Source: Ottowia flava (GTDB lineage Bacteria > Pseudomonadota > Gammaproteobacteria > Burkholderiales > Burkholderiaceae_C). Taken from it: a DNA stretch of 64,000 bases. The stretch is taken from contig NZ_VRUA01000001.1 of the NCBI RefSeq assembly GCF_008017535.1, forward strand, positions 310,001 through 374,000. The letters run 5' to 3'. The notes below the pieces were generated by a model, which was given only the letters and a program-made list of their open reading frames with translations, searched no databases and had not been told where the DNA came from. Within the stretch, counting starts at the first letter, position 1, and the number at the start of each line of letters is the position of its first letter. Positions 1-64,000 of the stretch are shown here, one piece after another. Position numbers and translations under genes: made by a program.

Positions 1-66
1 AGTTCTGTTGCTGCCCGCGCCCTTCGTCTGACGAGGGTACTTGCCCTCCCTCTTTCACCCTGCTGG

Positions 67-2598
67 TTGCTATCCGTGCCGTTCGCTCCGCTACGTTTGC
101 TGTTCGCAGCTTTGCGCCTGGTCCTGCTCGGGCTCTGGCTGGCCTGTAGCACAACGGCTTCAGCAAACGCATCGGCGACTGCTCAGGGTGCTATTGATGC
201 GCTGAGTTACGACGGGGAACACGGCCTGCTTGAAATTCGCGGTTGGGCCTGGTCCGGCGACCATCAGGCCGTGCCGCGACGCTTCATGGTCCGCGTCCGC
301 GACGCGTCCACCGAAACGGTGTCGGTCAACACCGTGAACCGGCCCGACTTGGGTACGCAACTGGGTGACGCCGCGTCCACCGGGGTCGGCTTCGTACTGA
401 CGGTTCGCCCCAATACGCGCCTGTCCGCAGGTATGCCACGCGTGGACGTCGTTGCTGAATTTCCAGACGGAACCTTGTTGGCCCTGCCGAGCGTTGATGG
501 CGAGCCAACACGCGTGCACGTTAGGGGCATGCCTGGTCGCCATGCGGTCGTGCTGTTGGTAGTGGCTCTGGGCATCGGGGTCGCGTATTGGCCTGCGGCT
601 CGGCGAGCCGCGGAGCGCGCAAGCACCTGGGTGGCGGGGTCCACGCGGCGGGTCGTGGCCTGGATCGCCGTCAGCTTCGCGGTCCTGGTTGCGCTCGGCG
701 TGACGGGAAGCTCCTGGCAGCTGCTGACCAGAAGCCCAGTCGGCGTGGGTGCCGCCAGCTTCGAGGGGTCAATGCTGCGAGTGCTGCCACTGCGCAACAT
801 TCGCACCGATGAATGGGCCGTGCTGACGCCCAATGTGCTCGCCCAGCATCAGCACAGCCCGCGTTTCCCGGTGGTCAATTCCCACATCGGCATTGAAGGC
901 CAAAACATGGGCGTCATCGGCATGACGGGAGCGCCCATCGCCCAGTTCGCGGCGCTTGCTCGACCAGCCACCTGGGGCCACTTTTTGCTACCCCTTCGCC
1001 AAGCGCTGAGCTGGCAGTGGCAGCTGCCGTTCTTTGCCTGCTTGACCGTCGTCTGGTTGCTGCTGAACCGGCTCAATCCGCTGGGACGTGGTTTCAACCT
1101 GGCCGCCACCGCCAGCTTTGCCATGGCGCCGTACGCCACGGCATGGTCGAACTGGCCACTTTATGCGGTGCTGTTCCCGGTAGGTCTGCTGGGCGTCGCA
1201 CTGGCGCTGTTGCGGGCGCGAACCGTGATCCTCGGACTTGCGTGGGGCGCATTGGCGGGCTGGCTGGTGGCCGCCTGGGTCCTCCTGCTCTATCCCCCGT
1301 GGCAAGTCACCGTGGGCACGCTCATGGCTTTTCTGCTGCTGGGCCATGTGCTGGATTACCGCGCGCAGTGCCGTTGGACCACCGCCCAGTGGGCCGGTAG
1401 CGTCGTCAGCCTTTGCATCGCTGGCGGTCTGCTTTTCAGTTGGTGGCTGGACACACATGACGCCATAGCCCAGTTGAGCGCCACCGTGTACCCGGGGCAA
1501 CGCACGACAGCCCTGGGCGGCGATGCCAACATGAGCCAGTTTCTGCGCGGATTTTCCAACGCCGAAACCACCATGTACGGTACCGGCCCGGGCTCCAACC
1601 AGAGCGAGATCAGCGCCTACTACCTGTTGCCCTGGATGTTGCTGGGCCTGGGTCTCTGGCATGGGTGGCGGGAATCACACCACAAGTGGTCGATCCGCGC
1701 CTGTACCGCATTTCTCGCGCTCACGCTTTGGTACGCCTTCATCGGCTTGCCCGAATGGTTGGCCCAGCTGAGCCAGTGGGGCCGCGCACGCACCGATCGA
1801 ACCGAATTGGCGTTTGCCCTGGCGGGTACCGCGCTGCTGGCACTGATACACGGCGTGCATCGGGCACAGGGCACTCACCCACGATCACGAACACCCGCCG
1901 TCGCTGTGAGCGCATCGCTGATTGCGCTTGGCAGCGGCGTCATGGTGATGTACGCACTGCACAGTCTGCCGACCACGCATTTCTCGCGCAACAGCCTGGT
2001 CTATGAAATCGCCATGGGCAGCGCCGGCGCCGCCATAGCATGGTGGATGATGCGGGGCCGTCTCGGCGCAGCCGTCGGCATGGCCCTGACACTGGGCCTC
2101 ATCACGGCGCTGGGATTCAACCCTCTCTCGCTCGCACCCAAATCGGTCAGCGTGGCCGACGCGACCAAGCCCTTTGCGTACGACCTGACAGCAACGCCGC
2201 CACGCCCACTGCGGACGCTGTTTTTGGGCAGCGGGATGCAAGCCTTGGAACTGGCGGCGCTGGGCGTACCCACCGTCAATGGCGTGTTCTACTACCCGCA
2301 TCGCACGCTCTGGCGAGATTTGGCGCTACCGGCGTCGCTGTGGCCGACGGTGAATCGCTATCAGCATCTGGATTTTCGGCTCTCCGCCATGGCGGGTGAC
2401 GCTACCTACCAGGTCACGTCACCCCAAGCGGATGTCGTGACCGTTTCCATCGATCCCGGTCGGTTCGATTTTTCCCTCACCGGCGCGGAACGCGTGCTCG
2501 CACCAGCGGACGACGACGGACGGGCGCTTTCGACCAACCCGTTTCTGACCGCTCTCGGTCAATCCGGGGGCCTGGTCTGGTTCGAAGTAAAGCAGTAA
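67..2598 (+). CDS. Polytopic inner-membrane protein, possible cell-surface glycan role
   Basis: The 843-residue protein opens with a hydrophobic leader, followed by a soluble beta-rich segment (about residues 45-150) that includes IRGWAWSG. About ten or more membrane helices follow (residues 160-690), then a soluble tail. The segment LRNIRTDEWAVLTP near residue 240 resembles large membrane proteins that sit beside polysaccharide and glycosyltransferase genes, but I cannot name the family firmly. The frame has no stop between the TTG at 67 and the left window edge, so the true start could lie upstream. The stop is four bases before the next gene's start, which suggests cotranscription with the ABC-F gene. 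Function is unknown; a role in lipid-linked sugar transfer is only an inference from topology. Confidence 0.7.
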   Translation: MLSVPFAPLRLLFAALRLVLLGLWLACSTTASANASATAQGAIDALSYDGEHGLLEIRGWAWSGDHQAVPRRFMVRVRDASTETVSVNTVNRPDLGTQLGDAASTGVGFVLTVRPNTRLSAGMPRVDVVAEFPDGTLLALPSVDGEPTRVHVRGMPGRHAVVLLVVALGIGVAYWPAARRAAERASTWVAGSTRRVVAWIAVSFAVLVALGVTGSSWQLLTRSPVGVGAASFEGSMLRVLPLRNIRTDEWAVLTPNVLAQHQHSPRFPVVNSHIGIEGQNMGVIGMTGAPIAQFAALARPATWGHFLLPLRQALSWQWQLPFFACLTVVWLLLNRLNPLGRGFNLAATASFAMAPYATAWSNWPLYAVLFPVGLLGVALALLRARTVILGLAWGALAGWLVAAWVLLLYPPWQVTVGTLMAFLLLGHVLDYRAQCRWTTAQWAGSVVSLCIAGGLLFSWWLDTHDAIAQLSATVYPGQRTTALGGDANMSQFLRGFSNAETTMYGTGPGSNQSEISAYYLLPWMLLGLGLWHGWRESHHKWSIRACTAFLALTLWYAFIGLPEWLAQLSQWGRARTDRTELAFALAGTALLALIHGVHRAQGTHPRSRTPAVAVSASLIALGSGVMVMYALHSLPTTHFSRNSLVYEIAMGSAGAAIAWWMMRGRLGAAVGMALTLGLITALGFNPLSLAPKSVSVADATKPFAYDLTATPPRPLRTLFLGSGMQALELAALGVPTVNGVFYYPHRTLWRDLALPASLWPTVNRYQHLDFRLSAMAGDATYQVTSPQADVVTVSIDPGRFDFSLTGAERVLAPADDDGRALSTNPFLTALGQSGGLVWFEVKQ

Positions 2599-2602
2599 GA
2601 GC

Positions 2603-4663
2603 TTGATCACCCTCAAAAATATCATCCTCCGCCGCAGCGCCAAAGTGCTGCTCGACAGCGTCTCCGTCACCCTCAACCCTGGCGAGAAAGTCGGGCTGGT
2701 GGGGCGCAATGGCGCGGGCAAGTCCACGCTGTTCGCGCTGCTCAACGGCACGCTGCACGAAGATGGCGGCGATTTTTCGGTGCCCAAACAGTGGCGGCTG
2801 GCGCAGGTGGCGCAGCACATGCCCGAAACCGAGGAGTCGGCCACCGATTTCGTGGTGGCCGGTGACACCCGCCTGATGGAGGTGCGCGAGCGCCTGGCGC
2901 AGGCCGAAGCGGCGCACGAAGCCAACCCGGACGACGTGGACGCGGGCATGGCGCTGGGCCAGGCCCATACCGACCTGGCCGACGCGGGCGAGCACGACGC
3001 CGTGCCGCGCGCGCAGGCGCTGATCCTCGGCCTGGGCTTTCAGGTGCCCGAGCTGGATCAGCCGGTCAACAGCTTCTCTGGCGGCTGGCGCATGCGCCTG
3101 CAGCTGGCGCGCGCGCTGATGTGCCCAAGCGACCTGCTGCTGCTGGACGAGCCGACCAACCACCTGGATTTGGACGCCCTGGTCTGGCTGGAAAGCTGGC
3201 TGCAGCGCTACGCCGGCACCATGATCGTGATCAGCCACGACCGCGAATTCCTCGACGCCGTGACCGACGTCACCCTGCACATCGAAAACGCGCGCCTCAC
3301 GCGCTACGGCGGCAACTACAGCAAGTTCGAGGACATGCGCGCGCTGCAGATGGAGCAGCAGCAGCAGGCCTTCACCAAGCAGCAGGAAAAGATTGCGCAC
3401 CTGCAGAAGTTCATCGACCGCTTCAAGGCCAAGGCGAGCAAGGCCAAGCAGGCGCAAAGCCGCGTCAAGGCGCTGGAGCGCATGGAAAAGGTGGCGCCGC
3501 TCTTGGCCGAGGCCGACTTCAGCTTCGAATTCAAGGAACCCGCCAACCTGCCCAACCCGATGCTGAGCGTGAGCGATGCCAGCTTCGGCTACGTGCAGGA
3601 CGATGCACCGCCCAAGGTGATCCTGGCGGGCGTCAACCGCTCCGTCCTGGCGGGCCAGCGCATCGGCATTCTGGGCGCCAACGGCCAGGGCAAATCGACC
3701 TTCGTGAAGACCATCGCGCGCGAAATGGGTGCGCTGGCCGGCACGGTGACCGAAGGCAAGGGCCTGAACATCGGCTACTTCGCGCAGCAGGAGCTGGACG
3801 TGCTGCACCCCGGCAGCAACCCGCTGGAGCACATGGTGCGCCTGGCGCGCGAGCTGGGCGCGGCCGCGCCCGAGCGCAGCACCGAGCAGGATCTGCGCGG
3901 CTTTCTGGGCAGCTTCAACTTCAGCGGCGAGATGGTCAAGCAGCCCGTGGGCACCATGAGCGGCGGTGAAAAAGCCCGTCTGGTGCTGGCCATGATGGTG
4001 TGGCAGCGCCCCAACCTGCTGCTGCTGGACGAGCCGACCAACCACCTGGACTTGGCCACGCGCGAGGCGCTGGCGGTGGCGCTGAACGAATTCGAAGGCA
4101 CGCTGATGCTGGTCAGCCACGACCGCGCGCTGCTGCGTTCGGTGTGCGACGAGTTCTGGCTGGTCGGGCGCGGCAAGGTGACCGATTTCAATGGCGACCT
4201 GGACGACTACCAGCGCTACCTGCTGGACGAAGCCAAACGCCAGCGCGAAGCCAACGCCAAGCGCAATGCTATCGAATCGCTAGCTGCCAGCGCAGATGGA
4301 TCTAGGGCTGAAGCCTTAAAAGACCCTCAACCCGCTGCCGCGCCCGTGACCACTGCGGCACCCGCAGCCCCCGCGCTGAGCGCCGCCGACCAGCGCCGCC
4401 AGGACGCGCAGCGGCGCCAGCAACTGGCCGATCAGACGCGCCCGCTCAAGCGCGAGCTGGCCCAGGCGGAAGCGCGCATGGACGCCATCGGCGGCGAGCG
4501 CAACGCGCTGGAGGCGCAGCTCAGCCAGCCGCTGCCGCCCGACGAGATTGCCCAGGCCGGCCGCCGCCTGAAGGTGCTGGGCGACGAGCTGGAGCAGCTG
4601 GAAGCGCGCTGGCTGGAACTGTCCGACAGCCTGCAAACGCTGGAACAATCGGCCGCCGTGTGA
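2603..4663 (+). CDS. ABC-F family ATPase, YheS/Uup type
   Basis: This 686-residue cytosolic protein has two ABC ATPase domains and no membrane segment, the ABC-F plan of ribosome-associated ATPases. Domain 1 shows Walker A GRNGAGKST, signature FSGGWRMRL and Walker B LLLLDEPTNHLD. Domain 2 shows GANGQGKST, MSGGEKARL and the same Walker B. A charged linker lies between them and a coiled-coil tail (about 595-680) follows. The start opening MITLKNIILRRSAK matches YheS-like proteins. The start codon is TTG. Residues about 556-575 are encoded by a copy of the dispersed family A repeat, sitting in the linker before the coiled coil. ABC-F proteins act on translating ribosomes; the exact role of this one is not shown. 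Confidence 0.93.
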   Translation: MITLKNIILRRSAKVLLDSVSVTLNPGEKVGLVGRNGAGKSTLFALLNGTLHEDGGDFSVPKQWRLAQVAQHMPETEESATDFVVAGDTRLMEVRERLAQAEAAHEANPDDVDAGMALGQAHTDLADAGEHDAVPRAQALILGLGFQVPELDQPVNSFSGGWRMRLQLARALMCPSDLLLLDEPTNHLDLDALVWLESWLQRYAGTMIVISHDREFLDAVTDVTLHIENARLTRYGGNYSKFEDMRALQMEQQQQAFTKQQEKIAHLQKFIDRFKAKASKAKQAQSRVKALERMEKVAPLLAEADFSFEFKEPANLPNPMLSVSDASFGYVQDDAPPKVILAGVNRSVLAGQRIGILGANGQGKSTFVKTIAREMGALAGTVTEGKGLNIGYFAQQELDVLHPGSNPLEHMVRLARELGAAAPERSTEQDLRGFLGSFNFSGEMVKQPVGTMSGGEKARLVLAMMVWQRPNLLLLDEPTNHLDLATREALAVALNEFEGTLMLVSHDRALLRSVCDEFWLVGRGKVTDFNGDLDDYQRYLLDEAKRQREANAKRNAIESLAASADGSRAEALKDPQPAAAPVTTAAPAAPALSAADQRRQDAQRRQQLADQTRPLKRELAQAEARMDAIGGERNALEAQLSQPLPPDEIAQAGRRLKVLGDELEQLEARWLELSDSLQTLEQSAAV
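4268..4322 (+). repeat. Family A dispersed repeat, inside the ABC-F gene
   Basis: The copy holds GCTAT and CTAGC flanking arms, the core AGCTGCCAGCGCAGAT and the hairpin GGCT-GA-AGCC. It is translated in frame into about 18 residues of a non-catalytic linker. Confidence 0.8.
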
Positions 4664-4830
4664 CGCGCCGATGACAGCCGCGCCCGTGCCAGATGGGCCC
4701 TTGGTGCGCGGCGCGAGTCCCATGTAGGCCAATGCCGCGAATTAGCCCCAGGGCGGCCTTGGTGTCGTAAGGCAGGGTTACAGTTTGCGCTGTCTAACCA
4801 CCTTTGGACTGAGGAAGAAAGGAACACCAC

Positions 4831-5076
4831 ATGGGCATCATCATCACCATCGTCGTCGGCTTCATCGTGGGCCTGATCGCCCGCGCCATCATGCCGGGCA
4901 ACCAGAGCATGGGCCTCATCATGACGACCATCCTGGGCATCGTCGGTTCGCTGGTCGCCAGCTACGGCGGCGCCGCGCTGGGCCTGTACCCGGCGGGCTC
5001 GCCGATGGGCTGGATCGCATCGATCATCGGCGCCATCATCGTGCTGTTCATCTACGGCCTCGTCACCAAGAAGTAA
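4831..5076 (+). CDS. GlsB/YeaQ/YmgE-type small membrane protein
   Basis: The 81-residue protein is almost entirely three glycine-rich membrane helices. It has the family pattern (FIVGLIARAIMPG near the start, GWIASIIGAIIVLFIYG near the end) of transglycosylase-associated or stress-response membrane proteins. An AAAGGA ribosome site lies ten bases before ATG. The family is linked to general stress in other bacteria; its molecular role is not established. Confidence 0.9.
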   Translation: MGIIITIVVGFIVGLIARAIMPGNQSMGLIMTTILGIVGSLVASYGGAALGLYPAGSPMGWIASIIGAIIVLFIYGLVTKK

Positions 5077-5135
5077 CTTCCCCCGGGCCGCCACCAGACG
5101 CTTTCCCGCCGCCGGTGGCCGGCCCGCCCCACGCC

Positions 5136-5750
5136 ATGGCTCTTCGCTCCTCTGAACCCGACGCACTGCAACTCGCCCAAGGTCACTTCGGCCTGGAACA
5201 AGCCGTTCAGCGCAGCCGCCAGTTGCTGCGCAAACGCGCGATGGTCGCTGGCGTGGCCGGTGCCGTGCCCTTCCCCGGCCTCGACTGGGCCGTTGACGCC
5301 GCCATGCTGACGCGCCTTCTGCCGCGCATCAACAGCGAATTCGGCCTGGCGCCGGCGCAGATCGAAAGACTGGACGCCCGCGAAAAAGAGCGCGTGCAAA
5401 AAGCCATCGCCATGATCGGCTCGGTGCTGATCGGCCGCGTGGTCACCAAGACGCTGGTGGTCCGTTTTGCCCGCATGGTCGGCATGCGCCTCACCGCTGC
5501 GCAGGCCGCCAAATACGTGCCGCTGGCCGGCCAGCTGGTGTCCGGCGCGCTGGGTTACGCGGCCCTGCGTTACCTGGGCGAGCAGCACATCCGCGATTGC
5601 GTGAAAGTCGCCCTGGCCGCGCCGCTGGCGCTGCCGCCACCGACGGGCCGATCGCTCGGCAGCTCGGCTCGCACGACGCGCCGCGTGCGCGCGACCAGCG
5701 AAGCCATCATCGTGCCGCCTGCGTCGTCATCGTCCACTGGCCGCGCCTGA
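5136..5750 (+). CDS. DUF697-like membrane-associated protein
   Basis: A 204-residue protein beginning MALRSSEPDALQLAQ. It has a hydrophobic helix with AVPFPGLDWAVDAAM (about residues 42-60), a charged middle, and a second apolar region with YVPLAGQLVSGALGYAALRYLG (about 128-150). Proline/aspartate motifs after an alanine-rich helix and a late glycine-rich helix are typical of DUF697/YcjF-like proteins, so the assignment is by pattern only. The C-terminal 45 residues are low-complexity and basic. The ATG at 5136 is the first plausible start after the upstream stop. It lies 59 bases after the GlsB-type gene, so cotranscription is possible. Confidence 0.65.
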   Translation: MALRSSEPDALQLAQGHFGLEQAVQRSRQLLRKRAMVAGVAGAVPFPGLDWAVDAAMLTRLLPRINSEFGLAPAQIERLDAREKERVQKAIAMIGSVLIGRVVTKTLVVRFARMVGMRLTAAQAAKYVPLAGQLVSGALGYAALRYLGEQHIRDCVKVALAAPLALPPPTGRSLGSSARTTRRVRATSEAIIVPPASSSSTGRA

Positions 5751-6079
5751 ACGCGGTCCTTGGCCACGCGGCGATGCCGCTTGCCGATGGGCGGCCTGTC
5801 CGCCTATGGTTCCTTGGTGCGCCTGCAGCCTGTGGCCGCGGCTTCAACGCGATCGTGACAGGTTGACAAAAGGGCCGTCGGCGGGCTCATCCTTCGCGGC
5901 AGTTCGCAATTTCTAAACAATTTCTGCTGCCAGCCCTACAACCACCTGCGCAGACAGCTACGTAATTCCTAGCGCCTCTGGCGCCTATCCAACGCCCCAC
6001 CGCGCGCGCCGCGTCGTCACAGTCCTCGTTGGGCCACCGTGCACCGAAGTGCCGAAGGTAGCCAGCGCCCGCGCGCGGC
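5751..6079. other. Intergenic region, convergent gene ends
   Basis: This 329-base gap between convergent genes contains one inverted family A repeat (about 5908-5968). I see no convincing gene, tRNA or strong terminator in the rest. Confidence 0.6.
5908..5968 (-). repeat. Family A dispersed repeat
   Basis: On the minus strand it reads GTAGCTGTCTGCGCAGG, then GTTGTAGGGCTGGCAGC, ending in an A-rich tail, matching the other copies. Confidence 0.75.
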
Positions 6080-7309
6080 TTACTTGCCGGCCCCGCGCCC
6101 CTCGAACCAGCGCGCCACCAGCGCCCGCTCGTCGTCGGTCATCTGCGTGGCGTTGGACAGCGGCATGATCTTGGTGACCACCGCCTGCTGGTAGATCTGC
6201 TGGGCGTGCAGCGCCACCTGCTCTTCAGAATCCAGGCGCAGGTTCTTCATCTGCACCGCTTCCCCGTGGCAGCTGTAGCAGCGCTGTTCCAGCACCGGGC
6301 GCAGTTGCGCGTAGCCCACGGGCGCGGCGGCCGGTGCACCTGTGGCGGCACTGGCGGCCCTGGGCGCCGGGCGCATCCAGGCGATCAGGCCGATCAGCAG
6401 CACCACGCCCATCGCCGCAAACGGCCAAGGGTTCTTGGCGCGGCCCAGGTGCCAACCGTGGCGCTGCACGAAGAACTGGCGGATCAGCGCGCCGGCCATC
6501 ATCAGCACGAACAGCACGATCCACTTGTGCGAATGGCTGTACAAAAAGCTGTAGTGGTTGCTGAGCATGGCGATCAGCACGGGCAGCGTGAAGTAGGTGT
6601 TGTGCACGCTGCGCTGCTTCCCGCGCTTGCCGTGGATGGCCAGGCTGCTGGCGTCGTAGGCACCGCCGCCGGTCATGGCCGCCACCACCTTGCGCTGGCC
6701 GGGGATGATCCAGAAAAAGACGTTGGCGCTCATCGTTGTGGCCAGCATGGCGCCGATGATCAGGAAGGCCGCGCGGCCCGAGAACAAGTGGCAGGCCAGC
6801 CAGGTCGCCGCCGCCACCACCACGATCAGCAGCAGCGCCACCGTGCGCTCGCCGTTCTGGCGGAAGCCGAACACGCGGCAGATGGCGTCGTAGACGAACC
6901 AGAACGCCACCAGAAAGCCCACGGCGGTGAAGCCCGCGGCCACGGGCGACCAGTCGAACACCTGCTTGTCGATCAGGAAGGCGCTGGCGTTCCAGAGGTA
7001 GAGCACGCAGAACAGCGCAAAGCCAGATAGCCAGGTCGAATAGCTTTCCCAATAGAACCAGTGCAGCTTGCTGTCGATGATGCCGCCCTGCGGCGCCACC
7101 ATGTACTTCTGCGGGTTGTAGAAGCCGCCGCCGTGCACCGCCCACATCGCGCCGTCCACGCCCTTTTTCTTCAGGTCGTCGGCCGTCGGCGCCAGCAGGT
7201 TGTTGTCCAGAAAGACGAAATAGAACGACGAGCCGATCCAGGCGATCGCCACGATCACGTGCAGCCAACGCAGCAGCAGGTTGGCCCAATCCAGTAAATA
7301 CGCTTCCAT
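6080..7309 (-). CDS. puuD: Membrane-bound urate oxidase with cytochrome c domain
   Basis: The 409-residue protein has about eight or nine membrane helices (starting MEAYLLDWANLLLRWLHVIV), followed by a C-terminal cytochrome c domain with the haem motif CYSCH near residues 343-347. This is the plan of PuuD, which oxidises urate to 5-hydroxyisourate and passes electrons to the respiratory chain. The frame runs open upstream to 7576, but ATG at 7309 starts the conserved first helix and the upstream residues look non-coding. uraH (next enzyme), xdhC and allantoinase lie next to it. A sequence like the GntR palindrome at 9088 lies about 130 bases upstream, so shared control with uraH is likely. 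Confidence 0.93.
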   Translation of the reverse strand: MEAYLLDWANLLLRWLHVIVAIAWIGSSFYFVFLDNNLLAPTADDLKKKGVDGAMWAVHGGGFYNPQKYMVAPQGGIIDSKLHWFYWESYSTWLSGFALFCVLYLWNASAFLIDKQVFDWSPVAAGFTAVGFLVAFWFVYDAICRVFGFRQNGERTVALLLIVVVAAATWLACHLFSGRAAFLIIGAMLATTMSANVFFWIIPGQRKVVAAMTGGGAYDASSLAIHGKRGKQRSVHNTYFTLPVLIAMLSNHYSFLYSHSHKWIVLFVLMMAGALIRQFFVQRHGWHLGRAKNPWPFAAMGVVLLIGLIAWMRPAPRAASAATGAPAAAPVGYAQLRPVLEQRCYSCHGEAVQMKNLRLDSEEQVALHAQQIYQQAVVTKIMPLSNATQMTDDERALVARWFEGRGAGK

Positions 7310-7436
7310 AACGTGCCCCAGATCGGCTCGCCACCGCGGGCGCTGCAAGCCGGTAAAAGTCGAACGACCGCGCATCCGGCGCAAGCCCGGCCTGCTGGCC
7401 GGTCGCGCGCCGCGGGGCACCGCTGCGGTCTGGCCG

Positions 7437-7453
7437 AAAGTGTATACAAAACT
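7437..7453. promoter_or_regulatory. Candidate GntR-type operator upstream of puuD
   Basis: AAAGTGTATACAAAACT matches the left half and centre (AAAGTGTATACA) of the perfect palindrome at 9088-9105 in the uraH/GntR intergenic region. The right arm is imperfect. Sharing of this rare string by two urate-gene promoters is the evidence; binding is inferred. Confidence 0.6.
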
Positions 7454-7590
7454 GTGTGCAAACTCCAACTGGATGCTGTCGCGCCGACGCCAAACCACAA
7501 TTTGCCTACAAAGCACACCCAAACGCTCAAAAATCGGCGAAAATGCGCGGTTAACCGTTCGGCACCCACCCACCACACAAAGGATTCATC

Positions 7591-7749
7591 ATGGGCAACA
7601 AGATCGTTACCGAAGCCATGCGCAAGGCCACCCCACCGCTGCCCGGCGCCCCCGTGCGCAAGCAGGCCACCGGCCAGCTGCGCAGCCTGGAGCGCGGCGC
7701 GCACACGCGCAGCAAGAAAAATCCCGGCAAGCGTCCGCACCAGGGTTGA
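7591..7749 (+). CDS. Small basic protein of unknown function, 52 residues
   Basis: An AAAGGA ribosome site is well placed before ATG at 7591. The frame gives a 52-residue, lysine- and arginine-rich protein beginning MGNKIVTEAMRK and ending KNPGKRPHQG. It contains proline-rich PPLPGAPV and no membrane segment. A strong terminator hairpin follows 43 bases later, so this looks like a real short transcript divergent from puuD. I do not recognise the family. Its position within the urate regulon promoter region may be coincidental. Confidence 0.6.
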   Translation: MGNKIVTEAMRKATPPLPGAPVRKQATGQLRSLERGAHTRSKKNPGKRPHQG

Positions 7750-7792
7750 TGGCCGTAAGGCGCTCCTTTTTCAGGAGCTGCCTGCGCACAAC

Positions 7793-7817
7793 TGGCGCCC
7801 TCTGGGCGCCATTTTTT
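7793..7817 (+). terminator. Rho-independent terminator
   Basis: TGGCGCCC and GGGCGCCA form an 8-bp perfect stem with a TCT loop, followed by six T residues. It is placed to end the small gene at 7591 just before the convergent xdhC stop. Confidence 0.85.
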
Positions 7818-7825
7818 GTCCAAAT

Positions 7826-8635
7826 TCAGGCGACCGGCACGGTCTGCAGCAGCTGCGCCACCGTCGCCACGGCCACCACGGCAGGCGCTTTGCCGGTGAT
7901 GCCCGGCACGCCGATCGGGCAGGTGACGTGCGCCAGTTCAGCGTCGCTGAAGCCGCGCTCACGCAGGCGCCTTCGAAAACTGGCCCATTTGGTCTTGGAG
8001 CCGATCAGGCCGATGTAGGGCAAGTCGCCCTGCCCGCGCTGGCGCAGCAGGCAAGCCACCAGGATGTCGAAATCCTCGGCGTGGCTGAAGCTCATGATCA
8101 CCACCCGGCTGCCCGGCGCCATGTCGGTCACCGCGGCCTGCACCGGGTCGGAATGGTCGCAGCGCACGTGCTGCGGGGTATCAGGCGGAAACACCTCGTC
8201 GCGGCTGTCCACCCACAGCACGTCGAACGGCAGGTCGGACAACAACTTGACGATGGCGCGCCCCACATGGCCGCCGCCGAACAGCGCGACCGGTGGCTGC
8301 GCTGACGCCAAGCGCTGGCGCAAGGCTTCGCCCTGCGTGGCGTCGACCCGCTCAAAGCGCAGCTGCACCACGCCGCCGCAGCACTGCGCCAGGCTGGGGC
8401 CCAGCGCGTAGCGCAGCGTCTCGCCCGCTGGCGCATTGCCGGCCAGCACCTGCCGCGCATGGGCCAGCGCCTGCCATTCCAACTGGCCACCGCCGATGCT
8501 GCCCACCTGCCCCTCCTGCCAGACCGCCATCCAGGCCCCCGCTTCACGCGGAGCAGAGCCTTGGGTTGAGGCAACCGTGACGAGCACAGCGGTGGCGCGC
8601 TCCAAGCGGTCAAACAGTTCTGTCAGTTGGGTCAC
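7826..8635 (-). CDS. xdhC: Xanthine dehydrogenase accessory protein
   Basis: The 269-residue protein has the XdhC/CoxI arrangement: an N-terminal domain with VASTQGSAPREAGAWM (about residues 22-37) and a C-terminal Rossmann-like domain with ALFGGGHVGRAIVKLL (about 140-155). XdhC binds and matures the molybdenum cofactor for insertion into xanthine dehydrogenase. The structural subunits are not in this window. The start is GTG at 8635 (MTQLTELFDRLERA) with a weak ribosome site. Its location between puuD and uraH fits a purine-to-urate-to-allantoin pathway. Confidence 0.92.
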   Translation of the reverse strand: MTQLTELFDRLERATAVLVTVASTQGSAPREAGAWMAVWQEGQVGSIGGGQLEWQALAHARQVLAGNAPAGETLRYALGPSLAQCCGGVVQLRFERVDATQGEALRQRLASAQPPVALFGGGHVGRAIVKLLSDLPFDVLWVDSRDEVFPPDTPQHVRCDHSDPVQAAVTDMAPGSRVVIMSFSHAEDFDILVACLLRQRGQGDLPYIGLIGSKTKWASFRRRLRERGFSDAELAHVTCPIGVPGITGKAPAVVAVATVAQLLQTVPVA

Positions 8636-8706
8636 AGGGATTTCACGGTCCTACCGCGTCCACCGCGGCAGCGCCTGAAGTATCGATCACCCGCGCCCTG
8701 CGTTCC

Positions 8707-9060
8707 TCACGACCCCCGGTACGTCGAATAGCTCCACGGGCTGCACAGCAGCGGCACGTGGTAGTGCTGGTCCGTGTGGGCGATGCCGAAGTCGAGGTGC
8801 ACGATGTTCAGAAACGGCGGCTCGGGCAGGTCCACCCCCTTGGCGCGGAAGTAGTCGGCGACGTCGAAGCTGAGGCGGTAGGTGCCCGCCTTCAGGCTGG
8901 CGTTGTCGTACAGCGGCCCGTCGGGGTTGCGGCCGTCGTCGTTCAGCGTGAAGCGTTTGACCAGGGTCGGGGTATCGCCCGCCAAGGTGTAGAGGGTGAC
9001 CGCCATGCCGGCGGCGGGCGTGCCGTGCATCGTGTCGAGTACGTGGGTGCTCAGGCCCAT
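8707..9060 (-). CDS. uraH: 5-hydroxyisourate hydrolase
   Basis: A 117-residue transthyretin-family protein with N-terminal GLSTHVLDTMHGTPAAGM and the family's terminal tetrapeptide YRGS. It hydrolyses 5-hydroxyisourate, the product of PuuD, to OHCU (the substrate of UraD). The ATG at 9060 has an AAGGAG ribosome site; upstream in-frame codons are promoter DNA. It is divergent from the GntR gene with a perfect palindrome between them. Confidence 0.95.
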   Translation of the reverse strand: MGLSTHVLDTMHGTPAAGMAVTLYTLAGDTPTLVKRFTLNDDGRNPDGPLYDNASLKAGTYRLSFDVADYFRAKGVDLPEPPFLNIVHLDFGIAHTDQHYHVPLLCSPWSYSTYRGS

Positions 9061-9087
9061 GTGAGACTCCTTTTCCGCATTGTTCAC

Positions 9088-9105
9088 AAAAGTGTATACA
9101 CTTTT
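9088..9105. promoter_or_regulatory. Perfect 18-bp palindrome, candidate GntR operator
   Basis: AAAAGTGTATACACTTTT is fully self-complementary and lies between the divergent uraH and GntR starts (27 bases before each). GntR/FCD regulators typically bind such sites and repress both sides. A partial copy lies upstream of puuD. Confidence 0.8.
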
Positions 9106-9131
9106 CTCGATCCCGCCTATCATCGCGCTCC

Positions 9132-9824
9132 ATGGAAGCCTCGAACACCGAGACCATCGTCCACGCGCTCACCCGCGCCATTGTTGAGCACCGTCTGCGC
9201 CCCGGCAGCAAGCTGGCCGAACAGGCGCTGGCGGACCACTTCAGCGTGTCGCGCACATTGGTGCGGCAGGCGCTGTTCCAGCTGTCGCAAAAGCGCCTGG
9301 TCACGCTGGAGCCCGCGCGCGGCGCCTTCGTCGCCAGCCCGTCGACCGAGGAAGCGCGCCAGGTCTTCCAGGTGCGCCGCATGCTGGAGATGGAGCTGAC
9401 GCGCGCCTTCGTCCAGTCCGCCACACCCGCCAAGCTGGCCACCCTGCGCGAGCACGTCGCCAAAGAGCAAGCCGCCGTCGCGCGCGAAGACATCGCCGAC
9501 CGCACCGAGCTGCTGGGCGACTTCCACGTGCTGATGGCCGAGCTGATCGGCAACGCCGTCCTGGCCGAAGTGCTGCGCGATCTGCTGGCGCGCTGCGCCA
9601 TCGCCACGCTGATGTACCAAAGCAGCAGCGCCGCGCACGATTCGGCGGCCGAGCACCAGGCGCTGATCGAATGCTTTGCCACCGGCGACGTGGCCCAGGC
9701 CATCCAACTGATGCGCGAACACCTGGACCATGTGGAAGAAGGCCTCAACCTCGATCGACCAGCCCCCACACACGACGTAAAGCAGGCGCTGGCCCAAGCA
9801 GAATCTGCGCGAACAGCTACTTAA
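9132..9824 (+). CDS. GntR-family regulator, FCD type, of urate genes
   Basis: The 230-residue protein has an N-terminal winged helix (about residues 10-70, with FSVSRTLVRQALFQLSQ) and an all-helical C-terminal ligand domain of the FCD type. It is encoded between uraH and puuE beside a perfect palindrome, so it probably controls urate breakdown in response to a pathway intermediate. The ligand is not known. Its last residues (SARTAT) and stop codon are formed by an inverted partial family A repeat. puuE starts only eight bases downstream, so regulator and enzymes are likely one transcript. Confidence 0.9.
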   Translation: MEASNTETIVHALTRAIVEHRLRPGSKLAEQALADHFSVSRTLVRQALFQLSQKRLVTLEPARGAFVASPSTEEARQVFQVRRMLEMELTRAFVQSATPAKLATLREHVAKEQAAVAREDIADRTELLGDFHVLMAELIGNAVLAEVLRDLLARCAIATLMYQSSSAAHDSAAEHQALIECFATGDVAQAIQLMREHLDHVEEGLNLDRPAPTHDVKQALAQAESARTAT

Positions 9825-9834
9825 TCAATAGCAT
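9798..9834 (-). repeat. Family A dispersed repeat, partial, at the end of the GntR gene
   Basis: On the minus strand it reads GCTAT, seven bases, GTAGCTGTTCGCGCAGAT, the first two hairpins of the family. It supplies the last codons and the stop of the GntR gene and reaches the puuE start. Confidence 0.7.
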
Positions 9835-10789
9835 GAAACACGGCATTTACGACAGCACCGCGCCCTACCCGCGCGACCTGGTGGGCTACGGCGCCGACGT
9901 GCCGCACGCGCGTTGGCCCGGTGGCGCGCGCATCGCGCTGCAGTTCGTTTTGAACTACGAAGAAGGCGGAGAAAACGCCGTGCTGCACGGCGATGCGGCC
10001 AGCGAACAGTTCTTGTCCGAGATGTTCAACCCGGCCGCCTACCCGGCCCGGCACATGAGCATGGAAGGCATCTACGAATACGGCGCGCGCGCCGGCGTGT
10101 GGCGCATCCTGCGCGAATTCGACGCGCGCGGCTGGCCGCTGACGGTGTTCGGTGTGGCCACCGCCCTGGCGCGCCACCCGGAAGTCACGCAAGCCTTTCA
10201 AGCGCGCGGTGACGAGATCGCCTGCCACGGCCTGAAGTGGATCCACTACCAGAACGTGGACGACGCCACCGAACGCGCCCACATGGAAGAAGCGCTGGCC
10301 ATGATCGAAGCGCAGACCGGCACCCGTCCGCTGGGCTGGTACACCGGCCGCGACAGCCCGAACACCCGCCGCCTGGTGGTGGACGACGGCCGCCTGCTGT
10401 ACGACAGCGATTACTACGGCGACGACCTGCCCTTCTGGATGCAGGTGCGCAAGACCGACGGCCAGGTCGTGCCGCACCTGGTCGTGCCCTACACGCTGGA
10501 CTGCAACGACATGCGCTTCGCCCTGCCGCAGGGCTACAGCCACGCCGATCCGTTCTACCAGTACATGAAGGACAGCTTTGACGCGCTGTACGCCGAAGGC
10601 GATCCGCAAGGGCTGGACCGCCCCAAGATGCTGAGCATCGGCATGCACTGCCGCCTGCTCGGCCGCCCGGGCCGCATCACCGCGCTACAGCGCTTCATGG
10701 ACCACGTGGCGCGCCACAAGGACGTGTGGGTGTGCAAGCGCATCGACATCGCCCAGCACTGGGTCAACACCCACCCCTCCCCCCGCTGA
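9833..10789 (+). CDS. puuE: Allantoinase PuuE, polysaccharide deacetylase fold
   Basis: The 318-residue protein begins MKHGIYDSTAPYPRDLVGYG and has the NodB-like fold with conserved segments FVLNYEEGGE, EYGARAGVWRILREF, CHGLKWIHYQ and GWYTGRDSPNTRRL. These are typical of PuuE allantoinases, which are unrelated to the metal-dependent amidohydrolase type. It opens allantoin to allantoate. ATG at 9833 starts the conserved N-terminus; the ribosome site is poor because the repeat occupies the spot. Translation may depend on coupling to the GntR gene. Confidence 0.94.
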   Translation: MKHGIYDSTAPYPRDLVGYGADVPHARWPGGARIALQFVLNYEEGGENAVLHGDAASEQFLSEMFNPAAYPARHMSMEGIYEYGARAGVWRILREFDARGWPLTVFGVATALARHPEVTQAFQARGDEIACHGLKWIHYQNVDDATERAHMEEALAMIEAQTGTRPLGWYTGRDSPNTRRLVVDDGRLLYDSDYYGDDLPFWMQVRKTDGQVVPHLVVPYTLDCNDMRFALPQGYSHADPFYQYMKDSFDALYAEGDPQGLDRPKMLSIGMHCRLLGRPGRITALQRFMDHVARHKDVWVCKRIDIAQHWVNTHPSPR

Positions 10790-10855
10790 ACAGACCACGG
10801 CGTCAGGCCATGCCGCCTGGCGCCGGCACGCGCACCTACCCGAGAGACAAACCCC

Positions 10856-12643
10856 ATGCCCCTGACCCTGGACCAGCTCAACGCCGCCCCGCCCGCCGAA
10901 GCCGAGCAGATGCTCGACGGCCTGTTCGAGCACACGCCCTGGATCGCCAACGAGGCGCTGGCACAGCGCCCGTTCCGATCGCTGGCGCACCTGAAGCACG
11001 TCATGACCGAGGTGCTGGCCAAAGCGGATGTGGACCGGCAGCTGGCGCTGATCCGCGCCCACCCGGAGTTGGCCGGCAAGGCGATGGTGGCCAACACGCT
11101 GACGGCCGAATCGACCCACGAACAAGGCAAGGCGGGCCTGACCGAATGCACGCCCGACGAATTCGCCCGCATCCTGCAGCTCAACGCCGACTACAACGCC
11201 AAGTTTGGCTTTCCCTTCATCCTGGCGGTGCGCGGCCCGCGCGGCACGGGTCTCAGCAAGGCCGAGATCATCGACACCTTTGCGCGCCGACTGGCGCACC
11301 AGCCGGCTTTTGAGCGCGCCGAGGCGCTGCGCAACATCCACCGCATCGTTGAAATCCGCCTGGCAGACAAGTTCGGCGTGGCGCCCGCGCTCGGCAACGA
11401 CGTGTGGGACTGGCATGCCGACCTGGCGCAACACAGCGACCCCGGCTTTGCCGAACAAGGGCAGCTGGCCGTCACCTACCTCACCGATGCGCACCGCGCC
11501 TGCGCCGCCAGCCTGGTGCAGACCATGCAGGGCGCGGGTTTTGACGACGTACACATCGACGCGGTGGGCAACGTAGTGGGCCGCTACCACGCCGACCGGG
11601 CCGCCCAAGGCGCGAAGACGCTGATGACCGGCAGCCACTTCGACACCGTGCGCAACGCCGGCCGCTACGACGGGCGGCTGGGCATCTTCGTGCCCATCGC
11701 GTGCGTGCGCGAGCTGGCGCGCGCCGGTCGCCGTCTGCCCTTCCATTTCGAGGTGATCGGCTTCGCCGAAGAAGAAGGCCAGCGCTACAAGACGTCTTTC
11801 CTCGGCTCGGAAGCGCTCATCGGTGAATTCCAAAGCGCGTGGCTGGATCAATCTGACGCCGACGGCGTGACCATGCGCCAGGCCATGGCCCACGCCGGCC
11901 TGCGGGTGGAAGACATCGCGTCGTTGCAGCGCAACCCGGCGGACTACCTCGGCTTCATCGAAGTCCACATCGAACAAGGCCCGGTGCTCAACGAGCTGAA
12001 CCTGCCGCTGGGCGTGGTCACCTCGATCAACGGCAGCGTGCGCTACGCGGGCGAATTCATCGGCCAGGCCAGCCACGCCGGCACCACGCCCATGAACCGC
12101 CGCCACGACGCCGCCTGCGCCGCGGCCGAGCTGGCGCTGTACCTGGAGGAGCGCGCCGCGCAGGACGCCGATTCGGTCGCCACCATGGGCATCCTGCAGG
12201 TGCCGCGCGGCTCGACCAACGTGGTGCCCGGCCGCTGCGCTTTCACGCTCGACCTGCGCGCGCCCAACGACCCACAGCGCGACCGCCTCACCGCCGATGT
12301 GCTGGCGCGCGCCCAGCAGATCGCCGAGCGCCGCGGCGTCGGCCTGGCGCTGGAAGAAACCATGCGCGTCAGTGCCGCGCCGTCCGATCCGGCCTGGCAG
12401 CAGCGCTGGGAGCGCGCCGTCGAATCGCTCGGTCTGCCGGTCTTCCGGCTGCCCAGCGGCGCCGGCCACGACGCCATGACGATGCACAAGGTCATGCCGC
12501 AGGCCATGCTGTTCGTGCGCGGCGAAAACAGCGGCATCAGCCACAACCCGCTGGAGTCCAGCAACGCCGAGGACATCGAGCTGTCGGTGCGCGCCATGCA
12601 GCGCCTGCTGGACGATCTGGCGCGCGACCTGCAAGCCGCTTGA
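10856..12643 (+). CDS. Fusion of OHCU decarboxylase (UraD) and allantoate amidohydrolase
   Basis: This 595-residue protein joins two enzymes. Residues about 1-170 are UraD, with catalytic histidine in IRAHPELAGK and the ESTHEQGKAGL segment; it decarboxylates OHCU to S-allantoin. Residues about 180-595 are an M20-type amidase (AllC-like). Its metal ligands are visible in TGSHFDTVRNAGRYDG, FAEEEGQRY, FIEVHIEQGPVL and SGAGHDAMTM. The amidase is expected to release ammonia from allantoate. The pathway intermediate allantoin lies between the two activities and is handled by PuuE, encoded just upstream. No stop or frameshift separates the halves, so the fusion appears real. Confidence 0.93.
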   Translation: MPLTLDQLNAAPPAEAEQMLDGLFEHTPWIANEALAQRPFRSLAHLKHVMTEVLAKADVDRQLALIRAHPELAGKAMVANTLTAESTHEQGKAGLTECTPDEFARILQLNADYNAKFGFPFILAVRGPRGTGLSKAEIIDTFARRLAHQPAFERAEALRNIHRIVEIRLADKFGVAPALGNDVWDWHADLAQHSDPGFAEQGQLAVTYLTDAHRACAASLVQTMQGAGFDDVHIDAVGNVVGRYHADRAAQGAKTLMTGSHFDTVRNAGRYDGRLGIFVPIACVRELARAGRRLPFHFEVIGFAEEEGQRYKTSFLGSEALIGEFQSAWLDQSDADGVTMRQAMAHAGLRVEDIASLQRNPADYLGFIEVHIEQGPVLNELNLPLGVVTSINGSVRYAGEFIGQASHAGTTPMNRRHDAACAAAELALYLEERAAQDADSVATMGILQVPRGSTNVVPGRCAFTLDLRAPNDPQRDRLTADVLARAQQIAERRGVGLALEETMRVSAAPSDPAWQQRWERAVESLGLPVFRLPSGAGHDAMTMHKVMPQAMLFVRGENSGISHNPLESSNAEDIELSVRAMQRLLDDLARDLQAA

Positions 12644-12655
12644 GCCAGCCACAAC

Positions 12656-12718
12656 GCTATTTCTTTCATAGCTTCTCGCGCAGATCCATCCAGGGCTACG
12701 GCCTGATTTGATTCAAAA
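12656..12718 (+). repeat. Family A dispersed repeat between genes
   Basis: GCTAT, seven bases, ATAGC form the first hairpin; CTTCTCGCGCAGAT and AGGGCTACGGCCT follow. It fills the gap between the fusion gene and the M20 gene. Confidence 0.85.
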
Positions 12719-13975
12719 ATGACCTCTTCCGACACCTACGCCGCCCTGGACGCCTGGATCGACCAGCACTTTGACGAGGAAGTGCGCTTCGTGCAGGCGC
12801 TGGTGCGCGTGCCCACCGACACGCCGCCCGGCAACAACGCCCCGCACGCCGACCGCGCGGCCGAGCTGCTACAAGACCTGGGTTACACCGCTGAAAAGCA
12901 CCCCGTGCCGGCCAGCGACGTTCAGGCCTACGGCATGCAAAGCATCACCAACCTGATCGTGCGCCGCCCCTTTGGCGAAGGCGGCCCGACCATCGCGCTG
13001 AACGCGCATGGCGACGTGGTGCCGCCGGGCGACGGCTGGTCGCACGACCCCTACGGCGCCGAGATCGTGGACGGCCAGCTGTTCGGCCGCGCCGCCGCCG
13101 TCAGCAAGAGCGACTTCGGCACTTTCACCTTCGCCCTGCGCGCGCTCGAAGCCGTGGCCAAGCCGAAACACGGCGCAGTCGAATTGCACTTCACCTACGA
13201 CGAAGAATTCGGCGGCGAACTGGGCCCCGGCTGGCTGCTGAAAAACGGGCTGACCAAGCCCGACTTGATGATCGCCGCTGGCTTCAGCTACCAGGTGGTC
13301 GTGGCGCACAACGGCTGCCTGCAGATGGAAGTGACGGTGGAAGGCGAGATGAGCCACGCCGCCATCCCCGACAGCGGCTGCGACGCGATCCAGGGCGCGG
13401 TGCACATCCTGCAGGCGCTGTACGCGCTGAACGCGGGTTACAAGCAGATCACGTCGAAGGTCGAAGGCATCACGCACCCGTACCTCAACATTGGCCAGAT
13501 CGAAGGCGGCACCAACACCAACGTCGTGCCCGGCAAGGCGGTGTTCAAGCTCGACCGCCGCATGATCCCCGAAGAAAACGCCGCCGAGGTCGAAGCGGCG
13601 CTGCGCGAAACGATTGCGCAGGCCGCCGCCAGCTACACACCGCCGCGCGGGCGCAGCGACCTTCGCGTCAGCGTGCGCCGCCTGCTGCTGGCCAACGCCA
13701 TGACGCCGCTGGCCGGCAACGCGCCGCTGGTCGACGCGCTGCAAAAGCACGGCGCGGCGGTCTTCGGCGAAACGCCCGAAGCCGTGGGCACGCCCCTGTA
13801 CACCGACGTGCGCCTGTACGTGGAGCGCGGCGTGCCCGGCGTGATCTACGGCGCCGGCCCGCGCACCGTGCTGGAAAGCCACGCCAAACGCGCCGACGAG
13901 CGCGTGGCCCTGGAAGACCTGCGCCGCGCGACCAAGGTGGTGGCCCGCACCTTGGCCGATCTGCTTTCAAAATAA
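12719..13975 (+). CDS. M20-family metallohydrolase in the urate cluster
   Basis: A 418-residue ArgE/DapE-type hydrolase. Metal-site segments are NAHGDVVPPGDGW, FTYDEEFGGELGPGW with two catalytic acidic residues, and a C-terminal VERGVPGVIYGAGP. The dimerisation domain includes MEVTVEGEMSHAAIP. M20 enzymes hydrolyse amide bonds. Position directly after the UraD-AllC fusion and before the permease suggests action on a ureido or carbamoyl intermediate such as ureidoglycine or ureidoglycolate, but the substrate cannot be read from sequence. Its stop codon overlaps the start of a family A repeat. Confidence 0.88.
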   Translation: MTSSDTYAALDAWIDQHFDEEVRFVQALVRVPTDTPPGNNAPHADRAAELLQDLGYTAEKHPVPASDVQAYGMQSITNLIVRRPFGEGGPTIALNAHGDVVPPGDGWSHDPYGAEIVDGQLFGRAAAVSKSDFGTFTFALRALEAVAKPKHGAVELHFTYDEEFGGELGPGWLLKNGLTKPDLMIAAGFSYQVVVAHNGCLQMEVTVEGEMSHAAIPDSGCDAIQGAVHILQALYALNAGYKQITSKVEGITHPYLNIGQIEGGTNTNVVPGKAVFKLDRRMIPEENAAEVEAALRETIAQAAASYTPPRGRSDLRVSVRRLLLANAMTPLAGNAPLVDALQKHGAAVFGETPEAVGTPLYTDVRLYVERGVPGVIYGAGPRTVLESHAKRADERVALEDLRRATKVVARTLADLLSK

Positions 13976-14020
13976 TAGCTGCCTGCGCAGATATGCCTAG
14001 GGCTACAGCCCGAAAACCTA
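13971..14020 (+). repeat. Family A dispersed repeat overlapping a gene end
   Basis: AATAATAGCTGCCTGCGCAG, then CTAGGGCTACAGCCCGAAAA. The last hairpin GGGCT-AC-AGCCC is perfect. The TAA stop of the M20 gene lies in its first bases. Confidence 0.88.
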
Positions 14021-14039
14021 TAAATTTCAGGAGACAAGC

Positions 14040-15524
14040 ATGAGCAGCACCCACCCGGTCGACGAACGACTGCCCACCGGCAAGCTGACGGCCCTGGGCC
14101 TGCAACACGTGCTGGTGATGTACGCCGGCGCGGTCGCGGTGCCGCTGATCGTCGGGCGCGCCCTCAAGCTCAGCCCGGACGAGGTGGCGCTGCTGATCTC
14201 GGCCGACCTGTTCTGCTGCGGCCTGGTCACGCTGATCCAGGCGCTGGGCGCCACGCAGTGGTTCGGCATCAAGCTACCGGTGATGATGGGCGTGACCTTC
14301 GCCTCGGTCGGGCCCATGGTGGCCATGGCCAATGCCAACCCCGGGCCCGACGGCGCGCGCATGATCTTTGGCGCCATCATCGGCGCGGGCATCGTCTCGA
14401 TCCTGATCGCACCCCTGATCAGCCGCATGCTGCGCTTCTTCCCGCCGGTCGTCACCGGCACCATCATCGCGGTGATCGGCATCAACCTGATGCGCGTGGG
14501 CATCAACTGGATTTTCGGCAACCCGGTCGGCCCCACGGCGCCGATGACGGTGTCGCCTGAGCATTCGGAATGGCTGAGCACGCTGCGCAGCTCGGCCGCC
14601 GTGGGCCAGGCCGGCATGCCGCCTGTACCGCAGGGCCTGACGCTGGCGCCGACCGAGCCCAACCCGCGCTACGCCGCGCTGTCCGGCGTGGCGGTGTCGG
14701 CCATCGTGCTGGCCACCATCCTGCTGGTGGCGCGGTTCGCGCGCGGCTTTCTGGCCAACATCTCGGTGCTGGTCGGCATCGTCGTCGGCGCCGTGGTCGC
14801 AGCCGCCACGGGCATGATGAACTTCGACAAGGTCGCCAAGGCGCACTGGGTGGACGTGGTGCTTCCCTTTCACTTCGGCATGCCGATCTTCGACCCGGTG
14901 CTGATCCTGACCATGGTGCTGGTGATGATCGTCGTGATGATCGAATCGACCGGCATGTTTCTCGCCCTCGGCGAGATGACCGACCGCAAGATCGACCAGC
15001 CCGCCCTCGCCCGCGGTCTGCGCACCGACGGCCTGGGCACGCTGATCGGCGGCATCTTCAACACCTTCCCCTACACCAGCTTTTCACAGAACGTGGGCCT
15101 GGTGGCGGTCACGGGCGTGAAGAGCCGCTTTGTCTGCGTGGCGGCGGGCGTCATCCTGATCGTGCTGGGCCTGCTGCCCAAGATGGCCGCGCTGGTCGAA
15201 TCGCTGCCGGCCGTGGTGCTGGGCGGCGCGGGTCTGGTGATGTTCGGCATGGTCGCCACCACGGGCATCCGCATCCTGGGCGGGGTGGACTACACGCACC
15301 AGCGCAACAACGCGCTGATCGTCGCCATTTCCATCGGCATGGGCATGATCCCGCTGGTCGCGCCGCGCTACCTGCAGTGGATGCCGCACGCCATCCACCC
15401 GCTGATCGAATCGGGCATCCTGCTGGCGTCGATGTCGGCGGTGCTGCTGAACCTGTTCTTCAACGGGGCCAAGGGCGACACGCAGGCCGCCATCCGCGCG
15501 GCCAAGCAGGCTGAGGCGCACTAA
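14040..15524 (+). CDS. NCS2 xanthine/urate permease
   Basis: The 494-residue inner-membrane protein has about 12-14 helices and the NCS2 signature SFSQNVGLVAVTGVKSR (about residue 345). N-terminal LQHVLVMYAGAVAVPLIVG is typical of the family. NCS2 carriers import purines with protons; the surrounding urate genes suggest urate or xanthine as substrate. The start at 14040 follows a GGAGA ribosome site. A hairpin follows the stop. Confidence 0.93.
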   Translation: MSSTHPVDERLPTGKLTALGLQHVLVMYAGAVAVPLIVGRALKLSPDEVALLISADLFCCGLVTLIQALGATQWFGIKLPVMMGVTFASVGPMVAMANANPGPDGARMIFGAIIGAGIVSILIAPLISRMLRFFPPVVTGTIIAVIGINLMRVGINWIFGNPVGPTAPMTVSPEHSEWLSTLRSSAAVGQAGMPPVPQGLTLAPTEPNPRYAALSGVAVSAIVLATILLVARFARGFLANISVLVGIVVGAVVAAATGMMNFDKVAKAHWVDVVLPFHFGMPIFDPVLILTMVLVMIVVMIESTGMFLALGEMTDRKIDQPALARGLRTDGLGTLIGGIFNTFPYTSFSQNVGLVAVTGVKSRFVCVAAGVILIVLGLLPKMAALVESLPAVVLGGAGLVMFGMVATTGIRILGGVDYTHQRNNALIVAISIGMGMIPLVAPRYLQWMPHAIHPLIESGILLASMSAVLLNLFFNGAKGDTQAAIRAAKQAEAH

Positions 15525-15545
15525 ACGCGCGCGACCCGAACACAA

Positions 15546-15570
15546 AAATGCCCACGTACTGCGGGCATTT
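15546..15570. terminator. Bidirectional terminator between permease and dodecin
   Basis: AAATGCCC and GGGCATTT form an 8-bp stem around a nine-base loop, flanked by A-rich and T-rich bases. It lies between two convergent genes. Confidence 0.75.
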
Positions 15571-15606
15571 CTTGGGCTTTCTGCCGCAATGAGCGGCAGA
15601 CGCAGA

Positions 15607-15819
15607 CTACTTGTCGACTTGGCCGACGACGAAGGTCACAGACATGTTGACGCGGTATTCCTTGATCTTGCCGCCTTCGATGACGACCTTCTGCTCCTTG
15701 ATCCAGGCACCGCGAACCTGATCGATGGTGTCGGCGGCACGGCCGACGCCGGTGAGGATCGCGTCCTCAAAGCTCTTGGTGCTGGACGCGGAGATTTCGA
15801 TGACTTTGGCAACGCTCAT
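15607..15819 (-). CDS. Dodecin, flavin-storage protein
   Basis: The 70-residue protein MSVAKVIEISASSTKSFEDA is a typical dodecin with the central RGAWIKEQKVVIEGGKI segment; the tryptophan stacks flavin in the family. Dodecins assemble as hollow dodecamers that bind FMN or related flavins. A good ribosome site (GAAGGAG) precedes ATG. Transcribed alone, convergent with the permease. Confidence 0.95.
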   Translation of the reverse strand: MSVAKVIEISASSTKSFEDAILTGVGRAADTIDQVRGAWIKEQKVVIEGGKIKEYRVNMSVTFVVGQVDK

Positions 15820-16077
15820 GGGCGGACTCCTTCGGTTGAGGCCTCGGGACGAGGCCGGTGGTCACAAAGCCGCACCTTACCCACGCCCAACCAGGCGCCG
15901 TGTGGGCACTTGTCTGACAACGCCGTCGGCCGCCGCCGTGCGCCCGGGTGACCACCCTTTATTCCATATCCATCTATATCAACAACAAAGTATTGGTTGG
16001 TTTTGGCATATGCCAAACCTAAAGTCGGCCCTTCCCAGCGACGCGCGTTGCCGCGTTGCCAGCTTCCGACCCACCCG

Positions 16078-17883
16078 ATGTACCAATACACCGCATTCGA
16101 CCAGGCCTTTGTCAAGCTGCGCGCCCAGCAGTTCCGCGACCAGTTGGAGCGCTGGCAGCGCGGCGAGCTGAGCGAAGAGCAGTTCCTGCCGCTGCGCCTG
16201 CAAAACGGCTGGTACGTGCAGCGCTATGCGCCCATGGCCCGCATTGCCGTGCCCTACGGCGAGATCAGCAGCCTGCAGCTGCGCACGCTGGCGCGCATCG
16301 CGCGCGAGTACGACCGGCCTGACGCCGCCCTGCTGGCCAGCGCGCAAGCGACACAGGACGAGTTGCAGGCTTCACAACCCGGGCTGACGCTGGCCGCACC
16401 GCCCCTGCAGTACGGCTACGGTCACTTCACCACGCGCACCAACGTGCAGTTCAACTGGATCCCGCTGGCCAAGGCGCCGGACGTGATGGATCTGCTGGCC
16501 AGCGTGCACATGCACGGCATCCAGACCAGTGGCAACACCATCCGCAACATCACCTGCGAAGCGCTGGAAGGCATTGCGCCGGACGGCATCGTCGACACGC
16601 GCCCGTTTGCCGAGATCCTGCGCCAGTGGAGCACGCTGCACCCCGAATTCGCCTTCTTGCCGCGCAAGTTCAAGATCGCCTTCAACGGCGCCGCCGAAGA
16701 CCGCGCGGCCACCGGCTGGTACGACATCGGCCTGCAGGCGCAGAAGAACGACGCAGGCGAAGTGGGCTTCACCGTCAAGGTGGGCGGGGGCATGGGCCGC
16801 ACGCCGGTCATCGGCACCGTGGTGCGCGACTTCCTGCCCTGGGCCGAGCTGCTGAACTTCGTTGAAGCCGTGGTGCGTGTGTACAACCGCTATGGCCGGC
16901 GCGACAACAAGTGGAAGGCGCGCATCAAGATCCTGGTCAAGTCCGAAGGCCAGAAATTCATCGACGAAGTTGAAGCGGAATACCGCGCCATCGTCGAACA
17001 GGACGGCGCCCCGCACACCATCAGCGCCGACGAGTTGGCGCGCGTGCAGGCCAGCTTTGTCGAGCCGCCGCTGCGCGCCGCCAAGCTGCCCAGCCATGTC
17101 GACACCACGGCCAAGCCCTACCAGCGCTGGCTGGCGCAAAACGTGCGCGCGCACCGCCAGGCCGACCTGGCCATCGTCACCCTGTCCTTCAAGCGCCTGG
17201 GCTGGGCCCCCGGCGATGCCGACGCCGACACGCTGGACGCGTTGGCCACGCTGGCCGACACTTTCAGCGCCGGCGAAGCGCGCCTGACGCACGAACAGAA
17301 CCTGCTGCTGCCCTGGGTGCACCAGACCGACCTGCCCGCGCTGTACGAGCAGGCCAAGGCGCTGGGCCTGGCGCAGGCCAACATCGGCCTGCTGACCGAC
17401 CTGATCGCCTGCCCTGGCGGCGATTTCTGCTCGTTGGCCAACGCCCGCGCCATTCCCGTCGCCGCCGCGCTGACCGAGCTGTACCAGGACATCGACGAAG
17501 TCACCGACCTGGGCCCGATCGACCTGCACATCAGCGGCTGCATCAACAGCTGCGGCCACCACCACAGCGGCCACATCGGCATTCTGGGCGTCGACAAGGA
17601 CGGCAAGGAGTGGTACCAGGTCACCCTGGGCGGCAGCGACGGCTCGGCCTTGTCCGGCCCGGCGCACCCGGGCAAAGTGGTCGGCCCATCCTTCAGCGCG
17701 GCCGAGGTGCCGGGCGTGGTCGAAGCCGTGCTGACCACCTACCGCGACCTGCGCAGCAGCGCGGCCGAGCATTTCATCGACACGCTGCGCCGGGTCGGCC
17801 ACGACCCGTTCAAGGCCGCCGCCAACGGCGCGCGGCTGGACGCTGGCCACCGCACGCGGCAGGCGGAACACGCCGAGGCGTGA
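16078..17883 (+). CDS. cysI: Assimilatory sulfite (nitrite) reductase haemoprotein
   Basis: The 601-residue protein has the sirohaem/4Fe-4S cysteine pairs ACPGGDFCSL (about residue 444) and SGCINSCGHHHSGH (about 487), with the two-fold repeated reductase domain. It reduces sulfite to sulfide with six electrons. With DUF934, cysH, cysD and cysN downstream it forms the sulfate assimilation set of Burkholderiales. The ATG at 16078 (MYQYTAFDQAFVKLR) is chosen because upstream in-frame residues are not conserved-looking. ppc separates it from the rest of the cluster, which is unusual. Confidence 0.93.
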   Translation: MYQYTAFDQAFVKLRAQQFRDQLERWQRGELSEEQFLPLRLQNGWYVQRYAPMARIAVPYGEISSLQLRTLARIAREYDRPDAALLASAQATQDELQASQPGLTLAAPPLQYGYGHFTTRTNVQFNWIPLAKAPDVMDLLASVHMHGIQTSGNTIRNITCEALEGIAPDGIVDTRPFAEILRQWSTLHPEFAFLPRKFKIAFNGAAEDRAATGWYDIGLQAQKNDAGEVGFTVKVGGGMGRTPVIGTVVRDFLPWAELLNFVEAVVRVYNRYGRRDNKWKARIKILVKSEGQKFIDEVEAEYRAIVEQDGAPHTISADELARVQASFVEPPLRAAKLPSHVDTTAKPYQRWLAQNVRAHRQADLAIVTLSFKRLGWAPGDADADTLDALATLADTFSAGEARLTHEQNLLLPWVHQTDLPALYEQAKALGLAQANIGLLTDLIACPGGDFCSLANARAIPVAAALTELYQDIDEVTDLGPIDLHISGCINSCGHHHSGHIGILGVDKDGKEWYQVTLGGSDGSALSGPAHPGKVVGPSFSAAEVPGVVEAVLTTYRDLRSSAAEHFIDTLRRVGHDPFKAAANGARLDAGHRTRQAEHAEA

Positions 17884-17921
17884 GGCGTGAGGCGTGCGCA
17901 ACACCAGCGCACATCCTGCTT

Positions 17922-17990
17922 GCTATACATTCGGAAGCTGCTTGCGCAAGTGGTTCTAGGGCCAGCGGCCAGAAACCCTTGAAATCTTCG
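17922..17990 (+). repeat. Family A dispersed repeat
   Basis: GCTAT near the 5' end, AGCTGCTTGCGCAAGT and GGGCCAGCGGCC. In the last hairpin GGCC-GGCC replaces the usual GGCT-AGCC, a compensating change. It lies between cysI and ppc. Confidence 0.85.
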
Positions 17991-18070
17991 ACCGCGCCTG
18001 ACCGCTGCCCGCTGTGCGGCAGGCGCCCGCCCCCCGCAAGCGTGGTCACATGAGCCGATAGCATGCGCGC

Positions 18071-20926
<2,856 letters not shown>

Positions 20927-21094
20927 CGCGCTCCAGGGGTGCACAAGGCGGCGCAGCGCCTGCTTATGCCGACCCCGCATATGCCTCAAAGAACTTTGTC
21001 GTTGGTTTTTGGCAACCTGGCACCTACAGTGGCTGGGCACCCACGGCATGGCGCCTGCACGGCCCAAGCTGTCGCAAAACGCAACGACAAGTTC

Positions 21095-21157
21095 TATGAA
21101 AATAATAGCTGCCCGCGCAGATAGCACCAGTGCCAGCGACCTGAATGGCCTGAAAAC
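21095..21157 (+). repeat. Family A dispersed repeat containing a gene start
   Basis: ATAGCTGCCCGCGCAGAT is the consensus core, followed by CCAGTGCCAGCGACCTG. The ATG of the DUF934 gene is in its first bases, so the protein's N-terminus is repeat-derived. Confidence 0.8.
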
Positions 21158-21512
21158 CCTGCACATCGCCAACGACGCCGATCTGGCGGCGCTGGCTGCC
21201 GACGGCGCGCTGCAAGGCGTGGACCGAATCGAGCTGGAATTTCCCAAGTTCACCGACGGCCGCGCCTTCAGCCAGGCCGTGGCCCTGCGCCGCCGCCACG
21301 GCTTCACGGGCGATCTGCGTGCCACCGGCGACGTGCTGATCGACCAGCTGGTGCAGATGGCGCGCAGCGGCTTTTCCAGCGCCGTGCTGGCCGAAGGCGT
21401 GGACGCGGCGGCCGCCGAGCGCCAGTTCCAGCGCTACGCGGCCTTCTACCAGGGCGACGCGCTGCAGCCGCTGCCGCGCTTTGCCCGCGACACGGCCAGG
21501 GCTGCGGCATGA
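21096..21512 (+). CDS. DUF934 protein of the sulfate assimilation cluster
   Basis: The 138-residue protein has the DUF934 core ELEFPKFTDGRAFSQAV followed by LRATGDVLIDQLVQMARSGFSS. This family is regularly encoded between cysI and cysH in betaproteobacteria and is thought to assist sulfite reductase; no biochemical role is established. Its first 20 or so residues (MKIIAARADSTSASDLNGLK) are encoded by a family A repeat. The stop overlaps the cysH start by four bases. The frame is open upstream to 21009, so an earlier start is possible but less likely. Confidence 0.9.
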   Translation: MKIIAARADSTSASDLNGLKTLHIANDADLAALAADGALQGVDRIELEFPKFTDGRAFSQAVALRRRHGFTGDLRATGDVLIDQLVQMARSGFSSAVLAEGVDAAAAERQFQRYAAFYQGDALQPLPRFARDTARAAA

Positions 21513-22339
21513 GCGCCCTGCCAGTGCCTGCCACGGACAGCGTCGGCGGCGTCAGCGCTTGGCCCGGCGTGTCGGCTGAGGCCGCAGGCGCAGCGGTCGA
21601 GCGGCATGCGCACGCCTCGCCCTCGTTCGAAGCCAAGCTGCACGAAACCGTGGTCACGCTGCTCAAGGCCGCGGCCACCGGACCGGTGCGCCAGGCCAGC
21701 AGCCTGGGCGCCGAGGACATGGTCATCACCGACCTGATCAACCGCCACCGCCTGCCGATCGGCATCTTCGTGCTGGACACCGGCGCGCTGCACGCCGAAA
21801 CGCTGGCCCTGCTGGACCGCCTGCAGACGCAGCAGGCCGCGTTGATGCATGCGCCGCTGACGGTGTACCGCCCCGAGCCAGAGGCCGTGGTGCAGTTCGT
21901 CGCCCGCGAAGGTCGCGACGCGATGTACAAAAGCATTGAGCTGCGCAAGGCCTGCTGCAACATCCGCAAGATGGCGCCGCTGGCCCGCGCGCTGGCCGAC
22001 CAGGCCGCCTGGGTGACCGGCCTGCGCCGCGAGCAATCCGGCGCCCGCGCCGATGTGCACTTGATCGACCGCTCCGAAGAACAGAGCAAGTCGCTGACCA
22101 AATACAACCCCCTGGCCGACTGGACCTGGGGCGACGTGTGGCACTACATCGCCGAGAACCAGGTCGACTACAACCCGCTGCACGACCAGTTCTACCCCAG
22201 CATCGGCTGCGCGCCCTGCACCCGGGCGGTCACGCTGGGCGAGGACTTCCGTTCCGGGCGGTGGTGGTGGGAGAGTGAAAGCGCCAAGGAGTGCGGCCTC
22301 CACGTCAAACAACCCCAGAACGAAGGGATCGCCGCATGA
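21509..22339 (+). CDS. cysH: APS/PAPS reductase
   Basis: A 276-residue thioredoxin-dependent reductase. It contains KACCNIRK (about residues 147-154), GCAPCTRA (about 233) and the C-terminal ECGLH. The double pair CC plus CxxC marks the [4Fe-4S] form that reduces APS directly, rather than the cluster-free PAPS form. That agrees with the absence of cysC beside cysDN. It yields sulfite for CysI. Start and stop overlap both neighbours, so translation is coupled. Confidence 0.93.
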   Translation: MSALPVPATDSVGGVSAWPGVSAEAAGAAVERHAHASPSFEAKLHETVVTLLKAAATGPVRQASSLGAEDMVITDLINRHRLPIGIFVLDTGALHAETLALLDRLQTQQAALMHAPLTVYRPEPEAVVQFVAREGRDAMYKSIELRKACCNIRKMAPLARALADQAAWVTGLRREQSGARADVHLIDRSEEQSKSLTKYNPLADWTWGDVWHYIAENQVDYNPLHDQFYPSIGCAPCTRAVTLGEDFRSGRWWWESESAKECGLHVKQPQNEGIAA

Positions 22340-23295
22340 ACGCGCGCACCGAGTCGAACGAACTGCTGCGCGCCGCTGATGCCGATGCCGCCGCCCACAC
22401 GCTGAGCAATGCGCACCTGGACGCGCTGGAAGAAGAAACCATCTTCATCCTGCGCGAAGTGGCCGCGTTCGAGCGCCCCGCGCTGCTGTTCTCCGGCGGC
22501 AAGGATTCGCTGGTGATGCTGCGTTGCGCCGAAAAGGCTTTTGGCGTGGGGCGCATCCCCTACCCGCTGCTGATGGTCGACACCGGCCACAACTTCCCGG
22601 AAGTGACCGATTTCCGCGACCAGCGCGCGGCCGAATTGGGCGCCGAGCTGATCGTGCGCAGCGTCGAAGACAGCATGGCGCGCGGCACCGTGCGGCTGGC
22701 CCACCCGGGCGAATCGCGCAACGTGCACCAGTCGGTCACGCTGCTCGAAGCCATAGAGGAATTCCGCTTTGACGCGCTGATCGGCGGCGCCCGCCGCGAC
22801 GAGGAAAAGGCGCGCGCCAAGGAGCGCATCTTTTCGCACCGCGACAGCTTCGGCCAGTGGCAGCCCAAGGCGCAGCGGCCCGAGCTGTGGACGCTGTTCA
22901 ACACGCGACTGGCGCAGGGCGAGCACTTCCGCGTTTTCCCCATCAGCAACTGGACCGAGCTGGACGTGTGGCAGTACATCGCGCGCGAAAACATCGCGTT
23001 GCCCAGCCTCTACTACGCACACGAGCGCGAGGTGGTCGAGCGCCGCGGCCTGCTGGTGCCGGTGACGCCACTGACACCACCGAAAGACGGCGAAACGGTG
23101 GAAACGCGCACCGTGCGCTTTCGCACTGTGGGCGACATCACCTGCACCTGCCCGGTGGAGAGCCTCGCCGCCACGCCGGGCGAAATCGTCATCGAAACCC
23201 TGGCCGCCGACGTGAGCGAGCGCGGCGCCACGCGCATGGACGACAAGACGAGCGAAGCATCGATGGAAAAGCGCAAAAAAGACGGGTATTTCTGA
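22336..23295 (+). CDS. cysD: Sulfate adenylyltransferase subunit 2
   Basis: A 319-residue PP-loop ATP pyrophosphatase with LLFSGGKDSLVM (about residues 49-60) and GGARRDEEKARAKER. It joins sulfate to AMP, powered by the CysN GTPase. The ATG at 22336 overlaps the cysH stop (ATGA). The C-terminus KRKKDGYF is typical of CysD. Confidence 0.96.
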   Translation: MNARTESNELLRAADADAAAHTLSNAHLDALEEETIFILREVAAFERPALLFSGGKDSLVMLRCAEKAFGVGRIPYPLLMVDTGHNFPEVTDFRDQRAAELGAELIVRSVEDSMARGTVRLAHPGESRNVHQSVTLLEAIEEFRFDALIGGARRDEEKARAKERIFSHRDSFGQWQPKAQRPELWTLFNTRLAQGEHFRVFPISNWTELDVWQYIARENIALPSLYYAHEREVVERRGLLVPVTPLTPPKDGETVETRTVRFRTVGDITCTCPVESLAATPGEIVIETLAADVSERGATRMDDKTSEASMEKRKKDGYF

Positions 23296-23296
23296 G

Positions 23297-23403
23297 GCCC
23301 CCCTGAGGCGCCGCAGGCGCCTTCCCCGACGGGGGACGCACCCCAGGCTTGGCAAAGCCGGCGCCTGGGTGCACTGGGGGCGGTCGCGCTGCGCGCTCCG
23401 CCG
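23297..23403 (+). repeat. Family B GC-rich palindromic repeat
   Basis: CCCCCCTGAGGCGCCGCAGG continuing to CCCCGACGGGGG, then a second inverted pair GGCGCC and CACCCCAGG. It fills the gap between cysD and cysN and resembles the copies at 34851, 42086, 46981 and 48904. Confidence 0.75.
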
Positions 23404-23459
23404 GCTGGGTCTTGCACGCTCAAGCCTTGTGGAAGTTTTGAACCGAACAAAGTCACACC

Positions 23460-24863
23460 ATGACGACTACCGAATTGATAGCTGGCCGCGCAGATGCCTC
23501 TAAGGCTGCAGCCACAAAAGATACTGAAACCGCGCTGCGTTTCATCACCTGCGGCAGCGTGGACGATGGCAAGAGCACGTTGATCGGTCGCCTGCTGGTC
23601 GACAGCAAGGCCGTGCTGCAGGACCACCTGGCGGGGGTGACGCGCGGGGGTGAGGCGGACCTGGCGCAGCTGACCGACGGACTGCAGGCCGAGCGCGAGC
23701 AAGGCATCACCATCGACGTGGCCTACCGCTACTTCAGCACCGAAGCGCGCAAATTCATCATCGGCGACGCGCCGGGGCATGAGCAGTACACGCGCAACAT
23801 GGTTACGGCCGCGTCCCAGGCCGATGCTGCCGTGGTGCTGGTCGACGCGACCAAGCTGGACTGGGCCGACGCGGGCCTCAAGCTGCTGCCGCAAACGCGC
23901 CGGCACGGCCTGCTGCTGCAGCTGCTGCGCGTGCCGTCGGTGCTGTTCGCCATCAACAAGCTCGACGCGGTGAGCGACCCGACGCTGGCCTACCAGCACA
24001 TCCGCGCCGCGCTCGAAGCATTTGCGAAGGGCGCCGGCTTGCCCACCACAGCGATCGTGCCGATCTCCGCACTGAAGGGCTGGAACGTGGTCGACACCGG
24101 GCACCAGAATCCCGGGTGGTGCGGCTACGTCGGCCCGACGCTGCTGGAGCTGCTGGAGCGCTTGCCGGTGACACCGCGCGAGACGGACCTGCCATTCGCG
24201 TTCCCTGTCCAATGGGTAGAGAAGCCCACCCAGGCTGCCAGCGGCAGCGCCTCCGCCTCCGTGGATACAAGCATCGGCCGCCGCGTCTTCTGGGGCCGCG
24301 TCGCCACTGGCCAGGTCGCGCCCGGCGCGCGCGTGCAACTGCTGCCGGGCGGCCAGCAAGCCGTGGTCGCGCAGGTGCTGGACCACGCACGGCACCCGGA
24401 TGAGGTGGCCGCGGGCCACAGCGCCGGCATCGTGCTGGACCGCGAACTGGACGTGTCGCGCGGCGACTGGATCGTGGCTGCGCCGGCTGAAGCCCCCGCT
24501 GCTGCGGCCGACGATTTCGACGACACGCCCGCGCCCGTGGCCACCTGGCCGATCACGCGCACCGTGTCCGCCACCATCGCCTGGCTGGACGACGAGCCGC
24601 TGCGGCCCGGGCGCGTGTACTGGGCCTTGCACGGCCACCGCTGGGTCAAGGCCAAAGTGCAGCGCATCGCCGAGCGGCTGGACATCCACACCCTGGCGCG
24701 CCAGCCGGCCGACCAGTTGGAAGCCAACGCCATCGGCCATGTCGAGCTGGCGCTTCAGGAAGCGGTGCCCGCCACGCCGTTTGCCCGCAGCCGCACGCTG
24801 GGTGCGCTGATCCTGGTCGACACCGCCAGCCAGCGCACCGCCGGCGCCGTGCTGGTGCGCTGA
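23460..24863 (+). CDS. cysN: Sulfate adenylyltransferase subunit 1, GTPase
   Basis: A 467-residue elongation-factor-like GTPase with the P-loop CGSVDDGKSTLIGR (about residues 31-44), DAPGHEQYTRNM (about 102) and NKLD (about 165). It uses GTP to drive sulfate adenylylation with CysD. There is no fused CysC kinase domain. Residues about 5-22 (ELIAGRADASKAAATKD) are encoded by a family A repeat placed ahead of the GTPase domain. Confidence 0.95.
   Translation: MTTTELIAGRADASKAAATKDTETALRFITCGSVDDGKSTLIGRLLVDSKAVLQDHLAGVTRGGEADLAQLTDGLQAEREQGITIDVAYRYFSTEARKFIIGDAPGHEQYTRNMVTAASQADAAVVLVDATKLDWADAGLKLLPQTRRHGLLLQLLRVPSVLFAINKLDAVSDPTLAYQHIRAALEAFAKGAGLPTTAIVPISALKGWNVVDTGHQNPGWCGYVGPTLLELLERLPVTPRETDLPFAFPVQWVEKPTQAASGSASASVDTSIGRRVFWGRVATGQVAPGARVQLLPGGQQAVVAQVLDHARHPDEVAAGHSAGIVLDRELDVSRGDWIVAAPAEAPAAAADDFDDTPAPVATWPITRTVSATIAWLDDEPLRPGRVYWALHGHRWVKAKVQRIAERLDIHTLARQPADQLEANAIGHVELALQEAVPATPFARSRTLGALILVDTASQRTAGAVLVR
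23471..23524 (+). repeat. Family A dispersed repeat inside the cysN N-terminus
   Basis: GATAGCTGGCCGCGCAGAT then TAAGGCTGCAGCC. The hairpin GGCT-GC-AGCC is perfect. Read in frame as the start of CysN. Confidence 0.82.
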
Positions 24864-25136
24864 GCCGGGCAACCCGTACGCTGGTCATTGCCCACAGCGG
24901 CTGCGCGTGGCGCCAGCGTCGCCCGACACCCCGCCTGTGCGCGCCGTGGTCGCGAAATGACCCCGCTCAAGGCAACCCTTTTCCCACTGGGACTTCCCCC
25001 CGCATGAGGTGGCCCAGCCGGTAAAATCCCCTATTGGCCACGGTCCTCCTGGCCGTTGCGGCTGGGCCCGACCCGCCGCGCCGCCAGGGCGGTGCCACCG
25101 TCCACGCATTTTTCGTTTGCTCTCAGCCCCAAGAAC

Positions 25137-25466
25137 ATGACCCACGTCGTCACCGAATCCTGTATCAACTGCAAGTACACCGACTGCGTGGATGTGTGTC
25201 CGGTCGACTGCTTCAAGGAAGGCCCGAACTTCCTGACCATCGACCCCGACGAATGCATCGACTGCGCGGTGTGCATCCCCGAATGTCCGGTCAACGCCAT
25301 CTACGCTGAAGAAGACGTGCCCAAGGACCAGGTGCACATGACCGAGATCAACGCCCAGTTGGCGCGCGACCCGGCCTACCGCACCATCACCAAGCGCAAG
25401 GACGCGCTGCCGGACGCGGAAGAGTGGAAAGACCGCACCGACAAGCTGCCCTTCCTCAAGCGCTGA
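25137..25466 (+). CDS. fdxA: Seven-iron ferredoxin FdxA
   Basis: The 109-residue protein has the 3Fe-4S/4Fe-4S cysteine pattern ([18 protein letters not shown] and [16 protein letters not shown]) and the long acidic C-terminal helix of FdxA. It carries low-potential electrons. The ATG at 25137 is at the conserved N-terminus [13 protein letters not shown]. The downstream ferredoxin reductase could reduce it. Confidence 0.95.
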
Positions 25467-25509
25467 ACGCTGGCGGCGGCGTGCCGCTACGATGGTGCTC
25501 TGACACGGG

Positions 25510-25566
25510 TTTGAATGAAATCAAGCCCCAGCCCGCGCCCAAATTGCGCAACCAGCTATCGAATGT
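25510..25566 (-). repeat. Family A dispersed repeat, diverged
   Basis: On the minus strand it reads GATAGCTGGTTGCGCAA and later GGGCTTGATTTCATTCAAA. The middle differs from the consensus. Confidence 0.55.
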
Positions 25567-25578
25567 GAAGCACGCCGG

Positions 25579-26655
25579 ATGACCGACACCACCACGCCGC
25601 TGATCGAAACCGATGCCGCCATCATCGGCGCCGGGCCGGTGGGCCTGTTCCAGGTGTTCGAGCTGGGGCTGCTGGAGATCCGGGCCCACGTCATCGACGC
25701 GCTGCCGCAGATCGGTGGCCAGCCGTCCGAGCTGTACCCCGACAAGCCGATCTACGACATCCCCGCAATCCCGGTGTGCAGCGGTCAGGAACTGACCGAC
25801 GCGCTGCACAAGCAGATCGCCCCCTTCGCGCCCACCTTTCACCTCGGCCACGAGGTCAGCACGCTGCAAAAGCAAGCCGATGGCCGCTTTCTGCTGGAAT
25901 CGGCCCAGGGTCTGCGCCTGCTGGCAAAGGCCGTGTTCATCGCCGCGGGTGTCGGCGCCTTCCAGCCGCGGCGGCTGACGGTGCCTGGCATCGAGGCGTT
26001 CGAGAACCGCCAGCTGTTCTACCGCGTGCAGCGCCCCGCCGACTTTGCCGGCAAACACGTGGTCATCGCCGGTGGCGGCAATTCCGCGCTCGACTGGGCC
26101 ATTCGCTTCGCCACGCAAGAAGCCGATCACCGGCCCGCCAGCGTGCTGCTGCTGCACCGGCGCGACGGCTTTCAGGCCACGCCCGCATCGGTGGCGCAGA
26201 TGCGGGCGCTGTGCGAGGCGCAGCAGATGCAGTTCATGGTCGGCCAGGTCGTCGGCTTCGACGCCTCCGGCGACCGCCTGGCCGCCATCGAGGTCATGGG
26301 CCCCGATGGCGTGACGCGCCGCGTGCCGCTGGACGCGCTGCTCGCCTTCCTGGGCATGAGCCCCAAGCTCGGCCCCATCGCCGACTGGTCGCTGGACATC
26401 GAGCGCAAGCAGCTCGTCGTCAACACCGAGACCTACGGCACCAACGAGCCCGGCATCTTCGCCGTGGGCGACATCAACACCTACCCCGGCAAGAAGAAGC
26501 TGATCCTGTGCGGCTTTCACGAAGCCACGCTGGCGGCCTACGGCGCCCTGCCCTTCGTCTTCCCGGGCAAGGAAGTGCCGTTCCAGTACACGACCACCAG
26601 CACCAAGCTGCACAAGGCGCTAGGCGTGTCGGCGGATGGCGCCGCGGCGAAGTAA
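25579..26655 (+). CDS. Thioredoxin-reductase-like ferredoxin-NADP reductase
   Basis: The 358-residue flavoprotein has an FAD-binding [14 protein letters not shown] at the N-terminus and an NADPH-binding [14 protein letters not shown] (about residues 161-174). It lacks the CxxC pair of thioredoxin reductase, which fits the YumC/Fpr type that moves electrons between NADPH and ferredoxin. Residues [18 protein letters not shown] near 293 are the second FAD site. fdxA just upstream is a likely partner. Confidence 0.92.
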
Positions 26656-26711
26656 GCGCGTCGGTTGACCCCGGCGGCCGCTGCGTCGTTCGGCCGGGGA
26701 ATGGCAAACCT

Positions 26712-26776
26712 GTTTCAAGACAAATCAGGCTTTAGCCCTACAACCATCAGCGCAGAAAGCTATCCAATGAATAGCA
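26712..26776 (-). repeat. Family A dispersed repeat
   Basis: On the minus strand: GATAGCTTTCTGCGCTG, then TAGGGCTAAAGCCTG with the hairpin GGCT-AA-AGCC, ending CTTGAAACA. Confidence 0.8.
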
Positions 26777-26822
26777 CAAAGAATGTCCGCCAAGGCCCAC
26801 CGCGGAGACGAAGCGCGGCGCT

Positions 26823-27548
26823 TCACCCATCCCACTCCCAGCGCCCCGGCCCACCGTCCTGCGCCATCAGCACGCGTTCGCGCGTGGCGGTGCAGGTCCA
26901 TTTCTGACGCGTGCGGTCGATACCTCCGCGCGGTTGGCGCAGCGCGGCGGGGGTGAAGACGGCAAAGCAGGTGCAGCCGGGCTCACGCACCGACGCGTAC
27001 TGGATCACTTCTATGCCCGCGGCTTGAACGGCAGCGGCCAGGCGCTGGGTTTCGGTGTAGTCGCTGCCGCTGGTCCAGGCGCTGGCGAAGGCGTCCCAAG
27101 GCGGCGCGGTCAGATCGATTGCGCTGCCCCGCACCACCGCCATGAAGAAGGTGTGGTGCGTCGTGATGCGGCGCTGCAGCAGGCCCACGCTGTCCAGGAT
27201 GAAACGCATGCGCCAGTAGGCGACTTCGGCGCAGGCTGCCTTCAGCTCGCGCGCGCCGTACCAAATGCCCAGGCTGCCCGCCGCGCGGAAGCGGCTGCCC
27301 TGCCCCGGCGTGTAGCGAAACGGCGTGGAAAGAAGGAAATGCTGGCCGCGCGGTGCATCATCGGGCAGCGGCGGCTTACTGGCTTCCAGCAATTGTTCGA
27401 GCACGTCGTGCTCGGCGTGCGAATCGACCAGTTGCAGACTGGAGCTGGCGTACTGCGTCTCCACACCGCGCCAGACCTCGGGCTCGGACAGCGCGTGGAC
27501 GGTGTCCTGCAGCCACTCGGCCGGCCAGGGCGCCGCGGCCGCCGTCAT
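26823..27548 (-). CDS. RES-domain toxin
   Basis: The 241-residue protein has the RES fold with the conserved arginine in SRFRAAG, the glutamate in ACAEVAYWRMRF and a downstream serine. Family members are NAD-degrading or ADP-ribosylating toxins. The start at 27548 overlaps the antitoxin stop by four bases, so the pair is cotranslated with the antitoxin first. The C-terminal 40 residues are less conserved. Acts in the cytosol when free of antitoxin. Confidence 0.88.
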   Translation of the reverse strand: MTAAAAPWPAEWLQDTVHALSEPEVWRGVETQYASSSLQLVDSHAEHDVLEQLLEASKPPLPDDAPRGQHFLLSTPFRYTPGQGSRFRAAGSLGIWYGARELKAACAEVAYWRMRFILDSVGLLQRRITTHHTFFMAVVRGSAIDLTAPPWDAFASAWTSGSDYTETQRLAAAVQAAGIEVIQYASVREPGCTCFAVFTPAALRQPRGGIDRTRQKWTCTATRERVLMAQDGGPGRWEWDG

Positions 27549-27922
27549 GCCGCCGCGCGCATGCCATCCAGGTACGACAGCGTGCGCGTCAGTCCGTCGG
27601 GCTTGAGGACCAACTGCGCGGGCACGCCGCCCAGCGCCTTGTTCAGCGAATGCATCCACTCCTTGCGCAACTGCGTGTCCGAGCCGACCAGCGGGTCGAG
27701 CGACCGGAACACCCGCACCAGCAAGAGCGCCAGCTCGCCCGGCTTGGAGCTGGGCGAAATCTCCGCAGCCCCGCTGCGGTAGCGGCTGACGGTGGAGTCG
27801 CTGACGCCGATGACCTTGGCCAGGTCGGACCCTGGCAGTGCCAGCAAATCGGCGGCGCGCAGCGTGGCCTGGGTCAGAACGCGGTCGGGGCTGGGGACCT
27901 GAACGGTTTGGGCGGCGGGCAT
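27545..27922 (-). CDS. Xre/MbcA/ParS-type antitoxin
   Basis: The 125-residue protein combines a helix-turn-helix (GSDLAKVIGVSDSTVSRYRSG, about residues 31-51, split here by the family pattern) and a C-terminal toxin-binding domain ending LGGVPAQLVLKPDGL and YLDGMRAAA. It neutralises the RES toxin and probably represses its own promoter. ATG at 27922 has a CAGGAG ribosome site. The open frame extends upstream to 28063 but those residues look non-coding. Confidence 0.9.
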   Translation of the reverse strand: MPAAQTVQVPSPDRVLTQATLRAADLLALPGSDLAKVIGVSDSTVSRYRSGAAEISPSSKPGELALLLVRVFRSLDPLVGSDTQLRKEWMHSLNKALGGVPAQLVLKPDGLTRTLSYLDGMRAAA

Positions 27923-28277
27923 GGTGGGCTCCTGATAGCTGGGGATGGCTCCTGCGGATCGGTAGGCGCTAGGGATACATGAGCACATGGTACAGGAATT
28001 GAGGGCACATTGCATCAGATGAAAGATATTGAATGAAATCTTGCCTATGCAAATTCTCAGCAACGCCCAATGGGATCTGCGTCGAACGTGGGCGGCTCAT
28101 TGACGTTGGCCCAAAACCGCGCTCCTGGTGGCCAGCCCCGCAGCCCCGTCAGGCCGCCGAGTTGTCCTTTTGTCGACCGCGCAGCGCCCCGTCGGCTAAC
28201 ATAGACCGCTGGATACAAGTACAGTAGCACCCACCGCCCGGCCCATGGGGCGCGACGCGGCGCCTCCACCGATTTCC
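27923..28277. other. Intergenic region, divergent promoters of the TA pair and dinG
   Basis: This 355-base gap is AT-richer near 27960-28060, where the toxin-antitoxin promoter should lie. A short inverted repeat CATG-AGCA-CATG at about 27977-27988 could be an antitoxin operator, but this is weak. Nothing else is recognisable. Confidence 0.5.
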
Positions 28278-30506
28278 ATGAACCCCAAAGTCTGGGCCGA
28301 CGAGGCCCTGCAGTCCTTCGACGCCGTGGTGCAGGCCACCAGCGGCTTTCGCGTGCGCGAAGGCCAGCGCCGCATGGCCGAGGCGGTGGCGCAGGCCTTC
28401 AGCGAAGCAGAGTTGGGCAAGGTCGAAGGCGAAAGTGGCGGCGGTGCAGGCGACGCGCCACAACGCGCCATCGCCGTGCTGCAGGCCGGCACCGGCGTGG
28501 GCAAATCGCTGGCCTACAGCGTGCCCGCGATCCAGCTGGCGCTGGCGCGCGGCACGCGCGTGCTGATTTCCACCGCCACCGTCGCGCTGCAGGAACAGCT
28601 GGTCCACAAGGACCTGCCGGCGCTGGCCGCGCAGCTGGACCAACCCTTCAAATTCGCCCTGGCCAAGGGCCGCGGGCGCTACGTTTGCAAGCTGAAGCTG
28701 GAGCGCCTGGCCAGCGGCGGCCAACACGAGGACGACGACGCGCCCGACGACGACCTGTTTGCCGATCAGGCCGCCGAGCAACGCGCCCCGCGTCCGCGTG
28801 CCGAGACCGAGGCGCGCGTCCAGCTCTATACCCGCATGGCCGACGTGCTGACGACTGGCGGCTGGGACGGCGACCGCGACTCGCTGGAAACACCGCCCGA
28901 GTCGGAAGTCTGGCAGCCTGTGGCGGCCGAAGCCAGCTCGTGCACCGGCAAGCACTGCCCGGTGTTCAGCCAGTGCACGTATTACGACAAGCGCAAGGAG
29001 CTGGTCGGCGCGCACGTCATCGTCGCCAACCACGATTTGCTGCTGACCTCGCTGGGCGCGCGGCTGCTGCCCGAGCTGGACAACTGCCTGCTGGTCGTCG
29101 ACGAGGCGCACCACCTGCCCGCCACCGCGCTCGACCGCTTCGCCTGCGAGGCCGACTTGTCGCGCCTGAACTGGATCGGCAAGCTGGCGAGCCGCGCGCT
29201 GCGCATCGGCCAGCTGATGGAGATCGACGAGCTGGGCGACATCGCCCCGCACGCCACCCAGCTGCGCACCGCCTTGCAAGACGCCGCGCGCCTGACCATG
29301 GACGTGTACGGCGACACCCTGCGCGCGCCGCGCCAGGCGTACGGCGCCAGCACGCTGGCGCGCTTTGCGCCGGCCGCGACCAGCAGCCGCGCGCGCGTCC
29401 CTGGAGGCGCCTTGCCCGCCGCGCTGACCGAGCCCTTTGCGCAGGCCGCGCACCATGCCGGCGGTCTGCTGACCGTGCTGCGCAGCATCGCCAAAGCCCT
29501 GCGCAGCGCCATGCGCGAGCGGCCCGAAGAAGCCAAGCGCCTGTCCACGCTCTACGCCCAGTTGGGCACGCTGGCACCGCGGCTGGAAGCCGTGCACGCC
29601 ACAGCGCAGCTGCTGCTGCAGGACGCGGTGGAAGGCACGCCGCCCGCGGCCAAGTGGTTCACCCTGGCGATGGACGGCGACTTCATCGTCGTCAAGGCGC
29701 ACGCCAGCCCCATCCAGCCCGGCAACACGCTGCGCCACCACCTGTGGTCGGCCGTGCGCGGCGCGGTGCTGACCTCGGCCACGCTGACCAGCTGCGGCCA
29801 GTTCGATTTCTTCCTGCGCGAAGCGGGCCTGTCGGGCGACGACGCCGTGCGCACCCTGGCCGTGCCCAGCCCGTTCGACTACGCGCGCCAGGGCATCTTC
29901 ATCGCCACCGAGACCGCGGCCGAGCCGCGCGACGTGCTCGCCTTCACCGCCGACATGGTCAGCGCGCTGCTGGCCGACCTGGCGCGCGTCGAGGCCGGTG
30001 CGCTGGTGCTGTTCACCTCACGCGAGCAGATGCGCCAGGCCACCGAGCGCCTGACACCCGCGCTGCGCGCCCACGTGCTGGTGCAAAACAGCCTGCCGCG
30101 CCAGATGCTGTTGCGCCAGCACCGCGAACGCGTGGCGGCCAGCCTGCCGTCCATCATCTTCGGCATGCAGTCGTTTGGCGAAGGGTTGGACTTGCCCGGC
30201 CCGCTGTGCGAATCGCTGTTCATCACCAAGCTACCCTTCGCCCCGCCCGACGACCCGGTGGGCGAAGCGCGCGCCGAATGGCTGCGCGCCGCCGGGCGCG
30301 ACCCTTTCAGCGAACTGGTCGTGCCCGCCACCGCCATCCGCCTGGCGCAGTGGGTCGGCCGCGCCATCCGCACCGAAGAAGACCGCGCCCACGTCTACTG
30401 CTACGACAAGCGCCTGGTGCGCACCAGCTACGGCACGCGCCTGCTGCAAGGCCTGCCGCCGTTCACGCTGGAGCGGCGCAGCGCCACCACAATCGCTACA
30501 GTTTAA
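28278..30506 (+). CDS. dinG: ATP-dependent DNA helicase DinG
   Basis: The 742-residue XPD-like helicase has Walker A AGTGVGKS (about residue 70), the iron-sulfur cysteines around YVCKLK and CTGKHCPVFSQC, the DEAH box VVDEAHHLP, and C-terminal motif VI QWVGRAIRTEED. DinG unwinds forked and RNA-DNA duplexes in repair. ATG at 28278 (MNPKVWADEALQ) is preferred; an in-frame ATG at 28245 adds 11 residues. The last codons lie within a family A repeat. Confidence 0.94.
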   Translation: MNPKVWADEALQSFDAVVQATSGFRVREGQRRMAEAVAQAFSEAELGKVEGESGGGAGDAPQRAIAVLQAGTGVGKSLAYSVPAIQLALARGTRVLISTATVALQEQLVHKDLPALAAQLDQPFKFALAKGRGRYVCKLKLERLASGGQHEDDDAPDDDLFADQAAEQRAPRPRAETEARVQLYTRMADVLTTGGWDGDRDSLETPPESEVWQPVAAEASSCTGKHCPVFSQCTYYDKRKELVGAHVIVANHDLLLTSLGARLLPELDNCLLVVDEAHHLPATALDRFACEADLSRLNWIGKLASRALRIGQLMEIDELGDIAPHATQLRTALQDAARLTMDVYGDTLRAPRQAYGASTLARFAPAATSSRARVPGGALPAALTEPFAQAAHHAGGLLTVLRSIAKALRSAMRERPEEAKRLSTLYAQLGTLAPRLEAVHATAQLLLQDAVEGTPPAAKWFTLAMDGDFIVVKAHASPIQPGNTLRHHLWSAVRGAVLTSATLTSCGQFDFFLREAGLSGDDAVRTLAVPSPFDYARQGIFIATETAAEPRDVLAFTADMVSALLADLARVEAGALVLFTSREQMRQATERLTPALRAHVLVQNSLPRQMLLRQHRERVAASLPSIIFGMQSFGEGLDLPGPLCESLFITKLPFAPPDDPVGEARAEWLRAAGRDPFSELVVPATAIRLAQWVGRAIRTEEDRAHVYCYDKRLVRTSYGTRLLQGLPPFTLERRSATTIATV

Positions 30507-30560
30507 GTAGCTGGCCGCGCAGATTGCGCTAGGCCAGAGGCCTGCTTCATTCAAAATTTA
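30494..30560 (+). repeat. Family A dispersed repeat overlapping the dinG end
   Basis: GCTAC, seven bases, GTAGC is the first hairpin with a C:G replacement of the usual T:A closing pair. CTGGCCGCGCAGAT and AGGCCAGAGGCCT follow, again with a compensated stem. The dinG stop lies inside. Confidence 0.88.
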
Positions 30561-30563
30561 CAG

Positions 30564-31232
30564 ATGCCCGCACCGATCGCCGTCATCGACTTTGAAACCA
30601 CCGGCATGGGCCCGCTGCAAGGCGCGCGCGCCACCGAAGTGGCCATCGTCCTGCTGGAAGGCGAGCGCATCGTCGGGCGCTACCAAAGCCTGATGCGCAC
30701 CGGCGCCTGGATCCCGCCCTTCATCACCCAGCTGACCGGCATCACCAACGCCATGGTCGCGGCCGCGCCCCCGGCCGAAGAGGTCATGCACGAAGCCGCC
30801 CGCTTCGTCGGCGACGCGCCCATGGTCGCGCACAACGCGTCGTTTGACCGCAAGTTCTGGCAGACCGAACTGGCCCTGGCCGGCCTGGACGCACCCCAGC
30901 CCTTTGCCTGCACCGTGCTGCTGTCGCGCCGCGTCTACCCCGACGCGCCCAGCCACAGCCTGGGCCGCCTCGTCGACCACCTCGGCCTGCCCCGCACCGG
31001 CCGCGCCCACCGCGCCCTGGCCGACGCCGAAATGGCCGCCGAGCTGCTGGCGCGCCTGCAGCGCGATCTGGGCACCCGCTACGCCATGGATTGGCCCGAC
31101 CACGCGCTGCTGATGGAGCTGCAACGCTGGGCCCGGCCGTCGATGGACCGGTTGATGGGGAAGTATTTGGCGAAGGCGGGGCGCTTTGCTGCGCTGGCCG
31201 CCCAGCCTTTGGACGATCCGATCTCGCCGTAG
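30564..31232 (+). CDS. DEDDh 3'-5' exonuclease, DnaQ-like
   Basis: The 222-residue protein has the exonuclease motifs VIDFETTG (Exo I), AHNASFDRKFW (Exo II) and HRALADAEM (Exo III with histidine). This is the DnaQ proofreading fold, which removes nucleotides from DNA or RNA 3' ends. It is 57 bases after dinG with a repeat between, likely the same transcript. It is not the polymerase III epsilon subunit by length and context; a repair partner of DinG is plausible. Confidence 0.92.
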   Translation: MPAPIAVIDFETTGMGPLQGARATEVAIVLLEGERIVGRYQSLMRTGAWIPPFITQLTGITNAMVAAAPPAEEVMHEAARFVGDAPMVAHNASFDRKFWQTELALAGLDAPQPFACTVLLSRRVYPDAPSHSLGRLVDHLGLPRTGRAHRALADAEMAAELLARLQRDLGTRYAMDWPDHALLMELQRWARPSMDRLMGKYLAKAGRFAALAAQPLDDPISP

Positions 31233-31234
31233 AT

Positions 31235-31292
31235 CGCTATCGATTTCGCAGCTGCCTGCCCAGATGGCTGTAGGTTCAGCTCCTTTTTTTCT
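31235..31292 (+). repeat. Family A dispersed repeat followed by a T-run
   Basis: GCTAT, AGCTGCCTGCCCAGAT and TAGGTTCAGCT precede eight T residues. Placed after the exonuclease stop, this copy may act as a terminator. Confidence 0.75.
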
Positions 31293-31339
31293 TATCTTTT
31301 GGGCTGCACGCCGATGCGGGCGACCTGCCCTGCACGGCA

Positions 31340-31831
31340 TCAGCGCGGTTCGCGTTCGCCGCTTTCCGCCAGGTCTGCGGTGGCGCTGTGCACCCGCGTA
31401 CAGTCCGCCCCCGTCAGCCGGCAGCCGCCGTCGGCGCTCAGCCACGGATGGGCATGCCCCTGGCAGCCGGTCTGACACAGCACATCGGTCGCGGTGTACG
31501 GCGCGCCGACTTCAACCGCGCCCGGCTCGGCTGGCATGGCGGCGCGGTACTTCGGTGCGCTGATGGCGGCTGCCGGGTTGGCATCGAGAGGCCGCACTGT
31601 CGGCGGGCCGCCCAGGCCCCAACTCCAACGCGTGCAGGCCAGCACCCACCGGGCGCGTTCGCGCACCAGGGCCGATTGCAAAGCGGCGCAGCGGCGTTCG
31701 GCGGCCTCGGCACGGGCGCGGGCCTCAGCCTCGGCACAGGCCAGAGCCTGCATCTGGGCGCTGACACGCGTCTGCAGGCCGCCCAGCTGGCGCAGCAGGC
31801 ACAGGTGCTCGTGGGCGTCGGTGGCGCGCAT
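31340..31831 (-). CDS. Unknown protein, coiled-coil-like, second gene of a Fur-box operon
   Basis: A 163-residue frame beginning MRATDAHEHLCLLRQLGG. Residues about 20-60 are alanine/glutamate-rich and could form a coiled coil; the rest is proline- and alanine-rich with four or five cysteines near the C-terminus. It starts one base after the preceding stop (TGACATG), the spacing of a translationally coupled pair. I do not recognise a family. The weak conservation clues leave some chance it is non-coding in its 3' half. Confidence 0.55.
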   Translation of the reverse strand: MRATDAHEHLCLLRQLGGLQTRVSAQMQALACAEAEARARAEAAERRCAALQSALVRERARWVLACTRWSWGLGGPPTVRPLDANPAAAISAPKYRAAMPAEPGAVEVGAPYTATDVLCQTGCQGHAHPWLSADGGCRLTGADCTRVHSATADLAESGEREPR

Positions 31832-31832
31832 G

Positions 31833-32132
31833 TCAGTGCACCTGTACCGGGCCGGTGGGCCAGGCCGAGACGGCGGGCGCGGCGGCCGGGTCGTCGCCCC
31901 ACTGACCGGACAGGCGGCACAAGACCGTGCGCAAAGCTTCGGACACATGCGGCTGAGCCGCCAGTTCGGCCAGGTTCGCGCGCACCTTCGTGGCCATCAG
32001 TTCACGGTGGCTGGCGCACAGCGGGGTGTGCGCCAGACCGGTCATCAGCGCCAGCGTGCCGGCCAGAAGCGCTTCGGTGCGGGGCAACAGGTATTCCTCG
32101 GTGTGGGCATCAGGGGCGTGCTTAGTTGACAT
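31833..32132 (-). CDS. Unknown 99-residue protein behind a Fur-like box
   Basis: The protein begins MSTKHAPDAHTEEYLLPRTE and is predicted helical, with ALLAGTLALMTGLAH near residues 36-50 and HRELMATKVRANLAEL near 56-72. No domain is recognised. It is 61 bases downstream of a near-perfect Fur-type palindrome, so iron-repressed expression is likely. The coupled downstream gene suggests a two-gene operon. A role in iron or metal homeostasis is inferred from the box only. Confidence 0.65.
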   Translation of the reverse strand: MSTKHAPDAHTEEYLLPRTEALLAGTLALMTGLAHTPLCASHRELMATKVRANLAELAAQPHVSEALRTVLCRLSGQWGDDPAAAPAVSAWPTGPVQVH

Positions 32133-32192
32133 GGTCGTCTCCGCTGTTCCGCGGCTTAGGCGCCATCGCCCAGCCACTGATGCTTGTCAGTA

Positions 32193-32211
32193 TATGCGAA
32201 TGATTCGCATT
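32193..32211. promoter_or_regulatory. Fur-like iron box
   Basis: ATGCGAATGATTCGCAT is a perfect inverted repeat with seven-base arms around TGA, matching the GATAATGATTATC-like Fur pattern. It lies just upstream of the two small minus-strand genes. Confidence 0.7.
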
Positions 32212-32290
32212 TGACATTCAAATCGGTCGCTGAGTTGTTTCTGATTACAGAGCAAACCTACGCGCAGTAGGCCAGGCGCCCTGCACGCCA

Positions 32291-33276
32291 TCAGACGTTG
32301 CGCAAGTGCGGACAGACGGCGCTTTCGGCACGCGCTTCTCGCGGCGTCATGCCGAATCGCCGACGGAGGCTGCGGTTGAAGTGCGACAGATCGCCAAAGC
32401 CCGACGTCAGCGCCACTTCGTAAGCAGCTGCCGAGCCAGATCCAGCCGGGCTTTCTGCGCCAGCTGGCTAAAGCTCTGACCCGCTTCAGCCAGCAGCATC
32501 TGCAGATAGCGTGTCGACACGCCCTGACGGCGCGCCACCTCCGACACCGAGAACCCCGACTAGGCGAGATGCGCCGCAACGTCCTGGCGCACCGCCTGCG
32601 CCCCAGGCCTGCGCTACCTCACGCGCGTCCCCTGCGGCACCCAGGACCAGGGCCAGGGCCAGGGCCAGGGCCAGGGCCAGGGCCGCTAGATTGTGCATGT
32701 GCTGCACGACCGCCTGGCGCGCAGCGGTGGCCAGCGGCAAGGCCGTGTCGCACAACAGCCGGCCGTACTGCTCGATCAGTTGCAACACCGGGTGACCGCG
32801 CAGAGGTTGCATCAAACGCGCGTCTACGTCCGGCACCACACGCGACAGCGTGTGGCGGTCCAGCACCACCGAAAAACGCTGGGCTGGACCGAACGCCACC
32901 ATCGAACGCATTTGCCCCGAGCGCATGAACACCGAAGCGCCCGCATCCATGCGCCATTCCTGACCCTCGGATTGCATCAGGCTGGTGCCGCTGGGGTCAT
33001 TGCCAGAACGATCTGCTCGTGCATGTCGTCCCGCGTGACATGCATGCACCGCGTCGGCGAAGTCTCGCCCAGGCACAACACCATCTGGTCGATCACAGTC
33101 ACGCTGCCGGCGACCTGGATCGGCCCGTCACGCAAAGGCTCGATCGGAATCCCGTTCAGGAATTGCGCAAAGTCGTCCTGAAATGAACGCAACTGCTCGC
33201 TCGTGCGAATGAGGGGACTGCGCAACCACGCGGTTGTGCTGGCGAAGTCAGCCTTAACTCCTAGGTTTTCCTGCAT
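32291..33276 (-). pseudogene. Broken AraC-family transcription regulator
   Basis: An N-terminal AraC ligand domain starts at 33276 (MQENLGVKADFASTTAWLRS) and runs to about 32990, where a one-base loss shifts frame. The next piece (SGTSLMQSEGQEWRMDAG to VLGAAGDAREVAQAW) includes an ALALALAL tract from a six-base tandem repeat. An in-frame TAG interrupts before the helix-turn-helix (VSEVARRQGVSTRYLQML). A deletion and shift then lead to the second helix (TSGFGDLSHFNRSLRRRFG) and the stop at 32291. Several independent lesions make this a true pseudogene rather than one sequencing error. It sits next to a Fur box and may once have controlled an iron or siderophore gene, but that is speculative. 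Confidence 0.88.
32641..32682. repeat. Hexanucleotide tandem repeat in the AraC pseudogene
   Basis: One CCAGGA unit is followed by six perfect CCAGGG units. On the coding strand it encodes repeated Ala-Leu. Slippage here would change length in whole codons. Confidence 0.9.
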
Positions 33277-33637
33277 GGTGGCGCCACTCCCGGCTCTCTT
33301 TTAAAAAAGTTCACATCGGCGAAAAACGCCTCCTAATCCAGTCCATTTCTCTTGTGTCCAAGTTCAGTTCGCTTGAGTCCAACACATTCAGGCAGTGCGA
33401 TATCTCTCGTTCATGCGATCCCCCAATTCGCAGAAGAAAGGTCGGCCGCACCCAAACCAAATGCACACCAATACCCGCCGGGCTTGTTGGCGGTGGCCTT
33501 GGGGGGTGGGCAGCGTGCAGCGCAACTGCTATAACTTTCGCAGCTGGCTGCGCAGGTGGTTGTATGGCCATCCACCCCTTTTCACCAAAAAAAGCAAACC
33601 AGCAAACCACCGCGCCCGTATCCAAAAAGAGCCCGCC
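33277..33637. other. Intergenic region between two broken genes
   Basis: This 361-base stretch holds one family A repeat (about 33526-33580). Short open frames are present but none has a convincing ribosome site or recognisable product. Confidence 0.5.
33526..33580 (+). repeat. Family A dispersed repeat
   Basis: GCTAT, AGCTGGCTGCGCAGGTGG and TGTATGGCCATCCA. The last hairpin is GGCC-based and diverged. Confidence 0.75.
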
Positions 33638-33974
33638 ATGAATACCTCCACGGCCCGCCTTCCCCCCGCAGTGCCACACCCACGGCGGCGCCCCGTTGGC
33701 GCGCCTGGCCTGCGCGGGTTGACCTGGACGTTCATGGTGCTGACCACGGCGCGCTTGCTGGCTTACATGCCTACGGTGCTGGCGATCCTGCGAACGCGCG
33801 AATCGCGCCAGCATTCGCTGTGGACCTGGCTGATCTGGGTGGGCGCCAACCGACCATGCCCTTGTGGATGTACGAAACAATGGCGACCAGATGGACAAGG
33901 CGAGCGGCGTGAGCCTGGCCAACGCCGTCCCGTGCGGCGCGACGGCCGCGGTGATCGTTTGGTTCCGCTTCTGA
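33638..33974 (+). pseudogene. Small membrane protein with two frameshifts
   Basis: From ATG at 33638 the frame gives a hydrophobic protein with ARLLAYMPTVLAILR and HSLWTWLIWVGAN. Near 33851 the reading shifts to TMPLWMYE, and near 33876 to NNGDQMDKASGVSLANAV, ending VIVWFRF at 33974. Restoring one base at each point gives one continuous product of about 112 residues with three helices. The pattern is like short two- or three-helix membrane proteins of the SemiSWEET size class, but I cannot assign it. Either a decayed gene or base-loss errors in the assembly. Confidence 0.7.
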
Positions 33975-34088
33975 CCGGCCGTCCGCCCAAGCAGCCGCCG
34001 TGGCACCCACGCAAGGGGCGCAAAGGGCTCGTCCATAATCGCTTGAGCCACTCAACCCCCTACAAATCAAGCGATCAGGAGACCGCAA

Positions 34089-34847
34089 ATGCAGATCAAG
34101 GACAAAGTTTTCATCATCACCGGCGGCGCATCGGGCCTGGGCGAAGGCACGGCGCGCATGCTGGCCAAGGAAGGCGCCAAGGTCGTCATCGCCGACATGC
34201 AGGCGGAAAAAGGCGAGGCCGTGGCCAAAGAGATTGGTGGCGCCTTCGTGAAGTGCGACGTCAGCAGTGAAGCGGACGGCCAGGCCGTGGTGGCCAAGGC
34301 AGTGTCGATGGGCAAGCTGATGGGCCTGGTCAACTGCGCGGGCATTGCCCCGGCCGAGAAGACGGTGGGCAAAAGCGGCGCGCACAAGCTGGACGTGTTC
34401 ACCAAGACCATCATGGTCAACCTGGTGGGCAGCTTCAACATGATCCGCCTGGCGTCCGACGCCATGACCAAGAACGAGCCCGAAAGCACGGGCGAGCGCG
34501 GCGTGCTGATCAGCACTGCCAGCGTGGCGGCCTATGACGGCCAGATTGGCCAGGCCGCGTATTCCGCCAGCAAGGGTGGCGTGGTCGGCATGACGCTGCC
34601 GATCGCGCGCGATCTGGCGCGCAACGGCATCCGCAACATGACGATCGCCCCCGGCATCTTCGGCACGCCGATGCTGTTCACCATGCCGCAGGAAGTGCAG
34701 GACGCGCTGGCCGCCGGTGTGCCCTTCCCCAGCCGCCTGGGCACGCCCGAGGACTACGCCAAGCTGGTCAAGCAGATCATCGAGAACGACATGCTGAACG
34801 GCGAGGTGATCCGGCTGGACGGCGCGATTCGCCTGGCACCGAAATAA
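34089..34847 (+). CDS. Short-chain dehydrogenase, 3-hydroxyacyl-CoA dehydrogenase type
   Basis: The 252-residue protein has [10 protein letters not shown] (cofactor site), NCAGIAP, the catalytic serine in [10 protein letters not shown], and YSASK. The tail [15 protein letters not shown] and [15 protein letters not shown] resemble HSD17B10-type 3-hydroxyacyl-CoA dehydrogenases. It probably oxidises a 3-hydroxyacyl-CoA with NAD in fatty acid or branched-chain breakdown. A ribosome site (CAGGAG) precedes ATG. Confidence 0.92.
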
Positions 34848-34850
34848 GCT

Positions 34851-34915
34851 CTCCCCCAGGCTCCACAGCCTTCGGCTGGTTGCGCCACCCCCCTTCCGGG
34901 GGCACCGCTGGTGCC
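34851..34915 (+). repeat. Family B GC-rich palindromic repeat
   Basis: CTCCCCCAGGCTCCACAGCC to CCCCCCTTCCGGGGG, with the short hairpin CAGCC-TTC-GGCTG. It directly follows the SDR stop and could terminate transcription. Confidence 0.65.
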
Positions 34916-35071
34916 GGCGCGGGTCCAGCGACGGCCGTCTGGGGTTCGCCGTGCAGACCGCAGGGCAACGTGCACACAGCTTGCCGGGGCCTCCCTGGCG
35001 CTTCGGCAACTCGCATCCAGAGGGCGCCGCTGCGCTAAGCTGACGCTGTCCTCACTCCGTCAACCGTCGCC

Positions 35072-35524
35072 ATGTCGACCCGCCCTGAAACCATGGACTT
35101 TCTGCTGGACCAGCTGGGCGATCTGCCCGGTTTGCGCACGCGGCGGATGTTTGGCGAGTACTGCGTGTACGTGGGCGACAAGCCGGTCGGTTTTGTGTGC
35201 GACGACCAGCTGTACGTCAAGCCGACGCCGGCGGGCGAGGCGCTGCTGGACGAGCCGGTGTGGGGCAAGTTCTACGAGCAGGCCAAGCCACACCTGCTGC
35301 TGACGCCCGACCGCTGGGACGAGCGCGACCTGCTGCGCGCGCTGCTGCTGGCCACGGCCGACGCCCTGCCCGCGCCGCGACCCAAGAAACCGCGCCAGCC
35401 GCGCGCCGCGGGCAGCGCGGCCACCGCGCCGGGTAAGACCCGGGCCGCAGTGACCAAGGCGGCCAGCGTGCCAGCCAAGGCCCCTGCAGCGGCCAGGAAG
35501 AGGCGGGCGCGCAAGCCGTCTTGA
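35072..35524 (+). CDS. TfoX/Sxy N-terminal domain protein
   Basis: The 150-residue protein has a TfoX-N core (RTRRMFGEYCVYVGDKPVG to YVKPTPAGEALL, about residues 22-60) followed by a basic alanine/lysine-rich tail from residue 100. TfoX proteins promote competence gene expression with CRP in gamma-proteobacteria; in betaproteobacteria the role of such short versions is unknown. The histone-like tail could bind nucleic acid. Confidence 0.88.
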   Translation: MSTRPETMDFLLDQLGDLPGLRTRRMFGEYCVYVGDKPVGFVCDDQLYVKPTPAGEALLDEPVWGKFYEQAKPHLLLTPDRWDERDLLRALLLATADALPAPRPKKPRQPRAAGSAATAPGKTRAAVTKAASVPAKAPAAARKRRARKPS

Positions 35525-35603
35525 GAGGAACGCGCTGGCAGCGCACCACGCGCCGCCGCGTGGACGGTCCCCCCAACCACACAGCAGCGTGCAGCCAGCA
35601 CGT

Positions 35604-35669
35604 CGCTATGTTTTTTCTAGCTGCCCGCGCAGGTGGTTGTAGGACCAGAGCCCCATTTGGCTTGAAATT
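35604..35669 (+). repeat. Family A dispersed repeat upstream of ggt
   Basis: GCTAT, CTAGCTGCCCGCGCAGG and GTTGTAGGACC. The 3' end reads GGCTTGAAATTC. The last hairpin is degraded. Confidence 0.78.
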
Positions 35670-35727
35670 CACGCCACACCGATCTGTGCGCGCTAACATG
35701 GCCGCCACCCATACCGAAGGAGGAGCC

Positions 35728-37590
35728 ATGCCCCATATTCGCCCAACCCACCGCTCCCGTTTGTTCGCCCTTGGCAGCGTGGCCGCGGCCGCGCTCATTG
35801 CCGGTTGCGCCAGTGGCAGCGGCGGCGGAGGCCGCTTCGACTACACGGTGCCCAGCCTGCCGGCACAGCCCGAAGCCGCCTCCGGCTGGACCGACAAGCC
35901 CGGTTGGGCGGACGAAAAATTCGCCGTCGCCGCCGCCAACCCGCTGGCGACCGACGCGGGCTACCAGGTGCTGAAGGCCGGGGGCAGCGCCATCGACGCG
36001 GCCATCGCCGTGCAGATGGTGCTGGGCCTGGTCGAGCCGCAGTCCAGCGGCATCGCCGGCGGCGCCTTCCTGATGTACACCAACGGCCGCGACGTCGAGG
36101 CGTGGGACGGCCGCGAAACCGCCCCCGCCGCGGCCGACGACAAGCTGTTCCTGCAGCCCGACGGCAAGCCAATGGCGTTTCACGACGCGGTGGTTGGGGG
36201 CCGCTCCACCGGCGTGCCGGGCGCCGTGCGCATGCTGGAAGCGGCGCACAAGGCGCACGGCCGTCTGGCCTGGGCCGACCTGTTCAAGCCCGCGATCGAC
36301 CTGGCCGAGCGCGGCTTTCAGGTCAGCCCGCGCCTGAACACGCTGCTGCAGTCCGAAAAATTCCTGAAGAACGACCCAGTCGCCGCGCAGTACTTCTACA
36401 ACCCCGCCGGCCAGCCCTGGCCGGTCGGCCATGTGCTGAAGAACCCCGAATACGCCGCCGTGCTGCGCGGCATCGCGGCGCAGGGCTCCAAGGCGCTGCT
36501 GGAAGGCCCGGTGGCGCAGGCCATCGTCGCCAAGGTCACTGGGCACCCCACCAACCCCGGCAAACTGAGCATGGCCGACCTGGCCGGTTACCAGGCCAAG
36601 AAGCGCACGCCGCTGTGCCACGACCTGCGCTCGGCCGCCAACCAGCAGACCTACGAGGTGTGCGGCTTCCCGCCGCCGTCGTCGGGCGCCATCGCCATCG
36701 GCCAGATCCTGGGCATCCTGGGCCAGACGCCCGCCGCGCAAGCCAAGCCCGATGCCGCCGGCCTGCCCACCGCCGACTGGCTGTACTTCTACAACGAGGC
36801 GGCGCGCCTGGCCTTTGCCGACCGCGGCCAGTACGTGGCCGACCCCGACTTCGTGCAGCCGCCCGGCGGCAGCTGGATGAGCCTGCTGGCGCCCGGCTAC
36901 CTGGCCGAACGCGCCAAGCTGATCGGCGCGCAAAGCATGAAGCTCGCACAACCCGGCCAGCCCGGCGCGGTGAAGACCGGCTACGCGCCCATGCCCGACC
37001 AGCCCGAGTACGGCACCAGCCACATCAGCATCGTCGACGTGCACGGCAAAGCGCTGGCGATGACGACGACGATCGAAGACCAGTTCGGCTCGCGCCAGAT
37101 GGTCAAGGGCTTTTTGCTCAACAACGAGTTGACCGACTTCAGCTTTGCGCCAGCCGACGCCAAGGGCCAACCCATCGCCAACCGCGTGCAACCCGGCAAG
37201 CGCCCGCGCTCGTCCATGGCGCCCACGCTGGTGTTTGAAAAGACGCCCGACGGCCGACGCGGCCCACTGGTCATGAGCGCTGGCAGCCCGGGCGGTGCGC
37301 TGATCATCCACTACACCGCCAAGACGCTGAACGGCGTGCTGAACTGGGGCCTGACGCCGCAGCAGGCCATCAACCTGCCCAATTTCGGCAACACCAACGG
37401 CCCAACCATGCTGGAAGAGAAGAAATTCCCGCCGGCCACCGTCGAAGCCCTGCGCACGCGCGGCGCCGAGGTGAAAGAGATGAACATGACCAGCGGCCTG
37501 CAGGCGCTGACACGCACCGAAATCCACGGCAAGAAGCTGTGGCTGGGCGGCGCCGATCCGCGGCGTGAAGGCGTGGTGATGGGCGAGTGA
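35728..37590 (+). CDS. ggt: Gamma-glutamyltransferase, probable lipoprotein
   Basis: The 620-residue precursor opens with a lipoprotein signal peptide (AAAALIAGC, cysteine at about 27). The nucleophile threonine lies in EYGTSHISIVD, where autoprocessing would split large and small subunits, and the glycine-rich site is SAGSPGGALIIH. It removes the gamma-glutamyl group from glutathione in the periplasm. A strong GAAGGAGGAG site precedes ATG at 35728. The open frame extends upstream but that region holds a repeat and no coding signal. Confidence 0.94.
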   Translation: MPHIRPTHRSRLFALGSVAAAALIAGCASGSGGGGRFDYTVPSLPAQPEAASGWTDKPGWADEKFAVAAANPLATDAGYQVLKAGGSAIDAAIAVQMVLGLVEPQSSGIAGGAFLMYTNGRDVEAWDGRETAPAAADDKLFLQPDGKPMAFHDAVVGGRSTGVPGAVRMLEAAHKAHGRLAWADLFKPAIDLAERGFQVSPRLNTLLQSEKFLKNDPVAAQYFYNPAGQPWPVGHVLKNPEYAAVLRGIAAQGSKALLEGPVAQAIVAKVTGHPTNPGKLSMADLAGYQAKKRTPLCHDLRSAANQQTYEVCGFPPPSSGAIAIGQILGILGQTPAAQAKPDAAGLPTADWLYFYNEAARLAFADRGQYVADPDFVQPPGGSWMSLLAPGYLAERAKLIGAQSMKLAQPGQPGAVKTGYAPMPDQPEYGTSHISIVDVHGKALAMTTTIEDQFGSRQMVKGFLLNNELTDFSFAPADAKGQPIANRVQPGKRPRSSMAPTLVFEKTPDGRRGPLVMSAGSPGGALIIHYTAKTLNGVLNWGLTPQQAINLPNFGNTNGPTMLEEKKFPPATVEALRTRGAEVKEMNMTSGLQALTRTEIHGKKLWLGGADPRREGVVMGE

Positions 37591-38030
37591 CGCCAGGCCG
37601 CAGACGCGCCGGGCCGGTGTGGCGGCGGTCGGCGACGGCGCAATCGGCGTGCGATCAAGCGGGGCGACTTAGCCCTTTGCTTCAAGACAAATCGCGCTTC
37701 AGCCCTAGATGAATCTGCGCGGGCAGCTATCAAAACAGGTGCGACGCGCTTGAGGCGCAACGGCTGACAGGGGCTGCGGTCAGCGCCGACAAGAATGACG
37801 CGGTGCCAGCACGCGGGCCCGCGTACCGAGGCGACAGCGTCCGTTGCATGGCGCGCCCCTTGCGCGCTGCTCGCACGTCGCGATGCCGACTCTCGCGGAG
37901 CTATGCATCTGGCTTCATAAGGGTTTTTGCATCGGCTGGCGCTGTGCTATCGCCGTAGACTCATTTCATCCGTGCGCGTACCCAGGGGGAGTTCCTGCGT
38001 TCGCGTTGCGCATCACAAGGAGTCACCACG
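37591..38030. other. Intergenic region upstream of the formate dehydrogenase operon
   Basis: This 440-base gap contains one inverted family A repeat (37681-37738). The rest should hold the fdnG promoter; I see no clear binding site. AAGGAG lies nine bases before the fdnG ATG. Confidence 0.55.
37681..37738 (-). repeat. Family A dispersed repeat
   Basis: On the minus strand: GATAGCTGCCCGCGCAGATT, then CTAGGGCTGAAGCGCG and an A/T-rich tail. Its core is identical to the consensus. Confidence 0.85.
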
Positions 38031-41000
38031 ATGGACATGAACCGACGGCAGTTCTTCCGCGTCAGCGGAGCGGGACTGGCGGCGTCCAGCCTGGTCGCGC
38101 TGGGCTTTTCGCCCACCGCGGCGCTGGCCGAAACGCGCCAGTACAAGCTCGCAGCCGCCACCGAAACACGCAACAACTGCACCTATTGCTCGGTGGGCTG
38201 CGGCCTGCTGATGTACAGCCTGGGCGACGGATCGAAGAACGCGCTGGGCGATGTGATCCACGTGGAAGGCGACCCGGACCACCCGGTCAGCCGCGGCAGT
38301 CTGTGCCCCAAGGGCGCCGGCCTGCTCGACTTCGTGCACAGCCCGGGACGCCTGAAGTACCCCGAAGTGCGCGAACCCGGCACCAAGGAATGGAAGCGCA
38401 TCGGCTGGGATGAGGCGCTGAACCGCATCACCGGCCTGATGAAGGCCGACCGCGACGCCAACTTTCAGACCACCAACGCCGCCGGCCAAACCGTCAACCG
38501 CTGGTTGACCACCGGTATGCTGGCGGCTTCGGCATCGTCGAATGAAGCGGGCTACATCACCCACAAGGTGATGCGCAGCATGGGGATACTGGTATTCGAT
38601 AACCAGGCACGTGTTTGACACGGCCCGACGGTAGCCGGTCTGGCTCCGACGTTTGGCCGAGGCGCGATGACCAACCACTGGGAGGACATCAAGAACGCCG
38701 ACTTGGTTCTCGTGATGGGGGGTAACGCTGCCGAAGCGCACCCCGTGGGTTTTAAGTGGGCGATCGAAGCGCGCAACGTCAACAAGGCGAAGCTGGTCGT
38801 GGTCGACCCGCGCTTCACGCGCTCGGCCGCCATGAGCGACTTCTACGCGCCGGTGCGCGCGGGGTCAGACATCGCCTTCCTGGGCGGGGTCATCAACTAC
38901 CTGCTGACGCAAAACAAGATCCAGACGGAGTACGTGCGCCACTACACCAACGCCCCCTTCATCGTGGGCGAGGCGTACCAGTTCAACGACGGCATCTTCA
39001 GCGGCTACGACGAAGCCAAGCGCAGCTACGACCCGGCCAGCTGGGCGTACAAAAATGGCGACGACGGCTTTGCCAAGGTCGACATGACGCTGGAACACCC
39101 GCGTTGCGTCTTCCAGATCCTCAAGAAGCACTACGCCAGCTACACGCCGGCCATGGTCAGCAAGGTCTGCGGCACCAAGGAAGCCGACTTCCTGAAGGTG
39201 TGCGAGTACATCGCCAGCACCGCCACGCCCGACCGCACCATGACCATCATGTACGCGCTGGGGTGGACGCAGCACAGCACCGGCTCTGAGATGCTGCGCT
39301 GCGGCGCGCTGATGCAGCTGCTGCTCGGCAACATCGGCGTGCCGGGCGGCGGCATGAACGCGCTGCGCGGGCACAGCAACATCCAGGGCCTGACCGACCT
39401 GGGGCTGCTGTCCAACACGCTGCCCGGCTACATGACGCTGGCGCGCGACGCCGAACAGGAACTGAAGCCGTACCTGGAATCCAGGGCGACCAAGCCGCTG
39501 CGGCCCAACCAGACCAGCTACTGGCAGAACTACCCCAAGTTCTTCGTCAGCCAGCAAAAGGCCTGGTGGGGCGATGCCGCGACGGCCGACAACAACTGGG
39601 CCTTCCACTACCTGCCCAAGTGGGACATGCTCTACGACATCCTGCGCGCGTTCGAGATGATGAACCAGGGCAAGATGAACGGCTACATCTGCCAGGGCTT
39701 CAACCCGGTGGCCTCCTTCCCCAACAAGAAGAAGATCATCGCCGGCCTGTCCAAGCTGAAGTTCCTGGTCACCATCGACCCGCTGAACACCGAAACGGCC
39801 GAGTTCTGGAAGAACCACGGCGAGTACAACGACGTCAAGTCCGAAGACATCCAGACCACGGTGTTCCGCCTGCCCTCGACCTGCTTTGCCGAGGACGAAG
39901 GCTCGATCACCAACTCTGGCCGATGGCTGCAGTGGCACTGGAAGGCGGCGCCGCCGCCGGGCGAAGCCAAGACCGACATCGACATCGTGGCGGAGCTGTT
40001 CGTGCGCATGCGCGCGCTGTACCGCAAGGATGCCGGCGCCTTCCCCGACCCGATCGTCAAGCTCAGCTGGCCCTACAAGGTGCCGCACATGCCGGGCCCC
40101 GACGAGCTGGCCAAGGAATACAACGGCAAGGCCCTGACCGACCTGACCGACCCGGCCGACGCCACCAAGGTGCTGGTCAAGGCGGGCGACCAACTGAGCG
40201 GGTTCGCCCAGTTGCGCGACGACGGGAGCACCGCCAGCGGCTGCTGGATCTACTGCGGCGCGTGGACGCAGGCGGGCAACCAGATGGCCCGGCGCGACAA
40301 CAGCGACCCGTGGCACATCGGCCAGACGCTGAACTGGGCCTGGTCGTGGCCGGCCAATCGCCGGATCCTGTACAACGGCGCGTCCGTCAACCCGCAGACC
40401 GGCAAGCCCTGGCGCGCCGACAAGCCGCTGGTGGTCTGGAACGGCAAGACCTGGGGTGGCTCCGACGTGCCCGACATCGGCCTGACGGCCGGCCCGACAG
40501 TGCCCGATGCGGTGCGCCCGTTCATCATGACGGGCGAAGGCGTGGCGCGGTTGTTTGCGCCCACCGGCATGGCCGAAGGCCCGCTGCCAACGCACTACGA
40601 GCCGTTTGAAACGCCGCTGGAAACCAATCCGCTCTACAAGGACCCGCGCGCCAAGTCCAACCCGGCCGCGCGCGTCTTCAAGGGCGACATGGAAGCCTTT
40701 GGCAAGCCGAAGGAGTTCCCGTACGCGGCCACCAGCTACCGCCTGACGGAGCACTTCCACTACTGGACCAAGCACGCCACGCTGAACGCCATCATCCAGC
40801 CCCAGCAGTTCGTTGAAATCAGCGAAGTGCTGGCCAAGGAAAAAGGCATCGCGCACGGCAGCATGGTCAAGGTGTCGTCCAACCGCGGCTTCATCAAGGC
40901 GGTGGCGGTCGTCACCAAGCGCATTCCGGTGCTGGACTGCGGCGGCCAGACGGTGCACACGGTCGGCCTGCCCAACCACTGGGGCTTTGTCGGCCAGACC

Positions 41001-41102
41001 AAGCAGGGTTATCTGGTGAACACGCTGACCCCCTTCGTGGGCGACGCGAACACGCAGACGCCCGAGTACAAGTCGTTCACCGTGAACATTGAGAAGGCTT
41101 GA
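38031..41102 (+). CDS. fdnG: Formate dehydrogenase-N alpha subunit, selenoprotein
   Basis: The frame is 1023 residues if the UGA at 38616-38618 is read as selenocysteine (residue 196, the same position as in E. coli FdnG). A Tat signal (MNRRQFFRVSGAG) precedes a [4Fe-4S] site, NNCTYCSVGCG with a later LCPKG. Around the UGA the reading is NQARV-Sec-HGPTVAG, then FGRGAMTNHWEDIKNAD, matching the family. The molybdopterin-binding body runs to the C-terminus. It oxidises formate in the periplasm and passes electrons through FdnH and FdnI to quinone. Read without recoding, the gene looks like two pieces (38031-38618 and 38667-41102). A good ribosome site precedes ATG. Confidence 0.97.
38616..38660 (+). 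promoter_or_regulatory. SECIS element at the fdnG UGA codon
   Basis: Directly after UGA, CGGCC (38621-38625) can pair with GGCCG (38655-38659) and AGCC (38633-38636) with GGCT (38642-38645), leaving a GGTCT apical loop. This matches the bacterial SECIS type bound by SelB, with the loop guanines and U bulge region. Confidence 0.88.
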
Positions 41103-41114
41103 GGAGTCCGGTTT

Positions 41115-42077
41115 ATGTCATCTCTTCAATCCCTCGACATCGCCAAGCGCTCGGCTACGACCACGCCGTCGCCGGACGTGCGCCACCGCATTCCGGCGGT
41201 GGCCAAGCTGATCGACGTGTCCAGCTGCATTGGCTGCAAGGCCTGCCAGGTCGCGTGCATGGAATGGAACGATCTGCGCGACGAGGTCGGCACCTGCCAC
41301 GGCACGTACGACAACCCGGTCGATCTGACGCCGCAGTCCTGGACGGTGATGAAGTTCTCGGAGGTCGAGGTCACCCCCGGCCGCCTGGAATGGCTGATCC
41401 GCAAGGACGGCTGTATGCACTGCGAAGACCCGGGCTGCCTGAAGGCCTGCCCGTCGCCGGGCGCCATCGTCAAGTACGCCAATGGCATCGTCGACTTCAT
41501 CAGTGAAAACTGCATTGGCTGCGGCTACTGCGTCAAGGGTTGCCCCTTCGACGTGCCCCGCATCAGCGAGAAGGACAACAAGGCCTACAAGTGCTCGCTG
41601 TGCGCCGACCGCGTCGCCGTCAGCCAGGAGCCGGCCTGCGCCAAGGCCTGCCCCACGGGCGCCATCCGCTTCGGCAGCAAGGAAGACATGCTGGCGTACG
41701 GCGACGGCCGCGTGACCGAACTCAAATCGCGCGGCTACGAGCAGGCCAGCGTCTACAACCCGGCTGGCGTCGGCGGCACGCACGTCATGTACGTGCTGCA
41801 GCACGGCGACAAGCCCGAGCTGTATTCCGACCTGCCCAAGGACCCGACCATCAGCCCCATGGTGGCGCTGTGGAAGGGCCTCGCCAAGCCGGTCGCACTG
41901 GCCACCATGGTGGGCGCTGCGCTGGTCGGCTTCTTCCACCACATGAAGCAGGGCCCGCTGGAAGTGCCGGAAGACGACGAGGACTACGTGCCCGACGGTC
42001 AGCCCAACGTGATCGAACTGGACGGCCAGCGCGTGTACGAGCACGGCACTGCCCCGTCTGAAGGAGAAGTGCGATGA
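41115..42077 (+). CDS. fdnH: Formate dehydrogenase-N iron-sulfur subunit
   Basis: The 320-residue protein has four ferredoxin-like cysteine groups: [35 protein letters not shown] and CSLCADRV with [10 protein letters not shown] single C-terminal membrane helix ([14 protein letters not shown], about residue 262) anchors it. It relays electrons from FdnG to the cytochrome b subunit. GAGGAG precedes ATG, 12 bases after the fdnG stop. Confidence 0.96.
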
Positions 42078-42156
42078 AACATCACCCCCACGCTTCCCCA
42101 CTTCGCGTGGTCCGCTGCCCCCCGAGGGGGAGCTTTTTCCTTTTGGGAGCGGTACG
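42072..42156 (+). repeat. Family B repeat inserted between fdnH and fdnI
   Basis: CACCCCCACGCTTCCCC, CGCGTGG and CCCCCCGAGGGGG. The nine-base string GCGATGAAA occurs at both ends (42072-42080 and 42157-42165), so the insert appears flanked by a short direct repeat that duplicates the gene start. Confidence 0.75.
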
Positions 42157-42159
42157 GCG

Positions 42160-42810
42160 ATGAAAAAGCTCTACCTCCAGCGCTACACCGACAACCAGCG
42201 CATCAACCATTGGCTGGTGGTCGTGCTGTTCGGCTTGGCCGGATTCTCCGGCCTGGCGCTGTTCCACCCCAACCTGTTCTTTCTGACGCAGTTCTTCGGC
42301 GGCCCGCAGTGGACACGCATCGTGCACCCCTACTTCGGTATCGGCGTGTTCGTGCTGTTCCTGTTCATGTTCTTCATGTTCGTCGGCGCCAACCTCTGGC
42401 GCAAATCCGATACCCAGTGGGTCAAGGACGCGCCCAAGCTGGTGCTGGACAACGACGAATCGCAAATGCCACCTGTGGGCAAGTACAACGCCGGTCAGAA
42501 GCTGGTGTTCTGGTCGATGACCCTGTGCCTGCTGGTGCTGCTGGGAACCGGCCTGCTGTTCTGGCAGGCCTGGTTTGCCACCGATGTGCCGATCCCGGTG
42601 CAGCGCGTGGCGGTGCTTCTGCATTCGCTGGCGGCGTTCATCATGTCGCTGACGGCCGTGGTGCACATCTACGCCGCGATCTGGGTCAAGGGCACGCTGC
42701 GCGCCATGACGCAAGGCACCGTGACATCGGGTTGGGCCAAGCGCCACCACAGCTTGTGGTACCGCGAGAAGGTGCAGCAGTCGATCGACCGTGCGCCCGG
42801 CGGACAGTAA
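42160..42810 (+). CDS. fdnI: Formate dehydrogenase cytochrome b556 subunit
   Basis: The 216-residue protein has four membrane helices and histidines suited to bind two b haems (RINHWLVVVLFGLAG near residue 14, LLHSLAAFIMSLTAVVHIYA near 155). It takes electrons from FdnH and reduces quinone in the membrane. Its start lies 82 bases after fdnH because of the inserted repeat, which also carries a copy of the original start context. Confidence 0.95.
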   Translation: MKKLYLQRYTDNQRINHWLVVVLFGLAGFSGLALFHPNLFFLTQFFGGPQWTRIVHPYFGIGVFVLFLFMFFMFVGANLWRKSDTQWVKDAPKLVLDNDESQMPPVGKYNAGQKLVFWSMTLCLLVLLGTGLLFWQAWFATDVPIPVQRVAVLLHSLAAFIMSLTAVVHIYAAIWVKGTLRAMTQGTVTSGWAKRHHSLWYREKVQQSIDRAPGGQ

Positions 42811-42825
42811 GCCGACCGGTCATTT

Positions 42826-42878
42826 GCTACATGTTGTATAGCTGCCCGCGCAGATTCCTCTAGGGCGGGCAGCCCGTT
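42826..42878 (+). repeat. Family A dispersed repeat
   Basis: GCTAC, nine bases, TAGCTGCCCGCGCAGATT, then CTCTAGGGCGGGCAGCCC. The core is exact consensus. It sits immediately before fdhE. Confidence 0.85.
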
Positions 42879-42880
42879 GG

Positions 42881-43912
42881 ATGTCTATGTCTGTCACTGG
42901 TCATTTGCGCACCCCTGAAGAGATCGCGCTGAACGCGGGGGGCGACCTGCCCCGCCTGGTATTGCCGCAGCCCGGCGTGTTTGCCGAGCGCGCGCTGCGC
43001 CTGCGCCAGTTGGCCGCCGGCCACCCGATGCGCGACTACCTGCTGCTGATGGCCGTGTTGGCCGAGGCGCAACACGCGCGCCTGGCCGGCTACCCCGCCG
43101 TCACACTGCCCACGGCCGCGCAGGCCGACGCCGCCTCGCAGCGCGGCGAAGCCCTGCTGGACGCCAGCGTGTGGCCGCGCGACGCCGTCTGGCGCGACGA
43201 ATGGCGCGCGCTGATCCGCCACGCGTTGGAGCACCTGCCGCCGGACAGCCCGGCCCGCCCCAGTGTCGAAGCCGCGCTGTCGCTGACCGACGAGGCCCTG
43301 GAAACGCAGGCCGGCCGCCTGCTGACCGGCGTGTCGCTGGGCCTCGACATGGCGCTGGCGCCGCTGGTCGCTGCCGGGCTGCAGTTGTTCTTCACCCGCC
43401 TGGTCATGGCCACGCAGGCCGCCCTGCCCGGCGCCTTTGGCTACACCGACGACGAAGGGCGCTGCCCCTGCTGCGCCAGCCTACCGTTGGCCAGCGTCAC
43501 CCGCGTGGGCGGCGAAACCGAAGGCCACCGCTACCTGCACTGCACGCTGTGCAACGCCGAATGGCACATGGTGCGCGTCAAGTGCACACACTGCCGCGGC
43601 ACCGGGGCCGTGCGCTTTCGCTCGCTCGAAGCCGTGGCCGCGCCCGATGACGCTGCGGCCGCCAAACGCCCCAGCATCCAGGCCGAAACCTGCGACGATT
43701 GCGGCCACTATCTCAAGATCGTGCACATGACGCAGGACGTGCAGGTCGAACCCGTGGCCGACGACCTGGCCACCTTGACGCTCGATCTGCTGGTGTCCGA
43801 CGCTGGCTACGCACGCCACGGCACCAACCTGCTGCTGCTGTTCGGCGAAGCAGACACCGACAGCGCCGACGACACAGGCGAACCGCCCCCCGCGCCTCGA
43901 GGGCCACACTGA
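42881..43912 (+). CDS. fdhE: Formate dehydrogenase accessory protein FdhE
   Basis: The 343-residue protein has rubredoxin-like cysteine pairs CPCCASLP, CTLCNAEWH, KCTHCRG and ETCDDCGHY in its C-terminal half, as in FdhE. FdhE is needed for maturation of exported formate dehydrogenase. Two ATG codons (42881 and 42887) are possible starts. The stop overlaps the selA start by one base (TGATG). Confidence 0.95.
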   Translation: MSMSVTGHLRTPEEIALNAGGDLPRLVLPQPGVFAERALRLRQLAAGHPMRDYLLLMAVLAEAQHARLAGYPAVTLPTAAQADAASQRGEALLDASVWPRDAVWRDEWRALIRHALEHLPPDSPARPSVEAALSLTDEALETQAGRLLTGVSLGLDMALAPLVAAGLQLFFTRLVMATQAALPGAFGYTDDEGRCPCCASLPLASVTRVGGETEGHRYLHCTLCNAEWHMVRVKCTHCRGTGAVRFRSLEAVAAPDDAAAAKRPSIQAETCDDCGHYLKIVHMTQDVQVEPVADDLATLTLDLLVSDAGYARHGTNLLLLFGEADTDSADDTGEPPPAPRGPH

Positions 43913-45381
43913 TGGCCCGGCCCCCAGAATCCGTGGTCCACGGTTCGCAGGCCCCAAAGTCAGCCTCAACCCCTACGACCGACCTCGCCCGCCCGCAGCA
44001 ACTGCCGGCGCTGGACAAACTGCTGCGCGTGCCCGCCGTGGCCCACCTCGTCGGCGCGCACGGCCACACCGTGGTGGCGGACACGGCGCGCACGCTGCTG
44101 GCCGATCTGCGCGCCCAGGCTGTCGCCGGCACCCTGGCGGCCGGCGCGGTCGACACGCAAGTCATCGCCGACGCGCTGCACCGGCGCGTGGCCGATCGCC
44201 TGGCCCCGCGCATGAAGCCGGTGCTCAACCTCACGGGCACCGTCATCCACACCAACCTGGGCCGCGCCCTGCTGGCGCCCAGCGCGCTGCGCCATGTGCA
44301 GGCCATGATGGCCGGCCCCAACAACCTCGAATATGACCTGGCCAGCGGCCAGCGCGGCGACCGCGACAGCATCGTCGAAGGCCTGCTCTGCGAGCTGACC
44401 GGCGCCGAAGCCGCCACCGTGGTCAACAACAACGCCGCCGCCGTGCTGCTGACGCTGGCGGCGCTGGCACGCGGCAAGGAAGTGATCGTCTCGCGCGGCG
44501 AGTTGGTCGAAATCGGCGGCGCCTTCCGCATGCCCGACGTGATGGAAAGCGCGGGCGCCAAGCTGGTCGAAGTCGGCACCACCAACCGCACCCACCCTGC
44601 CGATTACGAGCGTGCCATCACCGAGCGCACCGCCCTGTTGATGAAGGTACACACCAGCAACTACGCCGTGCAAGGCTTCACCAGTGCGGTGGATGAGGCG
44701 ACGCTGGCCGCCATCGCCCACGCACGCGGCCTGCCCGTGGCCACCGACCTGGGCGCCGGTGCGCTGATCGACATGGCCGCCTACGGCCTGCCGCGCGAAC
44801 CCACGCCGCAAGAGATGCTGCGCGCCGGTTGCGACGTGGTTACCTTCAGCGGTGACAAGCTTCTGGGCGGCCCGCAGGCCGGGTTGATCGTGGGCAGCAA
44901 GGAATGCGTGGGCCGCATCCGCAAGTTCCCGATGAAGCGCGCTCTGCGCATGAGCAAGCTGCCCCTGGCCGCGCTGGAAGCCACGCTGATGCTCTACCAG
45001 CAGCCCGAGCATCTGGCCCAAGCGCTGCCCACGCTGCGCCTGCTGACGCGTCCCTTGGCCGACATTGAAGCCACCGCCGCTCTGGTGTTGCCGGTGCTGG
45101 GGGCCGCACTGGCGCCGCGCTACGCGGTGGAGCCGGTCGCGCTGCAGGGACAGATCGGCTCCGGCTCGCTGCCGGTCGAACGCCTGCCCTCTGCTGGCGT
45201 GGCCATCGCGCCGGTCGACGGCCAACGCAGTGGCCGCGTGCTGGACGCGCTGGCCGCCGCGCTGCGCCAACTGCCCCAACCCGTCATCGGCCGCATTGCC
45301 GATGGCCGTCTGCTGCTGGATTGCCGCTGCCTGGAGGACGCTACCGCCCTGACGAATCAAATACCTTTCTTGTCCTTGTAA
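43912..45381 (+). CDS. selA: Selenocysteine synthase
   Basis: A 489-residue PLP enzyme with the cofactor lysine in FSGDKLLGGPQAG (about K316), plus LNLTGTVIHTNLGRALL and VVNNNAAAVLLTLAALA. It converts seryl-tRNA-Sec to selenocysteyl-tRNA-Sec with selenophosphate. selD, which supplies selenophosphate, is not in this window. The ATG at 43912 is tightly coupled to fdhE. Confidence 0.96.
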   Translation: MARPPESVVHGSQAPKSASTPTTDLARPQQLPALDKLLRVPAVAHLVGAHGHTVVADTARTLLADLRAQAVAGTLAAGAVDTQVIADALHRRVADRLAPRMKPVLNLTGTVIHTNLGRALLAPSALRHVQAMMAGPNNLEYDLASGQRGDRDSIVEGLLCELTGAEAATVVNNNAAAVLLTLAALARGKEVIVSRGELVEIGGAFRMPDVMESAGAKLVEVGTTNRTHPADYERAITERTALLMKVHTSNYAVQGFTSAVDEATLAAIAHARGLPVATDLGAGALIDMAAYGLPREPTPQEMLRAGCDVVTFSGDKLLGGPQAGLIVGSKECVGRIRKFPMKRALRMSKLPLAALEATLMLYQQPEHLAQALPTLRLLTRPLADIEATAALVLPVLGAALAPRYAVEPVALQGQIGSGSLPVERLPSAGVAIAPVDGQRSGRVLDALAAALRQLPQPVIGRIADGRLLLDCRCLEDATALTNQIPFLSL

Positions 45382-45417
45382 AGATTAGCTGGTCAGCTAT
45401 TGGAAAAGGAGCTTTTC

Positions 45418-46812
45418 ATGACCCTTGATCGTCGCCATTTCATCGCCGGTGTGGCCGGTACTGCCGCCCTGGCCGGCTGCGCCACAACGACCTCCAACAG
45501 CGTGGGCGGACTGCAACCGGCGCCGCTGCCCGCCTTCCTCGGCCGTCCCAGCCAGACCTTGCTGCCCAAGGGGAAAGCGCCCCGCGTCGTCGTCTGCGGC
45601 GGCGGTTGGGGTGGCCTGACCACGGCGGCCAACCTGCGCAAACTGGCGCCGCAGGCCGAGGTCGTGCTGATCGACCGCAACCCCAGCTTTTTCTCCAGCC
45701 CACTGTCCAACATGTGGCTGGTCGACATGGTGGACGGCGAGCTGCTGACGCAGGATTACCTTCGCGTGTCGCAGCACCTGGGCTGGCAGTTCGTGCAGGC
45801 GGAGGTGGAAGGCATTGACCGCGCCCAGCGCCGCGTCACCACGAGCCAGGGCACACTCGACTACGACTGGCTGGTGCTGGCACCCGGCATCCGCTACCAG
45901 TACGAAGCCTGGTTCGGCGATGACCGCCGCGCGGCCGACGCCACGCGCCAGCGCTTTCCCAGCGCCTACGCCAGCAACAGCGAATTCCTGACCATCAAGC
46001 GCGCGCTGCACGGCTTTAAGGGCGGCGAACTGGTCATGAACCTACCTCCGCCACCGCAGCGCTGCCCGCCCAGCCCGTACGAACGCGCCTGCCTGATCGC
46101 CTGGTACTTCAAGACGCACAAGATCAAGGGCCACATCACCATCCTCGACCACAAGCCCGGCATCGCCCCCATCGGTGGCGGCTACAAGGCCGCGTTTGAC
46201 GAGCTGTACAAGGACTTCATCACCTACGTGCCCAACGCGCATGTGCAGGAGGTCGACCCGTTCAACCAACGCATCCGCACCGCCGCGGGCGACCAGCGCT
46301 TTGACCACGCCATCCTGATGGCGCCGCACAAGGCGGGCGATCTGGCCTGGCTGGCGGGCACCGTCAGTGCCACCAGCGACGGCTGGGCCGATGTCGACGT
46401 GCTGACCATGCAGGTCAAGGGCGATGAACGCGCCTTCGTCATCGGCGACGCGATCCAGGCCGTGTCGCCCCTGCCCTTCCGCTATTACCCCAAGAGCGCG
46501 CACATCGCCAACCGCCTGGGCCGCATCGTGGCCTACCAGATCAGCGAAAAACTGGCCGGCCGCGCACCCGAGAAGCGCTTGCCCGACAACCTCTGCTACA
46601 TGGTCGTCAACGGCACGCCGGGGCAGGCGCTGAACGTGCAGTTCGACTACGACTTCGACGCTGAAGGCCGCGTGCGCCAGGTTCAGCGCGACTACAACGA
46701 ACGCACAGCCCATCTGTTCCAGGAAGACTTCCGCTGGGCCGACTTCATGTTCGCCGAGATGTTCGGTGGCGCCGCGCCCCCGGTGCTTCCGCAGGCCGCC
46801 TACCGCGTCTGA
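45418..46812 (+). CDS. Flavocytochrome-c sulfide dehydrogenase-like flavoprotein
   Basis: The 464-residue flavoprotein starts with a twin-arginine leader ([12 protein letters not shown]) that also ends in a lipobox-like LAGC. It contains a dinucleotide site [13 protein letters not shown], the active-site-like [11 protein letters not shown] (about residue 215) and a C-terminal FCSD-type domain ([14 protein letters not shown] to LCYMVV). Family members oxidise sulfide or sulfite-related sulfur compounds. A cytochrome partner gene is not adjacent. It is placed between selA and selB, so the context is with formate dehydrogenase, not a known sulfur cluster. Start chosen at ATG with an AAAGGA site; a TTG 18 bases upstream is less likely. 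Confidence 0.85.
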
Positions 46813-46980
46813 TTCGCCACCGCTACCACCATGATCATCGGCACCGCAGGCCACATCGACCACGGCAAGAGCACGCTGGTGCGCGCATTGACGGGCGTCG
46901 ACACCGACCGCCTGCCCGAAGAAAAGCAGCGCGGCATCAGCATCGAGCTGGGCTACGCCTTTCTCGACGTGCCGGATGAC

Positions 46981-47060
46981 TGCCCCCTAGACGCCTCCGG
47001 CGTCGTCCCCCCAGGGGGGAGCCCCGGCCTTGGGGCGGCCCGGCGGCCGGCCGCCGAACG
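46981..47060 (+). repeat. Family B repeat inside selB
   Basis: CCCCCTAGACGCCTCCGG and CGTCGTCCCCCCAGGGGGG form inverted arms (GACGCC with GGCGTC). It is followed by GC-rich inverted pairs. It accounts for a 29-residue insert between the first GTPase strand and the DVPGH motif. Confidence 0.8.
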
Positions 47061-47378
47061 CATGGTTTCATCGACGTGCCCGGGCACGAACGGCTGGTGC
47101 ACACCATGGTGGCCGGTGCCAGCGGCATCGACATGGCGCTGCTGCTGGTCGCCGCCGACGACGGGCCGATGCCGCAGACGTTGGAACACTTGGCCGTGCT
47201 CAGTCTGCTCGGCGTATCGCGCGCCATCGCCGTGCTGACCAAGACCGACCGCGCGGACGCCGCGCGCGTCGCCGCCGTCCGGGCCGAAGTGGCCGCGCTG
47301 CTGGCACCGACGCCGCTCGCCGGCGCGCCCATCGTCGCCGTGTCAGCACAGACGGGCGAGGGTATCGATGCGCTGAAA

Positions 47379-47442
47379 GCTATGCTTTTGGAAGCTGCCC
47401 GCGCAGATGGCTCTAGGGCGGAAGTCGATTTTGACCTGAAAG
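47379..47442 (+). repeat. Family A repeat inside selB
   Basis: GCTAT, eight bases, GAAGCTGCCCGCGCAGATGG and CTCTAGGGCGGAAG. It is translated in frame (LLEAARADGSRAEVDF), with ARADGSRAE recurring from the ABC-F gene copy. Confidence 0.82.
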
Positions 47443-48903
47443 CCTTCCGATTGGCGATCGACCGCGCCTTCACCCTGCCCGGCACCGGCACGGTGGTCAC
47501 AGGCACGGTGCACGCGGGCGAGGTCGCCGTCGGCGGCGAGCTGGCCTTGCTCCCCACTTCATCGGCCCAGCCCCTACCCGCACGCGCGCGCAGCCTGCAC
47601 GCACAAAGCCGCGAAGTCGCCCGTGCCCACGCCGGCCAGCGCTGCGCCGTTGCCCTGCCCGGTATCGCCAAGGACCAGGTCGCGCGCGGCCAGTGGCTCA
47701 CCGCCCCGACCGTCGCCTTGCAGACCCAGCGCGTCGACGTGCGCCTGACGCTGTGGCACGGCGAAGCCAAACCCTTGCGCAGTGGCGCGCGCGTGCTGGC
47801 GCACCTGGGCGCCGCGCAGGTCGCCGCCACCGTGGCCGTGCTGGACGCCGACACCCTGGCGCCCGGCGCCGGCGCCTTTGTGCAACTGGTGCTGCACGCC
47901 CCGGTGGGCGCCTGGCATGGCGAGCGCGTGCTGTTGCGCGACGCTGCGGCCAGCCGCACCTTGGCCGGCGGCAGCGTGCTCGACCCCTTCCCGCCCACGC
48001 GCTACCGCCGCACACCGCAGCGCCTGGCCGAGCTGCAGGCGCTGACCCTGCCCAGCGCCGCCGAGCGCCTGGCGGGCCTGCTGGCCGCAGCGCCTTTCGG
48101 CGTCGATCTGCAGCGCTTCACGACCGCGCAAGGCCTGCTTACCCTGCCGCCAGATGCGATGCCCGACGGCGCGCTGGCCCAAGCAGGGCAAGCGCTGGGC
48201 GCTACGCAAACCGCAGCATTGGAAGCCGCCGTGCTGGCCGCGCTGCAAGCCTTTCACGACAAGCAGCCCGACGAGTTGGGCCCCGACACCGCCCGCCTGC
48301 GCCGCCTGACCGCACCGCGCCTGTCAGCCCCGCTGTGGCAAGCGCTGCTGGCACGGCTGGCTGCCGCCGGCCAGATCGCTCTGCGCGGCGCCGTCGCCCA
48401 TCTGCCTAGCCATGGCGCGCAACTCACGGCGCAGGAAACGCGCATCGCGCAAAAAGTCGCGCCCGCGCTGTCCGCCGCCGGCTACGAAGGCGCCTGGGTG
48501 CGCGACCTGGCCAAAGGCACGGGCGACAGTGAAGCGCTGATGCGCATCACCCTGGCGCGCCTGGCCCGCCAGGGCGAGCTGCACCAGACCGTCAAGGACT
48601 TGTACTACCCGCCCGCCACCATGGCGCGCCTGGCCGCCATCGCCCGCGCCATCGGTGCCGCGCACGACGGCAACGTGCTCGCCGCCCAGTTCCGCGACGC
48701 CACCGGCCTCGGCCGCAAACGCGCCATCCAGATCCTCGAACACTTCGACCGCATCGGCCTCACCCGCCGCGTCGGCGACCTGCACAAACTGCGGGCAGAA
48801 TGCACGCTGTTCACCGAATGAATACGGCGACAAATCCCAAGACCGTCGCGCGTGCCCCTGCCAGCGAACGCCCTGCCCGGGCTGGCACCGGGCATTGGCG
48901 TTG

Positions 48904-48972
48904 TCCCCCTCCCGAAGCGCGCAGCGCGAAGAGAGAGGGGGGAAGGCGCCTGCGGCGCCACAGGGCGGAGAT
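48904..48972 (+). repeat. Family B GC-rich repeat upstream of selC
   Basis: CCCCCTCCCGAAGCGCGCAG with GAGAGAGGGGGG and GGCGCCTGCGGCGCC. It lies between selB and the tRNA gene. Confidence 0.7.
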
Positions 48973-48980
48973 TTCTCTAC

Positions 48981-49073
48981 GGAAGGGCAACCACCCTGGT
49001 GGGTGGGCCGGGCTTCAAACCCGGTGGGTGGCGCCATGCGTCGCCGGGTGGGTTCGACTCCCATGCCCTTCCG
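48981..49073 (+). tRNA. selC: tRNA-Sec (anticodon TCA)
   Basis: An eight-base acceptor stem (GGAAGGGC with GCCCTTCC), a six-base D stem (CCACCC with GGGTGG around TGGT), an anticodon stem CCGGG/CCCGG with loop CTTCAAA, a long variable arm and a T arm with TTCGACT are all visible. The eight-base acceptor and six-base D stem are hallmarks of selenocysteine tRNA. Anticodon TCA is at 49015-49017. The genome continues GCCC after the discriminator region, so a complete CCA end is not encoded exactly and would be added by the tRNA nucleotidyltransferase. Confidence 0.95.
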
Positions 49074-49093
49074 CCCATTTCATGCGCTGACCT

Positions 49094-49131
49094 AAGTGGG
49101 ACCTGCGCGGACAGCTATTCAATTCGTAGCA
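49094..49131 (-). repeat. Family A dispersed repeat, partial
   Basis: On the minus strand: GCTAC, nine bases, TAGCTGTCCGCGCAGG, the first two hairpins only. It lies just after selC. Confidence 0.65.
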
Positions 49132-49163
49132 AGCGCATGACCGTACGGATGTCAGCCCAGCGC

Positions 49164-49643
49164 TCAACCCTTGATCGGGATCGGCGTCGCGCGGTCGATC
49201 GGCACGGCCGTCAGGCTGTTCTGCGGGGAGCCTTCGACCAGCTTGTCGGAGTACGTCAAGTACAGCAGCGTGTTGCGCTGCGTGTCGACCATGCGCACCA
49301 CACGCAGGCGTTTGAAGAGCACCGACATGCGTTCGCTGAAGACTTCGTCCTCCTTGGGCAGCGGCGCCTTGAAGCGCACCGGCCCGACCTGGCGGCAGGC
49401 GATCGACGCTTCGGCCTTGTCCTCCGCCAGCCCCAAGCCGCCCTTGACGCCGCCGGTGCGGGCACGCGACACATAGCAGGTCACGCCCTCGACCTGCGGG
49501 TCGTCGTACGCCTCGACCACGATCTTGTGGTTGGGACCGATCCACTGAAAGGCGGTGCTGACATCGCCGATCTTCTGGGCGGTCGCCCACAGCGGCGCGC
49601 CCAGCAGGCACGCCAAGGCAAGGGCAGGAAGGCTTTTTTTCAT
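49164..49643 (-). CDS. creA: CreA family protein
   Basis: A 159-residue secreted protein with a signal peptide (MKKSLPALALACLLGAPLWA) and the CreA core FQWIGPNHKIVVEAYDDPQV, then GVTCYVSRARTGG. The family is widespread and its function is not established. Start at ATG 49643 follows from the signal peptide; the frame is open beyond. Convergent with selC. Confidence 0.9.
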   Translation of the reverse strand: MKKSLPALALACLLGAPLWATAQKIGDVSTAFQWIGPNHKIVVEAYDDPQVEGVTCYVSRARTGGVKGGLGLAEDKAEASIACRQVGPVRFKAPLPKEDEVFSERMSVLFKRLRVVRMVDTQRNTLLYLTYSDKLVEGSPQNSLTAVPIDRATPIPIKG

Positions 49644-49682
49644 CTCTGAAGCATTGGAGTCAAATCGGTCTGTGACGCCAGT

Positions 49683-49710
49683 GTATTCTGCGCAGGCAGC
49701 TATCATTACA
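49683..49710 (-). repeat. Family A repeat, short fragment
   Basis: On the minus strand: TGATAGCTGCCTGCGCAGA, the central hairpin only. It is in the divergent region upstream of the lipoyl protein. Confidence 0.55.
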
Positions 49711-49749
49711 GAAGCACATCTTCGATATGCTTGAACCCATTTCAGCGAC

Positions 49750-50238
49750 ATGAGCGCCCCACCCCTGGTCCACCCGGACGATCTGCACTACCTGATGGCC
49801 GAACAGGTCTGGGCGCGCTTGACCGCTGACGGCACAGCCACCGTGGGCATCACGCAGTTGGGCATCCGTCTGTCGGGCGAGGTCTACATGTGCCGCGCCA
49901 AGCGCGTGGGCACCGAGCTGGCGCAGGGCAACACGGTGGCGGTGGTCGAGCTGTCGAAGTCGGTCGTTGCCGTCAAGTCGCCCGTCAGCGGCACGGTGGT
50001 TGAGGTGAACGAGGCGCTGGACGACCGGCCCGAGCTGGTCCACCGCGACCCGTACGGCGCCGGCTGGATCGCGCGCGTGCAGCTGAGCGACTGGGCCGCC
50101 GACGCCCCCGCGCTGCTGACCGGCGACGCCGTCGCGCCCGCCATGGCGCACCACGCCTGGCTGCACCGGCTGGAGATGCAACCGGCCACCACGCCCGGCC
50201 TGCCTGCCACCGGCAAGCCGGAAGGCGGCGCGCCATGA
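49750..50238 (+). CDS. GcvH-like lipoyl-binding protein
   Basis: The 162-residue protein has a GcvH-type barrel with the lipoyl lysine in VVELSKSVVAV (K70) and PVSGTVVEVNEALDD. It is not beside gcvT or gcvP and its immediate partner is a DsrE-like protein, which recalls lipoate-binding proteins of sulfur oxidation pathways. Residues 115-162 are a family-specific tail. It could accept a lipoyl group for sulfur transfer or replace GcvH; the sequence does not decide. Confidence 0.82.
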   Translation: MSAPPLVHPDDLHYLMAEQVWARLTADGTATVGITQLGIRLSGEVYMCRAKRVGTELAQGNTVAVVELSKSVVAVKSPVSGTVVEVNEALDDRPELVHRDPYGAGWIARVQLSDWAADAPALLTGDAVAPAMAHHAWLHRLEMQPATTPGLPATGKPEGGAP

Positions 50239-50630
50239 GCTTCACCGAACACAGCCCCGACGGCGTGGCCATCCTGCTCTGGGCCACCGACCCGAGCACG
50301 CCCGAGCGCCTGGCCACGCCGTTCTTCCAAGCCGCCGCCGCTGCCGCGATGGACGCGCCGGTGGAGATCTACTTCACCGCCGCCAGCGTGCACCTGCTGG
50401 TGCCCGGCATGGCCGCGGCCCTGCGCGCCAGCCCGCGCGTCCATAAAACCGTGCTGGCCCACATCCAGGACGCGGCCGCCCACGGGGCGCGCCTCTTCGC
50501 CTGCAGCGACGCACTGGCCGCGCACGGCCTGACCGACACGCCCCTGATTGCCGAAGTCGCCGGCCGCGGCGGCGCCGTGCAGTTCATGGCCCGCGCGCTG
50601 GACCTGCGCTGGCGCACCCTGGTGTTCTAA
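50235..50630 (+). CDS. DsrE-like sulfur-relay protein
   Basis: The 131-residue protein has a DsrE/DsrF fold pattern with a cysteine in ARLFACSDALAAHGL (about residue 90), the usual sulfur-carrying position. ATG overlaps the stop of the lipoyl protein (ATGA), so the two are translationally coupled. A role in sulfur transfer with the lipoyl protein is inferred from the pairing. Confidence 0.8.
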   Translation: MSFTEHSPDGVAILLWATDPSTPERLATPFFQAAAAAAMDAPVEIYFTAASVHLLVPGMAAALRASPRVHKTVLAHIQDAAAHGARLFACSDALAAHGLTDTPLIAEVAGRGGAVQFMARALDLRWRTLVF

Positions 50631-50632
50631 GC

Positions 50633-51226
50633 ATGGCCCACAGGGCGCCCCCGCACCTGGACACGCCCGCCACGCTGCGCACCGAACGGTTGGTCCTGCG
50701 TCCCTGGTGCGACAGCGACCGCGCGCCCTTTGCCGCGCTGAACGCCGATGCCGAGACCATGCGCTTCTTCCCCGAACCGCTGACGCGCGCCGAAAGCGAC
50801 GCGCTGGCCGACCGCTGCCAGGCGCTGATCGCCATGCGCGGTTGGGGCTTCTGGGCGGTCGAGCGACAGGACAACGGCGCCTTCATCGGCATGCTCGGCC
50901 TGCACGTGCCGGCGCCTGACCTGCCGTTCTCGCCCTGCGTCGAAGTCGGCTGGCGGCTGGCGCGCGAGCACTGGGGCCAGGGCCTGGCGACCGAGGGCGC
51001 TCGCGCCGCGTTGGCGTTTGGCTTTGACCGGCTGGGCCTGGACGAGATCGTGTCGTTCACCACCGTGACCAACACGCCGTCGCAAGCCGTGATGCAGCGC
51101 CTGGGCATGCAACGCGATGTGGCCACGTTCGAGCACCCGGCCCTGCCCGTCGGCCACCCGCTGCGCGAGCATGTGCTGTGCCGAGTCCTCTCAGGCGACC
51201 TGGCCAATCACCGTTCGACGTCTTGA
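50633..51226 (+). CDS. GNAT-family N-acetyltransferase
   Basis: A 197-residue RimJ/RimL-like acetyltransferase with LRTERLVLRPW at the start, WAVERQDNGAFIGMLGL and a CoA site EHWGQGLATEGARAAL (about residues 112-127). It starts two bases after the DsrE-like stop, so it belongs to the same transcript. The substrate is unknown. Confidence 0.9.
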   Translation: MAHRAPPHLDTPATLRTERLVLRPWCDSDRAPFAALNADAETMRFFPEPLTRAESDALADRCQALIAMRGWGFWAVERQDNGAFIGMLGLHVPAPDLPFSPCVEVGWRLAREHWGQGLATEGARAALAFGFDRLGLDEIVSFTTVTNTPSQAVMQRLGMQRDVATFEHPALPVGHPLREHVLCRVLSGDLANHRSTS

Positions 51227-51544
51227 CCCTTGGCGGCGATCACCCAGACCCGACCCGCGCGACGCGATGTGCACGATCTGACCTCGTCGAGCGCGCTGGA
51301 AAGGACGCCTCTTTTCTAAGAGATGTACCCGACGGACCCTCGAGACCGGCGGCCAAGCCTCCAACAGCTTCAGGTGATCGCAAAATGGAAATCGGATTGA
51401 TCTGTCATCATTGGCTTCTACTCTCTGTTTCCGCATCCGATCCGAGCATATTTGATCATTGCGCTTAGCCATCGGAACAGTGAGAACAGCACTCATTCTT
51501 TCTACCCAACACGCGAGAGCTCTCTGCGCTCAATTGAATTTTAA
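51227..51544. other. Left flank of the AT-rich islet
   Basis: This 318-base region falls from high to low GC from about 51380 onward. A frame at 51178-51468 overlaps the acetyltransferase and has no start signal. A/T-rich hexamers upstream of 51545 could be the islet promoter. Confidence 0.5.
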
Positions 51545-52459
51545 ATGCTAGGCATTTTGAGCAATACAAACCTTAAGATCGTCTTGCCCGTTCGATTTGG
51601 ACAAGACACGATGTATGGCGTAATTCGAAGAGGAATTACAGACCAAGGGGACGCACGCGCTTCAAATATCGACATTGACTTCGGAAGCATTCAGTTTATC
51701 GAACCGATCGGCGTTGTAGTATTAAGTAATTTTATAGAATATCTACGCCGATGCAAAGTTAATGGAAATTTGACCAATATCTGGAAAACCTATCCAGCGG
51801 TTCAATACCTCGATGACTGCGGTTTTTTCGCGAGATACCACGGACAACCTCTAAGCCAACATGCGCAAAGACGTCCAACAATGTTCCCATTGACCCTCAT
51901 TTCGAATGAACAGGCAATGGGATTTCTCTATATGACCTTAATTCCTTGGGCAGCAACGCAGTTGGGCGTCCCTGACGAAGCACTTGCGAGTCTTCGCGTT
52001 TGTTTAGAGGAAATCCTTCACAACATTAACGATCATTCCGGGGTCGGAGTAGGTTGCATCCACGCTCAATTCTTTCCTAATGATGGTGAACTGCATATCG
52101 CAATCTCCGATTTCGGAACGGGAATACCCAATGTCGTGCGAACAAGAGTACCTCAGATTTCTGATGCCGAGGCACTAAAACTGGCATGCACCCAGGGGTT
52201 CACCACTCAATCAAACGTGCGGAACCGCGGTGCTGGCCTCGATGTCCTGATTTCCACGATTACAACGAAGGATCGCGGCCATATTTCAATCATCTCAGGA
52301 AGAGCAAATATATCGGCACTGAACGTCGGAGGCATTGCGAAGCGGACCGCCAGAACCAAGCCATTCGTATATCCGGGAACATTGGTTCGGGTCGCCCTAA
52401 AGACTGATAGACTACAGGGTTGGATCGATGAAGTCGAGCCGGAGGTTTTCAAATGGTAA
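51545..52459 (+). CDS. STAS-like/GHKL ATPase protein of the AT-rich islet
   Basis: The 304-residue protein has two parts. Residues 1-110 look like a STAS fold (IDIDFGSIQFIEPIGVVVL) but with EPI where a phosphorylated serine usually sits. Residues about 150-290 are a GHKL ATPase with an N box EEILHNINDHS, G1 DFGTGIP and G2 NRGAGLDVLI. This resembles RsbW/SpoIIAB-type kinase ATPases of the HATPase_c_2 type. It overlaps the next gene by seven bases. The codon use is A/T-rich, unlike its neighbours, indicating recent transfer. No Shine-Dalgarno is clear before ATG. Target unknown. Confidence 0.8.
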   Translation: MLGILSNTNLKIVLPVRFGQDTMYGVIRRGITDQGDARASNIDIDFGSIQFIEPIGVVVLSNFIEYLRRCKVNGNLTNIWKTYPAVQYLDDCGFFARYHGQPLSQHAQRRPTMFPLTLISNEQAMGFLYMTLIPWAATQLGVPDEALASLRVCLEEILHNINDHSGVGVGCIHAQFFPNDGELHIAISDFGTGIPNVVRTRVPQISDAEALKLACTQGFTTQSNVRNRGAGLDVLISTITTKDRGHISIISGRANISALNVGGIAKRTARTKPFVYPGTLVRVALKTDRLQGWIDEVEPEVFKW

Positions 52460-52740
52460 TATTTCGCATTTTGGATTATGTAGAAAACTATTCAACGTAT
52501 GATGACGGAAATGTCATATTTGAATTAATCGCACCAAGAATCAATAGCGGTGAAGACGTCGCACTATCCTTCGAGGGAATCCCCGCAATCTCATCCTCCT
52601 TCGTCAATGCCGCAATCGTTCGACTTGTCGAAGTCGTATCGCTCACGGAAATCCGACAACATTTGATGCTAGTTAACTCTACGCGGCAGATTAACGAATT
52701 GGTTCGAAAGCGAATCGATCATCTCTCGGCACCCAATTAG
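52453..52740 (+). CDS. DUF4325/STAS-like protein, partner of the ATPase
   Basis: The 95-residue protein has a STAS-like core, DVALSFEGIPAISSSFVNAA, with serines at the site where anti-sigma antagonists are phosphorylated. It matches the DUF4325 pattern in a general way. It overlaps the ATPase gene by seven bases, so the pair is translated together. An on/off switch in which the ATPase phosphorylates this protein is plausible but inferred. Confidence 0.78.
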   Translation: MVIFRILDYVENYSTYDDGNVIFELIAPRINSGEDVALSFEGIPAISSSFVNAAIVRLVEVVSLTEIRQHLMLVNSTRQINELVRKRIDHLSAPN

Positions 52741-52802
52741 TACCATGAGATTTTAGATTGCGATATTTCTATTGATCTCACCTTAGACCCAGCTTTTAGG
52801 AA

Positions 52803-54092
52803 CTATTCCGAAACAGAAATCGATGCGGACTTGGCGGCGCTGTCTAGAATGCCTATCAACCCTAGCAAATCCGCCCCACCCGGCGCCTGGAAGCTGCGCA
52901 GGCCAAACTCGGGCAGCACAGCCAGCAGGTGGTCGAAGATGTCGCCCTGAATCGCCTCGTAGTCGGCCCAGCGCGTGGTGTTGGTGAAGCAGTACAGCTC
53001 GAGCGGCACGCCCTCGGCCGTGGGCTGCAGCATGCGCACCATCAGCGTCATGTCTTCGTGGATGCCACTGTTGGCCTTGAGGTAAGCGTGCACATAAGCG
53101 CGGAAGGTGCCGATGTTGGTCAGGCGGCGCTGGTTGGCGGGCACGCGCGCCAGCGCTTCGCCCAGCTCGCTGGCCTTCATGCTGCGCGAGATCTTCACCG
53201 CGCTGGCTTTCTCGTGCACGTAGTCGGCGATCAGCGTGATCTGCCCGAGGCGCTCGATTTCTTCGTCGGTCAGGAAACGGATGCTGCCCGCGTCGATCAT
53301 CAGCGTGCGCTTGATGCGCCGGCCGCCCGATTCACTCATGCCGCGCCAGTTCTTGAAGCTCTCGCTCATCAGCTTCCAGGTCGGGATGGTGACGATGGTC
53401 TTGTCGAAGTTCTGCACCTTGACGGTGTTGAGCGCGATGTCGATCACGTCGCCGTCGGCACCGGCCTGCGGCACCTCGATCCAGTCGCCCACGCGCAGCA
53501 TGTCGTTGCCCTCGATCTGCAGGCCGGCGGCAAACGACTTGATGGTGTCCTGGAACACCAGCATCAGCACCGCCGACATGGCGCCAAACCCCGACAGCAC
53601 GATCAGCGGCGACTTGTCGGCCAGCGCCGCGATCATCACGACCACCGCTGCCGCGCCGACCACCAGCTGGCCCAGCTGGATGTACGACTTGATCGAGCGG
53701 CTGCGCCCGTCGTCGTGCGCCAGGGCGCGCTGCTGGTGCACCTCCAGCGTGACGTCCAGCACCTTGAACAGCGTGCGCGCCACGCAGAGCACGGTCAGCG
53801 CGGCGGCGACGTTCTGCACCACGGTGACGACGGCGGCAGGCAGATGCTCGATGAAGCCGATGCCCACCTGGATGATCAGCGTCGGCACGATCTGCGCCGC
53901 GCGGTTCAGCACCTGCGGGTTCAGCAGCACGGCGGCGAGGCCCGGCCGGCTGGCCGTGCCCAGGCGCGCCAGGCCGCGCGCCAGCACATGCCGCGCCAGC
54001 CACTGCGCCACCCAGGACACGAGCAGCAGGCCCAGCACGCCGATGGCGGCCTGCACCGCGGGTTGCGATAAAGACATTTCCTGCCAGTTCAA
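52803..54092 (-). CDS. Mechanosensitive channel, MscS/YbdG family
   Basis: The 429-residue protein has about five N-terminal membrane helices, the pore-like segment FGAMSAVLMLVFQDTIKSFAAG (about residue 175, split here by family pattern) and the MscS beta domain (GDWIEVPQAGADGDVIDIAL, then TIVTIPTWKLM). The length and long C-terminal domain match YbdG-type channels, which open during osmotic downshock. ATG at 54092 follows an AGGAGG site. Confidence 0.93.
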   Translation of the reverse strand: MNWQEMSLSQPAVQAAIGVLGLLLVSWVAQWLARHVLARGLARLGTASRPGLAAVLLNPQVLNRAAQIVPTLIIQVGIGFIEHLPAAVVTVVQNVAAALTVLCVARTLFKVLDVTLEVHQQRALAHDDGRSRSIKSYIQLGQLVVGAAAVVVMIAALADKSPLIVLSGFGAMSAVLMLVFQDTIKSFAAGLQIEGNDMLRVGDWIEVPQAGADGDVIDIALNTVKVQNFDKTIVTIPTWKLMSESFKNWRGMSESGGRRIKRTLMIDAGSIRFLTDEEIERLGQITLIADYVHEKASAVKISRSMKASELGEALARVPANQRRLTNIGTFRAYVHAYLKANSGIHEDMTLMVRMLQPTAEGVPLELYCFTNTTRWADYEAIQGDIFDHLLAVLPEFGLRSFQAPGGADLLGLIGILDSAAKSASISVSE

Positions 54093-54400
54093 GGTGGGTT
54101 CCTCCTGAATATGGGGCGCCGTGGCTAAAGCCTAAGCCTGTCACATGACAGGCAGCGCTCAGCGGCGCACCCGAGCCAACCGGCGCGCCGACGTGGTGGC
54201 GAATGGCGCGGTGACCCGGTTGCCCGATGGCACGGGCGCGGTGACTTGGAGCGCGTGACGGTCAGCCGAAGTGGTCCAGGCGCGCGCGAATCTTGCTTCG
54301 ATTCTCCACCAGCCGAAAAGGTTCCCGGCGCTAGTCCCATCTGCGCTGGCAGCTACAGATAAGCTAGCAAAAAACACCCAACCCGCGGAATGTTCCGCGC
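54093..54400. other. Intergenic region with one family A repeat
   Basis: This 308-base gap carries an inverted family A repeat near 54309-54371; the rest is GC-rich and featureless. Confidence 0.5.
54309..54371 (-). repeat. Family A dispersed repeat
   Basis: On the minus strand: GCTAG, seven or nine bases, TAGCTGCCAGCGCAGATGG, then GACTAGCGCCGGGAACC. The last hairpin is lost. Confidence 0.7.
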
Positions 54401-54739
54401 TCAACCCAACCAGCCCAGACCTTTGAAGGCGCCCATCAGGCCGAGAAAACCGCCCAGCGCTGCGTAGAACCAAGCCATCTTGCGCCCGCTCGGGCGTGAG
54501 CCGTGCTCGCACAGCCACATCAGCCCGCGCAAGAAGAACCACCAATAGCTCAGCCCGAACATCGCGCCCCAGGCCATGACGTAGGCGCCCGGCCACACCG
54601 CGGCATCGCCCTGGTCGAGATATCCGGTGCGCTGCTCGGCCGCCAGCACGGCCCACAGCAGGGCGGCCAGCACGCCGATCAACACGGCGCTGAGCAGGTA
54701 GCCGGATTCGTCGGCCTCCGACGCGTCAGGCGCGCTCAT
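54401..54739 (-). CDS. Small three-helix membrane protein, unknown
   Basis: A 112-residue protein with helices around LLSAVLIGVLAALLWAVLA, WGAMFGLSYWWFFLRGLMWL and FYAALGGFLGLMGAF. No family is recognised. The frame has good codon usage and lies 46 bases after the acyl-CoA synthetase on the same strand, so it may be cotranscribed. Confidence 0.65.
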   Translation of the reverse strand: MSAPDASEADESGYLLSAVLIGVLAALLWAVLAAEQRTGYLDQGDAAVWPGAYVMAWGAMFGLSYWWFFLRGLMWLCEHGSRPSGRKMAWFYAALGGFLGLMGAFKGLGWLG

Positions 54740-54785
54740 TCAGCCGCCGTGGCCACCCCGTGCGGCGCACCCGCGGGCACGCGCA

Positions 54786-56429
54786 TCACACGTCGATCGC
54801 CGCGGCCGACCCGGCCTGTTTGCGCAGCTCGAACTTCTGGATCTTGCCGGTGCTGGTCTTGGGCAGCTCGCCGAACACGATGGCGCGCGGCACCTTGAAG
54901 CCGGCCAGGTGCTGCTTGCAGTGCGCGACGATGTCGGCCCCGGTCACTTCGGCGCCGGGCTTCAGCTCCAGGAAGGCGCACGGCGTCTCGCCCCATTTCG
55001 GGTCGGGCTTGGCCACCACGGCGGCAGCCAGCACAGCGGGGTGGCGGTAGAGCACGTCTTCGACCTCGATCGACGAGATGTTCTCGCCGCCTGAGATGAT
55101 GATGTCCTTGCTGCGGTCCTTGATCTTGATGTAGCCGTCGGGGTACTGCACGGCAAGGTCGCCCGAATGGAACCAGCCGCCGGCAAAAGCCTCTGCGGTG
55201 GCCTTGGGGTTCTTCAGGTAGCCCTTCATGGCGATGTTGCCGCGGAACATGATCTCGCCCATGGTTTCACCGTCCAGCGGAACAGGCTGCATGGTTTCGG
55301 GGTTGATCACGCGCGCATCGCGCTGCAGGTGGTAGCGCACGCCCTGGCGCGCGTTCAGGCGCGCGCGCTCGCCGATGTCCAGGCTGTCCCAGCTCGCGTG
55401 CTTGGCGCACACGGTGGCGGGGCCATACACCTCGGTCAGGCCGTAAACGTGGGTCAGGTCGAACCCCATTTCCTCCATGCCCTCGATCATCGACGCCGGG
55501 GGCGCAGCGCCCGCCACCATGGCCTTCACGCCGCGCGGCACACCCTGCTTCAGTTCGGCGGACGCATTCACCAGCAGGCCGTGCACGATGGGCGCGCCGC
55601 AGTAGTGCGTGACCCCGTGGTCGCGAATGGCGTCAAAGATCGCCTTGGCGTCCACGCGGCGCAGGCACACGTTGACGGCCGCGCGCGCCGCCACCGTCCA
55701 GGGGAAGCACCAGCCGTTGCAGTGGAACATGGGCAGCGTCCACAGGTACACGGCGTGCTTGGGCAGGTCCCATTCCAGGATGTTGGACACCGCATTGGTG
55801 GCCGCGCCGCGGTGGTGGTAGACCACGCCTTTCGGGTTGCCCGTGGTGCCGCTGGTGTAGTTGAGCGCGATGGCATCCCACTCGTCGCCGGGGTAGTGCC
55901 ATTCGAACGTGGGGTCGCCCGTGGCAACAAAGGCGTCGTAGGTCGTCGTGCCCAGCTTCTGGCCTTCGCCGAAGAGTGGGTCTTCCACATCGATCACCAG
56001 CAGGGGCGTCTTGGACTGGCGCAGCGTGAGTGCCTTCTTCACGATGCTGGCGAATTCTGGGTCGATGATCAGGGCCTTGGCCTCGCCGTGATCGAGCATG
56101 AAGGCGACCGCCTCGGGGTCGAGACGCGTGTTCAGGGTGTTGAGCACGGCGCCGGCCATGGGCACGCCGAAGTGCGCCTCCACCATCGGCGGCGTGTTGG
56201 GCAGCATCACCGCCACGGTGTCGTTCTTGCCGATGCCCACCTTTTGCAGCGCGCTGGCCAGTTGTCGGCAGCGCGCGTAGGTCTCACCCCAGTTGCGTCG
56301 CAGATCACCGTGCACGATGGCCAGGCGGTCGGGGTAGACCTCGGCCGTGCGCTGAATGAAGGCCAGCGGCGTGAGCGGCGCGAAGTTGGCCTCGGTGCGC
56401 GGCAAGTCGGTGTCAAAGATGCTGGCCAT
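54786..56429 (-). CDS. AMP-forming acyl-CoA synthetase
   Basis: The 547-residue protein has the AMP-binding motif NYTSGTTGNPKGVVYHHRG, GLTEVYGP, GWFHSGDLAV and the C-terminal catalytic lysine in STGKIQKFELRK. Resembles medium-chain or aryl acyl-CoA synthetases (FadD3/AlkK-like). It activates a carboxylic acid as CoA thioester. The substrate is uncertain; the thioesterase and keto-acid operon next door suggest an aromatic or short-chain acid. ATG at 56429 has a CAGGAGAC site; the open frame beyond is not coding. Confidence 0.92.
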   Translation of the reverse strand: MASIFDTDLPRTEANFAPLTPLAFIQRTAEVYPDRLAIVHGDLRRNWGETYARCRQLASALQKVGIGKNDTVAVMLPNTPPMVEAHFGVPMAGAVLNTLNTRLDPEAVAFMLDHGEAKALIIDPEFASIVKKALTLRQSKTPLLVIDVEDPLFGEGQKLGTTTYDAFVATGDPTFEWHYPGDEWDAIALNYTSGTTGNPKGVVYHHRGAATNAVSNILEWDLPKHAVYLWTLPMFHCNGWCFPWTVAARAAVNVCLRRVDAKAIFDAIRDHGVTHYCGAPIVHGLLVNASAELKQGVPRGVKAMVAGAAPPASMIEGMEEMGFDLTHVYGLTEVYGPATVCAKHASWDSLDIGERARLNARQGVRYHLQRDARVINPETMQPVPLDGETMGEIMFRGNIAMKGYLKNPKATAEAFAGGWFHSGDLAVQYPDGYIKIKDRSKDIIISGGENISSIEVEDVLYRHPAVLAAAVVAKPDPKWGETPCAFLELKPGAEVTGADIVAHCKQHLAGFKVPRAIVFGELPKTSTGKIQKFELRKQAGSAAAIDV

Positions 56430-56860
56430 GGGTGTCTCCTGTGGGGCGGGCGGTGGCTTGGGCGCGGTGCGGACGCACCGTAGCGCGCGTGCGAATCGGT
56501 CAATTTCATGATAGCCAGCCAAGCTGGCCTTGGTCTGACAGCCAGCACATCGGGACAAACCCGCATCCACCGGCCAGCCGCAGGGGCGTTGCCGGTGCCC
56601 GAACGCCATGCGCACGGTGGCGGCCGTCGCTTTGCCCTGGTGGCAGCCATCGAGGCCGGAGGACGGCAGACCTCGCACATTCAGGCATCAAAACAGCCTA
56701 CAGCCCCCTGTAGATCTTCGCTAACAGCTACTCTTTAAAGAGCAAACGGCTGTTCTGGCAACCGTGCAGCGCGCGCCCTCTCACCCGTTGCGTCAAGCCA
56801 GCGCGCTGACCAAGCCCTGCTCTGGCCCACCTGGCGGCGTCTCAACAGGTGGGTACTTGT
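56430..56860. other. Intergenic region between acyl-CoA synthetase and thioesterase
   Basis: This 431-base gap contains a family A repeat (56681-56746) and little else. It probably separates two transcripts. Confidence 0.55.
56681..56746 (-). repeat. Family A dispersed repeat, diverged
   Basis: On the minus strand: GCTCTTTAAAGAGTAGCTG, TTAGCGAAGAT and GGGGGCTGTAGGCTG. The first part includes a perfect 12-base palindrome CTCTTTAAAGAG. Confidence 0.65.
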
Positions 56861-57316
56861 TCACTGGCGCGGCGCCATCAGCCCCTGTTGGCGCGCTTGG
56901 GCGGTGATCGCCGCGCGGATGTCGTCCGGCACCGCGACCGACTGGTGCGTGGCCAGCGAGGTGGTGACCAGCACCTGGCGCATCGTGATGCGCTGGGCGC
57001 CATCCGACCCAACACAACGCACCTGCAACTCGATCGACTTGCTGCCCAGCCGCATGACGCCCAGGCTGAGCGTCACGGTCTCGCCAAAGCTGCTGGGTGC
57101 GCGGAAATCGACGCTGAGGTGCGCTGTGGGCACGCCGATGCGGCGCGTAGTGATCAGCTGCTCGAACGGGATGCACAGGCCCTGCGTGAACCAGTCTTCG
57201 ACCAGGCCGTTGAACATCACGAAATACTGCGGATAGAAGACGATGCCGGCCGGATCGCAGTCCGAAAAGCGGATCCGCCGGGCGAGCTCGAAATCGGGGG
57301 TCCAGTCGCCAGCCAT
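56861..57316 (-). CDS. Acyl-CoA thioesterase, 4-hydroxybenzoyl-CoA type
   Basis: The 151-residue hot-dog protein has the active-site motif FSDCDPAGIVFYPQYF (about residues 17-32), typical of 4-hydroxybenzoyl-CoA thioesterases (FcbC-like/YbgC-like). It cleaves a CoA thioester. It lies 13 bases after the Bug receptor gene, in the catabolic operon. Confidence 0.9.
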   Translation of the reverse strand: MAGDWTPDFELARRIRFSDCDPAGIVFYPQYFVMFNGLVEDWFTQGLCIPFEQLITTRRIGVPTAHLSVDFRAPSSFGETVTLSLGVMRLGSKSIELQVRCVGSDGAQRITMRQVLVTTSLATHQSVAVPDDIRAAITAQARQQGLMAPRQ

Positions 57317-57329
57317 CAGCGCACGGCCC

Positions 57330-58319
57330 TCATTCGGCCTTGATCGACCGCGCCTTGACGATGCGGCTGAACAGCTCGGTCTCGGCGCGAACCTGGGATT
57401 TGAATTGGTCCGGCGAGATCGGCATGGCGTCGGCCCCCATCTCGGCGAACTTGGCGCGAATGGCCGGTTCGGCCAGCTGGCGATTGATCTCGCGGTTGAG
57501 CAGCGTCACCACCTCGGCCGGCATACCCGCGGGCCCGTACACACCGAACAAGGTGTCGGCGAACACGTCCGGAATGCCGTTTTCGGTGAACGTCGGTGCG
57601 CTCGGGTAGTTGGGCGTGCGCGCTTTGCTGGCCACCGCCAGCAGCTTGAGCTTGCCGGTCTTGACCATCGGGAACACCGTCCCCGGTGCAAACGCAAAGT
57701 CGATCTGCCCGGCCATCACGTCCTGGATCGCCGGCGCCGCGCCGCGGTAAGGGATGTGCGTGGCGAAGATGCCCGCGCCCTGCTTGAACAGCTCGCCGCC
57801 GATGTGCGGCGTGGTGCCCGTGCCGGCCGAGCCGTAGCTCATCTTGCCCGGGTGCGCCTTGGCGTAGGCCACGAAGGCCTTCAGGTCGTTCGGCGGCAAC
57901 GTGGGGCGGGTGACCAGGAATAGCTGGCTATTGGCCAGCAAGGCGATGTGCTGCAACTGCTTGGCCGGATCGAACGGCATGGCGCTGAACATCGACGGGT
58001 TGACCGACTCGGTGGTGCTCACGGTCACCAGAAAGGTGTGGTCGTCCTTGGCGCGCAGCATTTCGACGCCGGCCACGTTGCCACCGGCGCCGCCCCGGTT
58101 GTCGATCACCACCGGTTGGCCCAACGCCTGCGTCAGGGCGGGCTGGATCGCCCGCATCATCACATCGGCCAGGCCGCCCGGCGGAAAGGCGACAACGAAG
58201 CGGACCGGGCGCGTCGGCCAGGTGCGGGCCTGCGCGCGCGCGGCCAGACTGGGCGCGGCGATCAGGGCCGCCAGGGCAGACAGGTGTGCGGTGGCGCGAC
58301 GGCGGTTGGGCAGACTCAT
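57330..58319 (-). CDS. Bug-type periplasmic solute-binding protein (TctC family)
   Basis: A 329-residue secreted receptor with a signal peptide (AALIAAPSLAARAQA, cut near residue 31) followed by the family start WPTRPVRFVVAFPPGG. Bug proteins capture carboxylates. No TctA or TctB genes are next to it, as is common for Bug paralogues. In this operon the ligand may be an aromatic acid. It is 45 bases downstream of iorB. Confidence 0.92.
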   Translation of the reverse strand: MSLPNRRRATAHLSALAALIAAPSLAARAQARTWPTRPVRFVVAFPPGGLADVMMRAIQPALTQALGQPVVIDNRGGAGGNVAGVEMLRAKDDHTFLVTVSTTESVNPSMFSAMPFDPAKQLQHIALLANSQLFLVTRPTLPPNDLKAFVAYAKAHPGKMSYGSAGTGTTPHIGGELFKQGAGIFATHIPYRGAAPAIQDVMAGQIDFAFAPGTVFPMVKTGKLKLLAVASKARTPNYPSAPTFTENGIPDVFADTLFGVYGPAGMPAEVVTLLNREINRQLAEPAIRAKFAEMGADAMPISPDQFKSQVRAETELFSRIVKARSIKAE

Positions 58320-58364
58320 GCAGGCTCCAGACTTCGGCTCAAAAAAAGAACAGGACGGCTCAGG

Positions 58365-59912
58365 TCAGCGCGGCGGCACAGCCAGCGCATCGGCCGCGAA
58401 CAGGGCGCGCTCGGCCACATCGAGCGCACGGCCCTCGGCGTCCTTCAGCGCAGCCTCGCGCAGCTCGCGCAAACGTGCGGCCGCTTCCGGACGGCCCTCC
58501 AGGCGGCGCGCAGCGTGCATCAGCCGGTCGAAGCGGCTCTGGCCACGCGCATGGGTGTCGCTGTAGCCTTTGACGAGCCGACGGCAATGCAATATCTCGG
58601 CGGCCAGCGCACGGTCACCCGTGTTCACGGCGCGCCGCGCCTCGGCCAGCCACTGCTCCAGGTGCAAAACCTCGGCCGCATGCCTTCGGCTGCCACGGCG
58701 CCACCGGCGCAAACCCGCCGCCATGCGCAGTTGCAGGAATCCGCCGATGGTGTGCGTCTGAATCCGCCGCCCGTGCGCCAATCGGCGCTGCAAGGATTCG
58801 CTGAGCCATGGGCTCGATTCAATGCGCTTGGCCCAGCGCTCGGGCAGCAGGCCCAGCACTTCTTCCAGGCGCGGGTGGAAGAACTCTTCCAGGCCGAGCA
58901 CGTCATCGGCGCCCGCGCCCACTTCGCCGCGCACCCGTTCATCGCGCGTGGCGCGGGTCTTGAGGTCGGCCACCCGGATCACGTCGTCGTAGGCCATGGC
59001 CACCGCGATCCAGCGCGCAGCAGCGATGGTGAGCATTGCGCTCGCGTCGCCCGCAGCCGCATCCGAATCGGCAAAGGGCCGCACGCGGCTCAGATATTCG
59101 TGGCCGTAGTCCACGTCCTGCCATTCGGTCACGCGAGCCAGGCCTTCGCCAAGCCAGTTCCATGCGGCCGCAGGAAACTCTCGGCGAACCTGCTCCACCA
59201 GAGCTTCCAGGGGGGCATGGGCAACGCGTTCCGGCAGCGCGCGCGGCGCGGTCTGCATGGCGTCGGCGGGGTTGTCGAGCGTCGGCAGGGCCTGCTGTTC
59301 GCGCGCGAGCAGCGCGGCGGCCCGCATGGCCGCCAGGCTCGGCTTCACACCCACCCCGCCGCGCTCGACCACCGCCTCGAAATCGGCCGCGTCGAAGGGC
59401 AGCACGCCGCTGCCAGCCAGCGCGCCAAACAGGCAGGCCGAGATCACGCTGCCGTGGCGCACGGCCAGCGCCTGCATGTCGTCGGCCACCACCCGCTGCG
59501 CCGCGGTCTGCACGACAGAAAGCACGGCACTGCTGTCGGCCGTACCGTTGCCGGGCGCCATCTTCTCCTGAACCGCATAGGTCCGGTGGCTGCTGGTGAT
59601 GACCGTGGTGCGGTTGGGCGTGACAAAGCCGCGCTCGACCGAGCGGCCCGCCTCCATCAGCTCGGCCGCGATCAGGATGTCCACCTCGCCTGGCACGGGC
59701 ATCAGCGCCAGCACGGGTTCGCGGCCCGGCGTGGGCTCAGCCAGCTCGATGTAGTAGATGGTGGCGCCCGTGCGCTGAGCGACGCCCGCGACGGAGGTGG
59801 CCTGCGCCGTCCAGCCTGCGTGCTCGGCCAGGTCGACGATCCAGTCCACCAGCACGCCGCCGCCCTGCCCGCCGAGCGCCAGCACGGCGATGGTGATCAG
59901 GCGCGGCTTCAT
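58365..59912 (-). CDS. iorB: Indolepyruvate oxidoreductase, beta subunit, long form
   Basis: The 515-residue protein has the gamma/beta oxidoreductase domain in residues 1-200 (VLALGGQGGGVLVDWIV). A further ~310 residues with helices and basic patches make it much longer than the short archaeal IorB. This longer form occurs in betaproteobacteria. With IorA it oxidises an aryl-pyruvate to aryl-acetyl-CoA and CO2. ATG at 59912 overlaps the iorA stop by four bases. Confidence 0.88.
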   Translation of the reverse strand: MKPRLITIAVLALGGQGGGVLVDWIVDLAEHAGWTAQATSVAGVAQRTGATIYYIELAEPTPGREPVLALMPVPGEVDILIAAELMEAGRSVERGFVTPNRTTVITSSHRTYAVQEKMAPGNGTADSSAVLSVVQTAAQRVVADDMQALAVRHGSVISACLFGALAGSGVLPFDAADFEAVVERGGVGVKPSLAAMRAAALLAREQQALPTLDNPADAMQTAPRALPERVAHAPLEALVEQVRREFPAAAWNWLGEGLARVTEWQDVDYGHEYLSRVRPFADSDAAAGDASAMLTIAAARWIAVAMAYDDVIRVADLKTRATRDERVRGEVGAGADDVLGLEEFFHPRLEEVLGLLPERWAKRIESSPWLSESLQRRLAHGRRIQTHTIGGFLQLRMAAGLRRWRRGSRRHAAEVLHLEQWLAEARRAVNTGDRALAAEILHCRRLVKGYSDTHARGQSRFDRLMHAARRLEGRPEAAARLRELREAALKDAEGRALDVAERALFAADALAVPPR

Positions 59913-62128
59913 CGCGCAGCCTCGGCCGTGGACTGCCCAGTGGGGTGAAGCTGCCGCGTGGCCTGCTCGCGTTCGCTGCCGCGCCGCAACCACCCGATGA
60001 CGGAGCGGCGCCACGAAGCCACCCACCGATCGCGCGCGGTCGGGTTGTGCACCTTCTGGGCCTTGTAGAACGACGGGCACAGCACGGCCGCGTCGGCCAC
60101 TTCGCCGCAATGGCCGCACGCCACGCAATGCTCGTCCACGTGCGCGACGGGGTCTGGCTTGAGCGCGTCGCCGCTGGGGGCGAGCGTGAGGCTGGGGCAG
60201 CCGGAAACCCGCATGCACGCATGGTCGCCGGAACACACCGCAGCGTCGACGCCGAAGCGCTCCTTGACGACGCGATCTCCTTTTTTGATAGCTGCCGCCG
60301 CGCGTGGTTTCTCGCGTCGCTGCCGATTGAGCATGCATTCGCTCTGCGCGATGATGACCTTCGGCCCGGGCGCGGTGCTGGTCAGCGCCTCGCGCATCAT
60401 GTCGCGCATGGCTGTCACGTCGTAGGTGCGCGGCAGCGTACGCGCCCATTGCACGCCCACGCCGCGCACGGCGCGCTCGATCGGGTGCATCGTGCTGCGG
60501 TTGGGGTTGGTGTTGCGCGACGAGGGTATGTCCTGGCCGCCCGTGGCAGCTGAGTAGTTGTTGTCAACGATCACGAACACGTTGTCGTGCTGGTTGAACA
60601 CCGCATTGCCGATGCCCGAGGTCAGCCCGTTGTGCCAGAAGCCGCCATCGCCCATGAAGGCAATCGCCTTCTTGCCCGCGCCCAGTTGCCCGCCCGCATT
60701 GAAGGCCGATGCGCTGCTGGCGCCCAGGCCGTAGCCCATCGTGGTGGCGCCGATGTTGAACGGCGGCATGATCGAAAACAGGTGGCAGCCGATGTCGGCC
60801 GAGACGTGGTGCTGCCCCAACTCCTGCTCGACCAGTTTCAGCGACGAGAAGATCGGTCGCTCCGGGCATCCCACGCACAGCCCGGGCGGGCGGGGTGGCA
60901 GCAGGCCTGACACGGCCGCTGCCGCTGCCGCAGGCGCAGCCACTGCAGCGGGCGCGGTGGGCGTCGGCAAACTGATGGCCACGGGCGCCGCCAGGGCTGC
61001 CGGATGGTGTTGCTGAAAAAAGGCCTTGAGCCCCTGGCGCAGGACGTTGACCGTGTAGTCGCCCCCCATCGGCAGCATGTCCTTGCCATGCACGACGGTG
61101 TTGACACCATGGCGACGCAAGATGGTGTTGAGATGTTGCTCGTGGTAATCGGGCTGGCCTTCTTCGACCACCAGCACAGCGCTTTTGCCGCCGCAAAAGC
61201 GCAGCACCTCTTCTTCAACCAGCGGGTAGGCCACGTTCAGGATGTACTGCGGAACACGGCTGGTGCCAAACAGATCAGCCATATCGAGCAGGTGCAGCGC
61301 ACGCTGCACGTTGTTGCTCATGCCACCCAGCAGCACGATGCCGATGTGATCAAGGTCACCCGGCACGAACTCGTTGAGTTGATGTTCTGCGATGTAGCGC
61401 ACCGCGGCCGGCCAGCGCTGCTCGATTTTTTCGCGCTCGTGCAGGAACGAGGCTGGCGGCAACACGATGCGGTTGACGTCGCGCCGGGGCTGCTCCAGCG
61501 CCTGCTTCAGGCTGAACTCGGGCCGGCGGTTTTCCTGCGTGATGAACTTTCCGTGCAGGTGGCAGGAGCGGATGCGCAACTCCAGCATCACCGGGGTTTG
61601 GCTGGCCTCGGACAGCGCAAAGCCATCGTGCACGGCCTTCACGATGGACGGCAGATGCGGCTTGGGATCGAGCAGCCACATCTGTGACTTCATGGCAAAC
61701 GCGTGGGTTCGCTCCTGCATGATCGAGGAGCCTTCGCCGTAGTCCTCGCCCACGATGATGAGCGCGCCGCCGGTCACCCCGCCCGACGCCAGGTTGGCCA
61801 GTGCGTCGGACGCCACATTGGTGCCGACCGTGGATTTCCAGGTGACGGCGCCGCGCACCGGGTAGTTGACCGAGGCCGACAGCGCGGCCGCGGCTGCCGC
61901 CTCGCTCGCGGCCGGCTCGAAATACACCCCCAGCTCGCGCAGGATCGGCTGCGCATCGGAGAGCACATCCATCAGGTGCGAGATCGGCGAGCCCTGGTAG
62001 CCGGTCACGTAGCCGACGCCGCACTCCAGCAGTGCCTTGGTCACGGCCAGAATGCCTTCGCCGCGAAACTCGGTGCCTGCAGGCACGCGCAACTGCTCTA
62101 CTTCCTTCGCGAAGGAACGCTCAGCCAT
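59909..62128 (-). CDS. iorA: Indolepyruvate ferredoxin oxidoreductase, alpha subunit
   Basis: The 739-residue protein has an N-terminal pyruvate-type domain (GYVTGYQGSPISHLMDV), a thiamine diphosphate site (FMGDGGFWHNGLTSGI then DNNYSAATGGQ) and a C-terminal ferredoxin region with CVACGHCGE and CPSFYKA. It decarboxylates an aromatic 2-keto acid oxidatively, using an iron-sulfur acceptor. The ATG at 62128 begins MAERSFAKEVEQLRVP. The linker near 60281-60312 holds a family A fragment read in frame. Confidence 0.92.
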   Translation of the reverse strand: MAERSFAKEVEQLRVPAGTEFRGEGILAVTKALLECGVGYVTGYQGSPISHLMDVLSDAQPILRELGVYFEPAASEAAAAAALSASVNYPVRGAVTWKSTVGTNVASDALANLASGGVTGGALIIVGEDYGEGSSIMQERTHAFAMKSQMWLLDPKPHLPSIVKAVHDGFALSEASQTPVMLELRIRSCHLHGKFITQENRRPEFSLKQALEQPRRDVNRIVLPPASFLHEREKIEQRWPAAVRYIAEHQLNEFVPGDLDHIGIVLLGGMSNNVQRALHLLDMADLFGTSRVPQYILNVAYPLVEEEVLRFCGGKSAVLVVEEGQPDYHEQHLNTILRRHGVNTVVHGKDMLPMGGDYTVNVLRQGLKAFFQQHHPAALAAPVAISLPTPTAPAAVAAPAAAAAAVSGLLPPRPPGLCVGCPERPIFSSLKLVEQELGQHHVSADIGCHLFSIMPPFNIGATTMGYGLGASSASAFNAGGQLGAGKKAIAFMGDGGFWHNGLTSGIGNAVFNQHDNVFVIVDNNYSAATGGQDIPSSRNTNPNRSTMHPIERAVRGVGVQWARTLPRTYDVTAMRDMMREALTSTAPGPKVIIAQSECMLNRQRREKPRAAAAIKKGDRVVKERFGVDAAVCSGDHACMRVSGCPSLTLAPSGDALKPDPVAHVDEHCVACGHCGEVADAAVLCPSFYKAQKVHNPTARDRWVASWRRSVIGWLRRGSEREQATRQLHPTGQSTAEAAR
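60281..60312 (+). repeat. Family A repeat fragment inside iorA
   Basis: TTGATAGCTGCCGCCGCGCG resembles the first two hairpins only. It is translated on the opposite strand, in a non-catalytic segment of IorA. Confidence 0.4.
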
Positions 62129-62153
62129 ACGGTCACTCTCCGGGAAAGGGAAT

Positions 62154-62939
62154 TCAGGCGGCTTGCGGCACCAGCGCCAGCACGCGCAGGGGCGAGCCCG
62201 AGCCACCCTGGATCTTCAGCGGCGCCGCGAGGATCACCGCGCCCGTGGGCGGCAGCTGGTCGACGTTGGTCAAGCACTGCAGGCCGTATTTGTTGGCCCC
62301 GTGCATCAGCGTGTGGCACGGGTAGCCGATGGGCCACGCGTAGCTCTGGCCGGCGTCGGTGTTGATGGTCTCGACGGCAAAGCCGCGCACGTCGCGGCCG
62401 ATCATCCATTCGACCGCGGCCTGCGTCGGGCCTGGCGTGTGAGCGCCGTCGTCCTTCAGGTTGACGAAGCTTGCCGGGTCCTGGATGCGACGGCTCCAGT
62501 CGGTGCGAAAGACGACCCAGGCGCCCGCCGGTATGCGGCCGTGCTGGGCTTCCCAGGCCTCGAGAAACGGCACATCCAGCAACCAGTCGTCGTTGGCGGC
62601 GACCTCGGCGCTCGCGTCCACAACGCAGGCTGGGCCAATGAAAACCTTCGGGTCAATGGTATCAACCGTGTTGTTGGCGTGGCCCTTCCCGGTAATCCAG
62701 TGGGCCGGCGCGTCAAAGTGAGTACCCGTGTGCTCACCGCAGGAGAAGTTGTTCCAGTACCAGCCCGGGCCTTTCTCGTCGTAGCGGGAGATGGTTTCCT
62801 GCTTGAACGCCCAGACCTGACCGAACTCGGGCGGCAGCACCAACGGAGGGAAGTCGGGCGAAAGCGTCTGGGTCAGGTCCACGATGCGCAGGGCGCCACT
62901 GGCGATGTCGCCGGCGAAGTCAGCGAGCGAAACGGTCAT
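62154..62939 (-). CDS. Kynurenine formamidase-like cyclase
   Basis: The 261-residue protein has the metal motif HTGTHFDAPAHW (about residues 71-82), typical of the cyclase/arylformamidase family. It probably hydrolyses an aromatic amide or a cyclic ester. It is the first gene of the operon cyclase-iorA-iorB-Bug-thioesterase, so its product should feed the keto-acid oxidoreductase. The exact substrate is unknown; tryptophan-derived or indole-type acids are candidates. A perfect palindrome lies 18 bases upstream. Confidence 0.88.
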   Translation of the reverse strand: MTVSLADFAGDIASGALRIVDLTQTLSPDFPPLVLPPEFGQVWAFKQETISRYDEKGPGWYWNNFSCGEHTGTHFDAPAHWITGKGHANNTVDTIDPKVFIGPACVVDASAEVAANDDWLLDVPFLEAWEAQHGRIPAGAWVVFRTDWSRRIQDPASFVNLKDDGAHTPGPTQAAVEWMIGRDVRGFAVETINTDAGQSYAWPIGYPCHTLMHGANKYGLQCLTNVDQLPPTGAVILAAPLKIQGGSGSPLRVLALVPQAA

Positions 62940-62956
62940 GCTTGTCTCCTGGTATT

Positions 62957-62974
62957 TTGTTTAAGCTTAAACAA
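62957..62974. promoter_or_regulatory. Perfect 18-bp palindrome upstream of the catabolic operon
   Basis: TTGTTTAAGCTTAAACAA is self-complementary. It lies 18 bases before the cyclase ATG and 61 before dnaG. Shape and position suggest a MarR- or TetR-type operator, but no regulator gene is present in the window. Confidence 0.72.
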
Positions 62975-63034
62975 TCTGCCATGGCCCGTCAAAGAAATCC
63001 TGATGGCGGGAAACCCTGAGAAACGCCTGCGACA

Positions 63035-64000
63035 ATGGGCGGCGTGGCGATTCCCCAGCATTTCATCCAGGAGCTTTTGGCGCGCGCCGACGTCGTGGAG
63101 ATCGTCGGGCGCTATGTCCAGCTAAAGAAAACCGGCGCCAACCTGTCGGGCCTGTGTCCGTTCCATTCGGAGAAGTCGCCCTCGTTCACGGTGAGCCCGT
63201 CCAAGCAGTTCTACCACTGCTTTGGCTGCGGCAAGAACGGCAACGCCATCGGTTTTCTGATGGACCATACCGGCGCCGGCTTTGTCGAAGTGGTTCACGA
63301 TCTCGCACAGCAGTACGGCTTGCAGGTGCCGGAAGATGAGCGCAGCCCGGCCGAGCGCGAACGGGCTGCTCAGGAGTCGGCGCAGCGCGCCACCTTGAGC
63401 GGCGTGCTCGAGCGCGCGGCCGATGCGTACCGTGAGCACCTGCGCCATTCGCCCAAGGCGATCGCGTATTTCAAGCAACGTGGCCTTTCCGGCCAAATAG
63501 CCAAGCAGTTCGGGCTGGGCTACGCGCCCGAAGGCTGGCGCGCGCTGGCCAGCGTGTTCCCCGACTACGCCGACCCGCTGCTGGACGAGAGCGGCCTGGT
63601 CATCGCCGGGGAAGGCGATGACGGCAAGCGCTACGACCGCTTTCGCGACCGGGTGATGTTTCCGATCCGCAGCGTGAAGGGCGAGGTGATCGGCTTTGGC
63701 GGTCGCGTGCTGGGGGACGAAAAGCCCAAGTACCTCAACTCGCCCGAAACGCCCGTGTTCCACAAGGGGCGCGAGCTGTACGGCCTGTTTGAAGCCCGGT
63801 CCGCGCTGCGCGAACACGGCTTCGCTTTGGTCACCGAAGGCTACATGGACGTGGTCGCGCTGGCCCAGTTGGGCTTTGCCAATGCGGTGGCCACCCTCGG
63901 CACGGCCTGCACCCCCGAGCATGTGCACAAGCTGTTTCGCTTTACCGACAGCGTGGTGTTCAGTTTTGACGGCGACGCGGCGGGCCGTCGCGCCGCCCGC
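63035..64000 (+). CDS. dnaG: DNA primase, 3' end outside the window
   Basis: The visible 322 residues include the zinc-binding CHC2 domain (CPFHSEKSPSFTV, then FYHCFGCGKNGNAIG) and the start of the Toprim domain (LVTEGYMDVVALAQ, FSFDGDAAGRRAAR). DnaG makes RNA primers for replication. ATG at 63035 and GTG at 63044 (giving MAIPQHF) are both plausible starts; the GTG form fits known N-termini well. The gene runs past 64000. Confidence 0.95.
   Translation, partial: MGGVAIPQHFIQELLARADVVEIVGRYVQLKKTGANLSGLCPFHSEKSPSFTVSPSKQFYHCFGCGKNGNAIGFLMDHTGAGFVEVVHDLAQQYGLQVPEDERSPAERERAAQESAQRATLSGVLERAADAYREHLRHSPKAIAYFKQRGLSGQIAKQFGLGYAPEGWRALASVFPDYADPLLDESGLVIAGEGDDGKRYDRFRDRVMFPIRSVKGEVIGFGGRVLGDEKPKYLNSPETPVFHKGRELYGLFEARSALREHGFALVTEGYMDVVALAQLGFANAVATLGTACTPEHVHKLFRFTDSVVFSFDGDAAGRRAAR

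What the first reader, a model, noticed from the sequence alone, without database searches (positions are those of the whole stretch)
4268..60312. Family A: a ~60-bp dispersed repeat with three small hairpins and compensating changes
About 22 copies occur in both orientations, roughly one per 3 kb. The unit is GCTAT-N7-ATAGC (hairpin 1), CTGC-N4-GCAG (hairpin 2), then GGCT-N2-AGCC (hairpin 3) and an A-rich tail. Arms change in pairs: GCTAC/GTAGC at 30494, GGCC/GGCC at 17922 and 30531, so the structure rather than the sequence seems to be conserved. I know of short dispersed repeats in Comamonadaceae from memory but cannot cite this one. It may be a non-autonomous element, a transcript-end signal or an RNA processing site.
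Basis: partly seen in the sequence, partly recalled or inferred. Interest (0 to 1): 0.75.

Follow-up and report, generated by a model that had tools for sequence, protein, structure and literature searches.

The report
Sixty-six-base repeat with species dialects
A short DNA element scattered through this bacterium's genome sits at the same places in a related species, yet each species spells its middle part in its own way, which suggests that something in the cell recognises the DNA sequence itself rather than an RNA hairpin.

Summary
The repeat is real: 21 full copies and one fragment in the window, 156 in 462 kb of the genome, roughly 1,400 by extrapolation. The proposed "compensating changes" are not borne out: no stem covaries in the window copies or among 156, 167 and 160 copies of three genomes, apart from a few nearly invariant single pairs. 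The unit is about 66 bp and 50-54% GC in a 66% GC genome. It is sparse in divergent gaps and shows no strand preference against transcription.

In a congener, 28 of 29 testable copies sit at the same place and orientation. Orthologous copies keep private loop and flank letters but carry their own species' middle dialect (25/28 and 26/28, leave-out models). Core letters outlast flanks (0.92 v 0.52). Some copies lie in frame inside ParB, GlmU, TruB and SelB genes, with 4-19 added residues.

Best reading: an ancient non-autonomous family, now fixed and evolving in concert, probably because a protein reads it. RAYT linkage and terminator readings fail; an insertion origin is likely but unproven; an uptake-sequence role stays open.

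The parts
4267..4325 (+). copy, in frame inside an ABC-F ATPase gene
   Evidence: R1 49.6 bits; aa 555-577 of ORF 2603-4663; weak (20.5 bits) G011 hit in the same gap
5916..5973 (-). copy
   Evidence: R1 43.0 bits; G011 copy in the same gap
7762..7788 (+). fragment of a copy (left half)
   Evidence: R1 13.3 bits; G011 hit of 33.0 bits in the same gap
9777..9833 (-). copy overlapping the 3' end of ORF 9132-9824, a GntR-like regulator by weak family matches
   Evidence: R1 47.8 bits
12656..12714 (+). copy
   Evidence: R1 46.4 bits; G011 copy in the same gap
13962..14016 (+). copy
   Evidence: R1 43.2 bits; G011 copy in the same gap; no copy in the same gap of G014, which differs in length by 4
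17921..17975 (+). copy upstream of the PEP carboxylase gene
   Evidence: R1 41.6 bits
21094..21150 (+). copy, readable in frame near the start of ORF 21009-21512
   Evidence: R1 40.1 bits
23467..23522 (+). copy forming N-terminal codons of cysN
   Evidence: R1 44.2 bits
25513..25572 (-). copy
   Evidence: R1 35.2 bits; G011 copy in the same gap
   Evidence: R1 48.6 bits
30495..30547 (+). copy
   Evidence: R1 41.5 bits
31236..31292 (+). copy
   Evidence: R1 38.8 bits
33527..33582 (+). copy
   Evidence: R1 36.1 bits
35605..35663 (+). copy
   Evidence: R1 48.6 bits; G011 copy in the same gap
37684..37739 (-). copy
   Evidence: R1 47.5 bits; G011 copy in the same gap
42825..42882 (+). copy just upstream of fdhE
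   Evidence: R1 43.9 bits
47379..47437 (+). copy, in frame inside selB (+6 residues against the solved SelB 5lzb)
   Evidence: R1 47.0 bits
49075..49131 (-). copy, the one flank-mapped copy without a counterpart in G011
   Evidence: R1 38.5 bits
49657..49716 (-). copy
   Evidence: R1 38.4 bits; G011 copy in the same gap
54312..54369 (-). copy
   Evidence: R1 39.4 bits; G011 hit in the same gap
56687..56744 (-). copy, lowest-scoring full copy
   Evidence: R1 30.4 bits

Best explanation
A roughly 66-bp non-autonomous DNA element spread many times in an ancestor within the Comamonadaceae, mostly between genes and sometimes in frame inside genes. In the genus studied most copies are now inherited in place. 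They are still maintained: core letters are held far better than flanks, and the middle ~20 bp of the copies drifts together into a species dialect. The likeliest cause is a chromosome-encoded protein that reads the double-stranded DNA at many of these sites, so that copies follow its specificity; the role would be architectural (nucleoid, supercoil or domain marking) at places where promoters are not disturbed. Shown here on samples: repeat, density, lack of stem covariation, orthology, dialects, constraint, in-frame copies. Inferred: insertion as origin, a binding protein, an architectural role.
For: Density 0.33-0.34/kb in each of three genomes, with 0, 0 and 1 reversed-control hits at thresholds chosen on that control. 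Same-place, same-orientation copies: 28 of 29 G000-G011, 8 of 12 G000-G014. Dialect preference by leave-out models 25/28 and 26/28; 7/8 and 8/8. G000-G011 ortholog identity: core 0.92, flanks 0.52, loop 0.64, middle 0.44; core minus flank 0.39 (CI 0.31-0.48), loop minus middle 0.20 (CI 0.11-0.28). Loop and flank memory argues against whole-unit conversion or re-insertion. Mutual information inside the element averages 0.13-0.15 between neighbours (flanks 0.06-0.08) and about 0.04 at 10-20 bases; the strongest pairs are neighbours such as TTT/AAA and CA/TG, as expected of DNA readout rather than stems. Copies: 34 in convergent, 66 in co-directional, 9 in divergent neighbourhoods, against 44, 161 and 51 gaps of 60 bp or more. 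For insertion: net +19 residues in ParB, +11 GlmU, +9 CCA enzyme, +4 TruB, +6 SelB against solved homologues; cysD-stop to CysN-core distance 77 bp in three Polaromonas loci against 11 bp in L107 (Limnohabitans), L108, Roseateles and Inhella loci.
Against: No binding protein was identified. Insertion: among 42 rows where a relative lacks the copy (directed comparisons, some gaps counted more than once), only 2 rows, one gap holding an inverted pair, differ by about 66 bp (-70), while 10 rows are within 10 bp of equal length; that fits change in place, or gap turnover, better than clean insertion. The cysD-cysN distance runs from 11 to 180 bp in named loci without a recognised copy, and locus L132 has 77 bp without one. 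No target duplication or terminal inverted repeat was noticed; none was searched for by a dedicated test. The dialect test rests on one close pair (n = 28) and small deeper pairs; in those the loop-middle difference reaches zero, and G003 copies preferred their own model in only 3/4, 2/5 and 2/3 cases. Flank identities were taken at fixed offsets, so indels lower them. A few stem pairs exceed independence slightly (G011 columns 10-28, 13-25, 7-12; G014 -10 with 2; 2-3 points, z about 4), and across dialects the central stem shows a weak excess.
Confidence: 0.45

Rival explanations
1. DNA uptake sequence: copies are self-markers for natural transformation. Uptake bias drives sites towards the receptor's preferred sequence; a receptor change gives a new dialect at all sites.
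For: About 1,400 copies by extrapolation, no link to transcription or clear link to replication strand, dialects among relatives at shared sites. One own-dialect copy as query found only 3 weak partial matches in 72,556 plasmid records and none in phages. Neisseriaceae DUS show eight dialects and thousands of sites per genome (PMC3630211, passages seen). 10 of 42 absence rows are nearly equal in length.
Against: About 66 bp and ~52 bits, far longer than a 10-12-mer DUS. In-gene copies come with added residues in five of five proteins compared, whereas uptake sites should arise by point mutation. ComEC is found in 26 of 29 congeners, with and without the element; the three without are 62-81% complete, so it does not discriminate. 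No receptor identified.
Confidence: 0.15
2. Ordinary mobile repeat (MITE/REP-like), still or recently mobile, with dialects caused by lineage-specific bursts.
For: Added residues inside proteins. Deeper pairs share only about half to two thirds of sites.
Against: 28 of 29 copies shared with G011, with shared private loop letters; the dialect lies in orthologous copies. RAYT presence does not track copy number, and the one own RAYT carries a different repeat at its borders.
Confidence: 0.2
3. RNA element: hairpins acting as terminator, RNase site or transcript-end signal.
For: T-tract after a G+C-rich patch; many copies between convergent genes; in G011 and G014 the consensus arms GCGC...GCGC can pair; small excess of pairing across dialects, 68.4% v 66.4%, 1 of 500 shuffles as high; a few single pairs with z about 4 in G011 and G014.
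Against: No stem as a whole covaries within a genome; the own-genome central stem has a G-G mismatch in 113 of 156 copies; 33 sense against 33 antisense copies; T/A tract not following orientation; no Rfam match at gathering score on a copy; across dialects two slid controls score as high or higher than the structure (0.187 and 0.137 v 0.134).
Confidence: 0.1
4. Short-tract gene conversion or template switching homogenises the middle between conserved anchor words, without selection on a binding protein.
For: Concerted change mainly in the middle; conserved words on both sides.
Against: Copies are only about 64-69% identical per column; correlations fade within a few bases rather than forming blocks.
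Confidence: 0.07

Closest known systems
Rickettsia palindromic elements (RPE)
   Same: Short dispersed palindromic unit found between genes and in frame inside unrelated conserved genes, with a recurring peptide (PMC10969869, passages seen).
   Different: About 66 bp against ~150 bp; far more copies; mostly intergenic; species dialects at shared sites. No sequence comparison was made.
REP/RAYT systems
   Same: Hundreds of short intergenic palindromic repeats (general description recalled).
   Different: Copy number does not follow RAYT presence; the own RAYT is bordered by a different repeat.
DNA uptake sequences and their dialects (Neisseriaceae DUS, Pasteurellaceae USS)
   Same: Very many sites and species dialects (PMC3630211, passages seen; PMC12616744, abstract seen).
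   Different: Much longer; added residues in proteins; no uptake data.
Beta-proteobacterial repeat element BRE (PMC3110155)
   Same: Intergenic and sometimes intragenic repeat reported from Bordetella and from Comamonadaceae including Polaromonas, Rhodoferax and Delftia (section 14 read).
   Different: 75-91 bp and 69% GC in Bordetella, sometimes in tandem, at most 29 copies under that paper's cut-offs; here ~66 bp, 50-54% GC, ~1,400 copies by extrapolation, and 0 matches in Achromobacter insuavis. The BRE letters were not visible to me, so no alignment was made and a relation is not excluded.

Membership tests
REP/RAYT | cognate RAYT transposase where the repeat is abundant | tested here: not met
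   Y1_Tnp found in 21 of 29 congeners without tracking copy number: none in copy-rich G017 (99% complete), G016 and G020 (86% and 76%), present in copy-poor G012 and G004
REP/RAYT | RAYT gene bordered by its own REP | tested here: not met
   Own RAYT bordered by TCTGACCCC-type repeats; two copies of this element lie in the 3.3-kb locus, where the density predicts about one
MITE | terminal inverted repeats and target duplication | tested here: inconclusive
   Judged by eye only: no matching ends in the 66-column alignment, no clean empty site with duplication
Rickettsia palindromic element | in-frame copies inside conserved genes with a recurring reading frame | tested here: met
   32 of 156 own copies lie inside called genes, weak ones down to 13.7 bits included; at 44 bits or more, 8 of 10 sense and 8 of 9 antisense copies share one frame per strand, by eye
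Rickettsia palindromic element | sequence membership in an RPE family | not tested
   no RPE sequences were fetched
DNA uptake sequence | promotes uptake or transformation of DNA carrying it | not testable with these tools
   needs an experiment
DNA uptake sequence | high copy number with species dialects | tested here: met
DNA uptake sequence | sites arise by point change without indels | tested here: inconclusive
   Residues added in five proteins; 10 of 42 absence rows nearly equal in length
BRE | BRE sequence | not testable with these tools
   figure and supplement not held; GC, length and host range differ
structured RNA / terminator | covarying stems, fixed orientation to transcription | tested here: not met
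   a few single pairs with z about 4 noted

The most novel reading that the evidence does not exclude
A genome-wide self-recognition code in Comamonadaceae: some 1,400 fixed ~66-bp sites per genome that switch dialect together between species, read by an unknown protein for DNA uptake or chromosome identity, and also sitting in frame inside housekeeping proteins such as ParB, GlmU and TruB.
Probability: 0.15. Interest if true: 0.9.

Novelty: new variant of a known kind. Interest (0 to 1): 0.62.

Why it matters
If the dialects seen in the sampled pairs hold across whole genomes, over a thousand orthologous short sites change spelling together while keeping their private spacer letters. Neither transposition nor whole-copy conversion explains that easily, so it points to an unknown sequence-reading factor in a large group of environmental bacteria. 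It also offers a second, distant case of a short element living in frame inside conserved proteins.

Tried and rejected
RNA covariation: rejected for whole stems on the window copies and in four genomes. Terminator: rejected as the main reading. RAYT-driven REP: rejected. Replication-strand signals of the Chi or KOPS kind: no clear link to local GC skew in three genomes, though G014 has an overall plus excess, 96 v 64. Plasmid or phage origin: with one own-dialect copy as query, 3 weak partial matches and none. ComEC as a discriminator: uninformative. Literature: I saw no report of this repeat in the listings; several of these lists were capped (for example 12 of 1,903 papers shown), subscription journals are mostly not held, and of the papers only passages or sections were read: PMC2755013 passages on CRISPR, PMC3110155 passages and section 14, PMC3630211 passages, PMC12616744 abstract, PMC10969869 and PMC2694212 passages.

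The first cross-dialect pair count used a shifted bracket line and was replaced. Some rows are weak: L215 15309 looks chance-like, and the L185 and L232 rows each come from an inverted pair counted twice; I draw no rate from them. Equal-length in-gene cases could not be aligned by blastn and stay ambiguous. The gap-free 66 columns are partly by construction, since the copies were found with an ungapped matrix.

Full report
OBSERVATION. The window holds 21 full copies of the repeat and one fragment. The left dyad alone, with one mismatch allowed, occurs 10 times against 0.28 expected. Genome-wide, ATAGCTGCTTGCGC occurs 58 times against 0 reversed-control hits and TAGCTGCNNGCGC 397 times against 20. 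A position-weight model finds 156 copies in 462 kb of the own genome with no reversed-control hit at its threshold, which was itself set on that control. That is 0.34 per kb, about 1,400 copies in 4.12 Mb by extrapolation; the 20 further stretches were chosen by me, some around known hits, so the figure is rough.

NO COMPENSATING CHANGES. In the 21 copies, one of 12 pairs shows any change on both sides, against 3.3 in shuffles. In 156, 167, 160 and 38 copies of G000, G011, G014 and G003, no proposed stem as a whole pairs more often than independent columns would. Single exceptions, all nearly invariant pairs with an excess of 2-3 points and z about 4, are columns 10-28, 13-25 and 7-12 in G011 and -10 with 2 in G014; other pairs fall below expectation. 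The strongest correlations are nearly all between neighbouring bases, such as TTT or AAA at columns 39-41 and CA or TG at columns 29-30. Average mutual information inside the element is 0.13-0.15 at distance 1, against 0.06-0.08 between neighbours in the flanks, and about 0.04 at 10-20 bases, which by my estimate is near the floor set by sample size. Across dialects the central stem shows a small excess of pairing (68.4% v 66.4%, 1 of 500 shuffles as high; covariation 0.134 v 0.106, 3 of 500), but two slid controls score as high or higher, 0.187 and 0.137. So sequence, not structure, is what is mainly held.

ANATOMY. 76 copies from several genomes align over 66 columns without a gap; they had been found with an ungapped matrix, so this is partly by construction. 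There is a left part (t-[G/A]CTAT-N7-ATAGCT), a middle of about 20 bp that differs by species, and a right part (GGCC-N-ATTT...AAA). The GC content is 50-54% in about 66% GC DNA.

CONTEXT. The sample has 44 convergent, 161 co-directional and 51 divergent gaps of 60 bp or more. Divergent, promoter-bearing gaps hold few copies, and there is no strand preference.

ORTHOLOGY AND DIALECTS. G011 is a congener with flanks 84% identical on average. Only copies whose two flanks mapped to one fetched stretch could be tested: 29 of 156. Of these, 28 have a same-orientation copy in the same place. For G000-G014 it is 8 of 12; G011-G014 9 of 17, with 2 more in opposite orientation only; G000-G003 4 of 7, 1 more opposite; G011-G003 5 of 10, 1 more opposite; G014-G003 3 of 6. 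Models built without the tested pairs assign 25 of 28 G000 copies and 26 of 28 G011 copies to their own species; G000-G014 gives 7 of 8 and 8 of 8, G011-G014 9 of 9 and 8 of 9. Against G003, with a small model, 4 of 4, 5 of 5 and 3 of 3 partner copies but only 3 of 4, 2 of 5 and 2 of 3 G003 copies preferred their own model, a weaker result. In G000-G011 pairs the core is 0.92 identical, flanks 0.52, the loop inside the element 0.64 (unrelated copies 0.37) and the middle 0.44 (unrelated 0.32); flanks were compared at fixed offsets, so indels lower that value. In the two deeper pairs (n = 8 and 9) core still exceeds flanks, but the loop-middle difference is not clear. Copies in the close pair therefore descend vertically, are constrained, and change dialect in the middle faster than their own loop.

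HOST RANGE. The model includes copies from several of these records, so some hits are by construction. G007, poor in the G000 spelling (13 core matches), carries its own dialect: 29 places in 148 kb, some counted twice because two loci overlap.

COPIES INSIDE GENES. 32 of 156 copies, weak ones included, lie inside called genes. Against solved homologues the stretch adds 19 residues in ParB, 11 in GlmU, 9 in a CCA-adding enzyme, 4 in TruB and 6 in SelB; these five were the ones compared. At cysN, the distance from the cysD stop to the conserved core is 77 bp in three Polaromonas loci and 11 bp in four loci (L107 of Limnohabitans, L108 of an unnamed Comamonadaceae MAG, Roseateles and Inhella), a step of 66 bp; but named loci without a recognised copy range from 11 to 180 bp and L132 has 77 bp without one. 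This favours insertion as the origin without proving it. Against a clean insertion, of 42 rows where a relative lacks the copy, 10 are within 10 bp of equal length and only 2, from one gap with an inverted pair, are about 66 bp shorter.

WHAT IT IS NOT. Not tied to a RAYT. No Rfam family at gathering score. No phage record and only 3 weak plasmid matches for one query copy. No clear replication-strand signal. BRE, a repeat reported from Bordetella and Comamonadaceae, differs in length, GC, copy number and host range, but I could not see its letters.

MECHANISM. The best reading is an old non-autonomous family now fixed in place and kept in step by a DNA-reading protein, most likely architectural. 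The protein is inferred, not found. A DNA-uptake role is the boldest reading left open: dialects at many sites resemble those of Neisseriaceae (PMC3630211, passages), but the length and the added residues speak against it, and ComEC presence does not discriminate. The in-frame habit resembles Rickettsia palindromic elements (PMC10969869, passages).

LIMITS. The deeper orthology counts are small. My gene caller is crude. Rows dropped: copies without both flanks mapped to one locus were left out of orthology counts.

Noticed in passing
window 38613-49072: Selenocysteine cluster: SECIS element, fdhE, selA, a gene with a match to selenoprotein-type sulfide quinone reductase below that family's cut-off (45418-46812), selB and tRNA-Sec.
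   Followed up: no
L185:17624 and 17665; L192:17259 and 5894; L195:11271; L194:4489: A second right-half variant in G003 and G014, roughly GGATTTCAG...TTTTCTCTTGAAATC, joined to the usual left half.
   Followed up: no
L061, L063, L064 near the M20 peptidase gene: Another intergenic repeat of the form TTCGCGTCCTTCGCG / CGCGAAGGACGCGAAAG in several congeners.
   Followed up: no
L095:1462-2280: Single RAYT gene of the own genome bordered by TCTGACCCCAATTAA-type repeats; a copy of the 66-bp element sits directly after its stop codon.
   Followed up: partly
Ralstonia pickettii genome behind L168: One strong match (E 1.7e-9) in an otherwise element-free genome, possibly transferred DNA.
   Followed up: no
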